Shown here in pieces: positions 1-64,000 of a stretch of DNA of 64,000 nt. Each line of letters opens with the position of its first letter. The first letter of the stretch is position 1. The translations under genes were made by a program, and so were the position numbers. The notes beneath the pieces were generated by a model, which made no database searches, was not told where the DNA came from, and worked only from the letters and a program-made list of their open reading frames with translations. Origin of the DNA: Candidatus Saccharibacteria bacterium (GTDB lineage: Bacteria > Patescibacteriota > Saccharimonadia > Saccharimonadales > Saccharimonadaceae); the NCBI GenBank assembly GCA_016432585.1, contig CP066696.1, positions 886,113-950,112 of the forward strand, in the 5' to 3' direction.

Positions 1-1403
1 CTAAATAAATCCTGCACATGAATATCCCGGCACGCAACCGATAGAAGCGACTCTACGTTCTTATCGCGTTTTACCGGCGCAGGTATCTTATATGATGCCG
101 GTTTTTGCACTTGTTTTTGCGGCTGAGCTTCTTCACGTTTTACCGATTGAAGCTTCGTTTTAATCGCCTCGAGCGACGACCCTGTAATTGCCGCGATCTT
201 CTGCTCGTAATGGTCACGCTCTACCGCGTCGTTCAGCCCGCGAACAACTTGTAGTGCAGCCGTGGTAAATGCACGCTTACCGCTTGCCGTCGTAATGTCC
301 TCGCGCTTGCCATATTGCATCAAAATCCAATCAACCGCAGGCTCGGCGGTATCGATAGCTTTCTGCCACAAAGCAGGATCTTTTTGAATGAGTTCGTCGG
401 GATCTTTAAATCCTTCGGGAAGCGTAATGATCGTTAGCTCTACACCCACTTCGCTCGCAATAGGAATCGCCCGTTCGGTCGCCGCAATACCTGCTTTGTC
501 GCCATCGAACGCTAGGCGAACATTACCCGTAAGCCGGCGGAGCGCACGCAGGTGGTTTTCGGTCATTGCCGTCCCCGCCGTTGCCACAACACCCAGAATC
601 CCCGCCTGATGGCTACTGACAACATCAAGATTTCCTTCAACAATCACCGCGTAATCGTTAGTACGGATCGCTTCTTTCGCCTGACTCAAACCAAACACAT
701 GGCGGCCTTTGTCGTATAAAATCGTCTGCGGCGTATTAAGGTATTTTGGTGCGTTCGGATCGTCGGCGATAATACGCGCCGTAAAGCCAATCACCTGTCC
801 CGCGCCGTCCATAAGCGGTACTGTCATGCGGCCACGGAACATGTCACCACCAAAACGGTTTGTTAGGCCGGCATCGCTCAGCTCGCTGCGACTAAACCCT
901 TTTTTAGATAAAAACTGCACCAAAGCATCGCCCGCAGTCGGCGCGTAGCCGATTTTAAAATCCTGTACAATTTGTTTTGAAAGGCCACGCTTTTTAAAAA
1001 CGTATTCCAAGGCATGCTGATTTTTTAACAGGCTGTGCTGATAATAATTCGCAGCCAGTTCATGCGCCTCTAGTAAGCGTTTTTTACGCCGTGCTAGATC
1101 TTGATTGCCTTTAGACTCGTACAGGCTAAGATCGACGCCAGCTTTGCGTGCCAAATGTTCTAACGCCTGACGAAAGTCCATCCCCTCTACTTCCATCACA
1201 AAACTAAAAACGTCACCGCCTTTGTTTGAGGAAAAGTCGTGCCAGATATGTTTGTCGGGGCTCACAAAAAAACTCGGCGTTTTCTCACCGCTAAACGGGC
1301 TAAGCCCCTTAAAGTTACGCCCTGCGCGCTTCAGCTGGACATATTCCCCCACCACATCCTCGATATTGAGGCGCGCGCGTACTTCTTCCTTGGCGTCCTG
1401 CAT
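1..1403 (-). CDS. dnaG: DNA primase DnaG, 3' end outside window
   Basis: This protein makes RNA primers for replication. 467 codons are visible and the frame is open at the window edge. The N-terminal zinc-ribbon fold is recognisable around residues 30-65 (GEKTPSF motif at 39-45), but all four expected metal ligands are replaced: the CPFH and HCFGC-type positions read S35, S38, D56 and S59. The TOPRIM core is intact, with VIVEGNLD and AFDGDKAG. The ATG at 1403 was chosen because TATAAT (1410-1415) lies only 6 nt upstream and there is no Shine-Dalgarno, suggesting a leaderless mRNA. It is divergent from the gene at 1461. Identity is certain; the zinc loss is read directly. Confidence 0.97.
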   Translation of the reverse strand, partial: MQDAKEEVRARLNIEDVVGEYVQLKRAGRNFKGLSPFSGEKTPSFFVSPDKHIWHDFSSNKGGDVFSFVMEVEGMDFRQALEHLARKAGVDLSLYESKGNQDLARRKKRLLEAHELAANYYQHSLLKNQHALEYVFKKRGLSKQIVQDFKIGYAPTAGDALVQFLSKKGFSRSELSDAGLTNRFGGDMFRGRMTVPLMDGAGQVIGFTARIIADDPNAPKYLNTPQTILYDKGRHVFGLSQAKEAIRTNDYAVIVEGNLDVVSSHQAGILGVVATAGTAMTENHLRALRRLTGNVRLAFDGDKAGIAATERAIPIASEVGVELTIITLPEGFKDPDELIQKDPALWQKAIDTAEPAVDWILMQYGKREDITTASGKRAFTTAALQVVRGLNDAVERDHYEQKIAAITGSSLEAIKTKLQSVKREEAQPQKQVQKPASYKIPAPVKRDKNVESLLSVACRDIHVQDLF

Positions 1404-1460
1404 GGTTTTATTATATCACCCTTTACCTCTGTTACCCGCATATGCTTTAATAGAAGCAGT
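1404..1460. promoter_or_regulatory. Divergent leaderless-type promoters
   Basis: This 57-bp gap serves two genes. On the minus strand TATAAT (1410-1415) is 6 nt from the dnaG ATG. On the plus strand TTTAAT (about 1446-1451) is 9 nt from the ATG at 1461. Neither gene has a Shine-Dalgarno sequence in the gap. Confidence 0.6.
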
Positions 1461-2123
1461 ATGTATCCAGACCAAAATCAAAACCAGCCACCAGTTCAAC
1501 CACCCACACAACCTGGGCAGCAACCGCAGTACTCTATCGATTACCTAAATCAAATTGCTCCACCAGCTAAAAAACCCGGCATGAACAACCGAATTTTTAT
1601 TTTTCTTGCTGGTGGTGGCCTGCTACTTGCGGTGATTATTGGATTCTTCTCACTTATCAACAGTGGCACTGGACCAACCGAAAAAATGCAAACCCTTGCT
1701 GCACGCATAGAAGCTCTTCATACCGTCTCTGACAAATCTCAAAAAAATATTCAAAGCGGCGATCTTCGCAGCACGAATAGCAACCTTACCGTATTTCTTA
1801 CGAACGCCTACCGTGACATCGCAGAGCCACTCGACACCAACAATGTCGACATAAAAAACATCGACAAAGAAATCGCTGCCGCCGAAGAGACCGCAGCAGA
1901 AGAGCTAACACAAAAGCTCGAAGATGCCCGGCTAAACGCCGTTTTTGACCGCGTCTATGCGCGCGAAATGGCCTACCAGCTCGATAAAGTTGCTGCCCTT
2001 ATGAAAGATATTTACGGATCAGTTAAAAGCAAATCCCTCAAGGATTTCCTTGTCTCTACCGATACAAACCTGCAACCACTTAAAAAGCAGTTCTACGATT
2101 TTAGCGCCGAAAGCAACGAGTAG
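1461..2123 (+). CDS. Single-pass membrane protein with coiled coil, unknown function
   Basis: Product of 220 residues that I do not recognise. It has a Gln/Pro-rich cytoplasmic N-terminus (1-40), one hydrophobic segment (about 45-66), then a mainly helical region rich in Ala, Glu and Lys (about 75-215) likely to form a coiled coil. Topology is probably N-in, with the helical domain outside. The ATG at 1461 is preferred over an upstream in-frame start because a -10-like TTTAAT lies 9 nt before it and the upstream extension overlaps dnaG. It ends 2 nt before the convergent gene at 2126. Confidence 0.75.
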   Translation: MYPDQNQNQPPVQPPTQPGQQPQYSIDYLNQIAPPAKKPGMNNRIFIFLAGGGLLLAVIIGFFSLINSGTGPTEKMQTLAARIEALHTVSDKSQKNIQSGDLRSTNSNLTVFLTNAYRDIAEPLDTNNVDIKNIDKEIAAAEETAAEELTQKLEDARLNAVFDRVYAREMAYQLDKVAALMKDIYGSVKSKSLKDFLVSTDTNLQPLKKQFYDFSAESNE

Positions 2124-2125
2124 CG

Positions 2126-2464
2126 CTACTTCTCTGCGACAAGTTGGTAGCTAAGATTTGCAAGATCTTTAATTTCGTCGTCAGCCAACTGGCCTGTACA
2201 AATAATCGTATTCCAGTGTTTTTTATTCAGGTGATACCCCGGAATAACCGTTTCGTACTTCTCGCGCAATATTTCAGCGAGCTGCGGATCGCACTTTAAG
2301 CTTACACGAAGCGGCGTACTGCCATCCTGAATAATCGCGAACATCTTGCCTTCGCCGGTTTCTTTGTGGCCGATTTTATAGACCGACGTGCCTTCGCCAA
2401 ACGGAAAATCAAGCCACGTGTTTGGAAAACTAAGAAGATATTCTTCGATTTGTTTATGCGTCAT
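2126..2464 (-). CDS. YjbR/MmcQ-like protein
   Basis: Product of 112 residues resembling the MmcQ/YjbR family: N-terminal SFPNTWLDFPFGEGTSVYKIG, then strands, SLKCDPQLAEILRE and a GYHLNKKHWNTI segment. The family adopts a CyaY-like fold and has no established biochemical role. The length is typical. TAGAAT ends 6 nt before the ATG with no ribosome-binding site, so translation is probably leaderless. Convergent with the upstream membrane protein. Confidence 0.85.
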   Translation of the reverse strand: MTHKQIEEYLLSFPNTWLDFPFGEGTSVYKIGHKETGEGKMFAIIQDGSTPLRVSLKCDPQLAEILREKYETVIPGYHLNKKHWNTIICTGQLADDEIKDLANLSYQLVAEK

Positions 2465-2509
2465 ATACTCATTCTACAGATAGAGCACTAGGGTTGGCAA
2501 CAGGAAGTT

Positions 2510-3052
2510 CTATACCCTCACCTTTTTCAGGTAGTATTCAAGCTCCATAATACTGCCACGGATATCCCCGATCGCACGGTGATCTTGCGGTTTTGCGAAT
2601 TTTTTGCCGTACTTTCCTTCAAACACAACCTTCCACGCACTAACGTCGAGCATGCGGTAATGTAGCTTGGCATCGAGGCGCGGCCAATGCGACACAATAA
2701 ACCGCCTGTCCATATGAATGGAGTTGCCTGCAAGAAGCACGGGCACGCCCTCTTCAAAATGCTCGTCAATAAATGCTAGTAGATCATCTTCTACCTCAAC
2801 AAGATCCTTGCCTTTGGCATTTTGCGATACAAGCCCATTGCGTGAATCGGGGTTTGCATCCCAAAAAACACTATTCGCCTGCAAGCGTTCTTCGAGGTTC
2901 ATTTCTTCGTTTTTAATAATCCCCTCGTAAATTGCAATTTCTTTAAACTCCCAATCGGTTGCAATTGCAGCAACCTCCATAATGTAGTCGTTCTCGGCAT
3001 CAAGGCCGGTCATCTCAAGGTCGATCCAAATAATCTTTGCTTTTTTAGTCAT
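2510..3052 (-). CDS. orn: Oligoribonuclease (DEDDh exonuclease)
   Basis: Degrades 2-5 nt RNA and pGpG dinucleotides to mononucleotides at the end of RNA turnover. At 180 residues it is full length. DEDDh motifs are visible: WIDLEMTGLD (D/E, residues about 10-17), the middle Asp in AGNSIHMDRRF, and HRAIGDIRGSI near the C-terminus. TACAAT is 6 nt from the ATG. The AGGAGT between them is too close to act as a normal Shine-Dalgarno, so a leaderless start is likely. It lies 4 nt downstream of msrB. Confidence 0.95.
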   Translation of the reverse strand: MTKKAKIIWIDLEMTGLDAENDYIMEVAAIATDWEFKEIAIYEGIIKNEEMNLEERLQANSVFWDANPDSRNGLVSQNAKGKDLVEVEDDLLAFIDEHFEEGVPVLLAGNSIHMDRRFIVSHWPRLDAKLHYRMLDVSAWKVVFEGKYGKKFAKPQDHRAIGDIRGSIMELEYYLKKVRV

Positions 3053-3056
3053 ACTC

Positions 3057-3467
3057 CTATTGTACTCCTTTGGAGTCGGGCGTAAATTTCAAGCTAAGCG
3101 AGTTAATACAAAAACGTTTATCTGTTGGGGTATCAAAACCTTCCCCCTCGAATATATGACCAAGGTGACTGCCACAGTTCGAGCACGTCACTTCAGTACG
3201 TGACATCCCCAATGTCTCGTCGGTATGAAAATCGACAGCACCGGGCGTCGCATCGTAAAAACTCGGCCACCCGCATGCGGCGTCAAACTTGGTTTTACTA
3301 TCAAATAAAATCTGGCCGCAAGCCCCACAAGCATACACACCGTCAGCGTACAGGCCATCGTACTCACCACTAAAAGGCGCTTCCGTTCGCCTTTCTCGAA
3401 GTACCGCAAACTGCTGCGGACTGAGAATCTTACGCCACTGCTCGTCTGTTTTCTCTACTTTCGCCAT
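3057..3467 (-). CDS. msrB: Peptide-methionine (R)-S-oxide reductase MsrB
   Basis: Reduces methionine-R-sulfoxide in proteins. 136 residues from the chosen ATG. Zinc-site CxxC pairs are present (YACGACGQ and TCSNCGSHLGH), and the catalytic Cys lies in RFCINSLSL. The start at 3467 has a strong AGGAGG upstream, and a 20-residue N-terminal extension is rejected because it runs through that site. It sits just upstream of orn on the same strand and could be co-transcribed. Confidence 0.95.
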   Translation of the reverse strand: MAKVEKTDEQWRKILSPQQFAVLRERRTEAPFSGEYDGLYADGVYACGACGQILFDSKTKFDAACGWPSFYDATPGAVDFHTDETLGMSRTEVTCSNCGSHLGHIFEGEGFDTPTDKRFCINSLSLKFTPDSKGVQ

Positions 3468-3544
3468 ACCACCCCTCCTAAAATAGTGCGCTCTACAAAA
3501 AAGTATATCACTTTGGTGAAAATGCACTGGAGGAAAGCGCGGCG

Positions 3545-3577
3545 GGCGGGCGGTGAGTCGGCGACCCTCCGCCCGCC
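3545..3577 (-). terminator. GC-rich hairpin after the winged-helix gene
   Basis: A 9-bp perfect stem (GGCGGGCGG paired with CCGCCCGCC) lies just past the stop codon at 3585. It has no T-tract, as with several of the other GC-rich genes in the window. Confidence 0.55.
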
Positions 3578-3584
3578 CCGAAAG

Positions 3585-3794
3585 TCAGCTCTCTTGCGCG
3601 GGACAGATCGTGATGTGCGTCGGGGTCCTGACGACAGTGACGCGCTTGTCCTCTTCGAGCTTCTTCAGAACGCCGAGGACTTCGGAGCGGTTACGACCGC
3701 TCATCCCCAGGACATTCATCAGGCGATGGTGCTGCACGCACACCTCGCCCTCCCGCTCAACCTTGTCAAGAATCGTCTTTCTGACACTCGCCAC
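3585..3794 (-). CDS. Small GC-rich winged-helix-like protein
   Basis: Product of 69 residues beginning at GTG (3794), placed by an ideal GGAGG 5 nt upstream. The pattern of an N-terminal helix, helix-turn-helix (about 20-50: RLMNVLGMSGRNRSEVLGVL) and a beta wing (RVTVVRTPTHITICP) suggests a winged-helix DNA-binding protein; this is inference. Codons are strongly G/C-ending and the stop is TGA, unlike its neighbours. The SD and start form a mini-hairpin, CCACT-GGAGGAAA-AGTGG, with the SD in the loop. Probably horizontally acquired; target unknown. Confidence 0.65.
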   Translation of the reverse strand: MASVRKTILDKVEREGEVCVQHHRLMNVLGMSGRNRSEVLGVLKKLEEDKRVTVVRTPTHITICPAQES

Positions 3795-3855
3795 TTTTCC
3801 TCCAGTGGTCAGCCGGGATGGGCGATTCCCATACCCGTACCGTCTCGCTCTAGAA

Positions 3856-3881
3856 ACAAAAAACCGAGGAGTTATCCTCGG
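3856..3881 (-). terminator. Intrinsic terminator
   Basis: CCGAGGA-TAAC-TCCTCGG followed by TTTTTT on the minus strand. It lies between a promoter at 3998-4003 and the GC-rich gene, so it either ends a short separate transcript or acts as an attenuator. Confidence 0.8.
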
Positions 3882-3909
3882 CGGTGTTTCTGGTGCGATG
3901 AACCGAAAA

Positions 3910-3990
3910 CTACGTCGCCGAGCGGTCGCTAAAAACAATCGTGAGAAGCTCAGACTGTTGATATGCGATGCTTGTTGCCGCCGTTTTCAT
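3910..3990 (-). CDS. Candidate leaderless micro-ORF (26 aa) in a short transcription unit
   Basis: TATACT (3998-4003) is 7 nt before an ATG that opens 26 codons (begins MKTAATSIAYQQ, ends SDRSAT) and stops 29 nt before the intrinsic terminator at 3881. The whole promoter-to-terminator unit is about 140 nt. It could be a tiny protein gene, a leader peptide for the downstream winged-helix gene, or a small RNA in which the ORF is incidental. I recognise no family. Confidence 0.35.
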   Translation of the reverse strand: MKTAATSIAYQQSELLTIVFSDRSAT

Positions 3991-4032
3991 AAAATATAGT
4001 ATATCATAGAGACGACAACTCGGCAAAATCAA

Positions 4033-5715
4033 CTACATGCGCTCAGGAATCTCGATGCCAAGCACACCAAGGCCGTGACCAAACACATGACTCACCTTTT
4101 GTAGTAGCGCGATACGCGCAGCTTTTTCATCATCTTTTACATCGCCGGTAGCAACCGGCGTATTTTCGTAGTAGCGATTCATCTCACGGGCGAGTTCGTA
4201 CATATAGGTAGCGATTTTATGCGGCTCCAAGTCACGCGCACTCACGCGGATAACATCTGGATATTCGAGTAATTTTGCGATAACCGCTTTTTCAGCCTCA
4301 TAATCATAGTCGTCAAACGAAACACTTGTCGCTTCACGATTGTCGGAAATAATTTTATTCACACGCACTGCCGCGTATTGAATGTATGGTCCGCTAAACC
4401 CAGTAAGCGCAAAGATCGTTTTCCAGTCGAACAAAATATTGGTACGTCGGTCGGCAGTAAAGTCGCTAAACTTAATAGCGCCCAAGGCGATTTTTTTCAC
4501 GTCGTCATCTGACACGTCGCGCCCTTCTACGATCTCTTTGGCTTTTTGCTCGGCGGTATCAAGCAGCTCTTCCATCAAGACAACACCCTTACGGCTGCTC
4601 ATTTTTTCCCTTGTGCCGTCTTCATTCACCTGGTCGATCATGCCAAACCACAGGTGGATAAGCTCTGTTTTAATACCGAGCTTTTTCGCCATCGCAAACA
4701 GCTGCGTAAAGTAAAACTGCTGCTCACTCCCTACTGCGTATATCACTCGGTCTGGGTGCCATGTCTCTTCACGATAAAGAATCGTCGCAAGATCGGTCGT
4801 AGCGTACAGCGCCGCACCATTCGATTTTTGTACCAACAGCGGTACATCAAACCCATCAAGTGGCACAATAACCGAACCGTCGTCATTTTTCACCGCTACA
4901 CCAGTCTCTAGCAGTTTTTGAACAGCCGCTTTTCCCTTGGGCGCAAAAAATGCCTCGCCTAGCTCAAAGTCGGTCGATATTTTTAGCCGGTCCATAATTT
5001 CATGAATATGCGCCAGCGAAATCTCGTTAAAGCGCTTGCTGTAACGAGCCGCTTCTTCGTCGCCCGCCTCTAGCTTTATAAGCCAGTCCTGCACCCGGTC
5101 GGCAAGCGTTGTCTCGCCGCGCTCTTTTTCTTCTTTAAGCGCTTTTTTCGTCTGAATATACACCCTACCAAGTTCGTAAACGCCATCTTGAGTCAGCTTT
5201 TCTTCGCTGCTAAATGCCAAAAAGCCAACAACCCACACACCAAACGGCGCGCCGTAGTCGCCTAAGTGATTGTCGGTAATTACCTTCCAACCCGTCGCCT
5301 CCATAAGGCGTTTTGCAGCCCATCCTTGGTTTCCAGGGCGAAGATGCCCAATACTGTACGGCTTGGCCATATTCTGGCTAGGGTATTCAACAACCACGGT
5401 CTTCCCCTCACCTTCGCGGCTTTCGCCAAAGTTTGGCAACCAGGCAGATTCCAGTTCGCCTGCCAGGCTTCGCGCCGCAACGCGGAGGTTGATAAAACCA
5501 GGGCCAGCGATAGTTACCTCAGAAAAATCGCCACTCTCACGCAGCTTTTCAACAATCTGGCCCGCAATGTCACGAGGACTCTTACCGAGTGGCTTTGCAA
5601 GCTGCATCGCTACATTCGTTGCATAGTCACCAAACTGCGGGTCAGGACGCGTCAATACTACCGATATATCGGTATCGAATAATTCTTTTATGAGGAGGGA
5701 GATTTTCGTTTCCAT
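4033..5715 (-). CDS. argS: Arginyl-tRNA synthetase
   Basis: Charges tRNA-Arg. 560 residues, class I. The HIGH-like motif reads YSIGHLRPG (about 115-123) after PSQNMAKP; a KMSSRKG motif (KMSKS equivalent) is near residue 373. The DALR anticodon-binding domain lies at the C-terminus. The in-frame ATG at 5724 is rejected because it lies inside the TATAATG of the promoter; the ATG at 5715 is 7 nt past TATAAT, implying a leaderless message. A tRNA-Arg is at 35.9 kb. Confidence 0.96.
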   Translation of the reverse strand: METKISLLIKELFDTDISVVLTRPDPQFGDYATNVAMQLAKPLGKSPRDIAGQIVEKLRESGDFSEVTIAGPGFINLRVAARSLAGELESAWLPNFGESREGEGKTVVVEYPSQNMAKPYSIGHLRPGNQGWAAKRLMEATGWKVITDNHLGDYGAPFGVWVVGFLAFSSEEKLTQDGVYELGRVYIQTKKALKEEKERGETTLADRVQDWLIKLEAGDEEAARYSKRFNEISLAHIHEIMDRLKISTDFELGEAFFAPKGKAAVQKLLETGVAVKNDDGSVIVPLDGFDVPLLVQKSNGAALYATTDLATILYREETWHPDRVIYAVGSEQQFYFTQLFAMAKKLGIKTELIHLWFGMIDQVNEDGTREKMSSRKGVVLMEELLDTAEQKAKEIVEGRDVSDDDVKKIALGAIKFSDFTADRRTNILFDWKTIFALTGFSGPYIQYAAVRVNKIISDNREATSVSFDDYDYEAEKAVIAKLLEYPDVIRVSARDLEPHKIATYMYELAREMNRYYENTPVATGDVKDDEKAARIALLQKVSHVFGHGLGVLGIEIPERM

Positions 5716-5774
5716 TACCACCATTATAACAGAGGTAAATAAAAACCGAATCCTTTTACCTTACTTAACAAACC

Positions 5775-5921
5775 CTATTCTTCACTAGGCTGCTGCTCGG
5801 GGAGCGACAACTCGTTGGTCGAGACAACGCTAAGGCCCTTGACGTTGTGCATCAAAACACGCAGCGCGTCAAAATCTTCGCTGGTGATTGTTGGCTCTGC
5901 TGTTATGTCTTCTTCTGCCAT
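5775..5921 (-). CDS. Small acidic protein, 48 aa, unknown
   Basis: Begins MAEEDITAEPTITSEDFDALR and ends QQPSEE. It has no Cys and no membrane segment and is strongly acidic at both ends. A good promoter lies upstream: TTGACA, 17 bp, TAATGT, reading toward it. No Shine-Dalgarno is visible. It sits 59 nt upstream of argS on the same strand and is divergent from the prepilin gene. I recognise no family, but the promoter and its place in an otherwise empty gap support a real gene. Confidence 0.6.
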   Translation of the reverse strand: MAEEDITAEPTITSEDFDALRVLMHNVKGLSVVSTNELSLPEQQPSEE

Positions 5922-6019
5922 GCTTTTTTGTTTTTAATACTTTCAATATAAACATTAGCATTTTTACCGTCTAATGTCAATCCCTTGGCGCCCACACCCC
6001 TACCCGCTATAGTAAAGAC

Positions 6020-6553
6020 ATGAGAAAAACCACAAGCGGTTTTACCATTGTAGAATTGCTGATCGTTGTCGTTATTATCGCCATTCTGGCGGCTATTACG
6101 ATTGTCGCCTACAACGGAATCCAACAACGTGCCAAGGTCTCGGCGCTCGTTAGCGGGCTCAAAGCGTCCGATAAGGCTTTGCGACTTTACGCAACCGATC
6201 AAGGCTTTAATACATGGCCGCGAGATAATGCGATTATCTCGGGATATACTAACCCCACACTCCAAACATTTATCGCTCAAACCACCACATTTAAAAACTA
6301 TATGCAAACAGCGCCGAATGTTGCAAACTCCCCTACGCTTTCATGGTTTTACGACAACGACGACGACATAAAGCCGGCGTGTGGATCCCGTTACAATGGC
6401 ACCAATATCATTATTATTGGCCTCGACCAATCAACGGCCGAGGCAGTAGATGCAACGCTCGATGACGGTGATATAGCCTGTGGCAAAGTGCGCTACACCA
6501 CCGTCGACTCGTATCTTTTTTACACGCTCAGCTACAGTTCCGTTATGGAATAG
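6020..6553 (+). CDS. Type IV prepilin-like protein
   Basis: Product of 177 residues with a class III signal: short basic leader MRKTTSG, then FTIVELLIVVVIIAILAA, with Glu at position +5 of the mature protein, as in type IV pilins and pseudopilins. The C-terminal domain (about 45-177) contains two Cys (ACGSR and IACGK) that may form the D-region disulfide. It is probably processed by a prepilin peptidase encoded elsewhere and assembled into a surface pilus. TATAGT is 6 nt from the ATG with no SD. It ends 1 nt before convergent pyrG. Confidence 0.9.
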   Translation: MRKTTSGFTIVELLIVVVIIAILAAITIVAYNGIQQRAKVSALVSGLKASDKALRLYATDQGFNTWPRDNAIISGYTNPTLQTFIAQTTTFKNYMQTAPNVANSPTLSWFYDNDDDIKPACGSRYNGTNIIIIGLDQSTAEAVDATLDDGDIACGKVRYTTVDSYLFYTLSYSSVME

Positions 6554-6554
6554 T

Positions 6555-8153
6555 CTATCTTTTTTTCGCTGCCTTGATCAAACCCAAAAAAAGCGGGTGC
6601 GCGCGCAGAGGACGGCTCCGGAATTCGGGGTGCGCCTGAGTAGCGACAAAGTAATCGTTCGCCGAGGCCTCAACAAACTCAACTAACTTCCCATCTGGCG
6701 AGGTGCCGCTTATCGTAAGACCACCCTTTTCAATCTGTTGAACAAACTTTTGATTCACCTCGTAACGGTGGCGGTGACGTTCGGTAATTTGTCTCGCTGC
6801 ATAAAGCTTTTCAGTAAGTGTGCCCTTCTTAAGCTTTGCCGGATAATTACCAAGACGCAGCGTTCCACCGGTCGACTCTTTGCCAGCCTGACCGTCCATA
6901 ATGTACACAACGTCGCTCTTCGTCGGCCCAAATTCGGTACTATTTGCATCTTTTACCCCTGCTTTTCGCGCAGCAGCAATCACCGCCACCTGAAGCCCCA
7001 GGCAGATACCAAGGTACGGTACGTTGTTATCGAGGGCATACCCGGCCGCGGCAATCTTTCCCTCTACTCCGCGCGAGCCAAACCCGCCAGGAACAAGCAG
7101 CGCATCGACGCTCGCAAAGTCGCTATCCGTCGCCTTTTCGGCGTTGATCCATTTTACTTTTACCCCTACTTTTTCGGCCCATGCAGCGGCTTTTAGCGCT
7201 TCAACAACAGAAAGGTACGTGTCTTCGTTGTCCATATACTTGGCCACCAACCCCACCGTAACAGTTTTTGCTGGATTACTCGTTTGCATCTTCACGATTT
7301 TTTTCCAACCCAAAAGATCAGGTTCATTCTGCAAATCAGCGAATCTCATAAGTATCTGATGAAGGCCACTTTCGGCGATTGTCAGCGGCACCCTGTATAC
7401 CGTGTCGGCGTTTGGCAAAAGCAGCACGTTATCTTCGGGAACGCCACCAAACAGACTGATTTTTTTCGCAACGCTTGCCGGCGCGACTTCATCGGTACGA
7501 ACAACCACGCAATCTGGAACGATACCAAATCCGCGAAGATCATTCAGTGCATTTTGCGCCGGTTTGGTTTTAAATTCTTTGCTTGTACCCAAAAAAGGCA
7601 CATACACCACATGAACGAATAAACAGTTCTGACGACCAACCGCCTGCGAAAACTCGCGAATTGCCTCGACAAAGCTAAGGCCTTCGTAGTCGCCTACCGT
7701 GCCACCAATCTCGACAATATGCACATCACTCCCCGTGCCTGCGTGCGCGATTGCCCGCTGGATAGATTTTGTAAGGTGCGGCACAAGCTGCACGGTCTTA
7801 CCACCAAATTTACCCGCCCGTTCGTCGGCAATAAGTTCAGATAACAATCTTCCCGAGAGAGTCGCGTTTTTTTGCGTCAACTCAATATCTAAAAAGCGTT
7901 CGTAGTGCCCAAGATCGAGATCCGTTTCGGCACCATCTTTTGTCACAAAGCATTCGCCATGTTCCGCAGGATTCAAAAGGCCCGCATCTACATTGAGATA
8001 CGGGTCACACTTTTGAATGGAAACACGCGAACCAGCAGCTTGCAAGACGGCACCCATGCTTGCTGCGGTTATACCTTTTCCTACCCCCGAGAGAACACCC
8101 CCAGTTACAAATATATATTTTTCTTTTTGTCCCATGTCGTTTGTATCCTTCAT
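6555..8153 (-). CDS. pyrG: CTP synthase
   Basis: Converts UTP to CTP using glutamine. 532 residues. The N-terminal synthetase domain shows GGVLSGVGKGI (P-loop), DPYLNVDAG and EIGGTVGDYE. The C-terminal class I glutamine amidotransferase has PGGFGSRG, the catalytic Cys in YLGICLGLQ, and the His/Glu in AHPEFRSRP. TATAAT is 8 nt before the first ATG; a second ATG 7 codons in has only a weak AAGGA. A palindrome, CTACATGTAG, lies just upstream (8189-8198). Confidence 0.97.
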   Translation of the reverse strand: MKDTNDMGQKEKYIFVTGGVLSGVGKGITAASMGAVLQAAGSRVSIQKCDPYLNVDAGLLNPAEHGECFVTKDGAETDLDLGHYERFLDIELTQKNATLSGRLLSELIADERAGKFGGKTVQLVPHLTKSIQRAIAHAGTGSDVHIVEIGGTVGDYEGLSFVEAIREFSQAVGRQNCLFVHVVYVPFLGTSKEFKTKPAQNALNDLRGFGIVPDCVVVRTDEVAPASVAKKISLFGGVPEDNVLLLPNADTVYRVPLTIAESGLHQILMRFADLQNEPDLLGWKKIVKMQTSNPAKTVTVGLVAKYMDNEDTYLSVVEALKAAAWAEKVGVKVKWINAEKATDSDFASVDALLVPGGFGSRGVEGKIAAAGYALDNNVPYLGICLGLQVAVIAAARKAGVKDANSTEFGPTKSDVVYIMDGQAGKESTGGTLRLGNYPAKLKKGTLTEKLYAARQITERHRHRYEVNQKFVQQIEKGGLTISGTSPDGKLVEFVEASANDYFVATQAHPEFRSRPLRAHPLFLGLIKAAKKR

Positions 8154-8186
8154 GGGATTTCATTATAACACACTTTTCAAGTCAAA

Positions 8187-8240
8187 CGCTACATGTAGTG
8201 TGAGTTGTTGTCTATTCTACGCTACTTATGGTATGTGTAG
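8187..8240. promoter_or_regulatory. Palindromic operator-like sites upstream of pyrG
   Basis: GCTACATGTAGTGT (8188-8201) closely resembles the sites upstream of nrdA (17593-17608) and at 44305-44320 but is two bases shorter in the centre. A second related half, GGTATGTGTAG, is at 8230-8240. The role is unknown; regulation of pyrG is possible. Confidence 0.35.
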
Positions 8241-8255
8241 CTTTTGAATCACTTT

Positions 8256-9542
8256 TTAGCGTCCGGATATGTCTTCTACTTTTACACCCTTGGCATACTT
8301 TGGCAAAAGTGTCATGTCCATACTCCAGGCATCGAGCAACGGCTGCAGGATCCGCCAGCTTTCAAGCACTTCACTGTTAGAGGTAAATAGGCTTTTATGG
8401 GATCGAATTGCATCGACAATCACCTGCTCGTAAGCATCTGGTAGCACCGTATCATCAGGGTAGGAAAAGGCTAGTTTTTGCGCTTCGAATTCCCGATCAT
8501 AACCCGGCTTCTTGGTGAACAACTCGATCTCCACTCCTTCGTTTGGTTGAATATGAAGTGTCAGACAGTTGCTTTGCGCCTCGTGACCTTTGCGAAAATG
8601 TATTCTTACCTCTGTTGTTTTTGCGCTCAATGCCTTGCCAGTCGTCAACACCAACGGCACGTCCTTCCATTTTGGATTGTCCGAGAAAAGCGTCACCGAG
8701 ACAAAGGTCTCCGTAAGGGTTCGCGGGTTATCAACCTCTGTTTCGTACGTATCGTATTGTGCCCGCACGGCTTTTTGTGGGTCGGCAGGCTGTATCGATC
8801 GCAGCGCTTCGTATCGCCGTTTTGGCAGCTCGCTCCAATCCAAATCACTGGGAATATCCATAACCGTTAACGCCAGTAACTGCATAAGGTGCCCCTGTAA
8901 AACATCGCGCAGAGCCCCAGTTTGCTCGTAGAATCCCGCCCTACCCTCTATTCCAATCGTCTCGGTGGCGCGCAACTCGATTTTTTCGATAGACGCGTTA
9001 TCCCAAATATGTGTAAAAAGTGCGTTTCCACCTCTAAAGGCCACAATATTTTGCGCCATTTCTTTCGCTAAGTAGTGATCGATACGGTAAATTTGCGACT
9101 CCTGATAATACTTAGCCGCCTGCTCGATAACTTGCTGTGCCGATGCCAAGTCTACCCCGAACGGTTTTTCGAACAAGATTTTTACATTATCCGTACACAG
9201 CCCTATCTGTCCCATAAAATCTACAATCTGCGAGGCAGCCGTAGGCGGAACAGAAAGATACACAAGCAGCTGCTCGTCGGGTTGCAGTGATAGGTAGTCT
9301 CGCAGCTTGCTATAGTCCTCTGCATTAGCAACGTTCATCGTAAAAACAGAAAGCGATGCTAAGCCGGATATATCACCTAGCGCCGAGCGCAGAATATCCT
9401 CTCCATTCGCTTCGCGGCGAGATACACCAATAACCTCTACCTGGTCAAAGTCTCCTGTCTTTTTGATAGCACTGAGCGCCGGAAGAAGCTTACGAGTGCT
9501 AAGATCGCCCGTAATGCCAAATATAAGAAGTTTGGTTTTCAT
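8256..9542 (-). CDS. zwf: Glucose-6-phosphate 1-dehydrogenase
   Basis: Oxidises glucose-6-phosphate to 6-phosphogluconolactone, yielding NADPH. 428 residues, somewhat shorter than typical (about 480-500). The nucleotide-binding motif GITGDLSTRKL lies at the N-terminus, EKPFG in the middle, and the substrate signature reads RIDHYLAKE, with Ala where Gly is usual. The start MKTKLLIFG at 9542 has TATACT 6 nt upstream (leaderless). The 30-residue upstream extension crosses that promoter and is rejected. Confidence 0.95.
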   Translation of the reverse strand: MKTKLLIFGITGDLSTRKLLPALSAIKKTGDFDQVEVIGVSRREANGEDILRSALGDISGLASLSVFTMNVANAEDYSKLRDYLSLQPDEQLLVYLSVPPTAASQIVDFMGQIGLCTDNVKILFEKPFGVDLASAQQVIEQAAKYYQESQIYRIDHYLAKEMAQNIVAFRGGNALFTHIWDNASIEKIELRATETIGIEGRAGFYEQTGALRDVLQGHLMQLLALTVMDIPSDLDWSELPKRRYEALRSIQPADPQKAVRAQYDTYETEVDNPRTLTETFVSVTLFSDNPKWKDVPLVLTTGKALSAKTTEVRIHFRKGHEAQSNCLTLHIQPNEGVEIELFTKKPGYDREFEAQKLAFSYPDDTVLPDAYEQVIVDAIRSHKSLFTSNSEVLESWRILQPLLDAWSMDMTLLPKYAKGVKVEDISGR

Positions 9543-9585
9543 CTCTCTAGTATACCCCTTTTTGGGTTGTTTTGTGATAAGAATA

Positions 9586-9614
9586 TTGACAATATTGTAG
9601 TTTTGATGTATAAT
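9586..9614 (+). promoter_or_regulatory. Perfect consensus sigma-70 promoter
   Basis: TTGACA (9586-9591), 17 bp, TATAAT (9609-9614): both hexamers match consensus exactly. It drives the GC-rich gene at 9710 through a structured leader of about 90 nt. It is one of the best promoters in the window, so this gene is probably strongly transcribed. Confidence 0.9.
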
Positions 9615-9619
9615 ATGAA

Positions 9620-9709
9620 ACATCCTCGTCATTGTGACTTGAGGAGGGCACCCCGCAAGGGAGTGGACGGCTTGCCAGCCTTAACGGCATTCACAGAGAG
9701 AAGCACACG
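9620..9709 (+). promoter_or_regulatory. Structured 5' leader shared with the next gene
   Basis: The leader contains TGCC-AGCCTTAAC-GGCA (9673-9691). The gene at 10258 has a near-copy, TGCCGA-GCCTTAT-TCGGCA (10223-10243), at a similar distance from its start. Short CCC-CGCAA-GGG pairing is also possible upstream. No known riboswitch class is recognised. Confidence 0.5.
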
Positions 9710-10048
9710 ATGACTGCTGCATCCCCGCGCATCACCTCGTCCGCCGGTGTCGCCCTCGTCTCGGTTCCCGTTCTCTCGAAGAACGTGATCCACCTGATCG
9801 GGGCGCACAACACCACGGCCGAGATCGCCGGCATGCTCTTCCAGATCTACGGCACGGGCAACCGCCTGAGCCTGAAGGTCACGCTGAAGAGCGGTCACGA
9901 GATCCGCGTGCAGATCACCAGCTTCAAGTTCGTCGCGAGCGACAACCTCGAGTTCGAGGGTCGGATCGCCAACGGCTCGAAGTGGGACAAGGTGAAGGGC
10001 ACGTTCCGCGGCACCAACAGCGGCGGCTCGCTCCAGATCGTCGACTGA
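9710..10048 (+). CDS. GC-rich small protein, cassette A
   Basis: 112 residues, no membrane segment, no Cys, predicted mostly beta. Only 8 of 112 sense codons end in A or T and the stop is TGA, in sharp contrast to neighbours. The C-terminal half (about 55-112: SGHEIRVQITSFKF, NLEFEGR, VKGTFRG, SLQI) follows the same strand pattern as the gene at 10258 (VKVTRNGFEFKG, VTGDYD, GQLNF), so the two are probably paralogues. The leader hairpin, strong promoter and UUCG-loop terminator form a complete unit. Function unknown; I infer transfer from a high-GC donor. Confidence 0.75.
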   Translation: MTAASPRITSSAGVALVSVPVLSKNVIHLIGAHNTTAEIAGMLFQIYGTGNRLSLKVTLKSGHEIRVQITSFKFVASDNLEFEGRIANGSKWDKVKGTFRGTNSGGSLQIVD

Positions 10049-10097
10049 CAGTCGACCCTGGCCCGCCCAGCATCACCACCCTGCACTCTCGCACTAC

Positions 10098-10136
10098 CCC
10101 CTCACGCTTCGGCGTGAGGGGTGCTTCACTTTTAAG
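10098..10136 (+). terminator. UUCG-loop terminator of cassette A
   Basis: CCCCTCACGC-TTCG-GCGTGAGGGG (10098-10121), followed by GCTTCACTTTTA. The gene at 10258 ends with the same tail, GCTTTACTTTTA, after its hairpin. Confidence 0.8.
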
Positions 10137-10141
10137 GGGTA

Positions 10142-10170
10142 TTGACTAAATACCCTATATAGTATAGAGT
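10142..10170 (+). promoter_or_regulatory. Promoter of cassette B
   Basis: TTGACT (10142-10147), 17 bp, TAGAGT (10165-10170); an overlapping TATAGA at 10163-10168 is an alternative -10. The same TTGACT/TAGAGT pair with a 16-bp spacer precedes the GC-rich gene at 59819. Confidence 0.6.
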
Positions 10171-10199
10171 TTATAACGATCCTTTGCCTATCCGCAGAG

Positions 10200-10257
10200 G
10201 TGGTGCGCCAATCGCACCGGCCTGCCGAGCCTTATTCGGCATTTTGGAAGGACACGC
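10200..10257 (+). promoter_or_regulatory. Double-hairpin leader of cassette B
   Basis: Two hairpins precede the Shine-Dalgarno GGAAGGA: GGTGCG-CCAAT-CGCACC (about 10202-10218) and TGCCGA-GCCTTAT-TCGGCA (10223-10243). The second is shared with cassette A. Confidence 0.55.
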
Positions 10258-10557
10258 ATGGGTCAGCGAGCAGTTTCGTCGCGGTCGAGAATCATCCACG
10301 GCAGCAAGTACCAGGACTTCCTGCTTGCCTCTCTCAAGGGGAGCACGAAGGAAGTCAGCCTCACTGTCGTTCCGGCTTCCGTCCCTGTCGGGTCGGAGCG
10401 CGACCTGGACGTCACCGTCTCGGTGGCGCTCACCGAGGTCAAGGTGACTCGGAACGGATTCGAGTTCAAGGGAACCTGCCAGAACAAGCAGGTCACCGGC
10501 GACTACGACATCCGCCCGAACGACAAGCCGGGCACTGGCCAGCTGAACTTCAGCTAG
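10258..10557 (+). CDS. GC-rich small protein, cassette B
   Basis: 99 residues, probable all-beta, with a single Cys in the C-terminal half. Codons are nearly all G/C-ending. The ATG at 10258 has GGAAGGA 6 nt upstream. It resembles cassette A in the C-terminal half and in having a matching leader hairpin and 3' tail, so the pair looks like a tandem duplication of a whole transcription unit that has since diverged. No catalytic motif is visible and function is unknown. It is convergent with the metal-transporter operon. Confidence 0.75.
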   Translation: MGQRAVSSRSRIIHGSKYQDFLLASLKGSTKEVSLTVVPASVPVGSERDLDVTVSVALTEVKVTRNGFEFKGTCQNKQVTGDYDIRPNDKPGTGQLNFS

Positions 10558-10584
10558 CAACGCCCGCATCCCCGCCCCTTCTAC

Positions 10585-10625
10585 CCCCGCGCGCCACGAC
10601 GGCGCGCGGGGCGCTTTACTTTTAG
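10585..10625 (+). terminator. GC-rich terminator of cassette B
   Basis: An 11-bp stem, CCCCGCGCGCC-ACGAC-GGCGCGCGGGG, followed by CGCTTTACTTTTA. The tail overlaps the stop of the convergent permease gene. Confidence 0.8.
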
Positions 10626-11464
10626 GCATGTTTTTTGGAGTAAAATCGCGCCATAATTCCGTATTTTGGCGCAGCGATAAATGTTAGCGCGAACATAACG
10701 CCCAAAACAAGCACCATTGCTCCACCAGTTGAAACATCGAAATAATAACTGCTGTACGCGCCCGCAATACAAGCAAAGACACTCACACCGGCCGCAATGG
10801 CCAGCATTCGATCGAACTTATCAGTCCAAAGATGTGCAATTGCCCCGGGCGTGATAAGCATAGCAACCACCAGTACGATACCAACCGTCTGCACCGATGC
10901 GACAACTGTGAGCGCCAGCGATGCTAACAGCAAATAATGGTAAAACGGCACGTTTAAGCGAATTGCCTGCGCATGAGCAGGATCGAACGCATAAAGAAGC
11001 AAGCTGCGACGAAGCGCCAAAATCAACCCTACGACCACTGCCGCAATCAGCCCGACCTGCCAGGCATCTGTATCTGAAATCCCCAGTACATAGCCAAAAA
11101 GAATATGCATGAGATCGATATTGCTAGGGATACGCGATACGAGCACGAGTCCCAGCGCAAATAATGTCGTATAAACGATGCCGATAACCGCGTCGTCGTT
11201 GAGGCGAACTTTTTGCTTGATATAGCCGATTCCTAAAACGCCGCCAAGCCCGAATATGAAAGCGCCAATACTAAATGGAATACCAATAACATACGCAAGC
11301 ACCACCCCGGGCAGCACGGAATGCGACACAGCATCGCCCATAAGCGACCAGCGCTTTAGCACCATGAAACACGAAAGCAGTGCGCACACCACCCCGACAA
11401 GCGAGCTAACAATGATCGCCTTGAGCATAAAATCATACTCTAGCGGTGCAATTATATATTCCAT
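10622..11464 (-). CDS. Mn/Zn ABC transporter permease
   Basis: 280 residues with about eight hydrophobic segments, of the ZnuB/MntB/SitD ABC-3 permease family. It forms the membrane channel with the ATPase at 11452, whose end it overlaps by 13 nt. Recognisable features are the N-terminal GVVCALLSCFMVLKRWSLMGDAVSHSVLPG segment, typical of the family. It is the last gene of the operon CYTH - binding protein - ATPase - permease. Confidence 0.93.
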   Translation of the reverse strand: MEYIIAPLEYDFMLKAIIVSSLVGVVCALLSCFMVLKRWSLMGDAVSHSVLPGVVLAYVIGIPFSIGAFIFGLGGVLGIGYIKQKVRLNDDAVIGIVYTTLFALGLVLVSRIPSNIDLMHILFGYVLGISDTDAWQVGLIAAVVVGLILALRRSLLLYAFDPAHAQAIRLNVPFYHYLLLASLALTVVASVQTVGIVLVVAMLITPGAIAHLWTDKFDRMLAIAAGVSVFACIAGAYSSYYFDVSTGGAMVLVLGVMFALTFIAAPKYGIMARFYSKKHA

Positions 11465-12201
11465 ATTTCCCCTTTTATTGGCATAACGCTATCGTAGGTT
11501 TTTTCGATGTTTTCACGCGTGAACACTTTTTTTATCGGTCCCGCCGCCACTACTGTTTGCTTGAGCAAGATAATGTGATCACAGTAAGAACCTATGGTAT
11601 TTAGATCGTGCGCGGCAATAAGCGTCGTGACTCCCTGCGATTGCAGCTCCTTTAAAAGTGCCACAAGCGAATGTTCGGTTTTTGCATCGACGCCAGCAAA
11701 CGGTTCGTCGAGGAGAAGAATCGTTGCACCCTGCGCAAGTGCGCGCGCAACAAAAACGCGCTTGCGTTGGCCGCCCGAAAGCTGCCCTACTTGCCTATTG
11801 GCGTAATCGCTAAGATGCACGCGCTTTAATGCCGTTGCGACAAGTTCCCTATCGGTAGTCGTGGGAATACGCAGCGGGTTCATAAACCCATACCGCCCCA
11901 TCATAACAACATCTTCAACAGATACGGGAAAATTCCAGTCGATAGCTTCGGTTTGAGGCACATAGGCGACAACACCGGTTTTTTGCGCCTGACGGACTGG
12001 CATGCCAGCGAGAAACACCTTTCCAGTCGATAGCGGAACAGCGTTCATAATTGCCTTGAAAAGTGTCGACTTACCTGCGCCGTTCATGCCGACAAGACCG
12101 CAAATTGCCCCTGTTGGTATTTGTGCGGTTGCGCCGTGAAGCACTGTTTTTTGGTGATATTTCACCGAGACATCCTGAATGTCGATTGCGATAGCTTTCA
12201 T
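11452..12201 (-). CDS. Mn/Zn ABC transporter ATP-binding protein
   Basis: 249 residues, cytoplasmic. Walker A GMNGAGKST (about 38-46), Q-loop YVPQTEAIDW, signature LSGGQRKR, Walker B ILLLDEPF and the switch His in AAHDLN are all present, so it should be active. Its ATG overlaps the stop of the binding-protein gene by 1 nt (TAATG-type coupling), and it overlaps the permease downstream. It powers uptake of Mn2+, Zn2+ or Fe2+; the metal cannot be fixed from the ATPase. Confidence 0.95.
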   Translation of the reverse strand: MKAIAIDIQDVSVKYHQKTVLHGATAQIPTGAICGLVGMNGAGKSTLFKAIMNAVPLSTGKVFLAGMPVRQAQKTGVVAYVPQTEAIDWNFPVSVEDVVMMGRYGFMNPLRIPTTTDRELVATALKRVHLSDYANRQVGQLSGGQRKRVFVARALAQGATILLLDEPFAGVDAKTEHSLVALLKELQSQGVTTLIAAHDLNTIGSYCDHIILLKQTVVAAGPIKKVFTRENIEKTYDSVMPIKGEIWNI

Positions 12202-13124
12202 TACTTCAGCCGCAACCCTTCTATAAGCGTACGTGCGTTGTATTCAAGCAACTTGAGATAGGTTGGAGTTGGACCATCGGCACCCGAAAGCGAGTCGACA
12301 TAAAATACGCCGCCGAAACGTGCGCCTGATTCTGCTGCAACTTGGCGCTGCGCCTTGTCGTTAACCGTACTTTCGCAAAATACCGCAGGCACTTTGTTTT
12401 CACGAACCATCTCGACAACACTACGGATCTGTTGCGGCGTTCCCTGCGCGTCGGCATTTATTGGCCATAAATAGCCCTGTTTTAAGCCGTAATCGCGAAT
12501 AAGGTAGCTAAATGCGCCTTCACAGCTAATCATATAACGGTTTGATTCGGGTAGTTCGCTTAGTCCGTTTTTAAGCGTCGTATCGACCGCCTCAATCTGA
12601 GATTTGTAGTTTGCAGCATTCTGTCCGTAATACTGTGCGTTATCTGGGTCGATATCCGACAGCGCTTTTGTAATAGTATCGACATACGTCAGTGCATTTT
12701 TTGGCGACATCCAGGCGTGCGGATTTGGCTTGTCTTTGTATGGCCCTTCGGCAATTGACATTGGTTCGATACCGTCGGTTAGCGTTACATGCGGCACGCT
12801 TCCAATATTCTGATAGAGTTTTTCAGCCCATTTCTCTAGGTTCATGCCGTTATCAAGTACAATATCCGCTTTTTGCAATCGAACAAGATCTTGCGGCGTT
12901 GGCTCGTAGCCGTGAATCTCGGCGCCTGGCTTTGTAAGCGAATCGACGTCTGCGCGATCACCTGCAACGTTTTTTGCCATGTCCGCGAGGACGGTAAAGG
13001 TCGTAAGAACTTGCTTTTTGTCGTTATCGGTTTTTGTCGTACGAAGCTGTATCACCGAATACGCGACAAGGCCAATAAGGACTGCCGCCACAAAAACGAC
13101 CGCTAGCGTGCTGTATTTTTTCAT
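12201..13124 (-). CDS. Metal-binding protein of the ABC transporter (cluster A-I)
   Basis: 307 residues, ZnuA/MntC/PsaA family. Four metal-ligand positions are visible in the expected order: His in EIHGYEPTP, His in NPHAWMSP, Glu in SCEGAFSYL and Asp in YVDSLSG. This His-His-Glu-Asp set and the lack of a His-rich loop fit a Mn/Fe-type site, though Zn is possible. The N-terminal hydrophobic segment (4-27) has no lipobox Cys, so it is probably anchored by an uncleaved helix or released, not a lipoprotein. Overlaps the CYTH gene by 4 nt (ATGA). Confidence 0.92.
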   Translation of the reverse strand: MKKYSTLAVVFVAAVLIGLVAYSVIQLRTTKTDNDKKQVLTTFTVLADMAKNVAGDRADVDSLTKPGAEIHGYEPTPQDLVRLQKADIVLDNGMNLEKWAEKLYQNIGSVPHVTLTDGIEPMSIAEGPYKDKPNPHAWMSPKNALTYVDTITKALSDIDPDNAQYYGQNAANYKSQIEAVDTTLKNGLSELPESNRYMISCEGAFSYLIRDYGLKQGYLWPINADAQGTPQQIRSVVEMVRENKVPAVFCESTVNDKAQRQVAAESGARFGGVFYVDSLSGADGPTPTYLKLLEYNARTLIEGLRLK

Positions 13125-13717
13125 TGCTCTTTTCCCTCTCCGCTAATAATCGCAGGCAATGGTTGATCGAACGCCACGAGTGGTATATTTACAAGCTGGC
13201 TTGCATCACCGTCTGGATATTGCACCTGATATGCCGAGGTGGCCGAGCCAAAAACAGCATCTTCCCAGTTAAATCCAAGCAGTGCCGCCACTTCTCTTAC
13301 CCGTGCTTCGCTTTCACCTTCGATTTCGACATACGGATCAAGCCATGGCCATTCGTCGAGGACAATTTCTACATCGTCCAACCTCCATGTTTCGCGACGA
13401 GATTCCTGAAAAGACTTGTGTGCCAATCCGACTTGCTCTAGAAGAGCGATCGTATCGTTAAAGCTATTCACTGTTAGTTCGATCTCTTTGGCGCCCGTCA
13501 GGGAGTGTTCATCGAAACGCTTGTAGGTGAGTGTTACCTTATTACCCTCGTCGCGAACACGAATAAAAGAATTCTGCGCAGCAAGTTCGGGCGTCTCTAT
13601 AATGACACGGCGCATTAGTCGCATCGGCTGCTCTAGATCCGCATTCTGACGAGCCAGGGATTGCCGCAGCTTATCAAAATCTACGCCGAGAAATTTAACT
13701 TCGATTTCAGTCTTCAT
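13121..13717 (-). CDS. CYTH-domain protein
   Basis: 198 residues. The N-terminal EIEVKF matches the ExExK signature of CYTH domains (class IV adenylate cyclase, thiamine triphosphatase and tripolyphosphatase). Conserved charged strands follow: FIRVRDEG, VTLTYKRF, KEIELTV, ETWRLDDVEIVLDEWP and YVEIEGE. These line the acidic/basic tunnel that binds triphosphates with divalent metal. The substrate is unknown. ATGA overlap with the metal-binding gene shows co-translation, perhaps because CYTH enzymes depend on Mn/Mg. It uses TGA as stop, rare here outside the GC-rich genes. Confidence 0.9.
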   Translation of the reverse strand: MKTEIEVKFLGVDFDKLRQSLARQNADLEQPMRLMRRVIIETPELAAQNSFIRVRDEGNKVTLTYKRFDEHSLTGAKEIELTVNSFNDTIALLEQVGLAHKSFQESRRETWRLDDVEIVLDEWPWLDPYVEIEGESEARVREVAALLGFNWEDAVFGSATSAYQVQYPDGDASQLVNIPLVAFDQPLPAIISGEGKEQ

Positions 13718-13808
13718 TTATCCTATTCCTTTTGGGCAAAAGGAGGCGCAGCATGCCGCTACGCCCCACCTTTTTATATCGCAACCAATGCCTAGCACTG
13801 GCGCCGAA

Positions 13809-14864
13809 TTACTTTTTAAGTATGCTTGTGTCCGGATCGTTTTCGTCGCGGTCAGCACTAGGGCTCTGTCCGCCTGCTTTTTGTTGGCCGCCGGCGTTTA
13901 CTTCGTAGCTGGTGTTGGTGCTTTCAAAGAAATTCACCAGTTCTAGCGTATCGTTGGCCGCTGCCATCCACTTTGCTGGGTTTGAAACCTTGTAGTGAGG
14001 CTCGAATCCAAGCTCTTCTAGGCGACGATCGGCGAGGTACTTAACATACTGGTTAATGTAGTCACTGTTAAGGCCAAGAATACCATTTGGTAGCAGGTCG
14101 CGGTTGTAGCCCTCTTCCATATCAACGGCATCAAGAATCATCTGCTTGATTTCGTTCGCGAATTCCTCGGTCTGAAGATCTTCGTTTTCTTCGAGTACCG
14201 TAAGAATAAGATTGATACCGAACTTTAGGTGCAGGCTTTCATCGCGAACCACCCAGTCGATAAGCGAGCCAAAGTTGCGGAGAAGATTGCGCTGGCGGAA
14301 ACTAAGCGCCACCATGAAGCCACTGTAAAACCAGATACCCTCAAGAATGATATTGTAGGCTACGAGGTTGCGAACAAAATCTTTCTTGCCTTCGGTCGTG
14401 GTGATATCAAGCGTTTCTTCGGTCATACGCTTGATAAACTTTGTTTCAAATTCCTCTTTACGTGCCATGCTTGGCGTATCTACGTGTGCCGCGTATGCTT
14501 TGTCGCGGTCAATTGGGAACGTTTCAAGCACGTACTCGAAGCTCATACAGTGATTTGCCTCTTCCCACATTTGCTTTGCAAGGTAAAGGTGACACTCGGC
14601 AGCATTTACATACGGATACACACCAAAGGCCAGTGCCTTATTAACAAGCAGTTCGTTCGGGTTGAAGTAGCTCATGAGGAACGTCAGCGCGTGACGCTCT
14701 TCGTCGGACATTTTTTTCCAGTCGGTTAAATCTTGCCCTAGCTGAATTTCGTTTGGAAACCATGTGTTTGAAACGGCTTGGTCGTAAAGATCCATCGCCC
14801 ACTGGTAGTTGATTGGCTTGAGGAGTAGTCCGTCTTGGATACCCGTGCCGAGAATGCCTGCCAT
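13809..14864 (-). CDS. nrdB: Ribonucleotide reductase small subunit, class Ic-like
   Basis: 351 residues; supplies the radical or oxidant to NrdA for dNTP synthesis. Metal ligands occur at E71, E102, H105, E175, E209 and H212, with the same spacings (31, 3 and 34) as the classical ligands. The radical Tyr position (4 after the first His) is F109, and the first ligand is Glu rather than Asp. Both changes match the class Ic R2 of Chlamydia trachomatis, which uses a Mn/Fe cofactor instead of a tyrosyl radical. The Ser/Asp-rich C-terminus should dock on NrdA. Last gene of the nrd operon. Confidence 0.95.
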   Translation of the reverse strand: MAGILGTGIQDGLLLKPINYQWAMDLYDQAVSNTWFPNEIQLGQDLTDWKKMSDEERHALTFLMSYFNPNELLVNKALAFGVYPYVNAAECHLYLAKQMWEEANHCMSFEYVLETFPIDRDKAYAAHVDTPSMARKEEFETKFIKRMTEETLDITTTEGKKDFVRNLVAYNIILEGIWFYSGFMVALSFRQRNLLRNFGSLIDWVVRDESLHLKFGINLILTVLEENEDLQTEEFANEIKQMILDAVDMEEGYNRDLLPNGILGLNSDYINQYVKYLADRRLEELGFEPHYKVSNPAKWMAAANDTLELVNFFESTNTSYEVNAGGQQKAGGQSPSADRDENDPDTSILKK

Positions 14865-14891
14865 AGTATTATTTACCTTTCGTTCGTATTA

Positions 14892-15065
14892 TTATTCGCA
14901 GCCATCGCAGATAGTTAGCAGCGCTGGATCAAGCGGAGCGGCGGTTTGGCCATTCGCTTTAGCCTCTTCGCTTGCTTGCTCCTGGGCGTTTTGCATTGCC
15001 TGTTCAATTGCAGCTAACTTTTCTTCGAGTGTCATTTCGTCGTTGATAATGTTGTTTGCGTTCAT
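14892..15065 (-). CDS. Detached NrdA C-terminal redox tail, 57 aa
   Basis: A 57-residue ORF between nrdA and nrdB. A Glu/Ala/Gln-rich helix (about 10-37) is followed by a short linker and a C-terminal CDGCE (C53, C56). Class I NrdA proteins normally end with a mobile Cys pair that re-reduces the active site; the NrdA here has none, so I infer that this ORF supplies it. It lies in the same frame as nrdA, separated by UAG plus four codons, and has its own AGGAGGG that overlaps that stop. It could act as a separate shuttle protein or as a readthrough extension. Confidence 0.8.
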   Translation of the reverse strand: MNANNIINDEMTLEEKLAAIEQAMQNAQEQASEEAKANGQTAAPLDPALLTICDGCE

Positions 15066-15077
15066 AGTGATGCCCTC

Positions 15078-17468
15078 CTACTTTGCTTTTGCGAAACCAA
15101 ATCCTGCTTTTCGCGGACCACTGGCGGTTTCGGCCTTATTAACTTTTACGGTACTCTGCTCGGCCTGATGTCGCGGCTTAACATGAAGATAATACGTTGT
15201 TTTCAAACCTTTTTTCCATGCGGTTGAATACACTTTTTCCATGTCGTCGATATTTCGCGTTTCTAAGTACATATTGCGGCTAATTGCTTGGTCAACCCAT
15301 TTTTGCGCACGAGCCGCTACCTCGATAAACGCATACGGACTTAGCTGGAAACTCGTTTTGTATACATCTTTTACCGACTGTGGAATTTCTGGGATATTCG
15401 TAAGATCACCCTGGTCGCGCAGTACAGCCTCTTTTACTTGTTCCCATAAACCAAGTTCGCGAAGATCTTTTACGAGGTTAGTGTTGACCTCTAGGAATTT
15501 ACCGTTGAGTGTTGAGCGGCTAAAAATCTGTGCAAACTGCGGATCGATGCCAGGAGTGGTGCCAGCAATATGCGCGATGTTTGCGGTTGGCGCGATTGCC
15601 ATAAGGGTTGCGTTGCGCATGCCTTTTTTAACCTTGGCGCGGAGTTTTTCCCAGTCAAGACGTTTCGTGCGGTTAACATCGACTTCTAACTGGCGGTCTG
15701 CCGCAAGCTCGTCGACAGTATCGATAGGGAGAATTCCCTTGCTCCAGCCACTTCCCTTGAATGTTGGGTAGCTGCCAAGCTCTTGTGCCATATCAGCCGA
15801 CGCATCGATTGCGTTGTAGCTGATAAACTCGGTCAGTTGGTCCATGAGGTCGTATGCTTCTTCAGACTCGTAGCTGTAACCAAGTTTTTCGGTAACATCG
15901 GTAAAGCCCATCATGCCAAGACCAAGTGCACGGTTTTGCGTGTTGCTGTTCATAGCCTCTGGAATTGGTGTGTTCGTAATATCACACAGGTTATCAAGCT
16001 GGCGAATTGCGCTGCGCGTACTTGCCGCAAGGCGATCCCAATCCCATGTTTTATCGTCGCGAAGATGTGCTGAAAGGTTAATACTGACAAGGTTACAAAC
16101 GGCCGTGTTGTCTTTGTCCTGAGGTAATGTGATTTCAGTACAAAGGTTTGAAAGGTGGATTGTCGACGTATTATTATTAAGCGCGCGAACATTAATGGTG
16201 TCTTTCCATGTAAGCCATGGGTGCGACGTCGCCTGAAGCGTAATAAGAATCTGGCGGAACTGGTCGCGGGCCTTTACCTTGCTGAATTCACGCATTTCGC
16301 CGCGTTCAGCTTTTTCGATATATTCTGCGTAGCGCTTGCTAAATTCTGCACCGTAAAGCTCGGGAAGATCTGAAACCTCTGCTGGGTCGAACAAGTACCA
16401 GTCGCTTTCGCTCTGGACGCGCTTCATAAATTCGTCGCTAATAAATACGGCGGTATTTGCAAGACGGGTACGAAGATATGGGTCACCAGAGTTCTGCTTC
16501 AAATCCAAAAATTGCGGAAAGTTAAGGTGCCAGTTCTCCATGTACAGCGCAGCTGCACCGGCTTTTTTACCTTTGCGGCTAACAGCAAATAGTGCCGTGT
16601 CGATCATTTTCATGAACGGAATAGGACCGGTCGATTCGGTGTTGGTTGTTTTTACCGGACTACCAGCAGCACGAAGTTTGTTGAGGCTGATACCGATACC
16701 ACCCGTACCCTTAGCAATCCACATAACATCACGTACACCCTTAGCAATCGATTCCATGTCGTCTTGTACTTCTAAGAGGAAACAGTTAGAAAGCTGAGGA
16801 AATGAACCGCCGGCATTAACGCGAGTAGAGCCACCCGGAACGTAGTCGAGGTTCGACATGTGCCTGTAGAAGTCGATTGCAGCGGCCGTTGGGTCTTTTT
16901 CGTTGAAGCTAAGCCCCATGGCGATACGCATGTGGGTAAACTGTGGAACTTCAATTGGTGCGCCGCTTTGTTTGCGAAGTGCATAGCGGTTTTTGTTTGT
17001 AACAACACCTAGGTATTTGCTTAGGTGGTCACGGCTAGGGTCGAGCGCGGCAGCAAGCTTTTTAATATCGAAAACTTTGTTGTTCATGCGCTCGTCGAGC
17101 AGACCGTCAGATATTCCCTGCTTAATATACTCTGGAAATTTTTTGGCGTGGAGCTTTTTAAGATCGGTTTCGGTTTCGTAGTCACCCAAAATGTTCTTAT
17201 AGACATTTTTCAGCAACAGGCGCGCTGCAATCGTGTCAAAATCAGGATCATCCTTAACGTTTTGTAGTGCCGTGTGAATCACCGCTTCGTCTAGCTGCTC
17301 TGTCGTAATGCCGTCAAATAACGTCAATTGAAGTTCGGTTGCAACCTGCACAACCTTGCTAATTTGATCAGGCAATCCCTCACTCGCTTTCACGAGCGCA
17401 AGGTTGATCTTGTTGGCGTCAAATGGTTCGCGGGTGCCGTCGCGTTTTACCACATGAATTTCGCTCAT
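15078..17468 (-). CDS. nrdA: Ribonucleotide reductase large subunit
   Basis: 796 residues. An ATP cone for allosteric control lies at the N-terminus (about 3-95). The barrel contains the three catalytic cysteines: SNCFLLEV, NLCTEI (with the flanking Asn and Glu) and AVCNLVSINL. The radical-path Tyr pair is in TTYYLHVKPR near the end. After this the protein ends with AKAK and no cysteine, so the usual redox tail is missing and is found in the next ORF. NrdR-like boxes lie 125-170 nt upstream. Confidence 0.97.
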   Translation of the reverse strand: MSEIHVVKRDGTREPFDANKINLALVKASEGLPDQISKVVQVATELQLTLFDGITTEQLDEAVIHTALQNVKDDPDFDTIAARLLLKNVYKNILGDYETETDLKKLHAKKFPEYIKQGISDGLLDERMNNKVFDIKKLAAALDPSRDHLSKYLGVVTNKNRYALRKQSGAPIEVPQFTHMRIAMGLSFNEKDPTAAAIDFYRHMSNLDYVPGGSTRVNAGGSFPQLSNCFLLEVQDDMESIAKGVRDVMWIAKGTGGIGISLNKLRAAGSPVKTTNTESTGPIPFMKMIDTALFAVSRKGKKAGAAALYMENWHLNFPQFLDLKQNSGDPYLRTRLANTAVFISDEFMKRVQSESDWYLFDPAEVSDLPELYGAEFSKRYAEYIEKAERGEMREFSKVKARDQFRQILITLQATSHPWLTWKDTINVRALNNNTSTIHLSNLCTEITLPQDKDNTAVCNLVSINLSAHLRDDKTWDWDRLAASTRSAIRQLDNLCDITNTPIPEAMNSNTQNRALGLGMMGFTDVTEKLGYSYESEEAYDLMDQLTEFISYNAIDASADMAQELGSYPTFKGSGWSKGILPIDTVDELAADRQLEVDVNRTKRLDWEKLRAKVKKGMRNATLMAIAPTANIAHIAGTTPGIDPQFAQIFSRSTLNGKFLEVNTNLVKDLRELGLWEQVKEAVLRDQGDLTNIPEIPQSVKDVYKTSFQLSPYAFIEVAARAQKWVDQAISRNMYLETRNIDDMEKVYSTAWKKGLKTTYYLHVKPRHQAEQSTVKVNKAETASGPRKAGFGFAKAK

Positions 17469-17817
17469 CCCTATACCCCTGCTACTAAATGTTTTATTTA
17501 TTTCTCACACTCCCCCTCCCAAAGGGTGCAAGAAAGATACCGTCGTAGCGGTGCGAATACCCTCCTTGCGTGTTGTGTGTTTTTATTGAACTGCTACATA
17601 TGTAGTGTCTAATGAAAACTATAGACCCTATATGTGTGGTTTTCAATAGCTTTTGGTGATTTTAATCACATCGGTTTCCACTAACACCTTAAGCGAAAAT
17701 GTTTGTAATTTACAACATTCAATTTTACCCCTTCTCAACCCCGAAATAGTTGCTTTAGGCTACGCATAGTATGTGTTATAACTAACAAGTCCTTGTTCGA
17801 CCAGCTGAGGAGCTGTC
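17469..17817. promoter_or_regulatory. nrdA upstream region with paired NrdR-like boxes
   Basis: This 349-bp gap has no gene. GCTACATATGTAGTGT (17593-17608) and ACCCTATATGTGTGGT (17625-17640) each match the NrdR consensus ACACWATATATWGTGT at about 11 of 16 positions in one orientation, and their centres are 32 bp apart, the three-turn spacing known for NrdR pairs. The nrdA leader also has a small GCAAG/CTTGC stem enclosing ACCG-CTACGA-CGGT. The right end carries the promoter of the plus-strand gene at 17818. Confidence 0.55.
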
Positions 17818-18186
17818 ATGAAGTTGACGAACGCTGACGTCCAAGTTTTCGCGGGCGGCCAGATCAAGGTGCAGAATCAAAAAGTGATCTTCTGTGGCGA
17901 GATCAGGGAGATCAGTGTCGTAGGTGATGGTAATAAGACATTACTAAGGGTTCGCCTGAGCTGGAGGGCGCGAGGACAAGGTCCTGCGCGGAATCCCCGC
18001 CGGTGGGTGAACGAGACCACCGGACTGGACTTCGAGATCTCGCTGACGCAATTTTACATCACCAACATCGGCAAAGGACGCCGTTGCCTCCGAAACGTCG
18101 CAACAAATCAACTCACGTTCCTTTACCCCCCAAGCGCACCCTCGCTGAATCCAAGTGACGTCGTGGGCCTGAGGCAGCTCCCGTAA
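17818..18186 (+). CDS. GC-rich small protein, cassette C
   Basis: 122 residues, rich in Arg, no membrane segment; probable beta strands near the N-terminus (KLTNADVQVFAGG) and in the middle (LLRVRLSWRAR). I recognise no family. The 3' two-thirds are strongly GC-rich while the first 30 codons are nearer the genome average. The Shine-Dalgarno GAGG sits in the loop of CAGCT-GAGG-AGCTG immediately before the ATG. A 13-bp GC hairpin follows. Architecture links it to the other GC-rich cassettes; C-terminal similarity to cassette A is too weak to claim homology. Confidence 0.65.
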   Translation: MKLTNADVQVFAGGQIKVQNQKVIFCGEIREISVVGDGNKTLLRVRLSWRARGQGPARNPRRWVNETTGLDFEISLTQFYITNIGKGRRCLRNVATNQLTFLYPPSAPSLNPSDVVGLRQLP

Positions 18187-18202
18187 GGAGCCGCTCGCCC
18201 AT

Positions 18203-18239
18203 CCCCGGGTCCGCCTATTCATCGACGGCGGACCCGGGG
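18203..18239 (+). terminator. 13-bp GC hairpin after cassette C
   Basis: CCCCGGGTCCGCC pairs exactly with GGCGGACCCGGGG. There is no T-tract immediately after it. Confidence 0.65.
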
Positions 18240-18272
18240 CGACCCTTCGTATAGCGTTCCACGTTCATAAAC

Positions 18273-18303
18273 AAAAAAAGAATCTAGCTGTAGATTCTTT
18301 TTT
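18273..18303. terminator. Bidirectional intrinsic terminator
   Basis: AAAAAAGAATCTA-GCTG-TAGATTCTTTTTT, with A-tract and T-tract on both sides, works on either strand. On the minus strand it ends the tRNA-Ser transcript. Confidence 0.85.
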
Positions 18304-18304
18304 A

Positions 18305-18394
18305 TGGCGGAGAGAACAGGATTCGAACCTGCGGTACCATTGCTGGCACACACGCTTTCCAAGCGTGCGCCTTCAACCACTCGGCCACCTCTCC
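18305..18394 (-). tRNA. tRNA-Ser(GGA)
   Basis: 90 nt including encoded CCA. It folds with a GGAGAGG acceptor, a long variable arm and a GGTTCGAATCC T-arm. The anticodon loop TTGGAAA gives anticodon GGA, reading UCC/UCU. Confidence 0.97.
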
Positions 18395-18501
18395 ATAACT
18401 TACTTATTTTACCAGATTAACCACCCCACCTATCAGTTGTATAATTTACGCACCCTTTGCGGTTGCTTTTACACCTCTCGCGTCCATATAATAGTAGAAG
18501 C

Positions 18502-19311
18502 ATGGCAAAAATCAAATCCACTCCAGTGATTGAGCTTCGAGGCCTCGTAAAAAGGTATGGCGTGGGCGATGCAGAACACAACGCACTTGATGGTGTCGAT
18601 CTTACGATTGAAAAGGGTGAATTTATCACTATCATGGGTCCAAGTGGCTGCGGCAAAACAACCCTCCTCAATATCCTCGGCCTACTCGACCATTCAAACG
18701 ATGGCGAGTATTTTCTTGATGGCAAATCTGTAGAGCGCCTGAGCGGCTGGCGGCACGCACGCATACGCAGCGAACAAATCGGCATCGTGTTTCAGCATTT
18801 CAATCTTATCAATCGCCTTAGCGTTATTGAAAACGTTGCCCTTCCCCTTACCTATAGCGGCATGTATCGCACGAAGCGCCTTAAAAAAGCCAGCGAGGCG
18901 CTAAAAAACTTCCACCTCTCGGAGCGTGAATACTACATGCCTTGGCAGCTTTCGGGCGGCCAAATGCAGCGCGTCGCCATTGCTAGGGCGCTTGTAAACA
19001 ACCCGTCTATTATTCTGGCCGACGAGCCCACCGGCAACCTCGATAGCAAAGCAAGCCATATTATTATGGAGGAGCTTTCCGATATTCATAAACGCGGTAA
19101 TACTATTATTATGGTGACCCACAACCCCGACCTTACCACTTATGCCAGCCGCGTCATTCACATGCTCGACGGCAAAATTGCCAGCGACACCAAAACGCCG
19201 CCGCCGGTTAAGGACCCGACCGCAAAGGTACCCCTCGGTACACATGTCCCGAAAGAAAAGTCTGTGAAAAAACCTGTTAAAAAGCGAAAAACGAAAGCAA
19301 AGAAAAAATAA
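18502..19311 (+). CDS. MacB/LolD-type ABC transporter ATPase
   Basis: 269 residues. Walker [11 protein letters not shown] (about 47-56), Q-loop VFQHFNL, signature LSGGQMQR, Walker [13 protein letters not shown] and His switch VTHNPD are intact. A basic Lys/Pro-rich tail of about 45 residues follows the core. The ATG is 9 nt past TATAAT, and the upstream in-frame ATG crosses the promoter. Its stop overlaps the permease start (TAATG). With that permease it forms a MacB-like mechanotransmission exporter or extractor; the substrate is unknown. Confidence 0.93.
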
Positions 19312-20540
19312 TGCGCCTCTTTATTATTGAACATACACAAAATGCCATTCACTCGCTGCGCAGCACAAAAATGCGCACACTTCTTACGACTCTTGGCGTT
19401 ACCATAGGTGTTGCAAGCATTACAACGATTCTCTCACTAAGCAGCGGAATCACCCAGGTCGTGTCAAAGCAAGTGGGCGCCCTAGGCGGGAATATTGCCG
19501 TTGTCCGGCCAGGAGCCCCGACTCTCGATTTTGAGGGGTTTGTTAGTCCTACAATCGAACAAACCTACACCACCAGCACGCTCACCGAACAAGATCTTAT
19601 CGATATCGAGGCGCTTGATTCCGTTGATTCTGCCGCTCCCCTTATGATTGTTAACGGCAGCGTAAAGTCAGAGTCGGCAACAGCCAAAAAAAGCACTATC
19701 CTTGCAACGACACCGTCACTCGTGAGCATTGCCAACCTTCCAATTAGCGACGGTCAATTTATCGATAGTGTCACAAATAAAGATACGGCCGTTATTGGAT
19801 CGCAGCTTTCGATCGATCTATTTGGCACCAACCAATCGATCGGCCAGACTTTCAAAATTCGCGGCCAAACATTTACGGTTATCGGTATTTTAAAAAGCAT
19901 GAATGACCCTATCAATTTCAACAGTGTCGACTTTGACCAGACAGCAATTATCAGCCTTGAAAGCGGCAAAGGTTTTCACCAGGGTATCGCACAAATTCAG
20001 CAAATTAACGTACGCGCAAAAGACACCGGCAGTCTGCCTCAGATGAAAAACGATATCGACGCAAAATTGCTCAAAAACCATCTCGACGAACGCGATTTCT
20101 CGATTCTTACGGGCGAACAAATATCCGAACCTAGTAATCGCTTTTTCCGCGGCCTTACCGGGGTTATGACGGTTATTGCCGGCATATCGCTTATTGTCGG
20201 TGGAATTGGAATCATGAATATTATGCTTGTAGGGGTTGCCGAGCGAACACGTGAAATCGGTCTTCGTAAATCTGTTGGCGCAAGCAATAGCAATATCGTA
20301 TGGCAGTTCCTTATGGAGTCGCTCATTATTAGCATTGTGGGTGGCCTTATAGGCTACGCGGCCGGATATATCGTGGCATTCGCCCTTAGCACCCTGCTAA
20401 CATTCAATCCGGCGTTCACGTGGGAAGTTGCCGGCGCGGCACTCGGCACATCACTTGGCGTTGGCATACTCTTTGGCATTTATCCCGCGCTTCGTGCGGC
20501 ACGAAAAGACCCTATCGAGTCACTCCGCCACTTTCGCTAA
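19311..20540 (+). CDS. MacB/FtsX-type ABC permease
   Basis: 409 residues. One N-terminal transmembrane helix (about 22-44), a large extracellular MacB-PCD domain (about 45-270), then three C-terminal helices (about 285-400) of the FtsX family with GERTREIGLRKSVGAS-like sequence (AERTREIGLRKSVGA) and a C-terminal ALRAARKDPIESLR. It is translationally coupled to the ATPase by a 1-nt overlap. Unlike E. coli MacB, the ATPase is a separate polypeptide. No adaptor (MacA) gene is nearby. Confidence 0.93.
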   Translation: MRLFIIEHTQNAIHSLRSTKMRTLLTTLGVTIGVASITTILSLSSGITQVVSKQVGALGGNIAVVRPGAPTLDFEGFVSPTIEQTYTTSTLTEQDLIDIEALDSVDSAAPLMIVNGSVKSESATAKKSTILATTPSLVSIANLPISDGQFIDSVTNKDTAVIGSQLSIDLFGTNQSIGQTFKIRGQTFTVIGILKSMNDPINFNSVDFDQTAIISLESGKGFHQGIAQIQQINVRAKDTGSLPQMKNDIDAKLLKNHLDERDFSILTGEQISEPSNRFFRGLTGVMTVIAGISLIVGGIGIMNIMLVGVAERTREIGLRKSVGASNSNIVWQFLMESLIISIVGGLIGYAAGYIVAFALSTLLTFNPAFTWEVAGAALGTSLGVGILFGIYPALRAARKDPIESLRHFR

Positions 20541-20544
20541 ATCC

Positions 20545-21585
20545 TTAGCCTAATTCTTTTTTGAGCTTTTCAATAAGTGCCACGGGCGTTGGGTCAACAC
20601 CATTAAGTATGCCCGTATAGACACTCGCAAAGTCGGCGAGAATACACCCCCATAGCATTTGATGAAGTGGTGTATCACCCCTCAATGCGATCTTGTGTGA
20701 TTTAGGACGCATACCGCTAAGAAGTCTATCGCTCACCTCAAAACGCTTTTGAACACGCTGGTGTTCGAAGTTACTCATAAGATCAAACACCGCAAAGGGC
20801 TTTTCGATCGGGTGTGACGACCATCCTAAAAATTCATTGTGGTTAAACTCTGGAAGCTCATTCCAAAACGCCATGTTTTTTGCGCTTTCGTTCCAGCTGA
20901 TTTTCCATTTATACGCAATCGGCGCCATAAGGCTGCCACTATAAAATACTGGCGTTTTGCCAATGCTCATAAGCGCAAGCTGTTTAGCTAAGTTCTTGTC
21001 GGTTGACGTGCTTGGCACCCAATTCTTTGTTTCGGCTTCTAACCAATCTGCTGTGTCGGCAATTTCGCCAAAGCGATCGTAGTTAACGACGCCAAAATGC
21101 GCCAAGATAGCTACCAGCCCTCGCAATTGAAAAATCATCGCCATACGGGGTTGGATTCCTGACGGCACCGCAACGTGCACAACAGAATTACTCTGAGCAT
21201 CGGCAAGCAATTTTCCATCCGATGTAAGAATGCCTAGTTGCGCAAACCGGCCGCGTGCACTGGCAAGACCCGTGAGTGTCTCTTCAGTATTTCCCGAGTA
21301 GCTCGAGGCAATAACAAGTGTATTGTAGTCGACATATCCCGGTAAATCGTACGAGCGCACGATTTCAAATGGAACAGTTAGCTCACTCGCAAGCCAAGAC
21401 TTCACCAAAAGTGCGGCCAGTGCCGAGCCGCCCATTCCTACAATCACTACTTTCGTGATATCGCGTCCATCATGATCTGGGCTTTCAACTTTTACGGCGT
21501 AGCGCGCCTGTTCAAACTGCTTTCCCGCAACAGCCAAAGCTCCGCTTGGGTCGCGTTGTCTTAATACATTATTATCGTCTAGCAT
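20545..21585 (-). CDS. Bifunctional phosphoglucose/phosphomannose isomerase
   Basis: 346 residues with SIS domains, of the PGI/PMI family that interconverts glucose-6-P, fructose-6-P and mannose-6-P. Motifs: VIVGMGGSALA (phosphosugar loop), ASSYSGNTEETL, SGIQPRMAM and the catalytic-loop Glu/His in PEFNHNEFLGW. Upstream AAAGGGGC provides a Shine-Dalgarno. With zwf it covers the entry of hexose phosphates into glycolysis or the oxidative pentose route. Confidence 0.93.
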   Translation of the reverse strand: MLDDNNVLRQRDPSGALAVAGKQFEQARYAVKVESPDHDGRDITKVVIVGMGGSALAALLVKSWLASELTVPFEIVRSYDLPGYVDYNTLVIASSYSGNTEETLTGLASARGRFAQLGILTSDGKLLADAQSNSVVHVAVPSGIQPRMAMIFQLRGLVAILAHFGVVNYDRFGEIADTADWLEAETKNWVPSTSTDKNLAKQLALMSIGKTPVFYSGSLMAPIAYKWKISWNESAKNMAFWNELPEFNHNEFLGWSSHPIEKPFAVFDLMSNFEHQRVQKRFEVSDRLLSGMRPKSHKIALRGDTPLHQMLWGCILADFASVYTGILNGVDPTPVALIEKLKKELG

Positions 21586-21678
21586 AGATGCCCCTTTATT
21601 TAACTCACTTGCCGTGTCTACTGTTACTATGATACAGTATTTAGTAAAGAAGCATAAGTATTAATATCAGAGGTGGGC

Positions 21679-22173
21679 ATGGATATTCAACCAACAAATC
21701 AACAACCGATCAGCGACGATCAAGAATTGGCCAAGGTACTTGCCGGTGTTAACCAGCAGGCAGAAGAAGCCGCAGCAACGCCAGTAACAAGCGACGTTCC
21801 AGCCGAACCGCTCGCCACCCCTGCACCAGCAGTTGACGAGCCAGAGCCAGCAATGGCAATGCCAACCATGCCCGATCCTGTCATGGCGCAACCCGCTATG
21901 CCGACTATGCCTGCAATGAGCGGTGATCTTGAGTCAATCAAAAAGGATGCACTTAGCGAGCTTCGACCTCTTGTTGACAAACTAAATGTTGCACCAGAAG
22001 AAAAGTTTGACACTTACCTTCTTCTTCTCCGTTCGACAGATGACCAAGCGCTTATTGGCCCTGCTCACGAAGCAGCACGTAACATTACCGACGAAGCTCG
22101 CCGCGCCCAGGCACTTCTCGATATAATCAAAGAGATCGACTATCTCTCAAACCCACAGCAACCAACCGCGTAA
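21679..22173 (+). CDS. Ala/Pro/Met-rich protein with C-terminal helical domain, unknown
   Basis: 164 residues. The N-terminal half (about 25-85) is low complexity, rich in Ala, Pro and Met with repeated MP-containing units; the C-terminal half (about 90-155) is a compact helical domain (ELRPLVDKLNVAPEEKFDTYLLLLRSTDD). The start at 21679 has GAGGTGGGC upstream, so the GTG two codons earlier is rejected. No signal peptide. Function unknown; the low-complexity half resembles a flexible linker. Confidence 0.75.
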   Translation: MDIQPTNQQPISDDQELAKVLAGVNQQAEEAAATPVTSDVPAEPLATPAPAVDEPEPAMAMPTMPDPVMAQPAMPTMPAMSGDLESIKKDALSELRPLVDKLNVAPEEKFDTYLLLLRSTDDQALIGPAHEAARNITDEARRAQALLDIIKEIDYLSNPQQPTA

Positions 22174-22179
22174 TTCTCT

Positions 22180-22224
22180 CCAATACTAAAAGAAGCTCCA
22201 TATCGGAGCTTCTTTTAGTATTGG
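22180..22224. terminator. 20-bp perfect palindromic hairpin between convergent genes
   Basis: CCAATACTAAAAGAAGCTCC pairs without mismatch with the sequence at 22205-22224 across a 5-nt loop. It sits between the end of the 21679 gene and the end of groL and can serve both strands. Confidence 0.75.
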
Positions 22225-22228
22225 GGGT

Positions 22229-23872
22229 TTACATCCCCATTCCAGGCATACCCATGCCGCCACCAGCTGGAGCCTCTGGCTCTGGAATATCCACCACTAA
22301 CGCGCCCATGGTCGCTGCTGTCGAGGCAATAGATACTGCGTTTTGCACGGCCTCTTTCGTAACACGAGCTGGGTCGATAACACCGTCTTTTTTAACGTCG
22401 ATCAAACCCTTTTCAGGTGTATTCACGTTGATACCAAAGCCAACCTTGCCCGCCTCTACCTGCGCCAGTAGCGCTTCGCTGTTCAAACCTGCATTTGCCA
22501 TGATCTGAAGGAATGGCTGACGCAGTGCGTTTTTCAGAATTTGACGGCCGGCGCTAATACTATCGGCGCCATCTGCTTTAATTCCGGCCGAAAGGTTAAC
22601 AAGCGTTACGCCACCACCAGCAACAATACCATCGGCAAGTGCTGCTTTCGTTGCTGCAACTGCATCATCTACACGGAACTTCTTCTCGTCGATTTCGGTT
22701 TCGGTCGCACCACCCACCTTAATAACCGCAACCTTGCCGCTAAGTGCCGCGCCGCGCTTTGCGTATTGTTCTTTGTCGTATTCGCTCGTAGCGTTATCGG
22801 CCTGCGATGCGATTTGAGCAATACGTGCTTTTACGTCGGCTTTTTTGCCAGCGCCTTCGATAATCGTCGTTTCGTCCTTACCAACAATCACTTTGCGCGC
22901 GCTACCAACAACTTCTAGTCCTACGGTTTCAAACGAAAGCGCTTGATCGTCGCTAACTACCGTTGCACCCGTAAGTGTTGCGATATCTTGCAAAATTTCT
23001 TTTCGGCGATCACCAAACGCAGGCGCCTTTACGGCAACCGTATTAAAGACACCCTTTAGCTTGTTAAGAACAAGGATACTAAGCGCTTCGCCCTCTACTT
23101 CATCGGCAATAAGAACAACATCCTTTTTGCCAGCCTGCGCCAGCTTTTCAAGCATTGGCAAAAATTCTTGCACACTGCTAATTTTCTTATCGGTCACAAT
23201 AATAGCCGGCTTTTCGTACACGGCCTCTTGGCGACTAACATCGGTCACGAAGAACTGGCTCACGAAACCGCGATCGAACGTAAAGCCCTCTACTACCTCG
23301 GCTTCAAGCTCAAGCCCCTGGCTAGCCTCTACCGTTACAACACCCTCTTTGCCAACCTTCTCGATAACACCAGCAATAAGCTTGCCGATTGTCTCGTCGC
23401 CCGCACTAATTGTCGCCACTTCAGCAACACGGTCTTTTTTACCTTCGATACTTTCGGCTAGCGAATCAAGTTGCTTTACTACCTCGATACCAGCAGCCTC
23501 GATACCCTTACGAAGTTCTTGTGGATTGTGACCCGCAGCAATCAAACGGTTTGCTTCTTTTAGGATATTGTACGTCAAAACCGTGACAGTTGTCGTACCA
23601 TCACCCGCTACCTTATTCAGCTTGCTCGCAGCCTGCTTAATAAGCTCGGCGCCCACTTTGTACCCCAAAGTCTCATCGTCATTTTCGGGCAAATCAACAC
23701 TTTCGGCCACTGTTACGCCATCGTGTGTTACCGTGGGGCCACCATAGCCCTTGGCGATAACAACATTGCGGCCTTTTGGACCATATGTCACCTTCACTGC
23801 ATCGTAGAGTGCTTTTGCCCCACCAAGAACACGCTCACGTGCATCATCATCATAAAAAACTTTTTTAGCCAT
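22229..23872 (-). CDS. groL: Chaperonin GroEL
   Basis: 60-kDa chaperonin subunit that folds proteins inside a double ring. 547 residues with the usual apical, intermediate and equatorial blocks: YGPKGRNVVIAK, GDGTTTVTVL (ATP site), and a C-terminal GGMGMPGMGM tail. A GGAGG Shine-Dalgarno precedes the ATG. It is separated from groES by a 143-nt spacer that folds into a three-way junction. Under CIRCE control through the groES promoter. Confidence 0.99.
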   Translation of the reverse strand: MAKKVFYDDDARERVLGGAKALYDAVKVTYGPKGRNVVIAKGYGGPTVTHDGVTVAESVDLPENDDETLGYKVGAELIKQAASKLNKVAGDGTTTVTVLTYNILKEANRLIAAGHNPQELRKGIEAAGIEVVKQLDSLAESIEGKKDRVAEVATISAGDETIGKLIAGVIEKVGKEGVVTVEASQGLELEAEVVEGFTFDRGFVSQFFVTDVSRQEAVYEKPAIIVTDKKISSVQEFLPMLEKLAQAGKKDVVLIADEVEGEALSILVLNKLKGVFNTVAVKAPAFGDRRKEILQDIATLTGATVVSDDQALSFETVGLEVVGSARKVIVGKDETTIIEGAGKKADVKARIAQIASQADNATSEYDKEQYAKRGAALSGKVAVIKVGGATETEIDEKKFRVDDAVAATKAALADGIVAGGGVTLVNLSAGIKADGADSISAGRQILKNALRQPFLQIMANAGLNSEALLAQVEAGKVGFGINVNTPEKGLIDVKKDGVIDPARVTKEAVQNAVSIASTAATMGALVVDIPEPEAPAGGGMGMPGMGM

Positions 23873-23910
23873 TTAACTTTCCTCCATTTAAAGTTTCGCG
23901 GTAGAGACAT

Positions 23911-24002
23911 CGAGATAACTATTTCTTGTAAGGCTCTCGTTCTCGAGAGCTTTCCACTTAATATATCCGTGGAAAGCGCGCCTTCAAGAAATGGTTATCG
24001 AG
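23911..24002 (-). promoter_or_regulatory. Three-way-junction RNA between groES and groEL
   Basis: An outer stem of about 18 bp joins GATAAC-Y-ATTTCTTG-(T)-AAGG at 23914-23933 with its complement at 23981-24000. Inside it are two hairpins: GCTCTCG-TTCT-CGAGAGC (23933-23950) and CTTTCCAC-loop-GTGGAAAG (23950-23976). It lies in the mRNA between the two cistrons. Likely roles are processing, stabilisation or setting the GroES:GroEL ratio; this is inference. Confidence 0.7.
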
Positions 24003-24015
24003 CATGTCGGGACAA

Positions 24016-24279
24016 TTAGATTGTCGCTAAGACATCCTCTTCTTTCACCACCAAATACTCAGTGCCATCAACTTTCAACTCAGTCGTTGAATACTCTTTG
24101 TAGATAATCTTATCGCCCACTTTGAGCGTTTTCACATCTGGACCAACTGCTTCAATTTTTGCAAAAACAGGCTTTTCTTTAGCATTGTCGGGTAGGTAAA
24201 TTCCACTCGCGGTCTTTGTTGCGGCAACTTCCCGTACAGCAACGACACGATCCGCCAGAGGTTTAATCGGTGTACTCAT
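24016..24279 (-). CDS. groS: Co-chaperonin GroES
   Basis: 87-residue lid of the chaperonin. It begins IKPLADRVVAV and contains the mobile loop (ATKTASGIYLPDNAKEKP), then VGDKIIYKEYSTTELKVDG and the C-terminal strand. GGAGG is 5 nt before the ATG. It lies downstream of a 17-bp-spaced promoter overlapping CIRCE and is co-transcribed with groL. Confidence 0.98.
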   Translation of the reverse strand: MSTPIKPLADRVVAVREVAATKTASGIYLPDNAKEKPVFAKIEAVGPDVKTLKVGDKIIYKEYSTTELKVDGTEYLVVKEEDVLATI

Positions 24280-24309
24280 GAATTCCTCCGTTTTTTAGTT
24301 CGTAACCTC

Positions 24310-24338
24310 ATTGTAGATAAAAAAATTAGCACTTGCAA
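24310..24338 (-). promoter_or_regulatory. groES promoter
   Basis: On the minus strand TTGCAA (24333-24338), 17 bp, TACAAT (24310-24315). The -35 hexamer lies inside the CIRCE element, so HrcA binding would block RNA polymerase directly. Confidence 0.85.
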
Positions 24339-24352
24339 GGTGCGAGTGCTAA
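24326..24352. promoter_or_regulatory. CIRCE element (HrcA operator)
   Basis: TTAGCACTT, 9 bp, GAGTGCTAA. This matches the CIRCE consensus TTAGCACTC-N9-GAGTGCTAA with one mismatch. Repression by HrcA, relieved on heat shock, is known for this site; hrcA is not in the window. Confidence 0.95.
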
Positions 24353-24369
24353 TTTTGTCAATTTTACAA

Positions 24370-24807
24370 TTACGCTAGTTGGGTTAATTCACCTTTTGCT
24401 GCAGCCGGCACAAAGTTGCCCGCCTGCACAAGTTCGCGAATCTGCTTTAATCCGCTCTCCATTTCGATACGGTGTCCTTCATCTTGGTAAAGCTCGATCA
24501 CTGTTACGTGATCTTTTTCATCAAAACCCACAACCGCCGCGCCAGAAAGACCAGCGCTCAAAATATAAGATTTTGCCGCTTCGCCATCGCCGGTACCACC
24601 GTCAACAACATTGCGACCCTGAAGACGTAACCCCTCAATCACGGCCCGTGCCGTGTCACCACCCGCAGGCACGTACATTACCGCCACGTCGCCATCGGTT
24701 GGTAGCCAGTCTGCAAGCGCCTTGCCAACGTTCCAAGCACACTCAAGCGTCAGCCCTTCTTGCTCGGTGCCCCTAATATCATACGCGCTAATCAGTTCTT
24801 CGCTCAT
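24370..24807 (-). CDS. Isolated phosphohexomutase domain I, probably non-catalytic
   Basis: 145 residues matching only the first domain of the alpha-D-phosphohexomutase family (PMM/PGM): SAYDIRGT near the N-terminus, then AWNVGKALADWL and GDTARAVIEGL. The place of the phosphoserine loop (TASHNP) reads GAAVVGFDEKDHVTVIELY, so the catalytic Ser is absent, and domains II-IV are missing. It has a promoter (TACAAT 8 nt before ATG), so it is expressed rather than a random remnant. It could be a regulatory or binding pseudoenzyme. Confidence 0.7.
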   Translation of the reverse strand: MSEELISAYDIRGTEQEGLTLECAWNVGKALADWLPTDGDVAVMYVPAGGDTARAVIEGLRLQGRNVVDGGTGDGEAAKSYILSAGLSGAAVVGFDEKDHVTVIELYQDEGHRIEMESGLKQIRELVQAGNFVPAAAKGELTQLA

Positions 24808-24906
24808 TACCCTCTATTGTAGCATTTCAGAAGATAACGCATAGCCCTTTTTTACATTGCTATACACCGGCGGCAATCTACTAGGGGCTCGCCCGTCCTA
24901 TAAAAA

Positions 24907-24935
24907 CTGACATCTTTGCAATTATTCAGTACAAT
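24907..24935 (+). promoter_or_regulatory. Leaderless-type promoter of femAB-1
   Basis: CTGACA (24907-24912), 17 bp, TACAAT (24930-24935), with only 8 nt to the ATG at 24944 and no Shine-Dalgarno. This is the clearest example in the window of the leaderless geometry. Confidence 0.75.
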
Positions 24936-24943
24936 ACCTATAC

Positions 24944-25984
24944 ATGGCTATTCGATTCGCAACACAGACAGAAATAGAAAAATGGAATGAGCTTATTCTC
25001 GCTAACCCCGATGGCGGAAACCTTTTTCAGGGATATGAATTTTCCCAGCAAAAAAAGATGGGGGGCTGGCGACCCCGCTTTATCATGGCGGACAACCTAG
25101 CCATCACCGTACTAGAAAAGTCGGTGCCGCTCCTTGGAAAACTTTGGTACGCCTCAAAAGGGCCGGGTATTACCTCTATTAAGGCGCTCGATAATCTTCT
25201 GCCGGATCTGACCACATTTGCACGTACACAAGGTGTTTTTGCCGTAAAAATCGAACCAGAATTACTTAAAAAAGACGAAACCCTTGCCGACCTTATGAAA
25301 CTGGGCCTTGTCCGCGTGCGGCCAATCCAACCGAATTTCTCAACCATCACACTCGATCTTTCACACGACCTAGACACGATCATGAGCAACCTAAACCAAA
25401 AGGGACGTCACGCGATTCGCCGAGCCGAGCGCGACGGCGTTACAACCAAGCGTGTCAAAACAACAGATGAAAACTGTCGTATCATGTACGACTTACTTGC
25501 CGAAACAGCCGCTGGATCATTTAGTATTCGTGGTTATAATTACTACAAAGCGTTCTGGCAACACTACAGCGATGCCGGCCTGGGGCAACTGTTTTTCGCC
25601 TACGTCGAGGGCAAGGTTGTTGCGGCGGCATTTGCTATTGCCTACGGCAAAAAAGGCACCTACAAAGACGGCGCCTCCGTTCGCGAGCGCACCGTCTACG
25701 GCGCAAGCCACCTGCTACAGTGGACGGTTATTACATGGATGAAAGAAAAAGGCGTTACCCGCCACGACCTCTGCGGCGCGCCACCTTCTGATCAAATCAA
25801 GAACCCTGATCACCCACATTACGGTATCGGTCGGTTTAAAACCAGCTTCAACAAAGAGGTAACCGACTACGTGGGCGCCTATGATATCGTCGTCAATCAA
25901 CCGCACTATAGCCTATGGAAAAAGCTGGGAGAACGCGTTGTTATGCGCATTCATCGCCAGCTTCACCGTGAATCGTACTATTAG
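24944..25984 (+). CDS. FemAB-family peptidoglycan bridge aminoacyltransferase 1
   Basis: 346 residues with two GNAT-like domains. Family features include QGYEFSQQKKMGGWRP near residue 30, KGRHAIRRAERDGV (about 150-165) and the C-terminal SDQIKNPDHPHYGIGRFKTSFN block. Such enzymes transfer amino acids from aminoacyl-tRNA to lipid II to build the cross-bridge. It overlaps convergent murE by 4 nt and a second family member is at 29605. Confidence 0.9.
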   Translation: MAIRFATQTEIEKWNELILANPDGGNLFQGYEFSQQKKMGGWRPRFIMADNLAITVLEKSVPLLGKLWYASKGPGITSIKALDNLLPDLTTFARTQGVFAVKIEPELLKKDETLADLMKLGLVRVRPIQPNFSTITLDLSHDLDTIMSNLNQKGRHAIRRAERDGVTTKRVKTTDENCRIMYDLLAETAAGSFSIRGYNYYKAFWQHYSDAGLGQLFFAYVEGKVVAAAFAIAYGKKGTYKDGASVRERTVYGASHLLQWTVITWMKEKGVTRHDLCGAPPSDQIKNPDHPHYGIGRFKTSFNKEVTDYVGAYDIVVNQPHYSLWKKLGERVVMRIHRQLHRESYY

Positions 25985-27270
25985 CCTTTTGTCAGAATCT
26001 GCCGAACGACATCGCCGTCGTTCCATGGCAGTTTTTCACCGTTTATAATACGGTATTGCTCGTGCCCCATGCCCGTAATGAGGATCGTGTCATCTTTCGT
26101 TGCGATCGATAACGCCTTTTCGATTGCCTTGCGGCGGTCTGGCACTTCGGTCATTTTAGCGTTACCCTTCGCTTTCTCGATACCATCGCGCACTTGGTCG
26201 CGAATTGCCTGCGGGTCTTCGTTGTAACATTCCTCGTCTGTCAGAATAATTCTATCCGCCAAACGCGCTGCAATTCCCCCCATAATCGGGCGCTTTCCTT
26301 TGTCGCGGTCGCCTGTTGCACCAAACACTAAAATAACTCGGTTTTTGGTGACGGATTTTGCCGCTTCGAGTAACTTTTCAAGCGCATCTGGCGTGTGTGC
26401 GTAATCTACAATAACATCGTAGCCTTTACCTTCGACAACTCTCTCGAAGCGCCCAGGAACGCCTTCTAGATTCGCCACGCCCTCTACGATATCACGCAGT
26501 TTCATACCCAGTAAGTACGCCGTTGCTGCCGCAGCAGTCATGTTTGACACATTGTATTTACCAGGAAGCGCCGTCGCCAGCTCTAGCTTGGTTTGGTGAT
26601 CAATCACCACCGTCGCTTCGCTTCCCTTTTTGTACAATTTAATGTGCTCGATCTTTGCCTCGGCATCGGCGTGCTCACCGTAGGTTATTTTTTGAGCGCC
26701 CGCCTGGAACTTGTCAAAATATTCAAACCATTCGTCGTCGCGGTTAAGCACAATAAACTTTGGCTCACCCGCAAATAGCTTCGACTTCGCTTCGGCATAT
26801 AACTCCATCGTTTTGTGATAGTCCAAATGATCCTGTGTGAGATTTGTCATTACAGCTACCTCTATCGGTACGGTGGCTAGCTTGTGTTGCTGCAACGCGT
26901 GGCTTGTAATTTCTAGCACCACATAATCAACATGCGCTTTTTTTGCATCACGAAAGAACTCCTGCATACGCTGCGTTGTCCCTACTGTTGCATTGAGGTC
27001 GTTGATTTGACGCTTACCCGCAACCTCTATGAGTGCCGTACTGAACATGGCCGTTTTAAGCCCTGCTTCTTTAAGAATTTCGTTGATGTAATTGACGGTT
27101 GTCGTTTTGCCATTCGTACCTGTCACTGCAATAACCCGCAGGTTTTTAGCCGGATTACCATACCTGGCGCTCACCAACTTTACGCGAGACCTGCGATACG
27201 CCTCTTCTAAATTATGAACCGCCCCACTTGGCAGCGCTTTTCGTATCCCATTCACCAACTTCTGCTTCAT
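25981..27270 (-). CDS. murE: MurE-like UDP-MurNAc tripeptide synthetase, short form
   Basis: 429 residues. The Mur ligase central domain has VTGTNGKTTTVNYI (P-loop about 50-58), NLTQDHLDYH and the C-terminal domain has GATGDRDKGKRP and MGHEQYRI. The usual N-terminal UDP-binding domain is reduced by roughly 60 residues, and the DNPR motif that selects meso-diaminopimelate reads EECY. The amino acid added therefore cannot be read from motif; a different substrate is likely. TAAAAT is 6 nt from ATG (leaderless). Convergent with femAB-1. Confidence 0.88.
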   Translation of the reverse strand: MKQKLVNGIRKALPSGAVHNLEEAYRRSRVKLVSARYGNPAKNLRVIAVTGTNGKTTTVNYINEILKEAGLKTAMFSTALIEVAGKRQINDLNATVGTTQRMQEFFRDAKKAHVDYVVLEITSHALQQHKLATVPIEVAVMTNLTQDHLDYHKTMELYAEAKSKLFAGEPKFIVLNRDDEWFEYFDKFQAGAQKITYGEHADAEAKIEHIKLYKKGSEATVVIDHQTKLELATALPGKYNVSNMTAAAATAYLLGMKLRDIVEGVANLEGVPGRFERVVEGKGYDVIVDYAHTPDALEKLLEAAKSVTKNRVILVFGATGDRDKGKRPIMGGIAARLADRIILTDEECYNEDPQAIRDQVRDGIEKAKGNAKMTEVPDRRKAIEKALSIATKDDTILITGMGHEQYRIINGEKLPWNDGDVVRQILTKG

Positions 27271-27411
27271 GCTTATATTTTAGCACTTCACACCAACCTG
27301 GGCGTTACAAAGTTTCACATACTATACAACGATATATAATTGTATTTTGTGCAATATTTGCGTATTATAAGTATCGATAATCCGTGCTCTAGCATAAAAT
27401 GTTATTATCTT

Positions 27412-27981
27412 ATGAATATGAATAACCTCCTATTAACCCGCGAACAAGCTACCGACGCACTAAATAGCGGCAAAATTGGCATCATGCCCACCGATACGGT
27501 CTATGGCCTTGTTGCTCGTGCAGATAACGAGCAAGCCGTTGCGCGCGCCTACGCTTTAAAAGACCGCGAGCGAAAGCCTGGAACACTTATCGCAGCCTCG
27601 ATTGAACAGCTCGTGGATCTTGGCGTACCTCAAGAGGAAATCGCTAAAGTAGCAAAGTGGTGGCCAAACCCCTTAAGCGCCGTCCTGGTAATGAACGGGC
27701 GAGAATACCTTCATCAAGGAGTTGGCGATATTGCAATGCGTGTCGTGTCCGACCCCGCAATCATAGAAATTCTCAACAACACTGGACCTCTCATTACCTC
27801 AAGTGCCAACTTGCCTGGCCAACCGGGTGCCACTTCCCTGGCCGAAGCATATGCATACTTTGGGCATGCAGTCGATTTTTACGTTGACGGCGGCACCATT
27901 GCCTCGACGCAACCTTCTACAATCGTAAAGCCCGTTGGCGACGAAATCGTCGTCTTGCGCCAAGGCGATATTACCTTATAA
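27412..27981 (+). CDS. tsaC: Threonylcarbamoyl-AMP synthase (Sua5/YrdC)
   Basis: Makes L-threonylcarbamoyl-AMP for t6A37 of ANN-decoding tRNAs. 189 residues from ATG 27412 (27418 is an alternative start two codons later). Motifs: PTDTVYGLVARA, KDRERKPG, VGDIAMRVVSDP, SSANLPGQPG, QPSTIVK. The hexamers near the start (TAAAAT, TATTAT) leave no room for a Shine-Dalgarno. tsaD lies 0.5 kb downstream. It overlaps the convergent Nudix gene by 6 nt. Confidence 0.93.
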   Translation: MNMNNLLLTREQATDALNSGKIGIMPTDTVYGLVARADNEQAVARAYALKDRERKPGTLIAASIEQLVDLGVPQEEIAKVAKWWPNPLSAVLVMNGREYLHQGVGDIAMRVVSDPAIIEILNNTGPLITSSANLPGQPGATSLAEAYAYFGHAVDFYVDGGTIASTQPSTIVKPVGDEIVVLRQGDITL

Positions 27982-28452
27982 GCGACCAATCTTAGGAATC
28001 GCAAATGGCTCGTTAAGGTACTTTTTATAAAGATTTATACTTTCCTCGTGATCAAACGCGATCTCATCAGATGGAGGTAAAGCATTCAAGTTGAACCACC
28101 GCACTTCATCACTTTCCCAGTCCTTTTCGCCGGTTTTCTCCACAGCCTCGGCCATATAAATAAAGTCAATATTCTGCCTGTCTTCATGAGGCCGGTTTGG
28201 ATTGTCGTTTACCCTAAGTAGCATAAGATCGCGAATCACCCAGCCAGATTCCTCCATTGTCTCTCGAATACCAGCCTCTTCAGTCGTTTCGTCGCGATCG
28301 ACATACCCGCCTACAAAACACCACTTGCCCGCCTCAAGCAACCCTTGGGCTCGTTTTGCAAGAAGGATTTCTCCGTTTTTTACCACAATACACCCCACTG
28401 TTGCATGGCGCATGCTATTTTGACTTCCGTTTTCGAACGTACATGTAATCAT
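27976..28452 (-). CDS. Nudix hydrolase
   Basis: 158 residues. The complete Nudix box is present: GGYVDRDETTEEAGIRETMEESGW fits G-x5-E-x7-RE-U-x-EE-x-G-U. The N-terminal ATVGCIVVKNGEILLAKRA and LEAGKWCFVGG are typical of sugar-nucleotide or housecleaning enzymes; a short Cys-containing strand (MITCTFENGSQ) precedes them. The substrate is unknown. TATAAT is 6 nt from the ATG. Confidence 0.92.
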   Translation of the reverse strand: MITCTFENGSQNSMRHATVGCIVVKNGEILLAKRAQGLLEAGKWCFVGGYVDRDETTEEAGIRETMEESGWVIRDLMLLRVNDNPNRPHEDRQNIDFIYMAEAVEKTGEKDWESDEVRWFNLNALPPSDEIAFDHEESINLYKKYLNEPFAIPKIGRL

Positions 28453-28479
28453 GCCGTCATTATACGCCGCGCGCGCCGC

Positions 28480-28508
28480 TTTACTTCAAGTTATCCACAG
28501 ATTATACT
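28480..28508 (+). promoter_or_regulatory. tsaD promoter with embedded DnaA box
   Basis: TTTACT (28480-28485), 17 bp, TATACT (28503-28508), 7 nt from the tsaD ATG. A perfect DnaA box, TTATCCACA (28491-28499), occupies the spacer, so DnaA could control tsaD. It is a single box. Confidence 0.6.
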
Positions 28509-28515
28509 GATAGGA

Positions 28516-29565
28516 ATGAAAATTTTGGGAATTGAAAGCAGTTGCGATGAAACAGCCGCCGCTATCGTAGAAGATGGCCGCGTTCTTCTTAGCAATGTCG
28601 TCAACTCCCAGATAGATATTCACACTCATTACGGGGGTGTCGTTCCCGAGGTTGCCGCCCGCAGCCATATCGAGGTTATCAATCCGGTCATCAACCAAGC
28701 GCTCTCTGATGCTCAGCTTACGTGGGATGATATCGATGCCATTGCCGTTACCTATGCACCAGGATTGATCGGCTCGCTTTTAGTTGGGACGCTTGCCGCG
28801 CGCACACTAGCAGTGCTAAAAAACAAACCCCTCTACCCCATTCATCATGTGGAAGCGCACGTCTACGCAAACTTTCTTAACAAAACAGCACCTGAATTTC
28901 CTATGCTCGCCCTTATTGTTAGCGGCGGCCATTCACAGCTCGTTCTTTTTCAAGATCATGGAAATTATGAACTTCTTGGTCAGACTCAGGATGACGCTGT
29001 AGGAGAAGCATTCGATAAGGTTGCAAAAATTATCGGCCTCCCTTACCCTGGTGGCCCTTCAATTGCCAAGGCGGCGGCAAACGGGGACCCTTACAAGTAC
29101 AGGCTGCCAAAAGCACGAATGCAAAACCCGTACGACTTTAGCTTTTCAGGCCTTAAAACAGCCGTTCTAAGGGCCGTACAGCATGAAGTGGGTGTCGACT
29201 TTACTTTTCCTTCGCACGAGCTCTCAGCGCGTTTAAATGACGCTCAGCGTGCAGATTTTGCCGCTAGCTTCCAGCGAATCGCCGTCGAAACGCTCGTCGA
29301 CAAAGCCGAGCAGGCATTCAAGGACTACGCGCCTAAATCTGTTGTTATTGCCGGAGGTGTTGCAGCAAATCAGGAACTTCGTCGTCAGTTGTCGGAACGA
29401 CTTCCCCTCGCTATCGAGTACGCACCTATGAACCTCTGTACCGACAACGCAGCCATGATCGCAACACTCGGCTATTACTACGCGCAAAAAGTTCAATCGG
29501 TCGACCCTTTCAATCTTGAGGTCATTCCTAGTATCTCTATGACAAAAACCGCCTGGGCTAAATAG
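28516..29565 (+). CDS. tsaD: tRNA N6-adenosine threonylcarbamoyltransferase
   Basis: Transfers the threonylcarbamoyl group to A37 of tRNA. 349 residues. Begins MKILGIESSCDETAAAI; metal ligands in HHVEAHVYAN; ATP motifs SGGHSQLVL and VIAGGVAANQELR; catalytic-site LCTDNAAMIA. A 57-residue upstream extension is rejected because it crosses the promoter and the Nudix start. Works with TsaC at 27412; TsaB and TsaE are not in the window. Confidence 0.97.
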   Translation: MKILGIESSCDETAAAIVEDGRVLLSNVVNSQIDIHTHYGGVVPEVAARSHIEVINPVINQALSDAQLTWDDIDAIAVTYAPGLIGSLLVGTLAARTLAVLKNKPLYPIHHVEAHVYANFLNKTAPEFPMLALIVSGGHSQLVLFQDHGNYELLGQTQDDAVGEAFDKVAKIIGLPYPGGPSIAKAAANGDPYKYRLPKARMQNPYDFSFSGLKTAVLRAVQHEVGVDFTFPSHELSARLNDAQRADFAASFQRIAVETLVDKAEQAFKDYAPKSVVIAGGVAANQELRRQLSERLPLAIEYAPMNLCTDNAAMIATLGYYYAQKVQSVDPFNLEVIPSISMTKTAWAK

Positions 29566-29588
29566 CAACAGACGGCCTTGATTTGAAT

Positions 29589-29617
29589 AATCGTTGTGTT
29601 AATATCAACGATTTTTT
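29589..29617 (+). terminator. tsaD terminator
   Basis: AATCGTTG, 9-nt loop, CAACGATT, TTTT. It overlaps the last codons of the convergent femAB-2. Confidence 0.85.
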
Positions 29618-30582
29618 ATTTTCTGGAGAATCTTTTTTGCAGCTGGGAGCGCTTTCACCCATACCCCATACAGTGGTGAAAGTGGCTTGTCGTACGTTCC
29701 CGCAAGCATGTCCTCGTGCGAAGCAAAGCCCTGCTTAAATGTACTCACTCCATCATTTAATAGGCCGTTAAAGTCGTAACGGGATATTCCCCACTTCTTC
29801 ATCGTGCGGATAACCTGCCATTTTAGTGCGTAGTTCGCCCGCAGGCGCTGCCCCTCATCGTTCATGCCACCATATAGTTCAAACGCAGTCTCCTGGCTGA
29901 TTGCCAGCCATAAAAATGCGATTGGCTTGCCACCAGCAAATGCCGCGAACACCGGCGAATGCTCGCCCAGATTATCAAAAATATCGTAATAGTACGCGTC
30001 GGCATGAATACCAAACCCAGCTCGTTGCGCCGTCTCTTTATATATTGCCAGGCAGCCATCAAGCTCTTCCCTGCCCTTCACTTGCCGAATCTCTATCGCC
30101 TCGTTACCAGATTTACGAATATACTGTCGCGTTTTCTTTGTCATGTCCGCCATTAACACCTCTTCGGTGTTCGTAAGATTAAGGATAAGAGTTCGAGGAA
30201 TAAGAATGGTATTGGCCGACTGTCTCCATCCATCTACCTCTGGAAAAGCCTCCCAATCGGGCTCGGCGCTTATTGCCACAGCACCATGAACACTTTTAGC
30301 GTGCTCTGCGAGCGCACGCATAGTCACTACCCTATCCTTTTCGCTCGCTACCGGACCTCGTGGAACATACACCAGTGCTTTAAACGGTGTTGGTAGCTTG
30401 CGGATCAGTAGTTGCGCGGCACCGACGATTTCTTCGCCCGATTTTACAAAGACACGCTCCACCCTCCAGTTATGAGCAGCCTTCGTCTCCCCCCAGCCCC
30501 AAAGCTGCAAAGGGTGCCCTCCCCTGCTAAGAATTTCATCGTCCCAAACCGATTGCGAATTGCACGTTTCTACCGTAGTCAT
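29605..30582 (-). CDS. FemAB-family peptidoglycan bridge aminoacyltransferase 2
   Basis: 325 residues, paralogous in architecture to the protein at 24944. Features: QLWGWGETKAAHNWRVERVFV, KKTRQYIRKSGNEAIEIR, and FAAFAGGKPIAFLWL with a C-terminal ISRYDFNGL block. Two such enzymes often add successive residues of an interpeptide bridge. TATAAT is 7 nt before the ATG with no SD, and it is divergent from valS. Confidence 0.9.
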   Translation of the reverse strand: MTTVETCNSQSVWDDEILSRGGHPLQLWGWGETKAAHNWRVERVFVKSGEEIVGAAQLLIRKLPTPFKALVYVPRGPVASEKDRVVTMRALAEHAKSVHGAVAISAEPDWEAFPEVDGWRQSANTILIPRTLILNLTNTEEVLMADMTKKTRQYIRKSGNEAIEIRQVKGREELDGCLAIYKETAQRAGFGIHADAYYYDIFDNLGEHSPVFAAFAGGKPIAFLWLAISQETAFELYGGMNDEGQRLRANYALKWQVIRTMKKWGISRYDFNGLLNDGVSTFKQGFASHEDMLAGTYDKPLSPLYGVWVKALPAAKKILQKIKNR

Positions 30583-30613
30583 ATCCTTGATTATACACTG
30601 CCTGGGATTGTGC

Positions 30614-30747
30614 TATAATAAAAGTCGAAACAAACACGTGAAACACAAGGAGAGGAGCATGAGGCTACGTTTTCGTATGAAAACGCCGTGTTGCTTGTGC
30701 ACTCAATTTTTCACGTGTAAACACTAACTAAGAGAGTCGTCACCCCT
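30614..30747 (+). promoter_or_regulatory. valS promoter and nested-hairpin leader
   Basis: TATAAT (30614-30619) starts a leader of about 120 nt. It folds into three nested stems: outer ACACGTGAAA (30634-30643) with TTTCACGTGT (30709-30718); middle CACAAG (30644-30649) with CTTGTG (30694-30699); inner CGTTTTC-GTAT-GAAAACG (30668-30685). A strong GGAGAGGAG and a 22-codon ORF lie within. valS itself has only a weak ribosome-binding site. No T-box sequence (TGGNACCGCG) is present. Probably a translation or attenuation switch of a new type. Confidence 0.7.
30659..30727 (+). CDS. Cys-rich upstream ORF in the valS leader, 22 aa
   Basis: Begins MRLRFRMKTP and continues CCLCTQFFTCKH, with four Cys. 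An ideal GGAGAGGAG precedes the ATG. It ends 20 nt before valS and spans most of the nested hairpin, so ribosome movement through it would open the structure. It has no Val codons, which argues against classical Val attenuation. It could respond to Cys or Arg supply, or simply couple translation to valS. Confidence 0.5.
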   Translation: MRLRFRMKTPCCLCTQFFTCKH

Positions 30748-33297
30748 ATGAATTTAGCGAAATCCTACGATCCAAACCAGTTTGAACCAACCATATACGC
30801 CATGTGGGAGACCGCGAACGCATTTGCGCCAACAGGCAAGGGCGAACCGTACAGTATCGTCATGCCGCCACCAAACGCAAATGGTAATCTACACCTTGGC
30901 CACGGTCTTATGGGCGCGCTCGAGGATATTCTTGTCCGCTATCACCGCATGAAAGGGAAGGATGCTATTTTTATCCCAGGCGCCGATCATGCAGGGTTTG
31001 AAACATGGGTTGTTTACGAAAAAGCACTCGAAAAAGAAGGGAAGAGCCGGTTCGACTTTTCACGCGAGCAGCTTTACAGCCAGGTTTGGAACTTTGTCGA
31101 AAAACAGCGCGGTAACATGGAGCTACAGCTACGGGCACTAGGGGTGAGTGCCAGCTGGAGCGATCTCGTATTCACGCTCGATGAAAAGGTAATTGGCACG
31201 GTTTACCAAACCTTTAAGCGCCTTTGGGACGACAAGCTTATTTACCGTGGCGAGCGAATCGTTAACTACTGTACTGTTCACCAAACCAGCTTTGCCGATA
31301 TAGAGGTAGAGCACAAAAACGAAAAGTCGAAATTATGGAAAATCGCATATCCAACCCTCGATAAAATCGGTGAAGTTATTATAGCGACAACACGTCCAGA
31401 AACCATGTTTGGCGACACGGCAATTGCCGTTCACCCAGATGACGAACGTTACAAACACCTTATCGGCACGCGCGTGCTCTTGCCGCTTACCGATAAAGAA
31501 ATTCCTATCATCGCCGACGAATACGTCGATCCTGCCTACGGAACCGGTGCGGTAAAGATCACACCAGCCCACGACCCGAACGATTTTGAGGTAGGGGAGC
31601 GTCACAAACTAGAACGCGTCCAGGTTATCGATTTTGACGGCAAAATGATCAACGTCCCACCCCAGTTCATGGGACTCGACTTTGAAACAGCCCGAAAACG
31701 CACGCTTGCCGCACTTGACGCCGCCGAACTTCGCCGCGGTGAAGATAACCTAGAACACGCCGTCGGTCACTGTTACAAATGTGGAAGCGTCATTCAACCC
31801 CTCATTAAAGACCAGTGGTTCTTAAAGGTTCAGCCACTCGCCCAGCGAGCAAAGCAAGCGCTCGAGGCAGGGGATATCGAATTCTTTCCCGCCAGTCGCA
31901 AAAACGTTCTTGCACAGTACTACGACAACCTTCGCGACTGGAACCTGAGCCGCCAAATTCCTTGGGGCATTCCAATTCCCGCCTTCCAAAACATCAACAA
32001 CCCCGATGATTGGATTTTCGATGATCGTGTTGATGAGGCAACTATCGATGTAAATGGTACAACATATAAACGCGAAGAAGACACCTTTGACACATGGTTC
32101 TCTAGTGGACAGTGGCCGTTCATTACTACCGATTACCTGCAAAAAGGCGAACTTGCCCGTTTTTATCCAAACAGCGTTATGGAAACCGGCGGTGACATTC
32201 TTTACGCATGGGTCGCCAAGATGATTATGCTCGGTCTTTACGCTACCGATACAATCCCATTCAAACACGTGTATCTTCACGGTCTCGTTCTTGATGAGCA
32301 TGGTCAAAAGATGAGCAAAAGCAAGGGAAATGTTATCAATCCAATGGCACTTATCGCCGAATACGGCTCCGACGCGCTTCGTTTGGGGATTATTTCAAGC
32401 CGTAGTGCCGCACAAAACCAGGCATTCGCCGTTAGTAAGGTGGTGGCCGCTCGAAACTTCTGCAACAAACTGTGGAATATCGCTCGCTTTATAGAAGGCA
32501 AGCTTGGCGAAGGGGCAACTGGCAAAAAGCCCGAGCCAAAGACCATGGTTGACCACTGGATTATCCGCGAACTTACGGGCGCTGCTACAGATATCGACAA
32601 GCAGCTCGAAAACTACCGTTTTGCCGAAGCTGGCGAGATTATCTATCACGCTATCTGGGACAACGTTGCCGACTGGTTTGTAGAGGCCAGCAAAACTCAA
32701 GACAACCCCGAAATGCTTGCCTGGGTGCTTGATACGAGTCTTAAAATTGCACATCCGTTCGCGCCGTTCGTCACCGAAACAATCTGGCAGTCACTTAACT
32801 GGCACAACGACCTGCTTATTTCGACAAGCTGGCCCGAGGCAATCGCCTACGACGAAATTGCGGCAGCTGAATTTGAGCGCCTACAAAAGCTCGTTGTTGA
32901 GGCTCGCTACGTTACGGCCGAACTACCAGGCAACGAACGCTACGCAATGCTGTACCAAAACGATAGCCTTGTCGCCGACAACGCCGACCTTATTCGTCAC
33001 CTTGCGCGACTAAAAGAGGTGAAAGCGACAGATACGCCGCGAGGCCTCCGTCTTGCCGCCTCTGGGCGCGAAGCATGGCTCGACGTTTCGGAAGAAACGC
33101 TATACGAACACCAAACCAACCTCGAAGTCCGTCTTGCTGAAACGAAGGCATTTGTCAACACTCTCGAGGCACGACTCGCAAACGACAGCTACACCCAAAA
33201 AGCGCCCGCGCATCTGGTTGAGGAATCGCGCGAGCAGCTAAAGGCAAAGAAAGTCCTTATCGATCGTCTAGAGGCCGAGCTTCAGATCTTAAACTAG
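30748..33297 (+). CDS. valS: Valyl-tRNA synthetase
   Basis: 849 residues, class I. PPPNANGNLHLGHG gives the HIGH motif at 49-52; KMSKSKGN begins near 521; the editing domain (about 195-340) has TTRPETMFGDTA and a ValRS-like TPAHDPNDFEVG; a C-terminal coiled coil (about 790-849) is present. A CYKCG segment is near 341. Expression is probably set by the structured leader upstream. It overlaps the convergent small gene by 9 nt. Confidence 0.96.
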   Translation: MNLAKSYDPNQFEPTIYAMWETANAFAPTGKGEPYSIVMPPPNANGNLHLGHGLMGALEDILVRYHRMKGKDAIFIPGADHAGFETWVVYEKALEKEGKSRFDFSREQLYSQVWNFVEKQRGNMELQLRALGVSASWSDLVFTLDEKVIGTVYQTFKRLWDDKLIYRGERIVNYCTVHQTSFADIEVEHKNEKSKLWKIAYPTLDKIGEVIIATTRPETMFGDTAIAVHPDDERYKHLIGTRVLLPLTDKEIPIIADEYVDPAYGTGAVKITPAHDPNDFEVGERHKLERVQVIDFDGKMINVPPQFMGLDFETARKRTLAALDAAELRRGEDNLEHAVGHCYKCGSVIQPLIKDQWFLKVQPLAQRAKQALEAGDIEFFPASRKNVLAQYYDNLRDWNLSRQIPWGIPIPAFQNINNPDDWIFDDRVDEATIDVNGTTYKREEDTFDTWFSSGQWPFITTDYLQKGELARFYPNSVMETGGDILYAWVAKMIMLGLYATDTIPFKHVYLHGLVLDEHGQKMSKSKGNVINPMALIAEYGSDALRLGIISSRSAAQNQAFAVSKVVAARNFCNKLWNIARFIEGKLGEGATGKKPEPKTMVDHWIIRELTGAATDIDKQLENYRFAEAGEIIYHAIWDNVADWFVEASKTQDNPEMLAWVLDTSLKIAHPFAPFVTETIWQSLNWHNDLLISTSWPEAIAYDEIAAAEFERLQKLVVEARYVTAELPGNERYAMLYQNDSLVADNADLIRHLARLKEVKATDTPRGLRLAASGREAWLDVSEETLYEHQTNLEVRLAETKAFVNTLEARLANDSYTQKAPAHLVEESREQLKAKKVLIDRLEAELQILN

Positions 33298-33618
33298 CGG
33301 TAAATTGTAGTTATCGAACGCGTGGTGGCCGCGGCTAGCAAACTTTTGCATAAGGTGTTTTTTGTCGTGGCGTGCATTCGGCTGCATGCTTGGTGATGGA
33401 GTGCCAAGATCACGAATAGCATGACCCAGCGAATGTCGCTCGGTGTGCGTATGAAAATCGGTCGCAAAATTAATCGTCTTAACATTACCCTCGCTAGCAG
33501 CAGGGGGAGTCATAATTGCCGAGGCCATTTTATCGATCTTTGCGTCATGAATAAGAACACCCGTAGCGGTGCTGAGGCTCATAAGAACGATAAGTGAATT
33601 GAAAAGTTTTGTAAGCAT
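33289..33618 (-). CDS. Small exported or anchored His-rich protein, unknown
   Basis: 109 residues from ATG 33618. The N-terminal hydrophobic segment (about 5-24) acts as a signal or anchor. The remainder is polar with ten His residues, clustered in HTHTERHSLGH and RHDKKH and HH near the end, suggesting metal binding or pH sensing. I recognise no family. TATAAA lies 10 nt upstream of the ATG; a 20-residue upstream extension is unlikely because it crosses this site. Confidence 0.65.
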   Translation of the reverse strand: MLTKLFNSLIVLMSLSTATGVLIHDAKIDKMASAIMTPPAASEGNVKTINFATDFHTHTERHSLGHAIRDLGTPSPSMQPNARHDKKHLMQKFASRGHHAFDNYNLPLV

Positions 33619-33690
33619 ATTTTTTGTTTTTATAGGGTTTACAAATACAAATATAGCATATGCTTTATGAATTGTCAATTGTGTGTCGTT

Positions 33691-34149
33691 CTAGGAATGG
33701 TGGTACGGATTGCCTGCTGCAATCTCTTGTGCACGGTATAGCTGCTCGGCCAAAATAAGGCGAACAAGTTGGTGCGGGAAGACCATAGGGGATAGCGAGA
33801 GGACAAAATCCGCGCGGCTATGAATGCTTTCGTCGACGCCATAAGCCCCGCCAATAGCAATCACTACAGGACGCGAAGCCTCAAGTGGGGCAAGTAAAAG
33901 AGTTGAAAGGTTAGGAGAGCTGATGGCTTTGCCGCGCTCGTCGAGCAACACCACAAACTCGTTGCTATTTATGCGCGAAAGTATGCGCTCAGACTCTTCC
34001 TGACGCGCCATGGCGCCCTCGCGGGCTGAATGCGGTAAAAGTACCCACGACGTATCGAACGGACGTTTGAGGCGCTTTTCGTAACGTTCTATACCTTCGG
34101 CCACCCACGATTCGTGGCGCTTGCCGACCGCAACAATCCGAATTGGCAT
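33691..34149 (-). CDS. rlmH: 23S rRNA pseudouridine-1915 N3-methyltransferase RlmH
   Basis: 152 residues, SPOUT methyltransferase. VVLLDERGKAISSP, IGGAYGVDESI and LSLSPMVFPHQLVRLILAEQLYRAQEI match the SAM-binding knot and C-terminal motif. It overlaps the HIT gene stop by 1 nt (TAATG), so the two are co-translated. Confidence 0.97.
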   Translation of the reverse strand: MPIRIVAVGKRHESWVAEGIERYEKRLKRPFDTSWVLLPHSAREGAMARQEESERILSRINSNEFVVLLDERGKAISSPNLSTLLLAPLEASRPVVIAIGGAYGVDESIHSRADFVLSLSPMVFPHQLVRLILAEQLYRAQEIAAGNPYHHS

Positions 34150-34538
34150 TATACGCGCAGTTTCTCAGCCAAAGCCGCTAGCGCTACGTGGTCAGGCTCG
34201 GCTGCCCCTACCGATCGAGTGTAGTCATCTGTATTCGTAAAAGGAATCAATTGAACGTGAGCGTGAGGTACATCTACCCCAATAACTTTTTCACCTACAT
34301 AAGGAACATTCAGTACTTCACGAAAATGACGGGCGAGCTTTTTAGATGTAGCCATCACTGCCTGGTAAGTCTCGTCGTCGAGATCCCACAAAAACTCCAC
34401 TTGCTTTTTGGGCACAACAAGCGTGTGGCCCACCACGGTTGGGTGAATATCCAAAAAGGCGAACGTACGGTCGTCTTCGTAGATTTTATGCGACGGAATT
34501 TCGCCATTGATAATTTTCGTAAAGATTGACTCTTGCAT
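34149..34538 (-). CDS. HIT-family hydrolase
   Basis: 129 residues of the HIT superfamily, nucleotide-binding. It begins IFTKIINGEIPSHKIYEDDRTFAFLDIHPTVVGHTLV; the active-site histidine triad reads HAHVQLI near residue 100. HINT-type enzymes hydrolyse nucleoside phosphoramidates or dinucleotides; the substrate is unknown. TAAAAT is 6 nt from the ATG. It is divergent from tRNA-Ser(CGA). Confidence 0.95.
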   Translation of the reverse strand: MQESIFTKIINGEIPSHKIYEDDRTFAFLDIHPTVVGHTLVVPKKQVEFLWDLDDETYQAVMATSKKLARHFREVLNVPYVGEKVIGVDVPHAHVQLIPFTNTDDYTRSVGAAEPDHVALAALAEKLRV

Positions 34539-34580
34539 AGAGATATTTTAGCATTTTTGGTACAATACCTGTTAGGTTTT

Positions 34581-34670
34581 GGAGAGATGCAAGAGTGGTT
34601 GAATTGGCCGCTCTCGAAAAGCGGTGAGCCGGCAACGGTTCCGAGGGTTCGAATCCCTCTCTCTCCGCCA
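34581..34670 (+). tRNA. tRNA-Ser(CGA)
   Basis: 90 nt including encoded CCA, class II with a long variable arm. The loop CTCGAAA gives anticodon CGA, reading UCG. TACAAT is about 15 nt upstream. Confidence 0.97.
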
Positions 34671-34690
34671 AGAAAGAAGAGAATTATTTT

Positions 34691-35011
34691 ATGTCAAAAC
34701 AAGAAGAAAAAACCGTTCCACAAGATAGCTCATTGGCAATTGTCGCCCTTGTATTGGGTGTTGTGTCCCTTACCGGCCCAGGGCTTATTATGGGTATTCC
34801 CGCTATCGTTATTGCTATTATCGCGCTTAAAAAGAAGCTTCCGGGCAGGGGAATGAGTATTGCCGGACTGATTACCGGTATTGTTAGTACCGTACTTTCG
34901 CTGATCTTCCTTGTGTTTATGATTTTTATGATGGTATGGAGCATTAATCACCCCGAAGAGTTTGAGGATTACCCGCGAACTCCCCACACGCAGCGCCTTC
35001 AGAGCCTTTGA
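34691..35011 (+). CDS. DUF4190-like two-helix membrane protein
   Basis: 106 residues with two hydrophobic helices (about 15-40 and 55-85) joined by ALKKKLPGRGMSIAGLI, the pattern of DUF4190 (repeated SIAGLILGI-type segments). The C-terminus is short and polar. It starts 20 nt after the tRNA-Ser(CGA) and may share its transcript. Function unknown; TGA stop. Confidence 0.75.
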   Translation: MSKQEEKTVPQDSSLAIVALVLGVVSLTGPGLIMGIPAIVIAIIALKKKLPGRGMSIAGLITGIVSTVLSLIFLVFMIFMMVWSINHPEEFEDYPRTPHTQRLQSL

Positions 35012-35078
35012 TTGACGCCTAACAGCGACCCCCGTGGCCTCTGATTGATTTTTTTCACACGATTGCCTATCATGGGTT

Positions 35079-35840
35079 ATGGCTCACGAAATATCTCGTT
35101 TTAATCACTTCGACACTATTCCATCACGGCTCCAGCTCGTCGACCCAGCTCAAAGCACCCCTGAAGGGCCCCTTCGCTTTATAGAGACGCGCGGACCCAA
35201 CAACCCAGATCTTGGAGTTTTTCTTTGCAATTTACAAGCTTTCCCGGAAATTGCCCGCATGAGGGACGCGTGCGACGAACGACTAGCTACCGACATATCC
35301 CTCCAACAGATGTTCTACGAGGCAATCCCGTCGCCAGAACTTCACTCGACAATCCTACGCATAGGCACACTCCGCAGTATAGAACCACAGGCGATCATGG
35401 ACTTTTGCCAAAAGCTTGGCCAACAGCTTAAGGGGTTCGCACGCCCCGATCTTGTCATGGGCAACGACATCATCATTGGAGATGGGATAATATTCACCAT
35501 TGAACCCAAAGAACCTCGGGTAAATAATCCTCTGGCAGTTGTACGCCAGCTTTCATTGGTAGCACTACAAGATGTTGGAATGACAAACACAAATCAAACC
35601 TACAGTAGTGAGTTTACAGCTCATAGCACCGATAGGTATGCCCGGGCGCTTACAGATGACCGATCGGAACTCCAGGAATTATTGACTGTACCGCCTATTG
35701 AGCCGGCCAACTTTCAGCCCGACGCCGTATACGTCGCTGTTAATTGGCCTGCAAGAAATGAAACGACGGGTTACGGTTCTTATCCATATAGAGTAATCGC
35801 AAGAATATCGTTCAACACTGGCGAAGTGATGTTTGAATAA
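35079..35840 (+). CDS. Hypothetical protein, weak 2H-phosphoesterase-like motifs
   Basis: 253 residues, cytoplasmic, unrecognised. Two HST tripeptides occur (LHSTILRIG near 88 and TAHSTDRYA near 187), about 100 residues apart; 2H phosphoesterases carry two H-x-T/S motifs at comparable spacing. The first fits the family pattern well, the second poorly, so this is only a hint. TATCAT is 5 nt before the ATG, suggesting leaderless expression. A terminator follows directly. Confidence 0.65.
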
Positions 35841-35851
35841 GGATGTTTTCA

Positions 35852-35893
35852 CCAAGAAAAAAGACCCATCTTACGATGAGTCTTTTTTCTTGG
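35852..35893. terminator. Bidirectional terminator, CCAAGAAAAAAGAC type
   Basis: CCAAGAAAAAAGAC pairs with GTCTTTTTTCTTGG. It serves both the 35079 gene and the tRNA-Arg, whose CCA overlaps it. The same stem recurs at 37454-37492. Confidence 0.88.
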
Positions 35894-35967
35894 TACACCC
35901 GACAGGATTTGAACCTATGGCCTTCGGCTCCGCAAGCCGACGCTCTATCCAGCTGAGCTACGGGTGC
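35891..35967 (-). tRNA. tRNA-Arg(GCG)
   Basis: 77 nt including CCA. The acceptor GCACCCG/CGGGTGT ends in a G1-U72 wobble. The anticodon stem TCGGC/GCCGA encloses TTGCGGA, so the anticodon is GCG rather than the bacterial norm ACG (inosine). It reads CGC (and CGU by wobble). Confidence 0.95.
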
Positions 35968-36017
35968 AAAATGCGGCGTCACACACTAAAACGTGCATAA
36001 CTCCGCTTTTCGTGTAA

Positions 36018-36059
36018 CTAGAAGGTGCTTTCGTTTGCTGTTTTACGAGCAGCGAACAT
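36018..36059 (-). CDS. Candidate 13-aa leaderless micro-ORF before tRNA-Arg
   Basis: TACAAT (36065-36070) is followed after 5 nt by an ATG that opens 13 codons (MFAARKTANESTF) in the roughly 90-nt leader of tRNA-Arg. A GTTTGCTG/CAGCGAAC hairpin overlaps it. It is very short and may be incidental. Confidence 0.2.
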   Translation of the reverse strand: MFAARKTANESTF

Positions 36060-36096
36060 CGGCTATTGTACCATGTATTTGCTAAAGAGGGCAATA

Positions 36097-36744
36097 TCAG
36101 ATACGAAGTTTGTGAATAATCTTATCAAATAGGTCACGGTGAAGCTCTTGCATGGGCAATCGTGACGCTAAAAGGTCGACAATCTGCTCGCCAGCTTCTT
36201 CAGGAAAGTACACCGAAACGCCAAGCTTGAAGCGTTTTACTGGAATAAGCATAACGGAATATTCTTTGCCGTCGTGAATCACACCAAAGCCCTTAAATTC
36301 GGCAAAAGGGTAGAGTACGTCGTTAATATGGAGACCTTGACGACTAAGCGTATAGTCGAGCGTGCGCGGCGGGCGATAGTTATAGACAAGTAACGCCGCC
36401 GCCATAACGGGGATAAGAATAGTGAAGGTAATTGAGTCAATCAAGAAAATAGATGCCGCCATAAGAGCAACGACAACAGCTGTAAAGATAACAAACCACA
36501 TAACTGGCTTGTCGTGGTGGATATACTCGGCCGCCTGCCAGCGAACCGGCTCATCAGCCGCAACGGGTGTTGTTTGAGTTGCCGCAACGGGTGATCCCGC
36601 TGCTGCGTAAGATGCTTCGTCTGGAGTGAGTGTCACTACTGGTTCGGCGACAGGCTCGTCAGTAACTGCGGGTGCCACATATGGAGCCTGCGAAGGTTGC
36701 TCTGGCGGAGTCTGCCAGTCGGTCGGTTTACGATCTGGTTGCAT
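36097..36744 (-). CDS. Two-helix membrane protein with C-terminal soluble domain, unknown
   Basis: 215 residues. A Pro/Ala/Thr-rich N-terminus (1-75), two adjacent transmembrane helices (about 82-125), then a C-terminal alpha/beta domain (RPPRTLDYTLSRQGLHINDVLYPFAEFKGFGV) that resembles PH-like or DUF5673-type domains following a hairpin of membrane helices. The start at 36744 is 6 nt after TATACT; the GTG two codons earlier falls inside this gap. Function unknown. TGA stop. Confidence 0.75.
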   Translation of the reverse strand: MQPDRKPTDWQTPPEQPSQAPYVAPAVTDEPVAEPVVTLTPDEASYAAAGSPVAATQTTPVAADEPVRWQAAEYIHHDKPVMWFVIFTAVVVALMAASIFLIDSITFTILIPVMAAALLVYNYRPPRTLDYTLSRQGLHINDVLYPFAEFKGFGVIHDGKEYSVMLIPVKRFKLGVSVYFPEEAGEQIVDLLASRLPMQELHRDLFDKIIHKLRI

Positions 36745-36791
36745 ACTCACAGTATAGCATGAGCATGACGCTTGATTGTAGGCAAAAGAAA

Positions 36792-36823
36792 CAAAAAAAG
36801 CAGCTTTTAAAAGCTACTCTTTT
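36792..36823 (-). terminator. tRNA-Ser(GCU) terminator
   Basis: AGTAGCTTTTAAAAGCTGCT followed by TTTTTTG on the minus strand. Confidence 0.8.
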
Positions 36824-36825
36824 CA

Positions 36826-36918
36826 TGGCGGAGGAGGGGAGATTCGAACTCCCGCTTCAGGTCTCCCCAAACTAACGATTTAGCAAACCGTCCCCTTCAG
36901 CCACTTGGGTACTCCTCC
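36826..36918 (-). tRNA. tRNA-Ser(GCU)
   Basis: 93 nt including CCA, class II with a long variable arm. The loop TTGCTAA gives anticodon GCU, reading AGC/AGU. Confidence 0.97.
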
Positions 36919-37022
36919 GTGCCTGGTTATTGTAGCACAATACAGAGGCCAGGAGTAGACTTTTTGTTAGTTTTTTGCTATAAATAGAATATATGGTGTA
37001 GAACCAGATGGAAGGAGAATGT

Positions 37023-37442
37023 ATGAAACTCACTCAAATCATCCAATCTAGTCTTCTCGGCGTTCTCGCTGCTTCTTTAGTGATAGTCTTGCTCGGTACA
37101 ACCACATTTGCTTTCGACGGAACGATGAGCGAAGGAGCTGAATCTGCCCGAGGTATCGACCAAGCCACAACCTTATTTGGTGCAGCCGGTATTTTTACAA
37201 CTATTAGCAACGTCATGCTTTTTCTCGTGGGCGCAATTAGCGTTATTATGATAATTATCGGTGGTCTCCGCTATGTTATATCTGGTGGCAACACCGGAAA
37301 TGTTGCTGCTGCCAAGAATACAATTCTCTACGCAATCGTAGGGCTCATCATCGCAATTATGGCGTACGCTATCATTAATTTTGTTATCGGCAGCTTTGTT
37401 CCTGGCGGAGCTGGTGGCGGTATGGGCGGCACAAACGTCTAG
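37023..37442 (+). CDS. T4SS pilin (VirB2/TrbC-like), copy 1
   Basis: 139 residues: a signal peptide (about 1-29, ending TTTFA-FDG), a small polar region, and two transmembrane helices (about 60-80 and 98-120) joined by GGLRYVISGGNTGNVAAAKNTILYAI. This hairpin pattern matches the CPR T4SS-pilin family. A Gly-rich C-terminus follows. GGAGAATGT is a good Shine-Dalgarno. It is most like the copy at 38986 (shared NTILYAIVG and NFVIGSF), and lies apart from the main array by a tRNA, comF and hsp20. Confidence 0.88.
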   Translation: MKLTQIIQSSLLGVLAASLVIVLLGTTTFAFDGTMSEGAESARGIDQATTLFGAAGIFTTISNVMLFLVGAISVIMIIIGGLRYVISGGNTGNVAAAKNTILYAIVGLIIAIMAYAIINFVIGSFVPGGAGGGMGGTNV

Positions 37443-37453
37443 TTAAAGTATCG

Positions 37454-37492
37454 CCAAGAAAAAAGACGTCCAAATGGACGTCTTTTTTCTTG
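37454..37492. terminator. Bidirectional terminator, CCAAGAAAAAAGAC type
   Basis: CCAAGAAAAAAGACGTCC-AAAT-GGACGTC then TTTTTTCTTGG. It closes the pilin gene and the tRNA-Ser(UGA), sharing the stem sequence of 35852-35893. Confidence 0.88.
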
Positions 37493-37580
37493 GCGGAGAG
37501 GGAGAGATTCGAACTCTCGGTACCATTGCTGGCACGACGGTTTTCAAGACCGTTCCCTTAAACCACTCGGGCACCTCTCC
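37491..37580 (-). tRNA. tRNA-Ser(UGA)
   Basis: 90 nt including CCA. The anticodon loop CTTGAAA gives UGA, reading UCA and UCG. It completes the serine set in this window. Confidence 0.97.
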
Positions 37581-37619
37581 GTAGAGGAACTGAAAACTAT
37601 TTTAACAGATAGGATGCGG

Positions 37620-38303
37620 TTAGTCGAGAGGTTGTTTTGCGATTACCGCCACCCAAATCTGGCGAGCGCCAGCCTGGCGCAGCACATTGGCCGCCGAGCG
37701 CAATGTTGCGCCTGTCGTTGTAATGTCATCAACAATAAGATATACGGCATCGGAACGGAGGGGATGGCTTAATGCAAAAGCGGCCTCTGCCTGTACTTGG
37801 CGCTGCTGACGTGAAGAGCCGCGCTGTGTTGTGCTGGTCGTTCGTACAAGAACTTTCTGTACCGCTAGTGACCGTTTTTGCGCAAAACACCTTGCCATCA
37901 AAAGTGCATGATCGTACCCGCGTGCCCGAACATGGGACGGTATTGTTGGAATTGGTACAACAATTGTCTGAGGGGGAAGGTCGTCGACACATTCATCGAG
38001 AAGAGTAGCGAGGGTTTTGTAGCCCGCTTTTGCATTCTCGAACTTATAGCAGTCAATGATTTCGCGCAAAACACCACTACGCTCTCCAACACACCACGCC
38101 TTTTGATATGGCAAAGTGCATAGTCTACAGGTGTTACGCGTGGTTGCCGCCGAACACTCTATACATTCATCAAACGATTCACTAGTGATGTCATATTTAC
38201 AATTGTCACATAAAAGTGACCCTATTTTACCGCATCCGCAACAGAGGTGTGGAGCTATGTATGATAAGAGGGTGTCAATCATTGTGTTTTTTACGTTTTG
38301 CAC
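37620..38303 (-). CDS. ComF-family phosphoribosyltransferase-like protein
   Basis: 227 residues. Cys-rich N-terminus with CCGCGKIGSLLCDNC, ECIEC and TCRLC pairs (zinc ribbons) then a PRTase domain with the PRPP-site VYLIVDDITTTGATL and VRARGYDHALLMA. ComF proteins help take up or process single-stranded DNA in competence; this organism would benefit because it lacks nucleotide synthesis genes here. The start may be GTG 38303 or ATG 38282; TATAAT lies just upstream of both. Confidence 0.93.
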   Translation of the reverse strand: MQNVKNTMIDTLLSYIAPHLCCGCGKIGSLLCDNCKYDITSESFDECIECSAATTRNTCRLCTLPYQKAWCVGERSGVLREIIDCYKFENAKAGYKTLATLLDECVDDLPPQTIVVPIPTIPSHVRARGYDHALLMARCFAQKRSLAVQKVLVRTTSTTQRGSSRQQRQVQAEAAFALSHPLRSDAVYLIVDDITTTGATLRSAANVLRQAGARQIWVAVIAKQPLD

Positions 38304-38389
38304 ATTCCTTGTGTTGATTATACTGTAGTTGTTGGTTATAATTGAAGAGACTATTTGTCAATAGAGCCTAGAGAAAAGTGGAGGATATC

Positions 38390-38866
38390 ATGGCCCGTAA
38401 ACAAAACGATGATCTACTGATCGAAGATGAACTTGCCGCTGCGTTTTTGAACGACGATGAGCTCACCCAACAACAAACAACAAGCCAGGCGCAAGCCCCG
38501 GCTGCCGATGATTCGGCATGGGAAGACAACGAAGATGACTTTCCGGGTCAGCTTGCCGTAGATGTCTACGAAACCGACGAGAAACTTATTGTCAAGGCCC
38601 GCACAGCAGGCGTTAACAAAGAGGATCTTGATGTGAGTATTAGCGATGGTATTTTAACTATCAGCGGTACACTTTCAAGCGGTGACGATACAGATGCGAC
38701 TAACTGGCACATTCAGGAATGTTATTGGGGTGAGTTCAGCCGTACGCTCGCGCTTCCAGTTGCCGTAAAAGAAGATGAAGTAGGGGCAGTCCTAAAGGAC
38801 GGCGTTCTTACGATCAGCTTCGGCAAAATCAAGCAAGAACAAGCAAAGAAAATCACTATTCAATAG
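38390..38866 (+). CDS. Small heat-shock protein Hsp20
   Basis: 158 residues. The alpha-crystallin domain (about 60-150) includes GQLAVDVYETDEKLIVKARTAGV, ISDGILTISGTL and a C-terminal LKDGVLTISFGK. The N-terminus is acidic. GGAGG is 5 nt before the ATG, and a start four codons upstream is rejected. As an ATP-independent holdase it should work beside GroEL. Two terminators follow. Confidence 0.95.
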   Translation: MARKQNDDLLIEDELAAAFLNDDELTQQQTTSQAQAPAADDSAWEDNEDDFPGQLAVDVYETDEKLIVKARTAGVNKEDLDVSISDGILTISGTLSSGDDTDATNWHIQECYWGEFSRTLALPVAVKEDEVGAVLKDGVLTISFGKIKQEQAKKITIQ

Positions 38867-38876
38867 AGACGATCTC

Positions 38877-38916
38877 GCAAATAAAATCACCTGGGTATCC
38901 GGGTGATTTTATTTGC
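38877..38916 (+). terminator. hsp20 terminator
   Basis: GCAAATAAAATCACC pairs with GGTGATTTTATTTGC over a 10-nt loop. Confidence 0.8.
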
Positions 38917-38937
38917 CGAGGCAGGGGAGTATGTACA

Positions 38938-38975
38938 AAAAAATAACGCCGTATTACGGCGTTATTTTTTTAAAA
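38938..38975. terminator. Bidirectional terminator of the pilin array
   Basis: AAAAAATAACGCCG-TATTA-CGGCGTTATTTTTT, A- and T-tracts on both sides, at the 3' end of the minus-strand pilin cluster. Confidence 0.9.
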
Positions 38976-38985
38976 AATCTACGAA

Positions 38986-39399
38986 CTAAGCGTCGGCTGC
39001 AAAGCTACCGATAACAAAGTTGACAAGTGCGTACGCGAGAATCGCGACAACAATACCTACGATTGCGTAGAGAATTGTATTTTTAGCGCTTGTAACAGCT
39101 CCGCTATCACCACCTGATACAACGTAGCGAATACCACCGATAATAAGCATGATGACCGAGATAGCACCGATGATAAAGAGAAGAACGTTGGTAATCGTCT
39201 TAAAGACACCATCGTCACCGAACAAATCAGTTTGCTGATCTTTACCCTTAGATGAGTTAGCGCCATCTTGCAAACCTTCGTCGAATGCCTGCGCGCTAGC
39301 CTCGATTGGCTGTAAAACTGGTGCTACCATGCTAATACCAAGCGCTAGTGCCGGTACGATAAGTAAGCTTTGGAGGCTTTTCTTAATTATATTCTTCAT
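38986..39399 (-). CDS. T4SS pilin, copy 2
   Basis: 137 residues: signal peptide (about 1-37, ends EASAQA), a linker containing SSKGKDQQTDLFGDDGVFKTI, then two helices around GGIRYVVSGGDSGAVTSAKNTILYAIVG. Nearest paralogue is copy 1 at 37023: both have a (K/R)G(K/I)DQ(Q/A)T(D/T)LFG motif. Last gene of the minus-strand array. It probably polymerises into the T4SS pilus or forms its base. Confidence 0.9.
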   Translation of the reverse strand: MKNIIKKSLQSLLIVPALALGISMVAPVLQPIEASAQAFDEGLQDGANSSKGKDQQTDLFGDDGVFKTITNVLLFIIGAISVIMLIIGGIRYVVSGGDSGAVTSAKNTILYAIVGIVVAILAYALVNFVIGSFAADA

Positions 39400-39472
39400 T
39401 ATTGTTCCTTTCTTAGGATTACTCTACCTTATTTTATAGCAGATACGATGGTTTTTGTTAAGTGTGAACCGA

Positions 39473-39844
39473 CTAAAATGCGCCAACCACAAAGTTAACG
39501 ATGGCGTACGCCATAATGGCGACAATAAGTCCAATGACAGCGTACAATATCGTATCCTTGGCACCCTTTATCGCACTACTATCACCGTTTGAGGTGGTGT
39601 AGCGAACGCCGCCGATAACAATCATAACCACCGCAATTGCACCAAGAATGTACAGCAGGATATTGACAACTGTTTGGATGCGACTACCGAGAGAGGTGGC
39701 GTTGCCACCCTCATTGCCGCCAACATCGTTGATACCCGTTGTAATGTCACCTGCGGCATCGGCTAGTACCGTGTAACTAGGCACGAAGGATACGATCCCA
39801 ATAAGGGCAACGACTGATAATAGGACTACTTTTATTTTATTCAC
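39473..39844 (-). CDS. T4SS pilin, copy 3
   Basis: 123 residues: signal peptide (about 1-30), Gly-rich linker, and two helices around GGVRYTTSNGDSSAIKGAKDTILYAV. The last 50 residues are almost identical to copy 4, and the DNA is nearly identical as well, showing recent duplication or gene conversion. The C-terminus NFVVGAF is short with no tail. Confidence 0.9.
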   Translation of the reverse strand: MNKIKVVLLSVVALIGIVSFVPSYTVLADAAGDITTGINDVGGNEGGNATSLGSRIQTVVNILLYILGAIAVVMIVIGGVRYTTSNGDSSAIKGAKDTILYAVIGLIVAIMAYAIVNFVVGAF

Positions 39845-40025
39845 TAAATTCTCCTTTTTTAAAATGCGCCAACCACAAAGTTAACGATAGCATACGACAT
39901 AATGGCAACGATCAATCCTACGACAGCGTAAAGAATTGTATCCTTGGCACCCTTTATCGCACTGCTATCACCGTTTGAGGTAGTGTAACGTATACCACCT
40001 ATAACGATCATAATCACCGCAATCA
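39473..40025. repeat. Direct repeat of pilin 3' ends
   Basis: About 165 bp at the 3' ends of copies 3 (39473-39640) and 4 (39859-40025) are highly similar, including runs such as AAAATGCGCCAACCACAAAG and CCTTGGCACCCTTTATCGCA. The signal-peptide halves differ. Confidence 0.8.
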
Positions 40026-40233
40026 TACCAAGCACGATAAGAAGGGTATTGATGATAATCTTTACCATACTTGAGGCATTATCGGTACCCTGAGCCTTAC
40101 AAACAGCCGTATCGGGATTATCGGCACATTGGTCGAAAACGTTTATCGCCATCGCACTCGGTGCAGGCAGGGCAACGGCACCAACCCCAGCGACCAGCGC
40201 TAGTGACATTATAATTTGTTTCCATTTTTTCAT
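39859..40233 (-). CDS. T4SS pilin, copy 4
   Basis: 124 residues from MKKWKQ at 40233, set by GGGAGG upstream; the longer ORF overlaps copy 5. Signal peptide (about 1-30, ending PSAMA), a short mature N-terminus with two Cys (DQCADNPDTAVCKAQ), then two helices around GGIRYTTSNGDSSAIKGAKDTI. The Cys pair may form a disulfide outside. Confidence 0.9.
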   Translation of the reverse strand: MKKWKQIIMSLALVAGVGAVALPAPSAMAINVFDQCADNPDTAVCKAQGTDNASSMVKIIINTLLIVLGMIAVIMIVIGGIRYTTSNGDSSAIKGAKDTILYAVVGLIVAIMSYAIVNFVVGAF

Positions 40234-40235
40234 GA

Positions 40236-40532
40236 TTAGAACCTCCCTAGAACAAACTGCGTTATAACAAATGCGCCTATTATGACAACTATACCAATAA
40301 TCGCTCCCAAAATCATATCCTTGGCGCGCTTTACCGAGCCGGCATCGCCGTTCGAGGTGGTATACATGTAGCCGGCCATAACAATAATAACTACGCACAC
40401 CATTCCGGCAACACCGTAAACCGTCGTCAGAAGACCAGCGATAGCTGCGTTCGCATCTGTAACCGGCTCGACACCGATTGATCCCGGGTCTATCTTATCG
40501 GACGCGGCAAAAAGAATACTTTGAAGACTCAT
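40236..40532 (-). CDS. T4SS pilin-like protein without signal peptide, copy 5
   Basis: 98 residues: the shortest member. It begins MSLQSILFAASDKIDPGSIGVEPVTD, a polar stretch in place of the signal peptide, followed by two helices around AGYMYTTSNGDAGSVKRAKDMILGAI and ending FVLGRF. The core motif (TTSNGD.G/S..KRAKD.IL) fits the family. It may be inserted without cleavage. It starts on the stop of copy 6 (1-nt overlap). Confidence 0.85.
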   Translation of the reverse strand: MSLQSILFAASDKIDPGSIGVEPVTDANAAIAGLLTTVYGVAGMVCVVIIVMAGYMYTTSNGDAGSVKRAKDMILGAIIGIVVIIGAFVITQFVLGRF

Positions 40533-40963
40533 TAGCTAATTGCTCCTGCGATAAGATTAACGATAGCAACCGAAAAGATAGAAAGAACAAGGCCAATAAC
40601 GGCGTCCATGATAATCTTTTTCGCTTTTGCAACCTCGCCCGGATCGCCAATTGCGGTCATATACTTGAATCCACCCCTTATGATGTATCCAACCGCTAGG
40701 TAGCCAACGATTTGCAGTGCCATTTCGATAACGTTAAGAACGATCGTCCATATAAATGTCGGCAGACCGCCGGCTTGTTGTGGGCTTTTAATATTACAGA
40801 CGCCATCGGTTAAGCCTCTATACCATGCAGGAAAGGTAAGTAGACGCTCACCACACGCCTCGGCGGCAAGTGTTGTTTGAGGCAAGGCGACGGCCATTGT
40901 GGCACCTCCTAGTGTTGTTGCGAATAAAAGTGCGGCAGTCCAGTTTCGTATTTTATTTAACAT
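40532..40963 (-). CDS. T4SS pilin, copy 6
   Basis: 143 residues with signal peptide (about 1-33, ending TTLAA) and two Cys in the mature N-terminus (EACGERLL and VCNIKSP). Two helices flank GGFKYMTAIGDPGEVAKAKKIIMDAVIGLVL. The most diverged core after copy 7. No extra catalytic motif. Confidence 0.88.
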   Translation of the reverse strand: MLNKIRNWTAALLFATTLGGATMAVALPQTTLAAEACGERLLTFPAWYRGLTDGVCNIKSPQQAGGLPTFIWTIVLNVIEMALQIVGYLAVGYIIRGGFKYMTAIGDPGEVAKAKKIIMDAVIGLVLSIFSVAIVNLIAGAIS

Positions 40964-40974
40964 ATAGTTTTCCT

Positions 40975-41400
40975 TTACTGAAATATTCCACCCGGAATGA
41001 GAAAGTTTAAGAGGAGGTACATAGAGGCGTACGCCACGATACCAATCGCAACATTCCTTATAACATCTTTGGCTTTTTTAGTTTGCTCGGCACTGTCAGA
41101 GGATGTCGTGTAAAGGATTGCGCCGTACGTTATACCGCCAACCGCCGCAATACCGATACCTGCCGTTAAAATGTTGAGGACCAGCAAAAGAATACCCCAT
41201 ACACCACTCTGTGTAGTGCCGGCATCTTTTCCACCCGTTTGGTCGCAAACAACCAGCGAGGTTTGCACGCCACCGCAACAATAAAGACCTTTGTCTGGCT
41301 GCGGTTGACATGCAGCCCCGACTGTTTGCGGGATACTTATAGCGATCGTACCCATAACTACTAACGCAAGGACAATAATTTTTTGTTTTATTCTATTCAT
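40975..41400 (-). CDS. T4SS pilin, copy 7
   Basis: 141 residues: signal peptide (about 1-29), mature N-terminus with four Cys (ACQPQPD, YCCGG, VVCDQ), then two helices around GGITYGAILYTTSSDSAEQTKKAKDVIRNVAIG. It is the first gene of the minus-strand array and is divergent from the VirB6-like gene at 41556. The Cys-rich head differs from all others, so it may be a tip or minor subunit. Confidence 0.88.
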   Translation of the reverse strand: MNRIKQKIIVLALVVMGTIAISIPQTVGAACQPQPDKGLYCCGGVQTSLVVCDQTGGKDAGTTQSGVWGILLLVLNILTAGIGIAAVGGITYGAILYTTSSDSAEQTKKAKDVIRNVAIGIVAYASMYLLLNFLIPGGIFQ

Positions 41401-41555
41401 ACCTGATTATAAGATACGATATAACTAAAGCGGAAGCAAGTAGTGATACTCAAAATATATATCGTGCACGCATAATTTCCATATATACGCATACTATACA
41501 TAATGGTGTTTTTTACATTGACTTTTCGAGTATAAGATGGTACCATAACAGAGAT
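41401..41555. promoter_or_regulatory. Divergent promoter region of the T4SS locus
   Basis: On the plus strand TTGACT (41518-41523), 17 bp, TACCAT (41541-41546) is 9 nt from the ATG at 41556 (leaderless type). The pilin array runs from the other side. The region is AT-rich and contains no ORF. Confidence 0.65.
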
Positions 41556-44204
41556 ATGTGGGATCTGCGAATTGCAACTCCATTCGGTAGAATATCGAAA
41601 TGGAGTATGATGATTTTTGCCGCAGCGCTTCTTGCGGCTTCTTTCGCTATAGCATTCCTTGCTAGCACGCCTGTTCATGCGGCCGATGGACAATGGAACG
41701 GTGACGCGCTTCAATACGGACAAAACCAATATACGTTCGTAGGAACGGCAGCCGCCGGTGATAGTCGCGGCATCCCAGAAGGCTCAAAGATCTACGGCTA
41801 TGTTGAACCGGACACTTCTGGGGCAAGCAATCCCACAAAAAAAGCTCATCTTATTTACTTTGCACCAGGCGTAGACCCGGGTCAGGCAACCGCCGCCACC
41901 TACACTGCTTACGATCTTAATGGCGCCACGTATAGCAATCCGACAGGAAAGACTTCTATAACTATGGAGCCCCGAGCCGCCGCTAGCGAAGGAACGACCT
42001 CTTGTGACAGCTCCTTCACCTTTGGTGTTGGGTGGATAATTTGTCCGATTACAAACTTTTTTGCCAGCGCTATGGACTGGCTATTTAACGTTCTTGCGGG
42101 ATTCCTGGCGGTTCGACCTGTCCAGTCTAGCCAAGAAAACGCACTATACCGCGCTTGGTCGGTTATGCGTAACTTTGCAAACGTTGCGTTTGTTATTGGC
42201 TTCCTTATTATTATTTACTCGCAGATCACAAATATCGGTCTTTCTAATTACGATATTAAAAAAATGTTACCGCGCCTTATTATTGCAGCTGTGCTTGTTA
42301 ATATATCGTACTGGATTTGTTCAATCGCAATCGACATTTCTAATATTATCGGCTATTCGATTCAAGATATATTTATCTCTATGCGTAATAATCTTGTCGG
42401 TGGAGAAGGGAATAACTGGGATCTGGTTAGCTGGAAAAGTATCGGCGGATTTATTCTTTCGGGCGGTACCATTGCGGCCGCGACGGGAATTGGTGGGTTT
42501 GCGCTACTAGCCAGTGCCGGAACGGTAGGTGGTGCGCTGTACATGCTTTTGCCAATCCTCCTCGGAGTCCTTATCGCCGTGTTAGTAGCACTCATGGTCA
42601 TGGCGGCGCGCCAAGCAATTATTACTATATTAGTAATAATTTCGCCGCTGGCATTCGTGGCATACCTTTTGCCGAATACCGAGAAGTACTTTGAGAAGTG
42701 GAAAAGTCTTGGTATGACCATGCTTGTTATGTTCCCGATGTTCTCGATCGTATTTGGTGGATCGCAACTTGCCGGAATTGCAATTATTCAAAATGCGGAT
42801 TCTATTAATACTGTCATTCTAGGTATGGCAGTGCAGGTTGCCCCTGTTGCAATTACGCCACTGCTATTGAAACTCAGCGGATCGCTCCTTGCTCGAATTG
42901 GCGGTATTATTAATAACCCAAGCCGCGGACTTATCGACCGCACGCGAAACTTTGCAAACGAGCGCCGCGACCAGCGAAAGGCAAAAGCATGGGCAACGCC
43001 GCTTAATAGGCGACGCGACGCCTTTGCTCGTGCCTCGCGTGGTATAGACAACAAACGCCGTGAGCGCGAGGGCTGGCAGAAGGCCAACGAGGCCATGGTG
43101 GATGCAAACTGGGCTAACAGCCAAGTAAACTCTGATATCCAGCAGCGTGCCCTGCAAGCAGCGAGCGTTAAAGATACCGGTGACAATCTAGCTCAGCGCA
43201 GGTTCGAGGCATCTAAGCTGACAAACGCCGCTATGCAGGATCTTGATCTAAATGCCCGTGCCGCCAAACTGGACCTTGATGTGTCTAAGGCACGAGTTGA
43301 AGCAAACTGGGAGGAACTTAAAGCGGGCGATGGTCGAAATATCGTTCAGCCGGCAGGCCTTGCGGGCAGTGCACTTGCCACTTATATCGCTAGTCGGGTC
43401 GATCCGATTAGTCAGAATGCTATTAATGCCGGTATCGAGGCGCGACGCGAGCAATCTGCAGAACATGTACAAAAGCGTGTATTCTCTGAAGCATTGGAAA
43501 ACAACATCGCTCTGCAACAAGCAGCTGGTGGTATAGATGCCAACGGTTCGCAGCGAGCATTGGCATACGCCCTTAAGGAACGACATAGTGCGCGTCGTGA
43601 AGCGGTTGATAACGCAAACTCTATTATTGAACATAGCAACGTTGACGACAGGGGTACCCTCGAACTTGCAGAGGGACGAGCCTTCGGCAACGTTCAAATT
43701 ACGGATGATATTCAAGAAGCCGCTATTATTAAGGTTGCCTCCGCAGGTAACGTGAATAACATCAACCACTTGATGGAGAACCTAGATATTTCCCCAAGCG
43801 GCAACGAAAACCACCGTATCGCTTTTGTTGAAGCACTTAAAAAGAACAGCGCAGCGCGACCTAAGTACGTTGGGTTTGCTCGTATGAACGCTATTACACA
43901 GGGTGTCGCCGACGGCGGTGTAGAGGGTCTTGATAACATGATTAAGTCTACCGTTGAAGCTCTTAAGTTCTCTCCTGAAGTATTGGTGTCGCAAGACCAA
44001 GACGCGCTTAAACGTATGGCTGAAGCTATTAGTCGCAATAAGGCGCAGTACGATCCCGTCGCACTTTCTGACCTTAAGAAGCGAATTGATACGGCATTTA
44101 AAGACGAGCGTCTCAATGTTCGATTGGGTGAACGAAGGCCTCATCTTGAGACTATTATGAGTACACTTAGCGACGTGCCTTTCCCTCCAGACCCAGCCCC
44201 TTAG
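41556..44204 (+). CDS. VirB6/TrbL-like channel protein 1
   Basis: 882 residues. Signal or first helix (about 17-37), an extracellular domain (about 40-165) with a Cys pair (SCDSS, WIICP), then six to eight transmembrane helices between about 200 and 450, including VMRNFANVAFVIGFLIIIYSQI and LIIAAVLVNISYWICSIAIDIS. The last 430 residues are hydrophilic, Ala/Arg/Glu-rich and probably cytoplasmic, beginning INNPSRGLIDRTRNFANERR. Paralogue at 45611 shares the membrane core. Inferred T4SS inner channel subunit. Confidence 0.8.
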   Translation: MWDLRIATPFGRISKWSMMIFAAALLAASFAIAFLASTPVHAADGQWNGDALQYGQNQYTFVGTAAAGDSRGIPEGSKIYGYVEPDTSGASNPTKKAHLIYFAPGVDPGQATAATYTAYDLNGATYSNPTGKTSITMEPRAAASEGTTSCDSSFTFGVGWIICPITNFFASAMDWLFNVLAGFLAVRPVQSSQENALYRAWSVMRNFANVAFVIGFLIIIYSQITNIGLSNYDIKKMLPRLIIAAVLVNISYWICSIAIDISNIIGYSIQDIFISMRNNLVGGEGNNWDLVSWKSIGGFILSGGTIAAATGIGGFALLASAGTVGGALYMLLPILLGVLIAVLVALMVMAARQAIITILVIISPLAFVAYLLPNTEKYFEKWKSLGMTMLVMFPMFSIVFGGSQLAGIAIIQNADSINTVILGMAVQVAPVAITPLLLKLSGSLLARIGGIINNPSRGLIDRTRNFANERRDQRKAKAWATPLNRRRDAFARASRGIDNKRREREGWQKANEAMVDANWANSQVNSDIQQRALQAASVKDTGDNLAQRRFEASKLTNAAMQDLDLNARAAKLDLDVSKARVEANWEELKAGDGRNIVQPAGLAGSALATYIASRVDPISQNAINAGIEARREQSAEHVQKRVFSEALENNIALQQAAGGIDANGSQRALAYALKERHSARREAVDNANSIIEHSNVDDRGTLELAEGRAFGNVQITDDIQEAAIIKVASAGNVNNINHLMENLDISPSGNENHRIAFVEALKKNSAARPKYVGFARMNAITQGVADGGVEGLDNMIKSTVEALKFSPEVLVSQDQDALKRMAEAISRNKAQYDPVALSDLKKRIDTAFKDERLNVRLGERRPHLETIMSTLSDVPFPPDPAP

Positions 44205-44422
44205 GCCTTAGCACCCAACTCTAGTCCGACACAATTAACCGTTCTCACACTCGCAGGGCGGCGTATTTTTTAAATTACATACACCTCTGATACGTATCCT
44301 ACACACACCATATGTAGTGTATGTGGAAAAAATTAGACCCCTTGCATTTTTTTAGTATTGCGATATAATAAAAAGTACAAAAGAGTTTTAAGTGCCCACA
44401 TAAGTGCGCAAGGAACCGTGTA
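44205..44422. promoter_or_regulatory. Promoter and palindromes before the 44423 gene
   Basis: No gene. GATACGTATC (44289-44298) is a perfect palindrome. ACACCATATGTAGTGT (44305-44320) matches the NrdR consensus at 14 of 16 positions and shares ATATGTAGTGT with the nrdA site. The promoter is TTGCAT (44342-44347), 16 bp, TATAAT (44364-44369), with a leader of about 45 nt ending in AAGGAAC. Confidence 0.6.
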
Positions 44423-45532
44423 ATGAGTTTAGAACAACGACACCGAACACCAAATTCAGGCGAAACGCCAGAGGGGGAGGAGCGTGCGTTGAACAGCTCG
44501 ACTACGACCGAAACCTACCGAATCCCCGGCAGCGCCGACCAAGAGCAATTCGAGGAAAGCACCTACGATCCTAACAGGCAACGTGGTAAACGAAGGGGCC
44601 TTCGTCTTATTGGCGCAAGCGCGGCATTGGCAGTAATTCTTGCAGGTGGTGGCTATGCACTTACCCGCGGCGGCGACAATGTAGAAGCCAAAACCCCACC
44701 GGTAGCGACCGCGCCTGCAGATCCAGGCGAGACAGCCCCATCCGCTCCAGGCGGCGCTGAGGTTCTTAATAATCTCACCTTGGCTAATTTTCCGTTTGAA
44801 ATTGACGGAAAGACATATGAAGGATTCGACGCATTCAAAGAAGCGTTCGCTATTGATGCAGGCGACTACACGGAATATAACGTTACCGATGCACACCCAG
44901 AGGTGGTAGAAGACGGGAAACAGGCCACTGCCGAGGTTGTTAGCCTCATCAATAAATGGCTGAATTACGATATCACAACCATTGAAGGCGTCGCACCCGA
45001 AGTGATGGACAAATACGAATATACTCGACCAGATGGTTCTTCCTATGCTGGAGAATCTGCTCTTAAGCGAGAGTTTGTCGATACGGCGTTCGAACAGCTT
45101 CTCTTTGAGAAAACCGACCTTAAGGGCGTTACATACCCGACCTCGTTCATCGACGACATCAAGACTATCGCAGCAAAGGTCCAATCACTAAGAGAATTCA
45201 CCAAAGACGAAGCAAATCCTTACAAAGGTGAGTTTGTTATCGTTGATCCACCATCTATGTCTATTGGCTACAAACACCTCGATCGTCCAGGAATTGCCGT
45301 AGGCACTACCGTCACCGTTCAATACCGCGATAATGCCAGCGCAAATAGCGTCGGCGAAGACTCACGCTACTCTGCACCTATCGGCCTTGAGAATCCCTAC
45401 ATATGGGAAATGGGGCTCGATAGTTCTGGTACTGTGCAGGCTGGAGAATATAGCCCTCGTGACCGCGCAGGCGAATTTGGACCATATTGGCGAATCGCAG
45501 GATTCGACAACAGTCCAAAGAAAACGATGTAA
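44423..45532 (+). CDS. Single-pass T4SS-locus protein, VirB8-like topology
   Basis: 369 residues. Acidic/polar cytoplasmic N-terminus (1-55), a basic stop (RGKRRG), one transmembrane helix (about 60-78), a Pro-rich linker (80-110) and an extracellular domain of about 260 residues. I do not recognise the domain. Its position between the two VirB6-like genes and its topology suggest a scaffold or adhesin of the secretion system; this is inference. Confidence 0.7.
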   Translation: MSLEQRHRTPNSGETPEGEERALNSSTTTETYRIPGSADQEQFEESTYDPNRQRGKRRGLRLIGASAALAVILAGGGYALTRGGDNVEAKTPPVATAPADPGETAPSAPGGAEVLNNLTLANFPFEIDGKTYEGFDAFKEAFAIDAGDYTEYNVTDAHPEVVEDGKQATAEVVSLINKWLNYDITTIEGVAPEVMDKYEYTRPDGSSYAGESALKREFVDTAFEQLLFEKTDLKGVTYPTSFIDDIKTIAAKVQSLREFTKDEANPYKGEFVIVDPPSMSIGYKHLDRPGIAVGTTVTVQYRDNASANSVGEDSRYSAPIGLENPYIWEMGLDSSGTVQAGEYSPRDRAGEFGPYWRIAGFDNSPKKTM

Positions 45533-45545
45533 CCAGGCATTCACA

Positions 45546-45578
45546 AAAGAAAGGCTCCGCAAGAGCCTTTCTTTTTTT
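45546..45578 (+). terminator. Intrinsic terminator
   Basis: AAAGAAAGGCTC-CGCAA-GAGCCTTTCTTT then TTTT. It separates the 44423 transcript from the gene at 45611. Confidence 0.9.
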
Positions 45579-45610
45579 GTCACTTTGCGACATAATTTAG
45601 CGTAAGTACT

Positions 45611-47929
45611 ATGAAAGCAAAACTGTTCGCGCTCTTAGGGTTGATTATCGCCTCGACAGGCTTGGCTCTTATTTTGGGCAGCACTCCCGCACATGCGGCA
45701 GGCGAGAAATACCGGTGGATCAACGAAACAACGATTGAAGCAAGCGGCGGACTTTACAATAACGTTACTGCCGCCAATAACGGCGTTTTAAATTTTCCGC
45801 GTAACGGCAATACGTTTATTGTTTTTAGCGACGGCGACTGCGACATTACGCTTACTATCGCACCGTCACCTGATAATAAAACAGGAAAGCTAACGACCCA
45901 GGGATGTGACGAGCCAGCAGCTGGATTTGATCGTGATATTACAATTACTAATCCTGAAAACGGCCCTCCAGTCGGCACCTTTCCTGCACCAACCGAGACT
46001 GGCGATGAAGGGGAAGAGGCCGAAGATAAAACAAGCTGCGCAGTAGATGGTATCGGTTGGATTATCTGCCCGGTCATGACGTTCTTATCGCAAATTGTCG
46101 ACTCCGCTTACTCAATAGTCGCAACCCTTCTTGGCGTACAACCACTTGTAACAACTGGCGAGGAGAGTTCAAAGAATATCTATAATGCATGGTCAATCAT
46201 GCGAAACTTCGCAAACGTCGCATTTGTTATCGCCTTTCTCTTTATTATTTTCTCGCAGATATCGAGTATAGGAATCACCAACTATGGTATTAAAAAGATG
46301 CTCCCTCGTCTTATCATCTCGGCAGTGCTCGTCAATATATCCTACTGGATATGCGCCGTTGCGGTTGACGCCTCTAATATTGCTGGCGCGTCAGTAAAGG
46401 AACTATTCGACAGTCTCGGGTCTAGCTTTGCAGCACCAACAGCCAAATTAGACCCTTCTCAAACCGGAGAAGGGTGGACAGGTATTGCCGGTGCGATACT
46501 GGCCGGAGGTATAGCTGGAGGTATAGCACTTTATGTCGGCCTGTCCGCCTTCATTCCGATAATACTCGCTGCACTCGTGGCTATTATTACCGTATTTCTT
46601 GTTTTGGCATTACGACAGGCACTTATTATTCTCCTCGTTATTATTGCTCCTCTTGCATTTGTCGCATATCTACTTCCGAATACAGAAGATCTGTTTAAAA
46701 AATGGAAGGGACTACTTCAAACCCTACTCTTAATGTATCCCATCATATCACTTATATTTGGTGCATCGGCGTTAGCCTCTACAGTTATCATGACCACTGC
46801 GGGGGGTAGTGGGATTACAGAGATACAAAAGATAACGATGCAAATCATGGGTGCTGGCGTTGCTATTATCCCGCTTGCACTAACGCCAATTGTGATGAAA
46901 ACCGCCGGCGGTGTACTTAATAGGTTCGGTGGCTTTATTAACAACCCGAACAAGGGTCCTTTCGATCGTATGAAGAAAGGCGCCGAGGGGTATCGTAAGA
47001 ACCGCCAGACACTTCGCCAAAACAGGGCACTGAACGGTGGGCGAAGACTTCCATTCTATGCAGGGAGTGTAAAAAGCCGAGCACGACGTAATGCCGTGAA
47101 TGCCAGTCGCGAAGCTGGGCTCCGCGATGCACAAACGCGCTATATTAGTGAGCAGGCTAGGGCTAACGGTGGCGACAATGTGTTTGCCTCGCAAATGGCT
47201 GGCGGAAGTCGCGTAACAGATGCGAACGAACGAGCAAAAACAGCCGTTGTCGCCTCAGCTCTAAGTCAAGAAAAGAAGAACTTCCAAGAAGACGTTTCGA
47301 ATATGGAGGCGCTCATTAAAGTTAACTTCGACGACCCTGCAAAAGCGTTGGAAAAGGCAATCGCAGAAGGAGATCGAACCTCGGCCGTCGCCGCTCAGAA
47401 CATCTTATTTGGATCGGGAAGTAGCGGTGTTACTAAATTTCGCCAGGTGATTCAAAATAGCGAAAATAGCGCTGATCCGACCACTCAGGCTGGACTCGCT
47501 AGCGTATCCAGCGATCTCCGATCGAACATCAAGGACAAGCATGGTCAGTACGCAAAGCAGAAAGGTGCCGACGTAACAGCCTGGGCAGCATCAACAGATG
47601 CCAAGCTTTCAGACACATACGCAAAGCCTCTCTCAGACAACGATCTTGCAGGCCAGCATGAAGGGAGTATGGCAAAGATGGTGGCACATGGGGATATATC
47701 ATCCGAACAGGCACGGCGTATGTTAGGTGATCCACGAGTTAGTGCTAATCTCGATAACGACCAGAAGCGACACCTTACAAATGCAGCTGGCGGCGACCTT
47801 CGCGCAACACCATCGCGCGATGAGATTGATATAGCACATGAAGAGGCGATAGTACAAAACGCACTCCACGGGATGAATAATAATAACCCGCCAAACCCTC
47901 CGAACCCACCTAATCCACCAAACCCTTAG
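45611..47929 (+). CDS. VirB6/TrbL-like channel protein 2
   Basis: 772 residues, paralogous to 41556. Signal peptide (about 1-28), extracellular domain to about 150 with a CAVDGIGWIICPV segment, six to eight transmembrane helices, then a cytoplasmic tail (about 440-772) and a C-terminal tandem NPP repeat. Core matches include IMRNFANVAFVIAFLFIIFSQI and LIISAVLVNISYWICAVAVDAS, with the INNPNKGPFDRMKK border. Two copies suggest a hetero-oligomeric channel or alternative use. Confidence 0.8.
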   Translation: MKAKLFALLGLIIASTGLALILGSTPAHAAGEKYRWINETTIEASGGLYNNVTAANNGVLNFPRNGNTFIVFSDGDCDITLTIAPSPDNKTGKLTTQGCDEPAAGFDRDITITNPENGPPVGTFPAPTETGDEGEEAEDKTSCAVDGIGWIICPVMTFLSQIVDSAYSIVATLLGVQPLVTTGEESSKNIYNAWSIMRNFANVAFVIAFLFIIFSQISSIGITNYGIKKMLPRLIISAVLVNISYWICAVAVDASNIAGASVKELFDSLGSSFAAPTAKLDPSQTGEGWTGIAGAILAGGIAGGIALYVGLSAFIPIILAALVAIITVFLVLALRQALIILLVIIAPLAFVAYLLPNTEDLFKKWKGLLQTLLLMYPIISLIFGASALASTVIMTTAGGSGITEIQKITMQIMGAGVAIIPLALTPIVMKTAGGVLNRFGGFINNPNKGPFDRMKKGAEGYRKNRQTLRQNRALNGGRRLPFYAGSVKSRARRNAVNASREAGLRDAQTRYISEQARANGGDNVFASQMAGGSRVTDANERAKTAVVASALSQEKKNFQEDVSNMEALIKVNFDDPAKALEKAIAEGDRTSAVAAQNILFGSGSSGVTKFRQVIQNSENSADPTTQAGLASVSSDLRSNIKDKHGQYAKQKGADVTAWAASTDAKLSDTYAKPLSDNDLAGQHEGSMAKMVAHGDISSEQARRMLGDPRVSANLDNDQKRHLTNAAGGDLRATPSRDEIDIAHEEAIVQNALHGMNNNNPPNPPNPPNPPNP

Positions 47930-47983
47930 TGGCTATAATCGCCTATGGTTATTGCATCTAGTGATCTGATATACTTAACATAA

Positions 47984-48979
47984 ATGGCAGTATATAAAGT
48001 ACCTCAAGACGTCGAAGCCGACGATAAACTAATCGGCCCGTTTAGCTTTAGGCAGTTTATTTACTTAATTATTGCCGTCATTAGCATTGCGATAGGGTGG
48101 GGGTTGAGTCAATTATTTATTCCCCTCGCAATTATCCCTTTGCCGCTGATTATATTTTTTGGTGCACTAGCATTGCCGCTTCGCAAAGACCAGCCAATGG
48201 AAATTTACCTTGCCGCCGTTGTGTCGTTTTACTTAAAACCACGCAAACGTCTATGGCAGCCCGATGGCATTCAATCGCTGGTTGAAATTACCGCACCTAA
48301 AGAAATAGAGGTGCAGCGAGCAAAAGACCTTTCGCAAATGGAAGCGCAACAGCGCCTTTCGTACCTTGCTGATATTGTTGATACCGGCGGATGGTCGGTT
48401 CGAGGCGTTGGTATGCCAGTGACAGATAGCGCCATGCAAAACGATGCTTACTACGAAGCGCAACAAGCCGTGGATATCCTCGACAGCTCAGCCGGTGTTT
48501 CGCAGTCGTTCGATACCATGATTAGCCAATCCGACGCCAAAAGACGACAAGAAATGGTAGAGCGCATGCACCAGGCGCCAGAGCCGGTAGCAGCTCCACC
48601 TCGAATTACTCCGCCGCCCATTGCCGACCCTTATGCAGCACTCACCCCGACGCCTGCCGTTGACACGAGCAACGATCCGCATGTTACTTTCAATCCATAC
48701 CCAAACTCTATTCATCAGTCTGTTATTGTTCCTCTTAGCGAACAGCTGCCGCAACCAGCCGTCGCTGCTCCTCCGACCACTGTTGCACCAGTAGAGCCAG
48801 CAATTCCGGCGCCATCTGTGCCCGAAACTACTAGCGAAAGACCTGTCTCTCCTGATATAATAAACCTTGCAAATAACTCCGATTTATCTATCGAAACCAT
48901 TGCGCACGAGGCTAATCGAATTCATCAAAAGGAAGAGGAGAAACTTCCCGAGGATGAAGTAGTCATATCACTGCGTTAG
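47984..48979 (+). CDS. PrgI-family (VirB3-like) protein
   Basis: 331 residues. The N-terminal PrgI domain is clear: VYKVPQDVEADDKLIGPFSFRQFIYLI, two transmembrane helices (about 28-70), and LPLRKDQPMEIYLAAVVSFYLKPRKRLWQPDG. A long Pro/Ala-rich tail of about 200 residues follows, not typical for the family. In Gram-positive T4SS, PrgI partners with the VirB4 ATPase, which is the second gene downstream. TATACT is 8 nt from the ATG. Confidence 0.9.
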   Translation: MAVYKVPQDVEADDKLIGPFSFRQFIYLIIAVISIAIGWGLSQLFIPLAIIPLPLIIFFGALALPLRKDQPMEIYLAAVVSFYLKPRKRLWQPDGIQSLVEITAPKEIEVQRAKDLSQMEAQQRLSYLADIVDTGGWSVRGVGMPVTDSAMQNDAYYEAQQAVDILDSSAGVSQSFDTMISQSDAKRRQEMVERMHQAPEPVAAPPRITPPPIADPYAALTPTPAVDTSNDPHVTFNPYPNSIHQSVIVPLSEQLPQPAVAAPPTTVAPVEPAIPAPSVPETTSERPVSPDIINLANNSDLSIETIAHEANRIHQKEEEKLPEDEVVISLR

Positions 48980-49011
48980 TTTAAATAAATCGAGCAAGGA
49001 AGAGTGGGAAC

Positions 49012-49839
49012 GTGCCGCCAAACAATCAACAACCTCAGGCGATGCCAACCGGTGCACCGGCGAGTCCGCCGAATCCAGCACCAGCGGGTACAACAATCCA
49101 GCAGCCTAAAACCGCGCCGCCACTAAACACGACGCAGAATAGTTTGCTGATATCTGAAATTCGCGACAGTATGGTGATTATGAGCGATGGAAGTTTTCGC
49201 GCGGTTATCGCCAGCAAGTCTATTAACTTCGACCTTATGAGCTCACGCGAACGCGAGGGTGTTGAATTTAGCTACCAAAACTTCCTTAACGCCTTGTATT
49301 TTCCGATTCAGATTTTTATTCGTTCGCAACGCGTCGACATCGGTCCCTATATCGACCGTCTCTCTACTATTCGCAGAGCTCAGGACAACATGCTACTTAA
49401 TGTTCTTATGGACGATTACATCAACTTTATCGATGCACTTTCCCAAGAGGCAAATATCATGGATAAAAGCTTTTTTGTTGTTATTCCGTATTTTCCGGCC
49501 GGCGACCTGAACAATGTTATTGAACAGAGCAAGGGTATTTTTGGAAAGCTCTTTTCAAAGCCACAATCAACAGCAACAAGGATCGACAAAGCATCGTACG
49601 AAAAGGCAAAAGATGAAATCAAAAACCGTGTCGACTCCGTTACAAGCGGGCTCTTTCAGATTGGCGTTAACAGCGTTCAGTTAAACACCAAAGAACTAGG
49701 TGAGCTGTACTACAACGTCTACAACCCAGATACGGCCGTCCGTGAGCCACTAGGCGATTTTGAGCGCGTTACAAGTACATACGTTCAAAAGGGTCAGGGT
49801 GAAGCGCCACGACCACACCTACAAGAAGGGGAGATGTAA
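49012..49839 (+). CDS. TraC-like T4SS protein
   Basis: 275 residues from a GTG start. N-terminal Pro/Gln-rich linker (1-45), then a globular domain (DGSFRAVIASKSINFDL, REGVEFSYQNFLNAL, VDIGPYIDRLSTIRRAQDN) that resembles the N-terminal domain of TraC/VirB4 proteins found as a separate polypeptide in CPR systems. It lies 2 nt before the VirB4 gene, so co-translation is expected. No ATPase motif. Confidence 0.8.
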   Translation: MPPNNQQPQAMPTGAPASPPNPAPAGTTIQQPKTAPPLNTTQNSLLISEIRDSMVIMSDGSFRAVIASKSINFDLMSSREREGVEFSYQNFLNALYFPIQIFIRSQRVDIGPYIDRLSTIRRAQDNMLLNVLMDDYINFIDALSQEANIMDKSFFVVIPYFPAGDLNNVIEQSKGIFGKLFSKPQSTATRIDKASYEKAKDEIKNRVDSVTSGLFQIGVNSVQLNTKELGELYYNVYNPDTAVREPLGDFERVTSTYVQKGQGEAPRPHLQEGEM

Positions 49840-49841
49840 AA

Positions 49842-51731
49842 ATGGCTAAGAAAAAACTCGACCCGATTGATATTGCCGCCGAACAGCGCGCACGCGAACA
49901 AGCAGAAGTTGAGCAAGCTTTTCTAAAAGGCATGACAACGCTTCGCGACCTTATTGCGCCAAGCAGCCTTGAAATCCACGCCAGCCATTTTCGCTTGGGA
50001 ACAAAATACGGGCGTACGCTATATATCTACGGCTACCCACGCCAAATCTACACAGGCTGGCTAAGTTCGCTTATCAATATCGATGAAGTACTTGATATTA
50101 GTATGTTTATCTACCCGGTCGAAAGCCAGGTTGTCCTAAATAATCTTCGCAAAAAGGTGACGCAACTTGAGGCCTCGATGTCGATCAACAGCGAAAAGGG
50201 GCGCACTCGCGACCCTGGTCTTGAGGCGGCCCTGCAAGACGCCGAAGAACTTCGTGACCAATTGCAGGTTGGATCTGAGCGATTCTTCCGTTACGGCTTG
50301 TACGTAACACTTTACGCCGATAGCCTCGATGAGCTTAGTTTTGTTCAACACAAAATCGAAACACTCTTTGGTCAGCAACTTATCTTTAGCAAGGTAGCAA
50401 GCAGCCAGCAAGAGCAGGGGCTTAACAGTACGATCCCACAGATGAGCGACCAATTACAGATTCGCCGCAACATGAACACCGGTGCGATCAGCACAAGCTT
50501 TCCATTTACAAGCGCCGACCTTACTCAAGAAAAGGGCGTTTTGTACGGTATTAACATGCACAACAACGGCCTGGTTATTTTTGACAGGTTCAGCCTGGAA
50601 AACGCAAACATGGTGGTATTTGCAAAGTCTGGTGCTGGTAAGTCGTTTACCGTTAAGCTCGAAGCGCTTCGCAGTATGATGGTTGGCTCGGATGTGCTTA
50701 TTATCGACCCAGAAAACGAGTACCAAAAACTTTCCGATGCCGTAGGCGGAAGCTATATTCGACTCAGTCTAAACGCCGACACGCGAATTAACCCATTCGA
50801 CCTCCCCAGAGTTATCGATAGAGAAGAGGCAGATGACGCACTGCGCGCAAACCTCGTAACACTCCATGGTTTGTTCCGCCTCATGCTTGGTGGTAGCCAA
50901 GCAACGGCAGCGGGACAGATGATGTCGGCGCTAACGCCGGCCGAAGAAGCCGACCTTGACCAAGGCTTGATTGATACGTATGCTCGCGCGGGTATCACGA
51001 GTGACCCACTCACGCACAATTCGCTTCCACCAACAATTAGTGATCTCTACGATACGCTTCTCCACATGGGTGGCACAGGGCCAGCGCTAGCACAGCGTCT
51101 TCGTAAATACACCACTGGTACGTTTGCCGGTATCTTTTCGCAGCAATCGAATATCGATATCAATAACCACATGGTCGTCTTTAATATTCGCGACCTCGAA
51201 GACGAACTTCGCCCGGTCGCTATGTATATCGTGCTTTCCCACATTTGGAACATTACTCGTAGCGAACAGCGCAAGCGCATGTTGATCGTTGATGAGGCAT
51301 GGCAGCTTATGAAGTACGACGACTCCGCAAACTTCTTGTTTTCACTTGCGAAACGCGCGCGTAAATATTATCTGGGGCTCACAACAATTACCCAGGATGT
51401 CGAAGACTTCATGGGAAGTAAAATGGGCCGCGCGATCGTGGCTAACTCATCTATGCAGTTACTCCTTAAGCAATCATCGAGTGCCGTCGACGTACTTTCG
51501 GATGTCTTTAAACTTACCGAGGAAGAACGCAAACGTCTTGCCAACTTCCCAGTAGGGCAGGGTTTGTTCTTTGCGGGACAAAACCACGTTCATATACAGA
51601 TTGTGGCAAGTCAAACCGAGACAGGGCTTATTTCGACCAACCCAATGTCACAGCCTCAAATGCAACCCCAGCAACCAGCAGAACAACCTATGACCGGCGG
51701 CTACACCAATCCCGGGGATAGTAACGTATAA
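49842..51731 (+). CDS. VirB4-family T4SS ATPase
   Basis: 629 residues. N-terminal VirB4 domain (about 30-200), then a FtsK/HerA-like ATPase with Walker A FAKSGAGKSFT (about 262), DPENEYQKL, Walker B RMLIVDEAWQLM, and the TTITQDVEDFM segment. It powers assembly or transport. It has the residues required for activity. It is the core marker of the T4SS; no VirD4 coupling protein or relaxase is in the window. Confidence 0.96.
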   Translation: MAKKKLDPIDIAAEQRAREQAEVEQAFLKGMTTLRDLIAPSSLEIHASHFRLGTKYGRTLYIYGYPRQIYTGWLSSLINIDEVLDISMFIYPVESQVVLNNLRKKVTQLEASMSINSEKGRTRDPGLEAALQDAEELRDQLQVGSERFFRYGLYVTLYADSLDELSFVQHKIETLFGQQLIFSKVASSQQEQGLNSTIPQMSDQLQIRRNMNTGAISTSFPFTSADLTQEKGVLYGINMHNNGLVIFDRFSLENANMVVFAKSGAGKSFTVKLEALRSMMVGSDVLIIDPENEYQKLSDAVGGSYIRLSLNADTRINPFDLPRVIDREEADDALRANLVTLHGLFRLMLGGSQATAAGQMMSALTPAEEADLDQGLIDTYARAGITSDPLTHNSLPPTISDLYDTLLHMGGTGPALAQRLRKYTTGTFAGIFSQQSNIDINNHMVVFNIRDLEDELRPVAMYIVLSHIWNITRSEQRKRMLIVDEAWQLMKYDDSANFLFSLAKRARKYYLGLTTITQDVEDFMGSKMGRAIVANSSMQLLLKQSSSAVDVLSDVFKLTEEERKRLANFPVGQGLFFAGQNHVHIQIVASQTETGLISTNPMSQPQMQPQQPAEQPMTGGYTNPGDSNV

Positions 51732-51743
51732 TAAAGGTAATTT

Positions 51744-54700
51744 ATGGCACTAAGTTATAAAGATGACCAAAAGCAAGATGAGCGGCTCGATCCGTACTCT
51801 GATAATGCCAAGGATCTTTACAAACAAGAGCAAGATGCCTATGATCAACAGTTCGAAGATATTGCCGGCAATCATGATAAAACTGCCGACGATTCTCAGG
51901 AAAATGACAACATTGCCAAAACTCAAAATATAGACAAGGCCAGAGAGCGCGAAGAAGCTAGCTGGAAAAGTTTCTATCGTGACGAGAGCGGGCAAAAACA
52001 AAAGCTAACCTTTAAAAGCTTTATGAAAAAGAAGGGGCCGATGGGGCTCATTATTACACTACTTCTAGGCGGTGGTGGTGGTTTTTCGCTTTTGTTCTCG
52101 CCGGGGATGTTGATTGTTGACCTTAAAGAAAAGATGAACGACAAGTTTAACGACCAACTTGCCGCCATGGATGTTCGTACAACTGCACTTATTAAGAAAA
52201 AATTTGGCAAAACAACCTCTGGCCTCTGTGGGCAAAAACTCAGTATTCGCTGTAAGTACAATAGTATGTCGAAGCGGCAGTTCAGCAAGCTAGAAAAAGC
52301 GATCGTTGCCGAAGGTGGAAAAATCAACACCGATGGGAAAACCCTTATAAAAGGGCGGGCGAAAATTACAAGCATTGAATTCGGCGGCAAGGTGATTGGA
52401 GCGGCTGATTTTGCCAGTGAAATACGGACAAACCCAGCTTTTAGAAGCGCCATGATGAAGGGGTATAATCCCAAGCTAGCAGGTTTTGCCGATTCCTTAT
52501 TCGGAAAGCTATCGGCCAAGTTAGGTATAAATAAACAGAAAAATATCGGGGCTGATGAGGGCAAAGATAACGTAAATGCCGAACCTGACGCCGAAGAAAA
52601 GACCGATGAACAGAAGATGAAAGAGGAGCTGGTGGATGCCGCCAGCGGAGAGGCGGCAGCAGAAGCTAAGGCTAATGCTATCAAGACAGAGGAGGAATGT
52701 GACGGCGGAGACGGATGTACGGATGGTAAGCGCACCGTATATAAGGACGAAGACGGTAAAGCAATCACCGAGGCCGAATATAACGAACGAGTCAACGCAA
52801 CGTCAGAACTTAGCTCCGAAATCGAGGCACGCCGCTCGCTAGCTGATGTAGGCAAAAAGGCTACCAAAGCCACGCTTAAAGGCGCACTTACTTCAACTGC
52901 ACTAGGCCTTGGCGCCGTTGATACGGCATGTACCGGGTACTTATTAATACGCACCGTTGGGTATGCCGCAAAGTACTTAGGTATGTTAATGCTCCTTCGT
53001 TATGCACATGTCTTTATGAATACGGCCGATTCTATCAAGGCGGGTGACGCCACTCCGAAACAAGTTGAATTTGTCGGAAATATTCTTACGTCACAGAACG
53101 CCATTGGACAAAGCGCTACCGATTCGTACGGCTATAAATACGCAGCATATGGAGACGTCATGACGATGCCTCGAAGCGAAGATGTTGGCCAGAATACAGG
53201 TGGAGCTACGTCCTTAAGCGAAGAAGAACAGAAACAAGTGCTTATTAACGACGAGACCACGAAGTACATCAATGGCCAGCTTGTTTCCGATAATATTCTT
53301 GCAGCCGTTATTGGATTCGTTGAGCAAGGCGCGACATCTATCGACGTCGCCGATGAGACATGTAAATTCGTAAAAAGCGGCTGGGGACAAACCATTCTAT
53401 TCGGAACCGCGATTGTTGGTGCGGTAGTTGCATTCTTTAGTGGTGGAGCAAGTCTTGGATGGGGTGTACTTGCGCAAGCCGGTGTTGGTATTGCGATTAG
53501 CGTCGCCCTTGCCATGCTAACGCCAAAACTTGTTGACATGGCCGCCGGGCGACTTGTAGACGGAAATGAAAACGGTAACCAAGCAGGTAATGCAATCACC
53601 TCGGGCATGGGCGGGTACAACGCTCAAACCTCACAAGGTCGCGGACTTCCAGCTCAGAAAAAAGAAGATGCTGTCGCATATGCGCAACTCACCAAGGAAA
53701 CCATGGCTCAATACGATGCAGTCGACCGACTAAATGCAAACCCGCTAGATGCCTCGAATCCACACACCTTCATGGGGACATTCGTATCGAACCTCATACC
53801 TTACGCATCGAAAATATCGAGCAGTCTAACAAGTAATATCTCGGCAATGACCCAATTCACAACTTCTTCATTCGCAAGTCTACTACCAAGTGCAAGCGCG
53901 GCCGAGGAAGCGGCACAGTACAATGTATGCGAAGACCGCGACTATAAGCAGTTCGATCTTGCTGTCGATCCATTTTGTAATGTTCGCTACGGCCTCACAA
54001 GCGACGTGCTCGCTATCGATCCGGAAACTGTACTCGACTACATGCTCGAGCACGACTATGTCGACGAAGAAACCGGCCAACCAAAAGAAGACGACAACGA
54101 TTATGCTGAATACATAAAGCACTGTATGGAGCGCGCTGCATCGATTGGTGGATTCGTATCCGAAGATGATATCAATAAGGGTGAAGAATGTGTTCAAAAT
54201 GAGCACACGGGTGACGAAGAGAAGAAATACGACATGTTCCGCCTCTTCTATATCGACCAAAGTATCGATGAAGGTATGGAAAACGGCTACGCAAACTCTG
54301 GCGCAACAGCCGAAAGCGACAATGGTCAGGTTGTATCGCCGGTTGCACCAGGCCACACAATAACAAGCGGTTATGGCCCACGCGGTTCGGTTCCTGGCGC
54401 ATCGAACGGCTCGTCGTGGCACGCGGCAATCGATATGGTCAGTACTCCCACGGATGTTTACGCCGCTATGGCGGGCACAGTTGTATCCGTCGGAGGAGGA
54501 GCCGTTAACGTTGTAACAATAAAGCACGCCGATGGTCTTAAAACCCGCTACCTTCACATGTGGCCAAAAGATACACTCGTTAAGGCAGGCGACACGGTAA
54601 CGGCTGGGCAAAAAATCGGAAAAATCGGCTGTGCAGGACAGGCCGAAGGGTATTGTGGCGGGCCGCATCTCGACTTTAATATATGGGTAGATGAAGTGAA

Positions 54701-54836
54701 GGATCGTGTTAAATATAGTAAATACAAGGTAGCACCAGAGGCTGCAGGCGGCAGTTCGGGTAATGCTATAAACCCCGCAAACTTCTTAAAGGATAACGGC
54801 GTGGCCGGATATGACGAGGCTGTAAATGATAATTAA
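51744..54836 (+). CDS. Large membrane protein with C-terminal M23-like peptidase domain
   Basis: 1030 residues. Acidic cytoplasmic N-terminus (1-95), first helix near LIITLLLGGGGGFSLLF, an extracellular region, further helices near 390-430 and 545-595, then a large extracellular part. The C-terminal M23 fold (about 865-985) shows SWHAAIDM and YLHMW but the HxH motif reads PHLDFNI, so the second His is Asp. This may keep weak Zn binding or be inactive. Probable role: open the cell wall or act as periplasm-spanning scaffold. Confidence 0.85.
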   Translation: MALSYKDDQKQDERLDPYSDNAKDLYKQEQDAYDQQFEDIAGNHDKTADDSQENDNIAKTQNIDKAREREEASWKSFYRDESGQKQKLTFKSFMKKKGPMGLIITLLLGGGGGFSLLFSPGMLIVDLKEKMNDKFNDQLAAMDVRTTALIKKKFGKTTSGLCGQKLSIRCKYNSMSKRQFSKLEKAIVAEGGKINTDGKTLIKGRAKITSIEFGGKVIGAADFASEIRTNPAFRSAMMKGYNPKLAGFADSLFGKLSAKLGINKQKNIGADEGKDNVNAEPDAEEKTDEQKMKEELVDAASGEAAAEAKANAIKTEEECDGGDGCTDGKRTVYKDEDGKAITEAEYNERVNATSELSSEIEARRSLADVGKKATKATLKGALTSTALGLGAVDTACTGYLLIRTVGYAAKYLGMLMLLRYAHVFMNTADSIKAGDATPKQVEFVGNILTSQNAIGQSATDSYGYKYAAYGDVMTMPRSEDVGQNTGGATSLSEEEQKQVLINDETTKYINGQLVSDNILAAVIGFVEQGATSIDVADETCKFVKSGWGQTILFGTAIVGAVVAFFSGGASLGWGVLAQAGVGIAISVALAMLTPKLVDMAAGRLVDGNENGNQAGNAITSGMGGYNAQTSQGRGLPAQKKEDAVAYAQLTKETMAQYDAVDRLNANPLDASNPHTFMGTFVSNLIPYASKISSSLTSNISAMTQFTTSSFASLLPSASAAEEAAQYNVCEDRDYKQFDLAVDPFCNVRYGLTSDVLAIDPETVLDYMLEHDYVDEETGQPKEDDNDYAEYIKHCMERAASIGGFVSEDDINKGEECVQNEHTGDEEKKYDMFRLFYIDQSIDEGMENGYANSGATAESDNGQVVSPVAPGHTITSGYGPRGSVPGASNGSSWHAAIDMVSTPTDVYAAMAGTVVSVGGGAVNVVTIKHADGLKTRYLHMWPKDTLVKAGDTVTAGQKIGKIGCAGQAEGYCGGPHLDFNIWVDEVKDRVKYSKYKVAPEAAGGSSGNAINPANFLKDNGVAGYDEAVNDN

Positions 54837-56118
54837 ACGACCTAAAAAACTATTTAAATCTACTGTTGCTGTATTTTTGGCTCTCGTTATTTCGATTGGA
54901 TTTGCCGCCGATACAACGCGCGTTCTCGCTATTCCCGACCAAGATTTCTACAGCGGTAACGATATTCTTTATTACGACCCAGATAGCGGATTGTGTTCAA
55001 CCGGCGACAGCACGCTAACCGGTAGCAATGTAAAAGAAAAGGTTTGGAACTGGCTAAAGAGCAAAGGGCTTTCGTCGGAACAGGCGGCGGGAGTTATGGG
55101 TAACATGGTAGCCGAGTCGGGTATCGTGCCCACCCGACACCAGGGTACTGGCGATGTCTGGAATAGCTCTTATACGGGCAACGCCTGGGGCCTAGTACAG
55201 TGGGATGGCGGTAGGCGATATAGCGCACCAAAAGGCGGAGTTTTAGGTAAACTAAAGGAGAAAAAGCCGAATCTCGTTAAGTACGCCGAGCTTCAGTACG
55301 ATACTGTCCGCAACCCCGACGTCAAGATTCCACCGGTTGACTTGGATGCCTTAACGCTATTTGAGCTCGAGTATCTTTACGAGGAAAGCACGCACCGTCC
55401 TGTTACAGCCCGTGGATACGGAGAAGCGGCAAACGAATGGGAGACATTGAAACTGCAAAAAACCGTCGCCGATGCGACAGTGTTTTGGCACAATAACTTT
55501 GAGGTTTCAGCCGATTCTGCCGAACAGGTTCTTAATGGTCGCGGCGGTCATTCGCAAAAAATTTTCGACGAATTTTCGGGTAAACCCGGCGCAACGAGCA
55601 ATCAGGCGAATTGTTCGGCTGCAACCGGCGACCTGTCGCAACTGACGCTCTCGTATGCCTGGCCCGAATACCACCCAAAACCCTATGTGCAAAAGAAGCC
55701 GGAATACGAGACTGCCGTTCGAAAAGCAGACGATGAGAATATATACACCGGAGATCCTTGCCACGGTGGTGGCGTCGATTGCGGTGCATTCGTGACGCTA
55801 CTGGTAGTAAATAGTGGCTTCGACCCAGCCTACAATCATGGTGGAAAGAGAAGCGAAGGGGCGGGTAATACTTCGGTTCAGGCGGACTGGGCGAGTAAAA
55901 ACTGGGAAACAATAGGCACCGGCTCAACAATTAATGTTGCAGATCTTCGCGCCGGCGATGTCGCAATCAGCGATGGACACACATTTATATGGGTAGGCGA
56001 GATCGAAGGCTTCCAGACTAAAATCGCTTCCGCCTCACAGTGCGGGCGCGCACCAATGGCAGGAACCGAATCTCCCACCTCTAGCGACCCTACGTTAAAA
56101 TGGTATCGAAAGAAGTAA
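54826..56118 (+). CDS. Bifunctional peptidoglycan hydrolase (lysozyme-like plus CHAP/NlpC-like)
   Basis: 430 residues with an N-terminal signal (about 1-33). Domain 1 (about 65-220) matches phage-tail-lysozyme: WNWLKSKGLSSEQAAGVMGNMVAESG with the catalytic Glu, and GNAWGLVQWD. Domain 2 (about 280-425) has the Cys in GGVDCGAFVT and the His in ISDGHTFIWVG. This is the two-domain VirB1-like plan of Gram-positive T4SS. It overlaps the upstream gene by 11 nt. Confidence 0.9.
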   Translation: MIIKRPKKLFKSTVAVFLALVISIGFAADTTRVLAIPDQDFYSGNDILYYDPDSGLCSTGDSTLTGSNVKEKVWNWLKSKGLSSEQAAGVMGNMVAESGIVPTRHQGTGDVWNSSYTGNAWGLVQWDGGRRYSAPKGGVLGKLKEKKPNLVKYAELQYDTVRNPDVKIPPVDLDALTLFELEYLYEESTHRPVTARGYGEAANEWETLKLQKTVADATVFWHNNFEVSADSAEQVLNGRGGHSQKIFDEFSGKPGATSNQANCSAATGDLSQLTLSYAWPEYHPKPYVQKKPEYETAVRKADDENIYTGDPCHGGGVDCGAFVTLLVVNSGFDPAYNHGGKRSEGAGNTSVQADWASKNWETIGTGSTINVADLRAGDVAISDGHTFIWVGEIEGFQTKIASASQCGRAPMAGTESPTSSDPTLKWYRKK

Positions 56119-56128
56119 GGGGATAAAA

Positions 56129-56764
56129 ATGATACAAGATTTTATAAAAAACCATTTCGCCGCCTTTATAGCAATAATCCTGCTCATTGCTGGACTACTG
56201 GGGATGGCCGCATTTATCGTCGCCACAAGGCCGAATGCACAACCAGTTGTCGTGAATGTTATACCAAGCGATGCAAAAGTAATGGCTAATGGCACCGAGA
56301 TTAAAAAAGGAACCGCTTATCTAGAGCCTGGCGTCTATTCGATCGAAGTATCTCGCGGTGGGTTTAAGACTGAAAAAACGACAGTACTTATTGGCGATCC
56401 AAATACCGCCTCGATCGACGTCGCATTAACACCCGTATCAGATAGCGCAATCGAGTGGAAGAAGAGCCATGATAGCCTCTACTACGATTACGAGGGGAGA
56501 GCTGGCGAAAGAGCTTCTCAAGAGGGAATAGCGTTCACCGCTCTTAATCCAATAACCTCAAAATTGCCGTTCGAAAACCTTCTTTACACCATAGGATATC
56601 GCGCCGATCCTTCAGACGATTCGGGTAATTCAATCATCATAGAAATCGATGCGTCGAGAGGCTACCGAAACGCAGCAATAAACGAAATCCGCAACCTCGG
56701 CTACGATCCGACGACATTCAAAATCAATTTTAGAGATTATGAAAGCCCATTCGACAATGAGTAA
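56129..56764 (+). CDS. PEGA-domain single-pass protein of the T4SS operon
   Basis: 211 residues. One transmembrane helix (about 10-32), a PEGA-like beta domain (about 40-105: VVNVIPSDAKVMANGTEIKKG, LEPGVYSIEVSRGGFKTEK) and an extracellular C-terminal alpha/beta domain (IGYRADPSDDSGNSIIIEID). PEGA domains bind cell-surface structures. AAGGGG gives the Shine-Dalgarno. Its stop overlaps the next start by 4-8 nt. Confidence 0.8.
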   Translation: MIQDFIKNHFAAFIAIILLIAGLLGMAAFIVATRPNAQPVVVNVIPSDAKVMANGTEIKKGTAYLEPGVYSIEVSRGGFKTEKTTVLIGDPNTASIDVALTPVSDSAIEWKKSHDSLYYDYEGRAGERASQEGIAFTALNPITSKLPFENLLYTIGYRADPSDDSGNSIIIEIDASRGYRNAAINEIRNLGYDPTTFKINFRDYESPFDNE

Positions 56765-57377
56765 AAAACAACTTATCACTATTATCACCATTCTCGTTAT
56801 TGCTATTATTGGCCTTGCGGTGGTGTTCTATTTAAACACGTTCAAAGTTGTTCGCTTTGATATAAGGCACGACGACATAACTATCGACGTTTATTCTGGC
56901 AGTACAAATAATAATCAGAAGATCGGATCGCTCGATGCAAGCGGTGAGCTTAAGCTACAGGCGGGGGACTACACTGTCGTCCCATCTGGCGACAAATATA
57001 ACAATGCGCCAATTAGCTTTACGGTTAAAAATACTGACACCACAATCACGATCAACCCCGAATACTCACAGGCATACCGCGACGCAATCTTAAAAGCCGA
57101 GATGGACGCTATCAACAAAGTAATCAGCGATACTTATCCATCTGTCATAAATGGCTTCGATATTAACCCGGGCTACGTTTACGAGAACGCTACATGGTAC
57201 GCCACCACCTTGAAGCAAGATATCGGCCACCCAACAGAAGTAAGTGACGTCTATCGCACCGTTCTAAAAAAAGAAGATGGGAAATGGGTGATAAAAGCAA
57301 AGCCAGCACTCGTACTCAGCTCGAAAGACTACCCTCAGATTCCTGTCGACATTTTAAGGGATATAAACAGAAAGTAG
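56757..57377 (+). CDS. Single-pass T4SS-operon protein, VirB8-like topology (2)
   Basis: 206 residues from ATG 56757, which overlaps the upstream stop. One helix (about 5-26), a PEGA-like beta region (FDIRHDDITIDVYSG, LQAGDYTVVPSG), then a C-terminal domain (about 110-206) with KKEDGKWVIKAKPALVLS that resembles NTF2-like folds. Function not recognised beyond membership in the operon. Confidence 0.75.
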   Translation: MSKKQLITIITILVIAIIGLAVVFYLNTFKVVRFDIRHDDITIDVYSGSTNNNQKIGSLDASGELKLQAGDYTVVPSGDKYNNAPISFTVKNTDTTITINPEYSQAYRDAILKAEMDAINKVISDTYPSVINGFDINPGYVYENATWYATTLKQDIGHPTEVSDVYRTVLKKEDGKWVIKAKPALVLSSKDYPQIPVDILRDINRK

Positions 57378-57381
57378 ATCC

Positions 57382-57915
57382 ATGATAGACGAAGCAAAAC
57401 GTAAACAACTTGTCATCGCCGCCTCTGTTTTCCTCGGTGTCGTCATATTGGCTTTTATCGGGTTTCTTATCTTTTTTAGGCAAGATACCGCAAGCGATCT
57501 GCCACCCGTCGAGCCAGCGACATCCGACACTCAGTCAACCGAACAAGAGAATGCCGCCAGTACAGACTTATCCAGTGAAGAGACTAAAAAATCAGTTTCG
57601 TATAAAAACGGCACTACTTTTAACGGCTTCGACGAACTAAACCGCTATGCGGTGACAAGCCTGCGTAAAAGCGCTATAGAATATGTGCTATCGAATTACG
57701 CAACGACAACGAAAGCGGATATATACACCTTCACCCCGGGATCAATCAAAGAAACGCCCGATGGTGAACGAACTTTTCTAACGTTTAACGTTACCGATAA
57801 TAAAGACGCAACATACAAGGTCGAACTTTCGTACACATTTGCAGCCGATGCCTATGTACGCGTGTTCGACAAAGACAACAAGATCGTCGCCACGTCACCA
57901 TTTGATACTGATTAA
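57382..57915 (+). CDS. Single-pass T4SS-operon protein, VirB8-like topology (3)
   Basis: 177 residues. N-terminal helix (about 10-30), Glu/Ser/Thr-rich linker (35-70), then a domain ending RTFLTFNVTDNKDATYKVELSYTFAADAYVRVFD. The FNGFDELNRYAV segment recalls YEGFDAFKEAFA of the 44423 protein, suggesting distant relation. It is the last gene of the T4SS operon. Confidence 0.75.
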   Translation: MIDEAKRKQLVIAASVFLGVVILAFIGFLIFFRQDTASDLPPVEPATSDTQSTEQENAASTDLSSEETKKSVSYKNGTTFNGFDELNRYAVTSLRKSAIEYVLSNYATTTKADIYTFTPGSIKETPDGERTFLTFNVTDNKDATYKVELSYTFAADAYVRVFDKDNKIVATSPFDTD

Positions 57916-57974
57916 AAATAAAACAACTCCGTTCGGACGAGAGCACCTGTAGGCGCGTCATCGTCCGAACGGAG
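57915..57974 (-). terminator. Terminator of the GC-rich ZU5-like gene
   Basis: A 14-bp perfect stem, CTCCGTTCGGACGA (57927-57940) with TCGTCCGAACGGAG (57961-57974), over a 20-nt loop, followed on the minus strand by TTGTTTTATTTTT. A second hairpin, GGCGGC-CATAA-GCCGCC, lies between it and the stop. Confidence 0.85.
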
Positions 57975-58022
57975 CAACCGAGCTTAGGCGGCTTATGGCC
58001 GCCCGTTACCCAGACTGAGCCG

Positions 58023-59645
58023 TCATGAAATATAACAGCTCAGATTTTTTCTCACAGGGAAGGGCACTTCACTGGTCTTGCAGTAGGGCGACGCTCCCAT
58101 ATCTTGCCCTGCGTCCTTGACCACCCACTTTCCGCTCTCGTAATGGATCAGATATGCGGTGATCGTGTCGGTCTGAGGGTCGTGCGTTCCGACGTCAGTC
58201 ACGCCCCACGCCCAACCGTCAGCACACGCCACGACCTGAGTGTTCCATACGTCCGTCGCGCCCGTGCCAGGGAGAGCGCGCTTGATCCCCGTGATCAGCG
58301 CATCATGGAGCGATGCGCCCGTAGGGCACGGTGGCGGAACCTTTACGACCTCTACGCGGAGCGTGTCGGCCAGTGTCAGTTTGACACCGTTCATGGACGA
58401 GATGGCCGTGTCGACGATCCCCTTGAGAGCGTCCGCCATCCAAGGGATACGCCACAACACCTTGCCGAGATCGATCTGACCAGCAATCGCCTCGAACAGC
58501 GGGCTAAAGCATCCAGCCCCAGCACTCGCCACCTGACCTAGGTTCGCACTTCCGGTCAGAGGGCCGATCGAGTCCTGGACGCAGGATACAAGACCCTGCG
58601 TCTTGAACGCCAGTTCGAGTAGTTTCAGGTTCTGATCGACGTTGCCGTCACCAGTGAGAATTCCGACCGCCAGCCCCAGCACCTTGATAGTACTTTGGGC
58701 TGCGAATGTCCGAAAATCTCCCTGAAACTCGATAGTCGAGGGAAGATCGTTGATATTGATGCTCCCCACCAGCTCGGCGTCGCGGCCCAGGTAGGCCTTG
58801 ATCTTCTCGCCGCCAGGCAACAGCCCGGCGACATACTTCGTGATCTCCTCCTCTAGGTTGCCCCGAGAAGCCACCATCCGCACATTCTGCGTTGCCGCGA
58901 CCGTGAGGATGTAGTCGATCCGGTTGGCGACACCCACGCGAACGTAGCCGTCCTTGCCGGGGTAGAGGCAGGCGAAGATCGCACTGTCACTCTTTAGTGA
59001 CCAGCCTCGGCTTGCGTTTCCGAACTTGATCTTCTCACCACTTGCCGTGACTTGTTGCTGACACTTCGCGGGATCCGTCTTAACCGTTTCCGGGAAGAAC
59101 GATTCCAGCAAGGCGTCGTCGGTGACATACGCCACGTACTTAGGCGACAGGTGCGCCGCCGTCACGCGGAGTATCTTGCGATCTTGCAGCTTGGCTGGCA
59201 ACAGGAGAAACCCTCCCTCGCCACTAGGCGTGTACGCCAGTGGAACGCTGCCAGTCTGTGCGGCACTCGGCCTGAAACTACTGCCGCTCTCCATGGGGAT
59301 AGTGAGCTCGACAGGAAGCTTCGGCTGAACCTGCTGGTCTCCTTGTGTGAGCGTGACGTCAAACACCACGCCCGCACTTCGAAGCCCCTTGAATGGGCCA
59401 GCGTCGCTCTTCGAAAGAGCGGCCGGCACACTTGCCGTCAGTTTCGTCTCGGCGTCAACCGCGCCTTTCGGCACGATCACACCGAGACCGCTTGGAAACA
59501 TGAACGTTCCGCCATCTGGCGTCACCGCGTGCGTCCCGTCCTTGGCCTTAGGGCCAAAAAACGGATACTTCTGATTGACGGCATATGCGCCAGCCAGCAG
59601 CAACGCCACCACGACAACAAGGACTGCAGCAGTCCTGCGTCTCAT
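58023..59645 (-). CDS. GC-rich exported protein with ZU5-like domain, cassette E
   Basis: 540 residues from MRRRTAAVL (59645), set by GAGGTGGG. Membrane anchor (about 5-22) then DGGTFMFPSGLGVIVPKGAVDAETKLTAS, matching ZU5 domains (GGT.....G.....P.GA....T..T). The remaining 350 residues are unrecognised, with eight or so Cys suggesting disulfides. Codons are strongly G/C-ending and the stop is TGA. Likely surface protein, possibly from an actinobacterial donor. It is divergent from 59819. Confidence 0.75.
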   Translation of the reverse strand: MRRRTAAVLVVVVALLLAGAYAVNQKYPFFGPKAKDGTHAVTPDGGTFMFPSGLGVIVPKGAVDAETKLTASVPAALSKSDAGPFKGLRSAGVVFDVTLTQGDQQVQPKLPVELTIPMESGSSFRPSAAQTGSVPLAYTPSGEGGFLLLPAKLQDRKILRVTAAHLSPKYVAYVTDDALLESFFPETVKTDPAKCQQQVTASGEKIKFGNASRGWSLKSDSAIFACLYPGKDGYVRVGVANRIDYILTVAATQNVRMVASRGNLEEEITKYVAGLLPGGEKIKAYLGRDAELVGSININDLPSTIEFQGDFRTFAAQSTIKVLGLAVGILTGDGNVDQNLKLLELAFKTQGLVSCVQDSIGPLTGSANLGQVASAGAGCFSPLFEAIAGQIDLGKVLWRIPWMADALKGIVDTAISSMNGVKLTLADTLRVEVVKVPPPCPTGASLHDALITGIKRALPGTGATDVWNTQVVACADGWAWGVTDVGTHDPQTDTITAYLIHYESGKWVVKDAGQDMGASPYCKTSEVPFPVRKNLSCYIS

Positions 59646-59657
59646 AACCCACCTCAC

Positions 59658-59818
59658 ATGTGGATTGTAGGGATACGATCAGTGTTATTAAATCATATTT
59701 TTGTATTTTTTACAATATTTAACCTTGGGATCATTGACTTTTCTATAAATAATGTTAGAGTGTAAAGTGCTCAATCCGAGCACACACAGACAATGCACCT
59801 GACCCGAAAGGTCGTCGC
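59658..59818. promoter_or_regulatory. Divergent promoters of cassettes D and E
   Basis: Plus: TTGACT (59734-59739), 16 bp, TAGAGT (59756-59761), a leader with GTGCTC-AATCC-GAGCAC (59767-59783) and GACC-CGAA-AGGTC (59801-59812) before the ATG. Minus: TTGTAA, 17 bp, TTTAAT drives the ZU5-like gene; CCAC-ATGTGA-GGTGG overlaps its Shine-Dalgarno. Confidence 0.55.
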
Positions 59819-60337
59819 ATGAAAAGGGTAGTAGGATTCATCGCCACTGGCGCGCTGATCACTGGTATCGCCGCTGGCGGAGCCTGGTTCGCCGTCAACG
59901 AGATGGACCAGAAACCTGTCGCCACAAACTCACAGAGCCAGCCGGCTACCAACTCGAAAGAAGAGGGTGAAGGCAGCCCGATCGAGGTGTATCCGTACCT
60001 GCGTCAGCAGGGGTTTCCGACCCACCAGATCGCCATCATGGACACCAACAAGCACTACATCCTGATGCCGTTCGTGAACAGCAAGGAGATCACCGGAGTT
60101 CGCACCTGTCAGTTCTCGATGACTCACGCCGACTACATCCTCAGCGGTAAACATCCCCGCATCATGTCGCGCTCGCGCGTCCTCCTGCGGGCCGTCTATC
60201 TGAACGAGGCGGCAAACCCGGTCGGCTACGCGCCAGGATCGCACACCATCGAGCTATCCAAGGTGACGCCCGAGTACCTCGCTGCTCACACGGGCATCGA
60301 TCTGAGTGGGTGTGGAGACACCGTTCTCAAGAAGTGA
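59819..60337 (+). CDS. GC-rich membrane-anchored protein, cassette D
   Basis: 172 residues. N-terminal helix (about 4-26), Ser/Gln/Glu linker to about 55, then an extracellular domain with two Cys (VRTCQFSM and LSGCGDTV) that could pair. The domain (IEVYPYLRQQGFPTHQIAIMDTNKHYILMPF) is not recognised. G/C-ending codons, TGA stop and a 15-bp terminal hairpin place it in the GC-rich set. Flanked by a 14-bp inverted repeat. Confidence 0.7.
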   Translation: MKRVVGFIATGALITGIAAGGAWFAVNEMDQKPVATNSQSQPATNSKEEGEGSPIEVYPYLRQQGFPTHQIAIMDTNKHYILMPFVNSKEITGVRTCQFSMTHADYILSGKHPRIMSRSRVLLRAVYLNEAANPVGYAPGSHTIELSKVTPEYLAAHTGIDLSGCGDTVLKK

Positions 60338-60344
60338 CCCGCTC

Positions 60345-60383
60345 CCGCAGTCTCGTGGTTGCCTGGCGACCACGAGACTGCGG
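60345..60383 (+). terminator. 15-bp hairpin after cassette D
   Basis: CCGCAGTCTCGTGGT pairs exactly with ACCACGAGACTGCGG over a 9-nt loop. There is no T-tract. Confidence 0.7.
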
Positions 60384-60427
60384 CTACGCGGAATGGCATT
60401 GTCTGTGTGGCAATCCAAGAATTTTAT

Positions 60428-61468
60428 CTATAACTTTTTAATCTGTCCACTTGAAATCGTAGAGCTATTTGTCGCCGATGTAATAATCGTCTGCCCGACA
60501 CTCGTTGAATCTACTAAATAATTCTGACGTTCGTGGTCAAGCTCGCTAAATAAATCATCGAGCAATACTACGGGCTTTTTACCTGTAATCGATTCGATAA
60601 TATCGACCTCTAAAAACTTGAGCGCCAACACGACGGTCCGCACTTCGCCACGCGACGCAACCGAAAGAGCAGGGGAGCCATTGAAATCAAAAAGGATATC
60701 ATGCCGATGCGGGCCGACCGATGTAAATCCAAGCAATTTGTCTTTTTCGATATTCGCATGAAGATCCGCAAGGAGCTTCTGCATTATATTTTCGGTGTGG
60801 GGCTGCGAATATCGCACCGTCACCGTATCACTGGTATGTGCGATTGATGTATAGACATCATTCAATCGCTTGTTTAGCTCGTTACAAAAACGAATTCGCT
60901 GGTCGATAATATACGCACCGTGTTCACTAAGGCTAACATTCCACGCAAATAGACTATCGTTTGCCGATTGCTGCTTTAAAAGAGAGTTGCGTTGGCGTAA
61001 AACACGTTCATAGCGGCGCAGAGCTGTTGCGTACTGCGGGTCGAGTTGCGATATGAAATGATCGATAAACTGGCGTCTGCGTACCGGTGAGCCGTTTAAA
61101 AGCCGCAAATCCTCGGGCTCAAACAATACAACAGGGTATTTAAACCGCTGGGGTAATCGGTAATGCGTTTTTCCGTCGATAACAAACTGTTTTTTACCTG
61201 TTTGCTTGGCTGGATCGAATTTTACCGTTCGCACCGATTCATCATCGAACGCGACATCTATTCGATACCACGGCGAGCCGTTTTGCAAAACATCGTTATC
61301 GCCACCCTTAAAGGATGACCCTTGAAGCGCAATATAGAGCGCCTCTATAAGGGAGGTTTTTCCACTGCCATTCATGCCGGTTATAACAGTGGTCGAAGGC
61401 AAGATATCAAGAACGTACGAATCATGAATTCGCACGTTTTGAACGCTAATCTTCTGTATAAGTGGCAT
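60428..61468 (-). CDS. recF: DNA recombination/repair protein RecF
   Basis: 346 residues. SMC-like ATPase that helps load RecA at gaps. Walker A GMNGSGKTSLIE (about 32-43), signature LSVASRGEVRTV and Walker B VVLLDDLFSELD. One nt separates it from the dnaN stop, so the two are co-translated. Confidence 0.97.
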   Translation of the reverse strand: MPLIQKISVQNVRIHDSYVLDILPSTTVITGMNGSGKTSLIEALYIALQGSSFKGGDNDVLQNGSPWYRIDVAFDDESVRTVKFDPAKQTGKKQFVIDGKTHYRLPQRFKYPVVLFEPEDLRLLNGSPVRRRQFIDHFISQLDPQYATALRRYERVLRQRNSLLKQQSANDSLFAWNVSLSEHGAYIIDQRIRFCNELNKRLNDVYTSIAHTSDTVTVRYSQPHTENIMQKLLADLHANIEKDKLLGFTSVGPHRHDILFDFNGSPALSVASRGEVRTVVLALKFLEVDIIESITGKKPVVLLDDLFSELDHERQNYLVDSTSVGQTIITSATNSSTISSGQIKKL

Positions 61469-61469
61469 G

Positions 61470-62570
61470 TTAGCTCTTTAGAGGCATGATGATATGTTTA
61501 TAGTCGACATCGTCGGCCTGAGCAGTAAGAACGCAAGGAGCGAGTTTTCCACTAAATCTAAACACCACCTTATCGCCATCGATAACAGATAGCGCTTCGC
61601 CAACATACCGCGAATTAAGTGTCACTTGGCCGTCTTCGGAAACCTCGGCAGTGGAACTAGAGGTGTTTTCCCCAAGCTCCGAGGCGATAGAGTGGATAGA
61701 CAGCGTCTGTTTTTCTTTATCTGCTGTTAGCGTAACGCTTCCGCCGGAATCCCGGGCAAATAACCCTGCAATTTTGGTAATACGTACAAATTCCGATGTA
61801 TTCATAACAACGTTCGTTTCTGAACTTGCAGGAATAAGCTGACGATAATCCGGGTAATTGCCATCGATCAAACGGCTGGTAATTTCGGATTCACCCACAC
61901 GAAAACGAACCTGCGTTTCGTCAAATAACATATCAATTTCAGTTACATCGTCGGTAATAGTGCGCAATACTTCTTGCAGGGTGGTAGTTGGGATAATTGC
62001 CGCAACTTCGCTGACCGTCTCGACAAGACGGCGTTCAGAAAGGCGATAACCATCGGTAGCCGCAAGATATAAATTACCCTCAAAAGAATGCCAGTACACC
62101 CCTGTAAGAACTGGGCGAGTGCTGTCGTTGCTCGTCGTGATTATTGTTTGTGAAACCGCTTGTTTAAAATCAGCAGTCTTAATACTGTACTGAATCGATG
62201 ATGTTTCGTCGATCGTTGGAAGCTCAGGAAACTCATCGGCTACAACGCCATTAATTACCGAACTGTAGCTGCCAGATGAAATCGCCAAATGACTGTCGGT
62301 TACTTTTAAGTCGACTGTTCCTTTTGGAAGGCTTGAAACAAAGTCGGTAACAAGACGAGCAGGAATTGTAATTGCTCCTGGTGTGATAATTTTTGCTCCA
62401 ACATAGTGGGTAGAAGCAATTTCTAGGTTTGTTGCTGCAACAAGTAATCGGTTACCATCTGTTCTTAAAAGAATATTGCTAAGAATAGGTAATCCTGTTT
62501 TGCTACTCGCTACTCGCCCAACATTACTAAGTGCTTTGGTGAGATTTTCCTGGGTAACTGAGAGTTCCAT
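61470..62570 (-). CDS. dnaN: DNA polymerase III beta clamp DnaN
   Basis: 366 residues, three clamp domains. It begins MELSVTQENLTKALSNVGRVAS; GVYWHSFEGNLYLAATDGYRLSERRL lies in the middle and the C-terminus is TAQADDVDYKHIIMPLKS (typical MPM/R-type end altered to MPL). AAAGG lies about 9 nt before the ATG. Part of dnaA-dnaN-recF. Confidence 0.98.
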   Translation of the reverse strand: MELSVTQENLTKALSNVGRVASSKTGLPILSNILLRTDGNRLLVAATNLEIASTHYVGAKIITPGAITIPARLVTDFVSSLPKGTVDLKVTDSHLAISSGSYSSVINGVVADEFPELPTIDETSSIQYSIKTADFKQAVSQTIITTSNDSTRPVLTGVYWHSFEGNLYLAATDGYRLSERRLVETVSEVAAIIPTTTLQEVLRTITDDVTEIDMLFDETQVRFRVGESEITSRLIDGNYPDYRQLIPASSETNVVMNTSEFVRITKIAGLFARDSGGSVTLTADKEKQTLSIHSIASELGENTSSSTAEVSEDGQVTLNSRYVGEALSVIDGDKVVFRFSGKLAPCVLTAQADDVDYKHIIMPLKS

Positions 62571-62838
62571 TATATATTACCTTTCTTTTAATTTATTTAG
62601 GGTGGAGCTATTAATAGGTGCTGTGGAAACTGGGTACAAATAGTGTTCAATCAGAGGTGAAATGGCGATTTTGGCTGGGGAAAGGTGCGGGGTAAAACTT
62701 TCGGACAACTTGCGTAGAAACGATAGTTGTACACCGGCTAACATAGTACTACGCACAGGAACTATGTAAATGGGGGACAATCTTGCACTGGCTATCCGCA
62801 GGTTCATCCGCTGTGTTTGCACAAGTTTTCCCCATACA
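62571..62838. other. dnaA-dnaN intergenic region, possible origin remnant
   Basis: 268 bp without a gene. It holds only degenerate DnaA boxes: TTTCCACAG and CTATCCGCA on the minus strand (about 7 of 9 each), and an ACATAGT/ACTATGT inverted repeat (about 62738-62768). No cluster of TTATCCACA is present, so the origin may lie upstream of dnaA, outside the window. Confidence 0.4.
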
Positions 62839-64000
62839 TTAGGCATAAAGTTTCTCCCGGATTTCAGCAACTTGTTCGCGTATAAGAAAGTCGAGTTTGA
62901 TAGCTTTTTCGATCTTTTCGACGGAATGAATTGCTGTCGTGTGGTCTTTTCGGCCAAGCTCGCCGGCGATTTTAGGAAAACTAAGGTGGAGTTCGCTGCG
63001 TAAAAGATACATAGCAATTTGGCGGGGCACAACAATATGCTTGTCGCGCTTAGCGCTGCAGATTTCTTTTGTTTCGATTTGAAAGTGCTTTGCTGTTTTG
63101 TCGATAATCTGTTTTGCCGTAACATGTTGCGGTCTGGACTGACGAACATTACCAACAAGACCTTCGGCGGTAGATATATCTGGCGTTACACCGCGCATCT
63201 CGGCATAGGCGAGTAACTGGTTTAGCGCGCCCTCGAGTTCACGAACGTTCGTTTTAATATTGTTCGCAAGGTATTCGATAGTATCGCGGCCAAGTTCTAT
63301 GCCAGACATAGAGGCTTTTGTTTCAACGATTGCACATCTGGTTTCAAAATCGGGCATTTGGATATCGATTGCCATACCCCATTCAAAGCGACTGCGAAGA
63401 CGCTCGGTAAGGGTAGGGATACTTTTTGGTGGTTTATCGCTACTGATAATAATTTGCTTGTTCGTTTGGTGAAGCGCATTGAACGTATGGAAGAATTCTT
63501 CCTGTGTTTTTTCTTTGCCAGCGATAAACTGCATGTCATCAACTATCAGTACGTCGACATTGCGGTATTTATCCGAAAAGCCCTTTTTCTTAAATCGAAT
63601 ACTTTCAAGGAAGTCTTTTACAAATGTTTCGGAGCTAATATAAAGAATCCGTGATTCGGGATTTGTTTTTGCAATTTCGTTGCCCACAGCCTGCATAAGG
63701 TGAGTTTTACCAAGACCAACGCCACCATATAAAAATAGGGGATTATACTTGGTGCCGGGGTTTGCCGCAACGGCTTGGCAGGCAGTGTAGGCTAGGTCGT
63801 TGCTTGAGCCGACGATAAAGGTACTAAACGTATAGCGAGGGTTGAGGCCACTTTTACTTGTGGTCGCGGTAGATAGTTCGCGTGCTGGTGCGGGCGCAAG
63901 TAGTTCGTCGACGCTTGCGCTTGGCGACGCGGTAACTTCGCGGCTGACAGTCTTTTTGCCAGTGGTCTTGACTGTATAGGTGATGCGTTTTGGTGAAACG
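62839..64000 (-). CDS. dnaA: Chromosomal replication initiator DnaA, 5' end outside window
   Basis: 387 codons are visible. Walker A GGVGLGKTHLMQ, preceded by LNPRYTFSTFIVGSSNDLAY; Walker B VDVLIVDDMQFI; sensor and box VII SRFEWGMAIDIQMPD; C-terminal domain IV DNA-binding helix-turn-helix with DHTTAIHSVEKIEK. The reading frame continues past 64000, so the ATG at 63696 is internal. Confidence 0.99.
   Translation of the reverse strand, partial: VSPKRITYTVKTTGKKTVSREVTASPSASVDELLAPAPARELSTATTSKSGLNPRYTFSTFIVGSSNDLAYTACQAVAANPGTKYNPLFLYGGVGLGKTHLMQAVGNEIAKTNPESRILYISSETFVKDFLESIRFKKKGFSDKYRNVDVLIVDDMQFIAGKEKTQEEFFHTFNALHQTNKQIIISSDKPPKSIPTLTERLRSRFEWGMAIDIQMPDFETRCAIVETKASMSGIELGRDTIEYLANNIKTNVRELEGALNQLLAYAEMRGVTPDISTAEGLVGNVRQSRPQHVTAKQIIDKTAKHFQIETKEICSAKRDKHIVVPRQIAMYLLRSELHLSFPKIAGELGRKDHTTAIHSVEKIEKAIKLDFLIREQVAEIREKLYA

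Follow-up and report, generated by a model that had tools for sequence, protein, structure and literature searches.

The stretch of DNA analysed here (64,000 nucleotides, C1:886113-950112; hereafter the window) carries a T4SS locus of a Candidatus Saccharibacteria bacterium in which neither a relaxase nor VirD4 is found, and this raises the question whether the machine belongs to a conjugative element or serves the contact of the cell with its host. The genome is a single contig of 952,504 bp, the ends of which share a mutual repeat of at least 100 bases, and the chromosome is thus probably closed; all genome-wide statements made below are results of searches. Open reading frames and family scans bear out every element of the gene list in the initial annotation, including the four single-pass proteins (SP1 to SP4), and the locus with its conserved neighbours is composed as follows:

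37008..37442, plus strand: pilin 1 (PF18895), apart from the array
37620..38303, minus strand: ComF-type phosphoribosyltransferase, a conserved neighbour
38378..38866, plus strand: Hsp20, a conserved neighbour
38986..39399, minus strand: pilin 2 (PF18895), array position 6 counted from the virB6 side
39473..39844, minus strand: pilin 3 (PF18895), recent duplicate partner of pilin 4
39859..40233, minus strand: pilin 4 (PF18895), start at MKKWKQ (the listed open reading frame reaches further upstream)
40236..40532, minus strand: pilin 5 (PF18895)
40532..40963, minus strand: pilin 6 (PF18895), array position 2
40975..41400, minus strand: pilin 7 (PF18895), array position 1
41401..41555: divergent intergenic spacer of 155 bp between pilin array and channel operon
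41556..44204, plus strand: VirB6-like polytopic membrane protein a
44423..45532, plus strand: SP1, single-pass, with Pro-rich linker and a C-domain modelled as NTF2-like, VirB8 candidate
45611..47929, plus strand: VirB6-like polytopic membrane protein b
47984..48979, plus strand: PrgI (VirB3-like; PF12666), with a long hydrophilic tail
49012..49839, plus strand: TrsD-like protein (VirB4 N-terminal-domain relative; NF041427)
49842..51731, plus strand: VirB4 ATPase, CD1110 family (NF045971)
51744..54836, plus strand: membrane protein with C-terminal M23/LytM domain (PF01551)
54826..56118, plus strand: lysozyme (Phage_lysozyme2, PF18013) and CHAP-like protein
56129..56764, plus strand: SP2, single-pass, PEGA-domain, probable SP3 paralogue
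56739..57377, plus strand: SP3, single-pass, transthyretin/PEGA-like and C-terminal alpha-beta domain
57382..57915, plus strand: SP4, single-pass, short extracellular domain
60428..62570, minus strand: recF and dnaN, conserved right-hand neighbours, with dnaA next

The VirB4 ATPase, present in a single copy in the genome, exceeds the cut-off of NF045971 (369 bits against 325), retains an intact Walker A motif (GAGKS) as well as VDE, and shares 25% identity with VirB4 of pCF10 from Enterococcus faecalis (E 5e-43), which bears the same NCBIfam name (CD1110 family); it is a VirB4 of the MPF_FATA kind. PrgI, likewise correctly recognised at the outset, adjoins TrsD-VirB4 and matches PF12666 with an E-value of 1.9e-12. 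The gene initially called TraC-like is indeed present but is better named TrsD-like, given a match to NF041427 (E 2.8e-5) that lies below the cut-off of this model. The two VirB6-like paralogues that had been proposed are 44% identical to each other. The Pfam profile TrbL/VirB6 (PF04610) matches 5 of 17 members of their family (best E 7.7e-5), with no match of the window copies in a single-protein scan; comparison with PrgH gave no match, and a search of PDB sequences with a VirB6 profile gave nothing relevant. In pCF10, a PrgI family protein is followed by VirB4, a tail-tip-lysozyme protein, PrgK, and then a small protein, PrgL. The locus shares the core order PrgI-VirB4-PrgK, with a VirB6 homologue upstream, whereas the relaxase, VirD4 and PrgB adhesin of pCF10 lie alongside its core, and no relaxase or VirD4 was found alongside here.

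Comparison of gene order with relatives, which the initial annotation had proposed, shows that this order is kept, with variation, in up to 80 related loci recovered by VirB4, the closest of which are mostly from Saccharibacteria or Saccharimonadia MAGs: a divergent pilin array, virB6, the SP1-position gene, a further virB6, prgI, trsD and virB4 are followed by the M23 gene, the lysozyme/CHAP gene, one to three single-pass proteins, recF and dnaN. Counting only loci testable for the respective feature, we find (i) trsD in 72 of 73, prgI in 68 of 68, the M23 gene in 64 of 65 and the lysozyme gene in 60 of 62, (ii) recF or dnaN adjoining in 54 of 60, and (iii) divergent pilins in 36 of 52 and a neighbouring comF in 18 of 52. 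In the window, recF and dnaN adjoin the locus by family scan and dnaA comes next by inspection of open reading frames, while ComF is probably a neighbour outside the T4SS proper. Promoter-like matches in the 155-bp divergent spacer are not more frequent than expected by chance. The same chromosomal place across loci favours vertical inheritance over a mobile element.

The locus is the published Patescibacteria T4SS, fixed beside recF-dnaN-dnaA (PMC12102498, PMC10633639). A chromosomally fixed T4SS near the replication origin of host-dependent Saccharibacteria is thus already known, and a position near dnaA/dnaN has been reported for part of the Patescibacteria phylum (PMC12102498, PMC10633639). 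With the T4SS of S. epibionticum (SEML1_0006-0019) and N. lyticus TM7x the locus shares genes for VirB4, TrsD, PrgI, a VirB6-like protein, a lysozyme and a peptidase, together with an array of VirB2-like pilins, the place near dnaA, a T4CP located elsewhere and the absence of any detected relaxase (PMC12102498, PMC10633639). It differs in having seven pilins where six were reported for S. epibionticum and, when compared with both systems, in its two VirB6 paralogues, in the VirB8 candidate that we propose, and in that ComEC was not found.

All seven pilin-like genes initially listed exceed the curated cut-off of PF18895 when the whole genome (952,504 bp) is scanned, pilin 7 falling just below it in a single-protein scan; the genome scan revealed no eighth. 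Pilin 1, although located apart from the array, has its orthologues in other genomes at the same place, beyond comF. The initial description of the pilin set as 'expanded' is misleading. In a tree of 176 pilins, derived from 120 columns of short proteins, read irrespective of support values and with near-identical genomes left out by a distance cut only, the nearest pilin in another genome agrees in array position in 132 of 171 instances, as compared with a mean of 35 and a maximum of 59 in 500 shuffles of positions within loci. The correspondence is nearly exclusive for position 1 (37 of 38) and position 2 (32 of 37), and only 15 of the 176 pilins are most closely related to another pilin of their own locus. 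The pilins are hence positional orthologues, which argues for an ancient, ordered set rather than a recent expansion, a view that appears to be new. The sole recent-looking duplication in the window is that of pilins 3 and 4 (56% identity). Gram-positive T4SS classes are devoid of pilins, and for arrays such as the present one a parallel with host adaptation or antigenic variation has been drawn (PMC12102498). Ordered orthology counts against an interchangeable or antigenically varied array, and makes the roles of single pilins amenable to experiment.

The wall hydrolases, which had been counted as part of the same expansion, resemble instead a PrgK (VirB1) split in two, a resemblance that likewise appears to be new. 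Their genes are adjacent and overlapping, and the domains named at first were recovered for M23 (PF01551) and Phage_lysozyme2 (PF18013), whereas the CHAP assignment is by Cys and His motifs only, conserved in part of the homologues, with no match of the Pfam CHAP profile to the protein. PrgK of pCF10 unites LytM, muramidase and CHAP domains in one protein (PMC12857230), whereas PrgK-type domains are distributed over two proteins here. In a single comparison, the lysozyme portion matched PrgK in its central region (E 5e-6); BLASTP yielded no match between the M23 protein and PrgK, so that the proposed split is read from which domains are present and in what order. Among homologues, 57 of 64 retain the lysozyme Glu. 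The M23 protein of the window ends in an HxD motif where HxH is expected, and among its homologues the end motif is mixed (HxH in 32 of 81 by regex, the others showing AxD, YxH or none); because the catalytic residues vary in this manner, we dropped the claim of M23 peptidase activity.

VirB8 has been described as very rare in Patescibacteria, with none cited structurally in S. epibionticum (Quinonero-Coronel et al., PMC12102498), whereas a TM7x gene was labelled virB8 by BLASTP (PMC12592800) and VirB8-like components are listed in a review (PMC12857230); the literature is thus in disagreement. SP1, encoded between the two VirB6 genes, is a new candidate for this reportedly missing component. 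In most loci its position is occupied by divergent single-pass or lipobox-bearing proteins, and a Pfam scan of 44 of these gave no consensus family and one weak ARC6-like_IMS match (E 0.031). A full-length iterated-profile family was discarded, since most of its matches do not extend beyond the membrane anchor and the Pro/Thr-rich linker. Residues 95-369 were modelled with AlphaFold2 from an alignment with 11 relatives, a C-domain subset picked partly by eye on shared motifs and hence not independent of expectation; the model (pLDDT 62.8, pTM 0.65) exhibits a helix-helix-helix-sheet topology. The top Foldseek matches are DotI and an IcmL-like T4SS protein, at E 0.06 to 0.1 and with no match below 0.001. 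VIA-align superimposes the model on DotI (3wz4; Z 7.3, rmsd 3.6, 137 aligned), R64 TraM (3wz3; Z 7.1, rmsd 3.5, 135 aligned) and CagV (6iqt; Z 7.0, rmsd 4.0, 132 aligned), all with Z below 8, a range in which, as the tool warns, a merely common arrangement is possible, and generic NTF2-like folds reach Z ~6 to 6.9, within 1 Z of the VirB8-family proteins. The model suggests that an NTF2-like fold of the C-domain is quite probable, and the balance tips slightly towards a role as VirB8, which would bring the parts list of the channel nearer completion. Profiles of SP1, SP3 and SP4 gave no match to PrgL of pCF10 and found nothing relevant among PDB sequences.

With regard to function, we consider it probable that the locus encodes an MPF_FATA-type T4SS which Saccharibacteria carry on the chromosome and inherit vertically, and which moves macromolecules at host contact; such transfer, rather than conjugation, is its most likely role. 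In the assembly and direction of transport that we infer, with SP1 as VirB8, PrgI, the two VirB6-like proteins, TrsD and VirB4 would constitute the inner-membrane motor and channel, SP1 would provide a VirB8-like scaffold crossing the cell wall, the M23 and lysozyme/CHAP proteins would act as a split PrgK opening the peptidoglycan, and the ordered, distinct VirB2-like pilins would build a contact filament; the assembled machine would move macromolecules where the cell touches its host. In S. epibionticum, Tn-seq revealed that the orthologous locus, including its pilins and devoid of a recognisable coupling protein or relaxase, is required on the host, whereas comEC, comF and dprA are not (PMC10633639); in TM7x, transcripts of T4SS components and putative effector genes are up at the initial host encounter (PMC10768705). 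The locus matters because a cultivated Saccharibacterium needs its T4SS to grow on the host. Both protein export and import of host macromolecules have been proposed in print (PMC10633639, PMC11665869, PMC12102498), and we lean towards delivery of proteins to the host, with about an even chance.

The alternative that survives best, possible if somewhat unlikely in our view, is that the T4SS takes in host DNA or nucleotides, as proposed for Patescibacteria (PMC12102498, PMC11665869). A new observation that speaks for it is that ComEC is undetected in a genome that keeps the T4SS: neither PF03772 nor the ComEC protein of a relative used as query (none at E 1) finds it here, as opposed to a match in 53 of 61 family genomes. 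Likewise, the four sampled relatives nearest by VirB4 (G004, G008, G023 and G036; VirB4 92-96% identical) keep VirB4 and have no ComEC over the cut-off, G036 showing a sub-cut-off match only. DprA, which is kept in this genome and would suit import, has no match in G008, G023 and G036, which argues that the clade does not need import for recombination, and retention of the T4SS is thus independent of competence. The archaeal Ced system is a known DNA importer of such a kind; the match of VirB4 to CedB, however, is one of general ATPase relatedness only, and family scans found no nuclease in the operon. The adjacent ComF, initially taken as a hint at DNA import, turns out to be a weak argument, as comF-hsp20 is conserved synteny, ComEC is undetected while the T4SS is kept, and the com genes are dispensable in S. 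epibionticum (PMC10633639). Absence of ComEC along with retention of the T4SS fits import as well as export, including replacement of ComEC by the T4SS. That the T4SS, with a rapidly evolving VirB8-like protein and a pilus of several distinct pilins that keep their positions, might have become the sole route for host nucleic acids in the ComEC-less clade is a speculation to which we assign a low probability; this clade, being without detectable ComEC, nevertheless offers a natural test for a role of the T4SS in DNA uptake.

A set of seven pilins, along with additional single-pass proteins at the surface, might also be expected of a contact or adhesion pilus that transports nothing. We regard this as improbable, since a VirB4 with its ATPase motifs intact, the VirB6-like channel proteins and the pair of wall hydrolases point to a channel, and since type IV pili, for which the genome has four PilB/PilT-like matches, can serve adhesion already.

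As for conjugation, the initial statement that a relaxase is missing is upheld genome-wide for the three families searched (PF03432, PF03389 and PF01076), a control genome exceeding the cut-off for PF03432 and PF03389 and none doing so for PF01076, which is thus the weakest negative. The companion statement on VirD4 holds for the window but not for the genome, in which the sole PF02534 match is a 930-aa VirD4-like protein (C1:689267-692059), located ~230 kb from the locus and not on the same element, with an N-terminal hydrophobic segment and TrwB_AAD_bind and TraG-D_C matches. By inspection of open reading frames, its gene is surrounded by dprA, topA, ftsQ, murG and ftsW; distant T4CP genes are found in most Patescibacteria and are not essential in S. 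epibionticum (PMC12102498). Hence, a conjugative element or a decayed remnant of one, to which VirB4, the pCF10-like core order and the distant VirD4-like protein could point, is very improbable in view of the three unmatched relaxase families, a chromosomal place that is constant across the class beside recF/dnaN instead of varying as an integration site, the surroundings of the VirD4-like gene and the Tn-seq results (PMC10633639), and we concur with the initial reading, which set the locus apart from ordinary integrative conjugative elements.

As for the remaining single-pass proteins, profile comparison (hhalign probability 96%) makes SP2 a probable paralogue of SP3. When SP3 was searched by fold as an alternative VirB8, its transthyretin-like domain took all matches, the C-terminal alpha-beta domain being outside the reach of this search. 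The SP3 model (pLDDT 92) comprises a membrane helix, a transthyretin/PEGA-like domain and the C-terminal alpha-beta domain, and the best structural match of the transthyretin/PEGA-like domain has Z 8.4 (rmsd 2.5, 77 aligned).

Between the single-pass protein gene that ends the type IV secretion (T4SS) locus and recF lie two genes:

window 58023-59657, gene between the single-pass protein gene and recF
window 59819-60337, gene between the single-pass protein gene and recF

Neither has relatives among the 80 related T4SS loci recovered with VirB4, and GC content is 57% in window 58001-60000 vs ~48% in the surroundings, pointing to a possible lineage-specific insertion. At the opposite end, just left of the T4SS locus and inside its left end, four tRNA genes fall within 3 kb (window 34581-37580): three for tRNA-Ser (cga, gct, tga) and one for tRNA-Arg.

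In one related locus, L034, the place that the pilin array (window 38986-41400) holds in most loci is taken by a pair of ORFs:

L034:936-4736, ORFs of 777 and 816 bases, related to each other, family unknown, upstream of virB6

As the Sec-secreted array of TM7x is equated with VirB2 pilins in PMC12102498, the ‘secreted effector array’ of the TM7x papers may be the counterpart of this pilin array.

In contrast to most family members, in which ComEC was found, none was detectable in the whole genome containing the window (G000), nor did any match exceed the cut-off in G004, G008, G023 or G036, the four genomes in the sample whose VirB4 is closest to that of G000. DprA is retained in G000; a search of G008, G023 and G036 gave no match. 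Finally, some relatives (G004, G008, G023, G057) encode a second, divergent VirB4 (37-39% identical), which suggests that they harbor a second T4SS locus absent from the window's genome.
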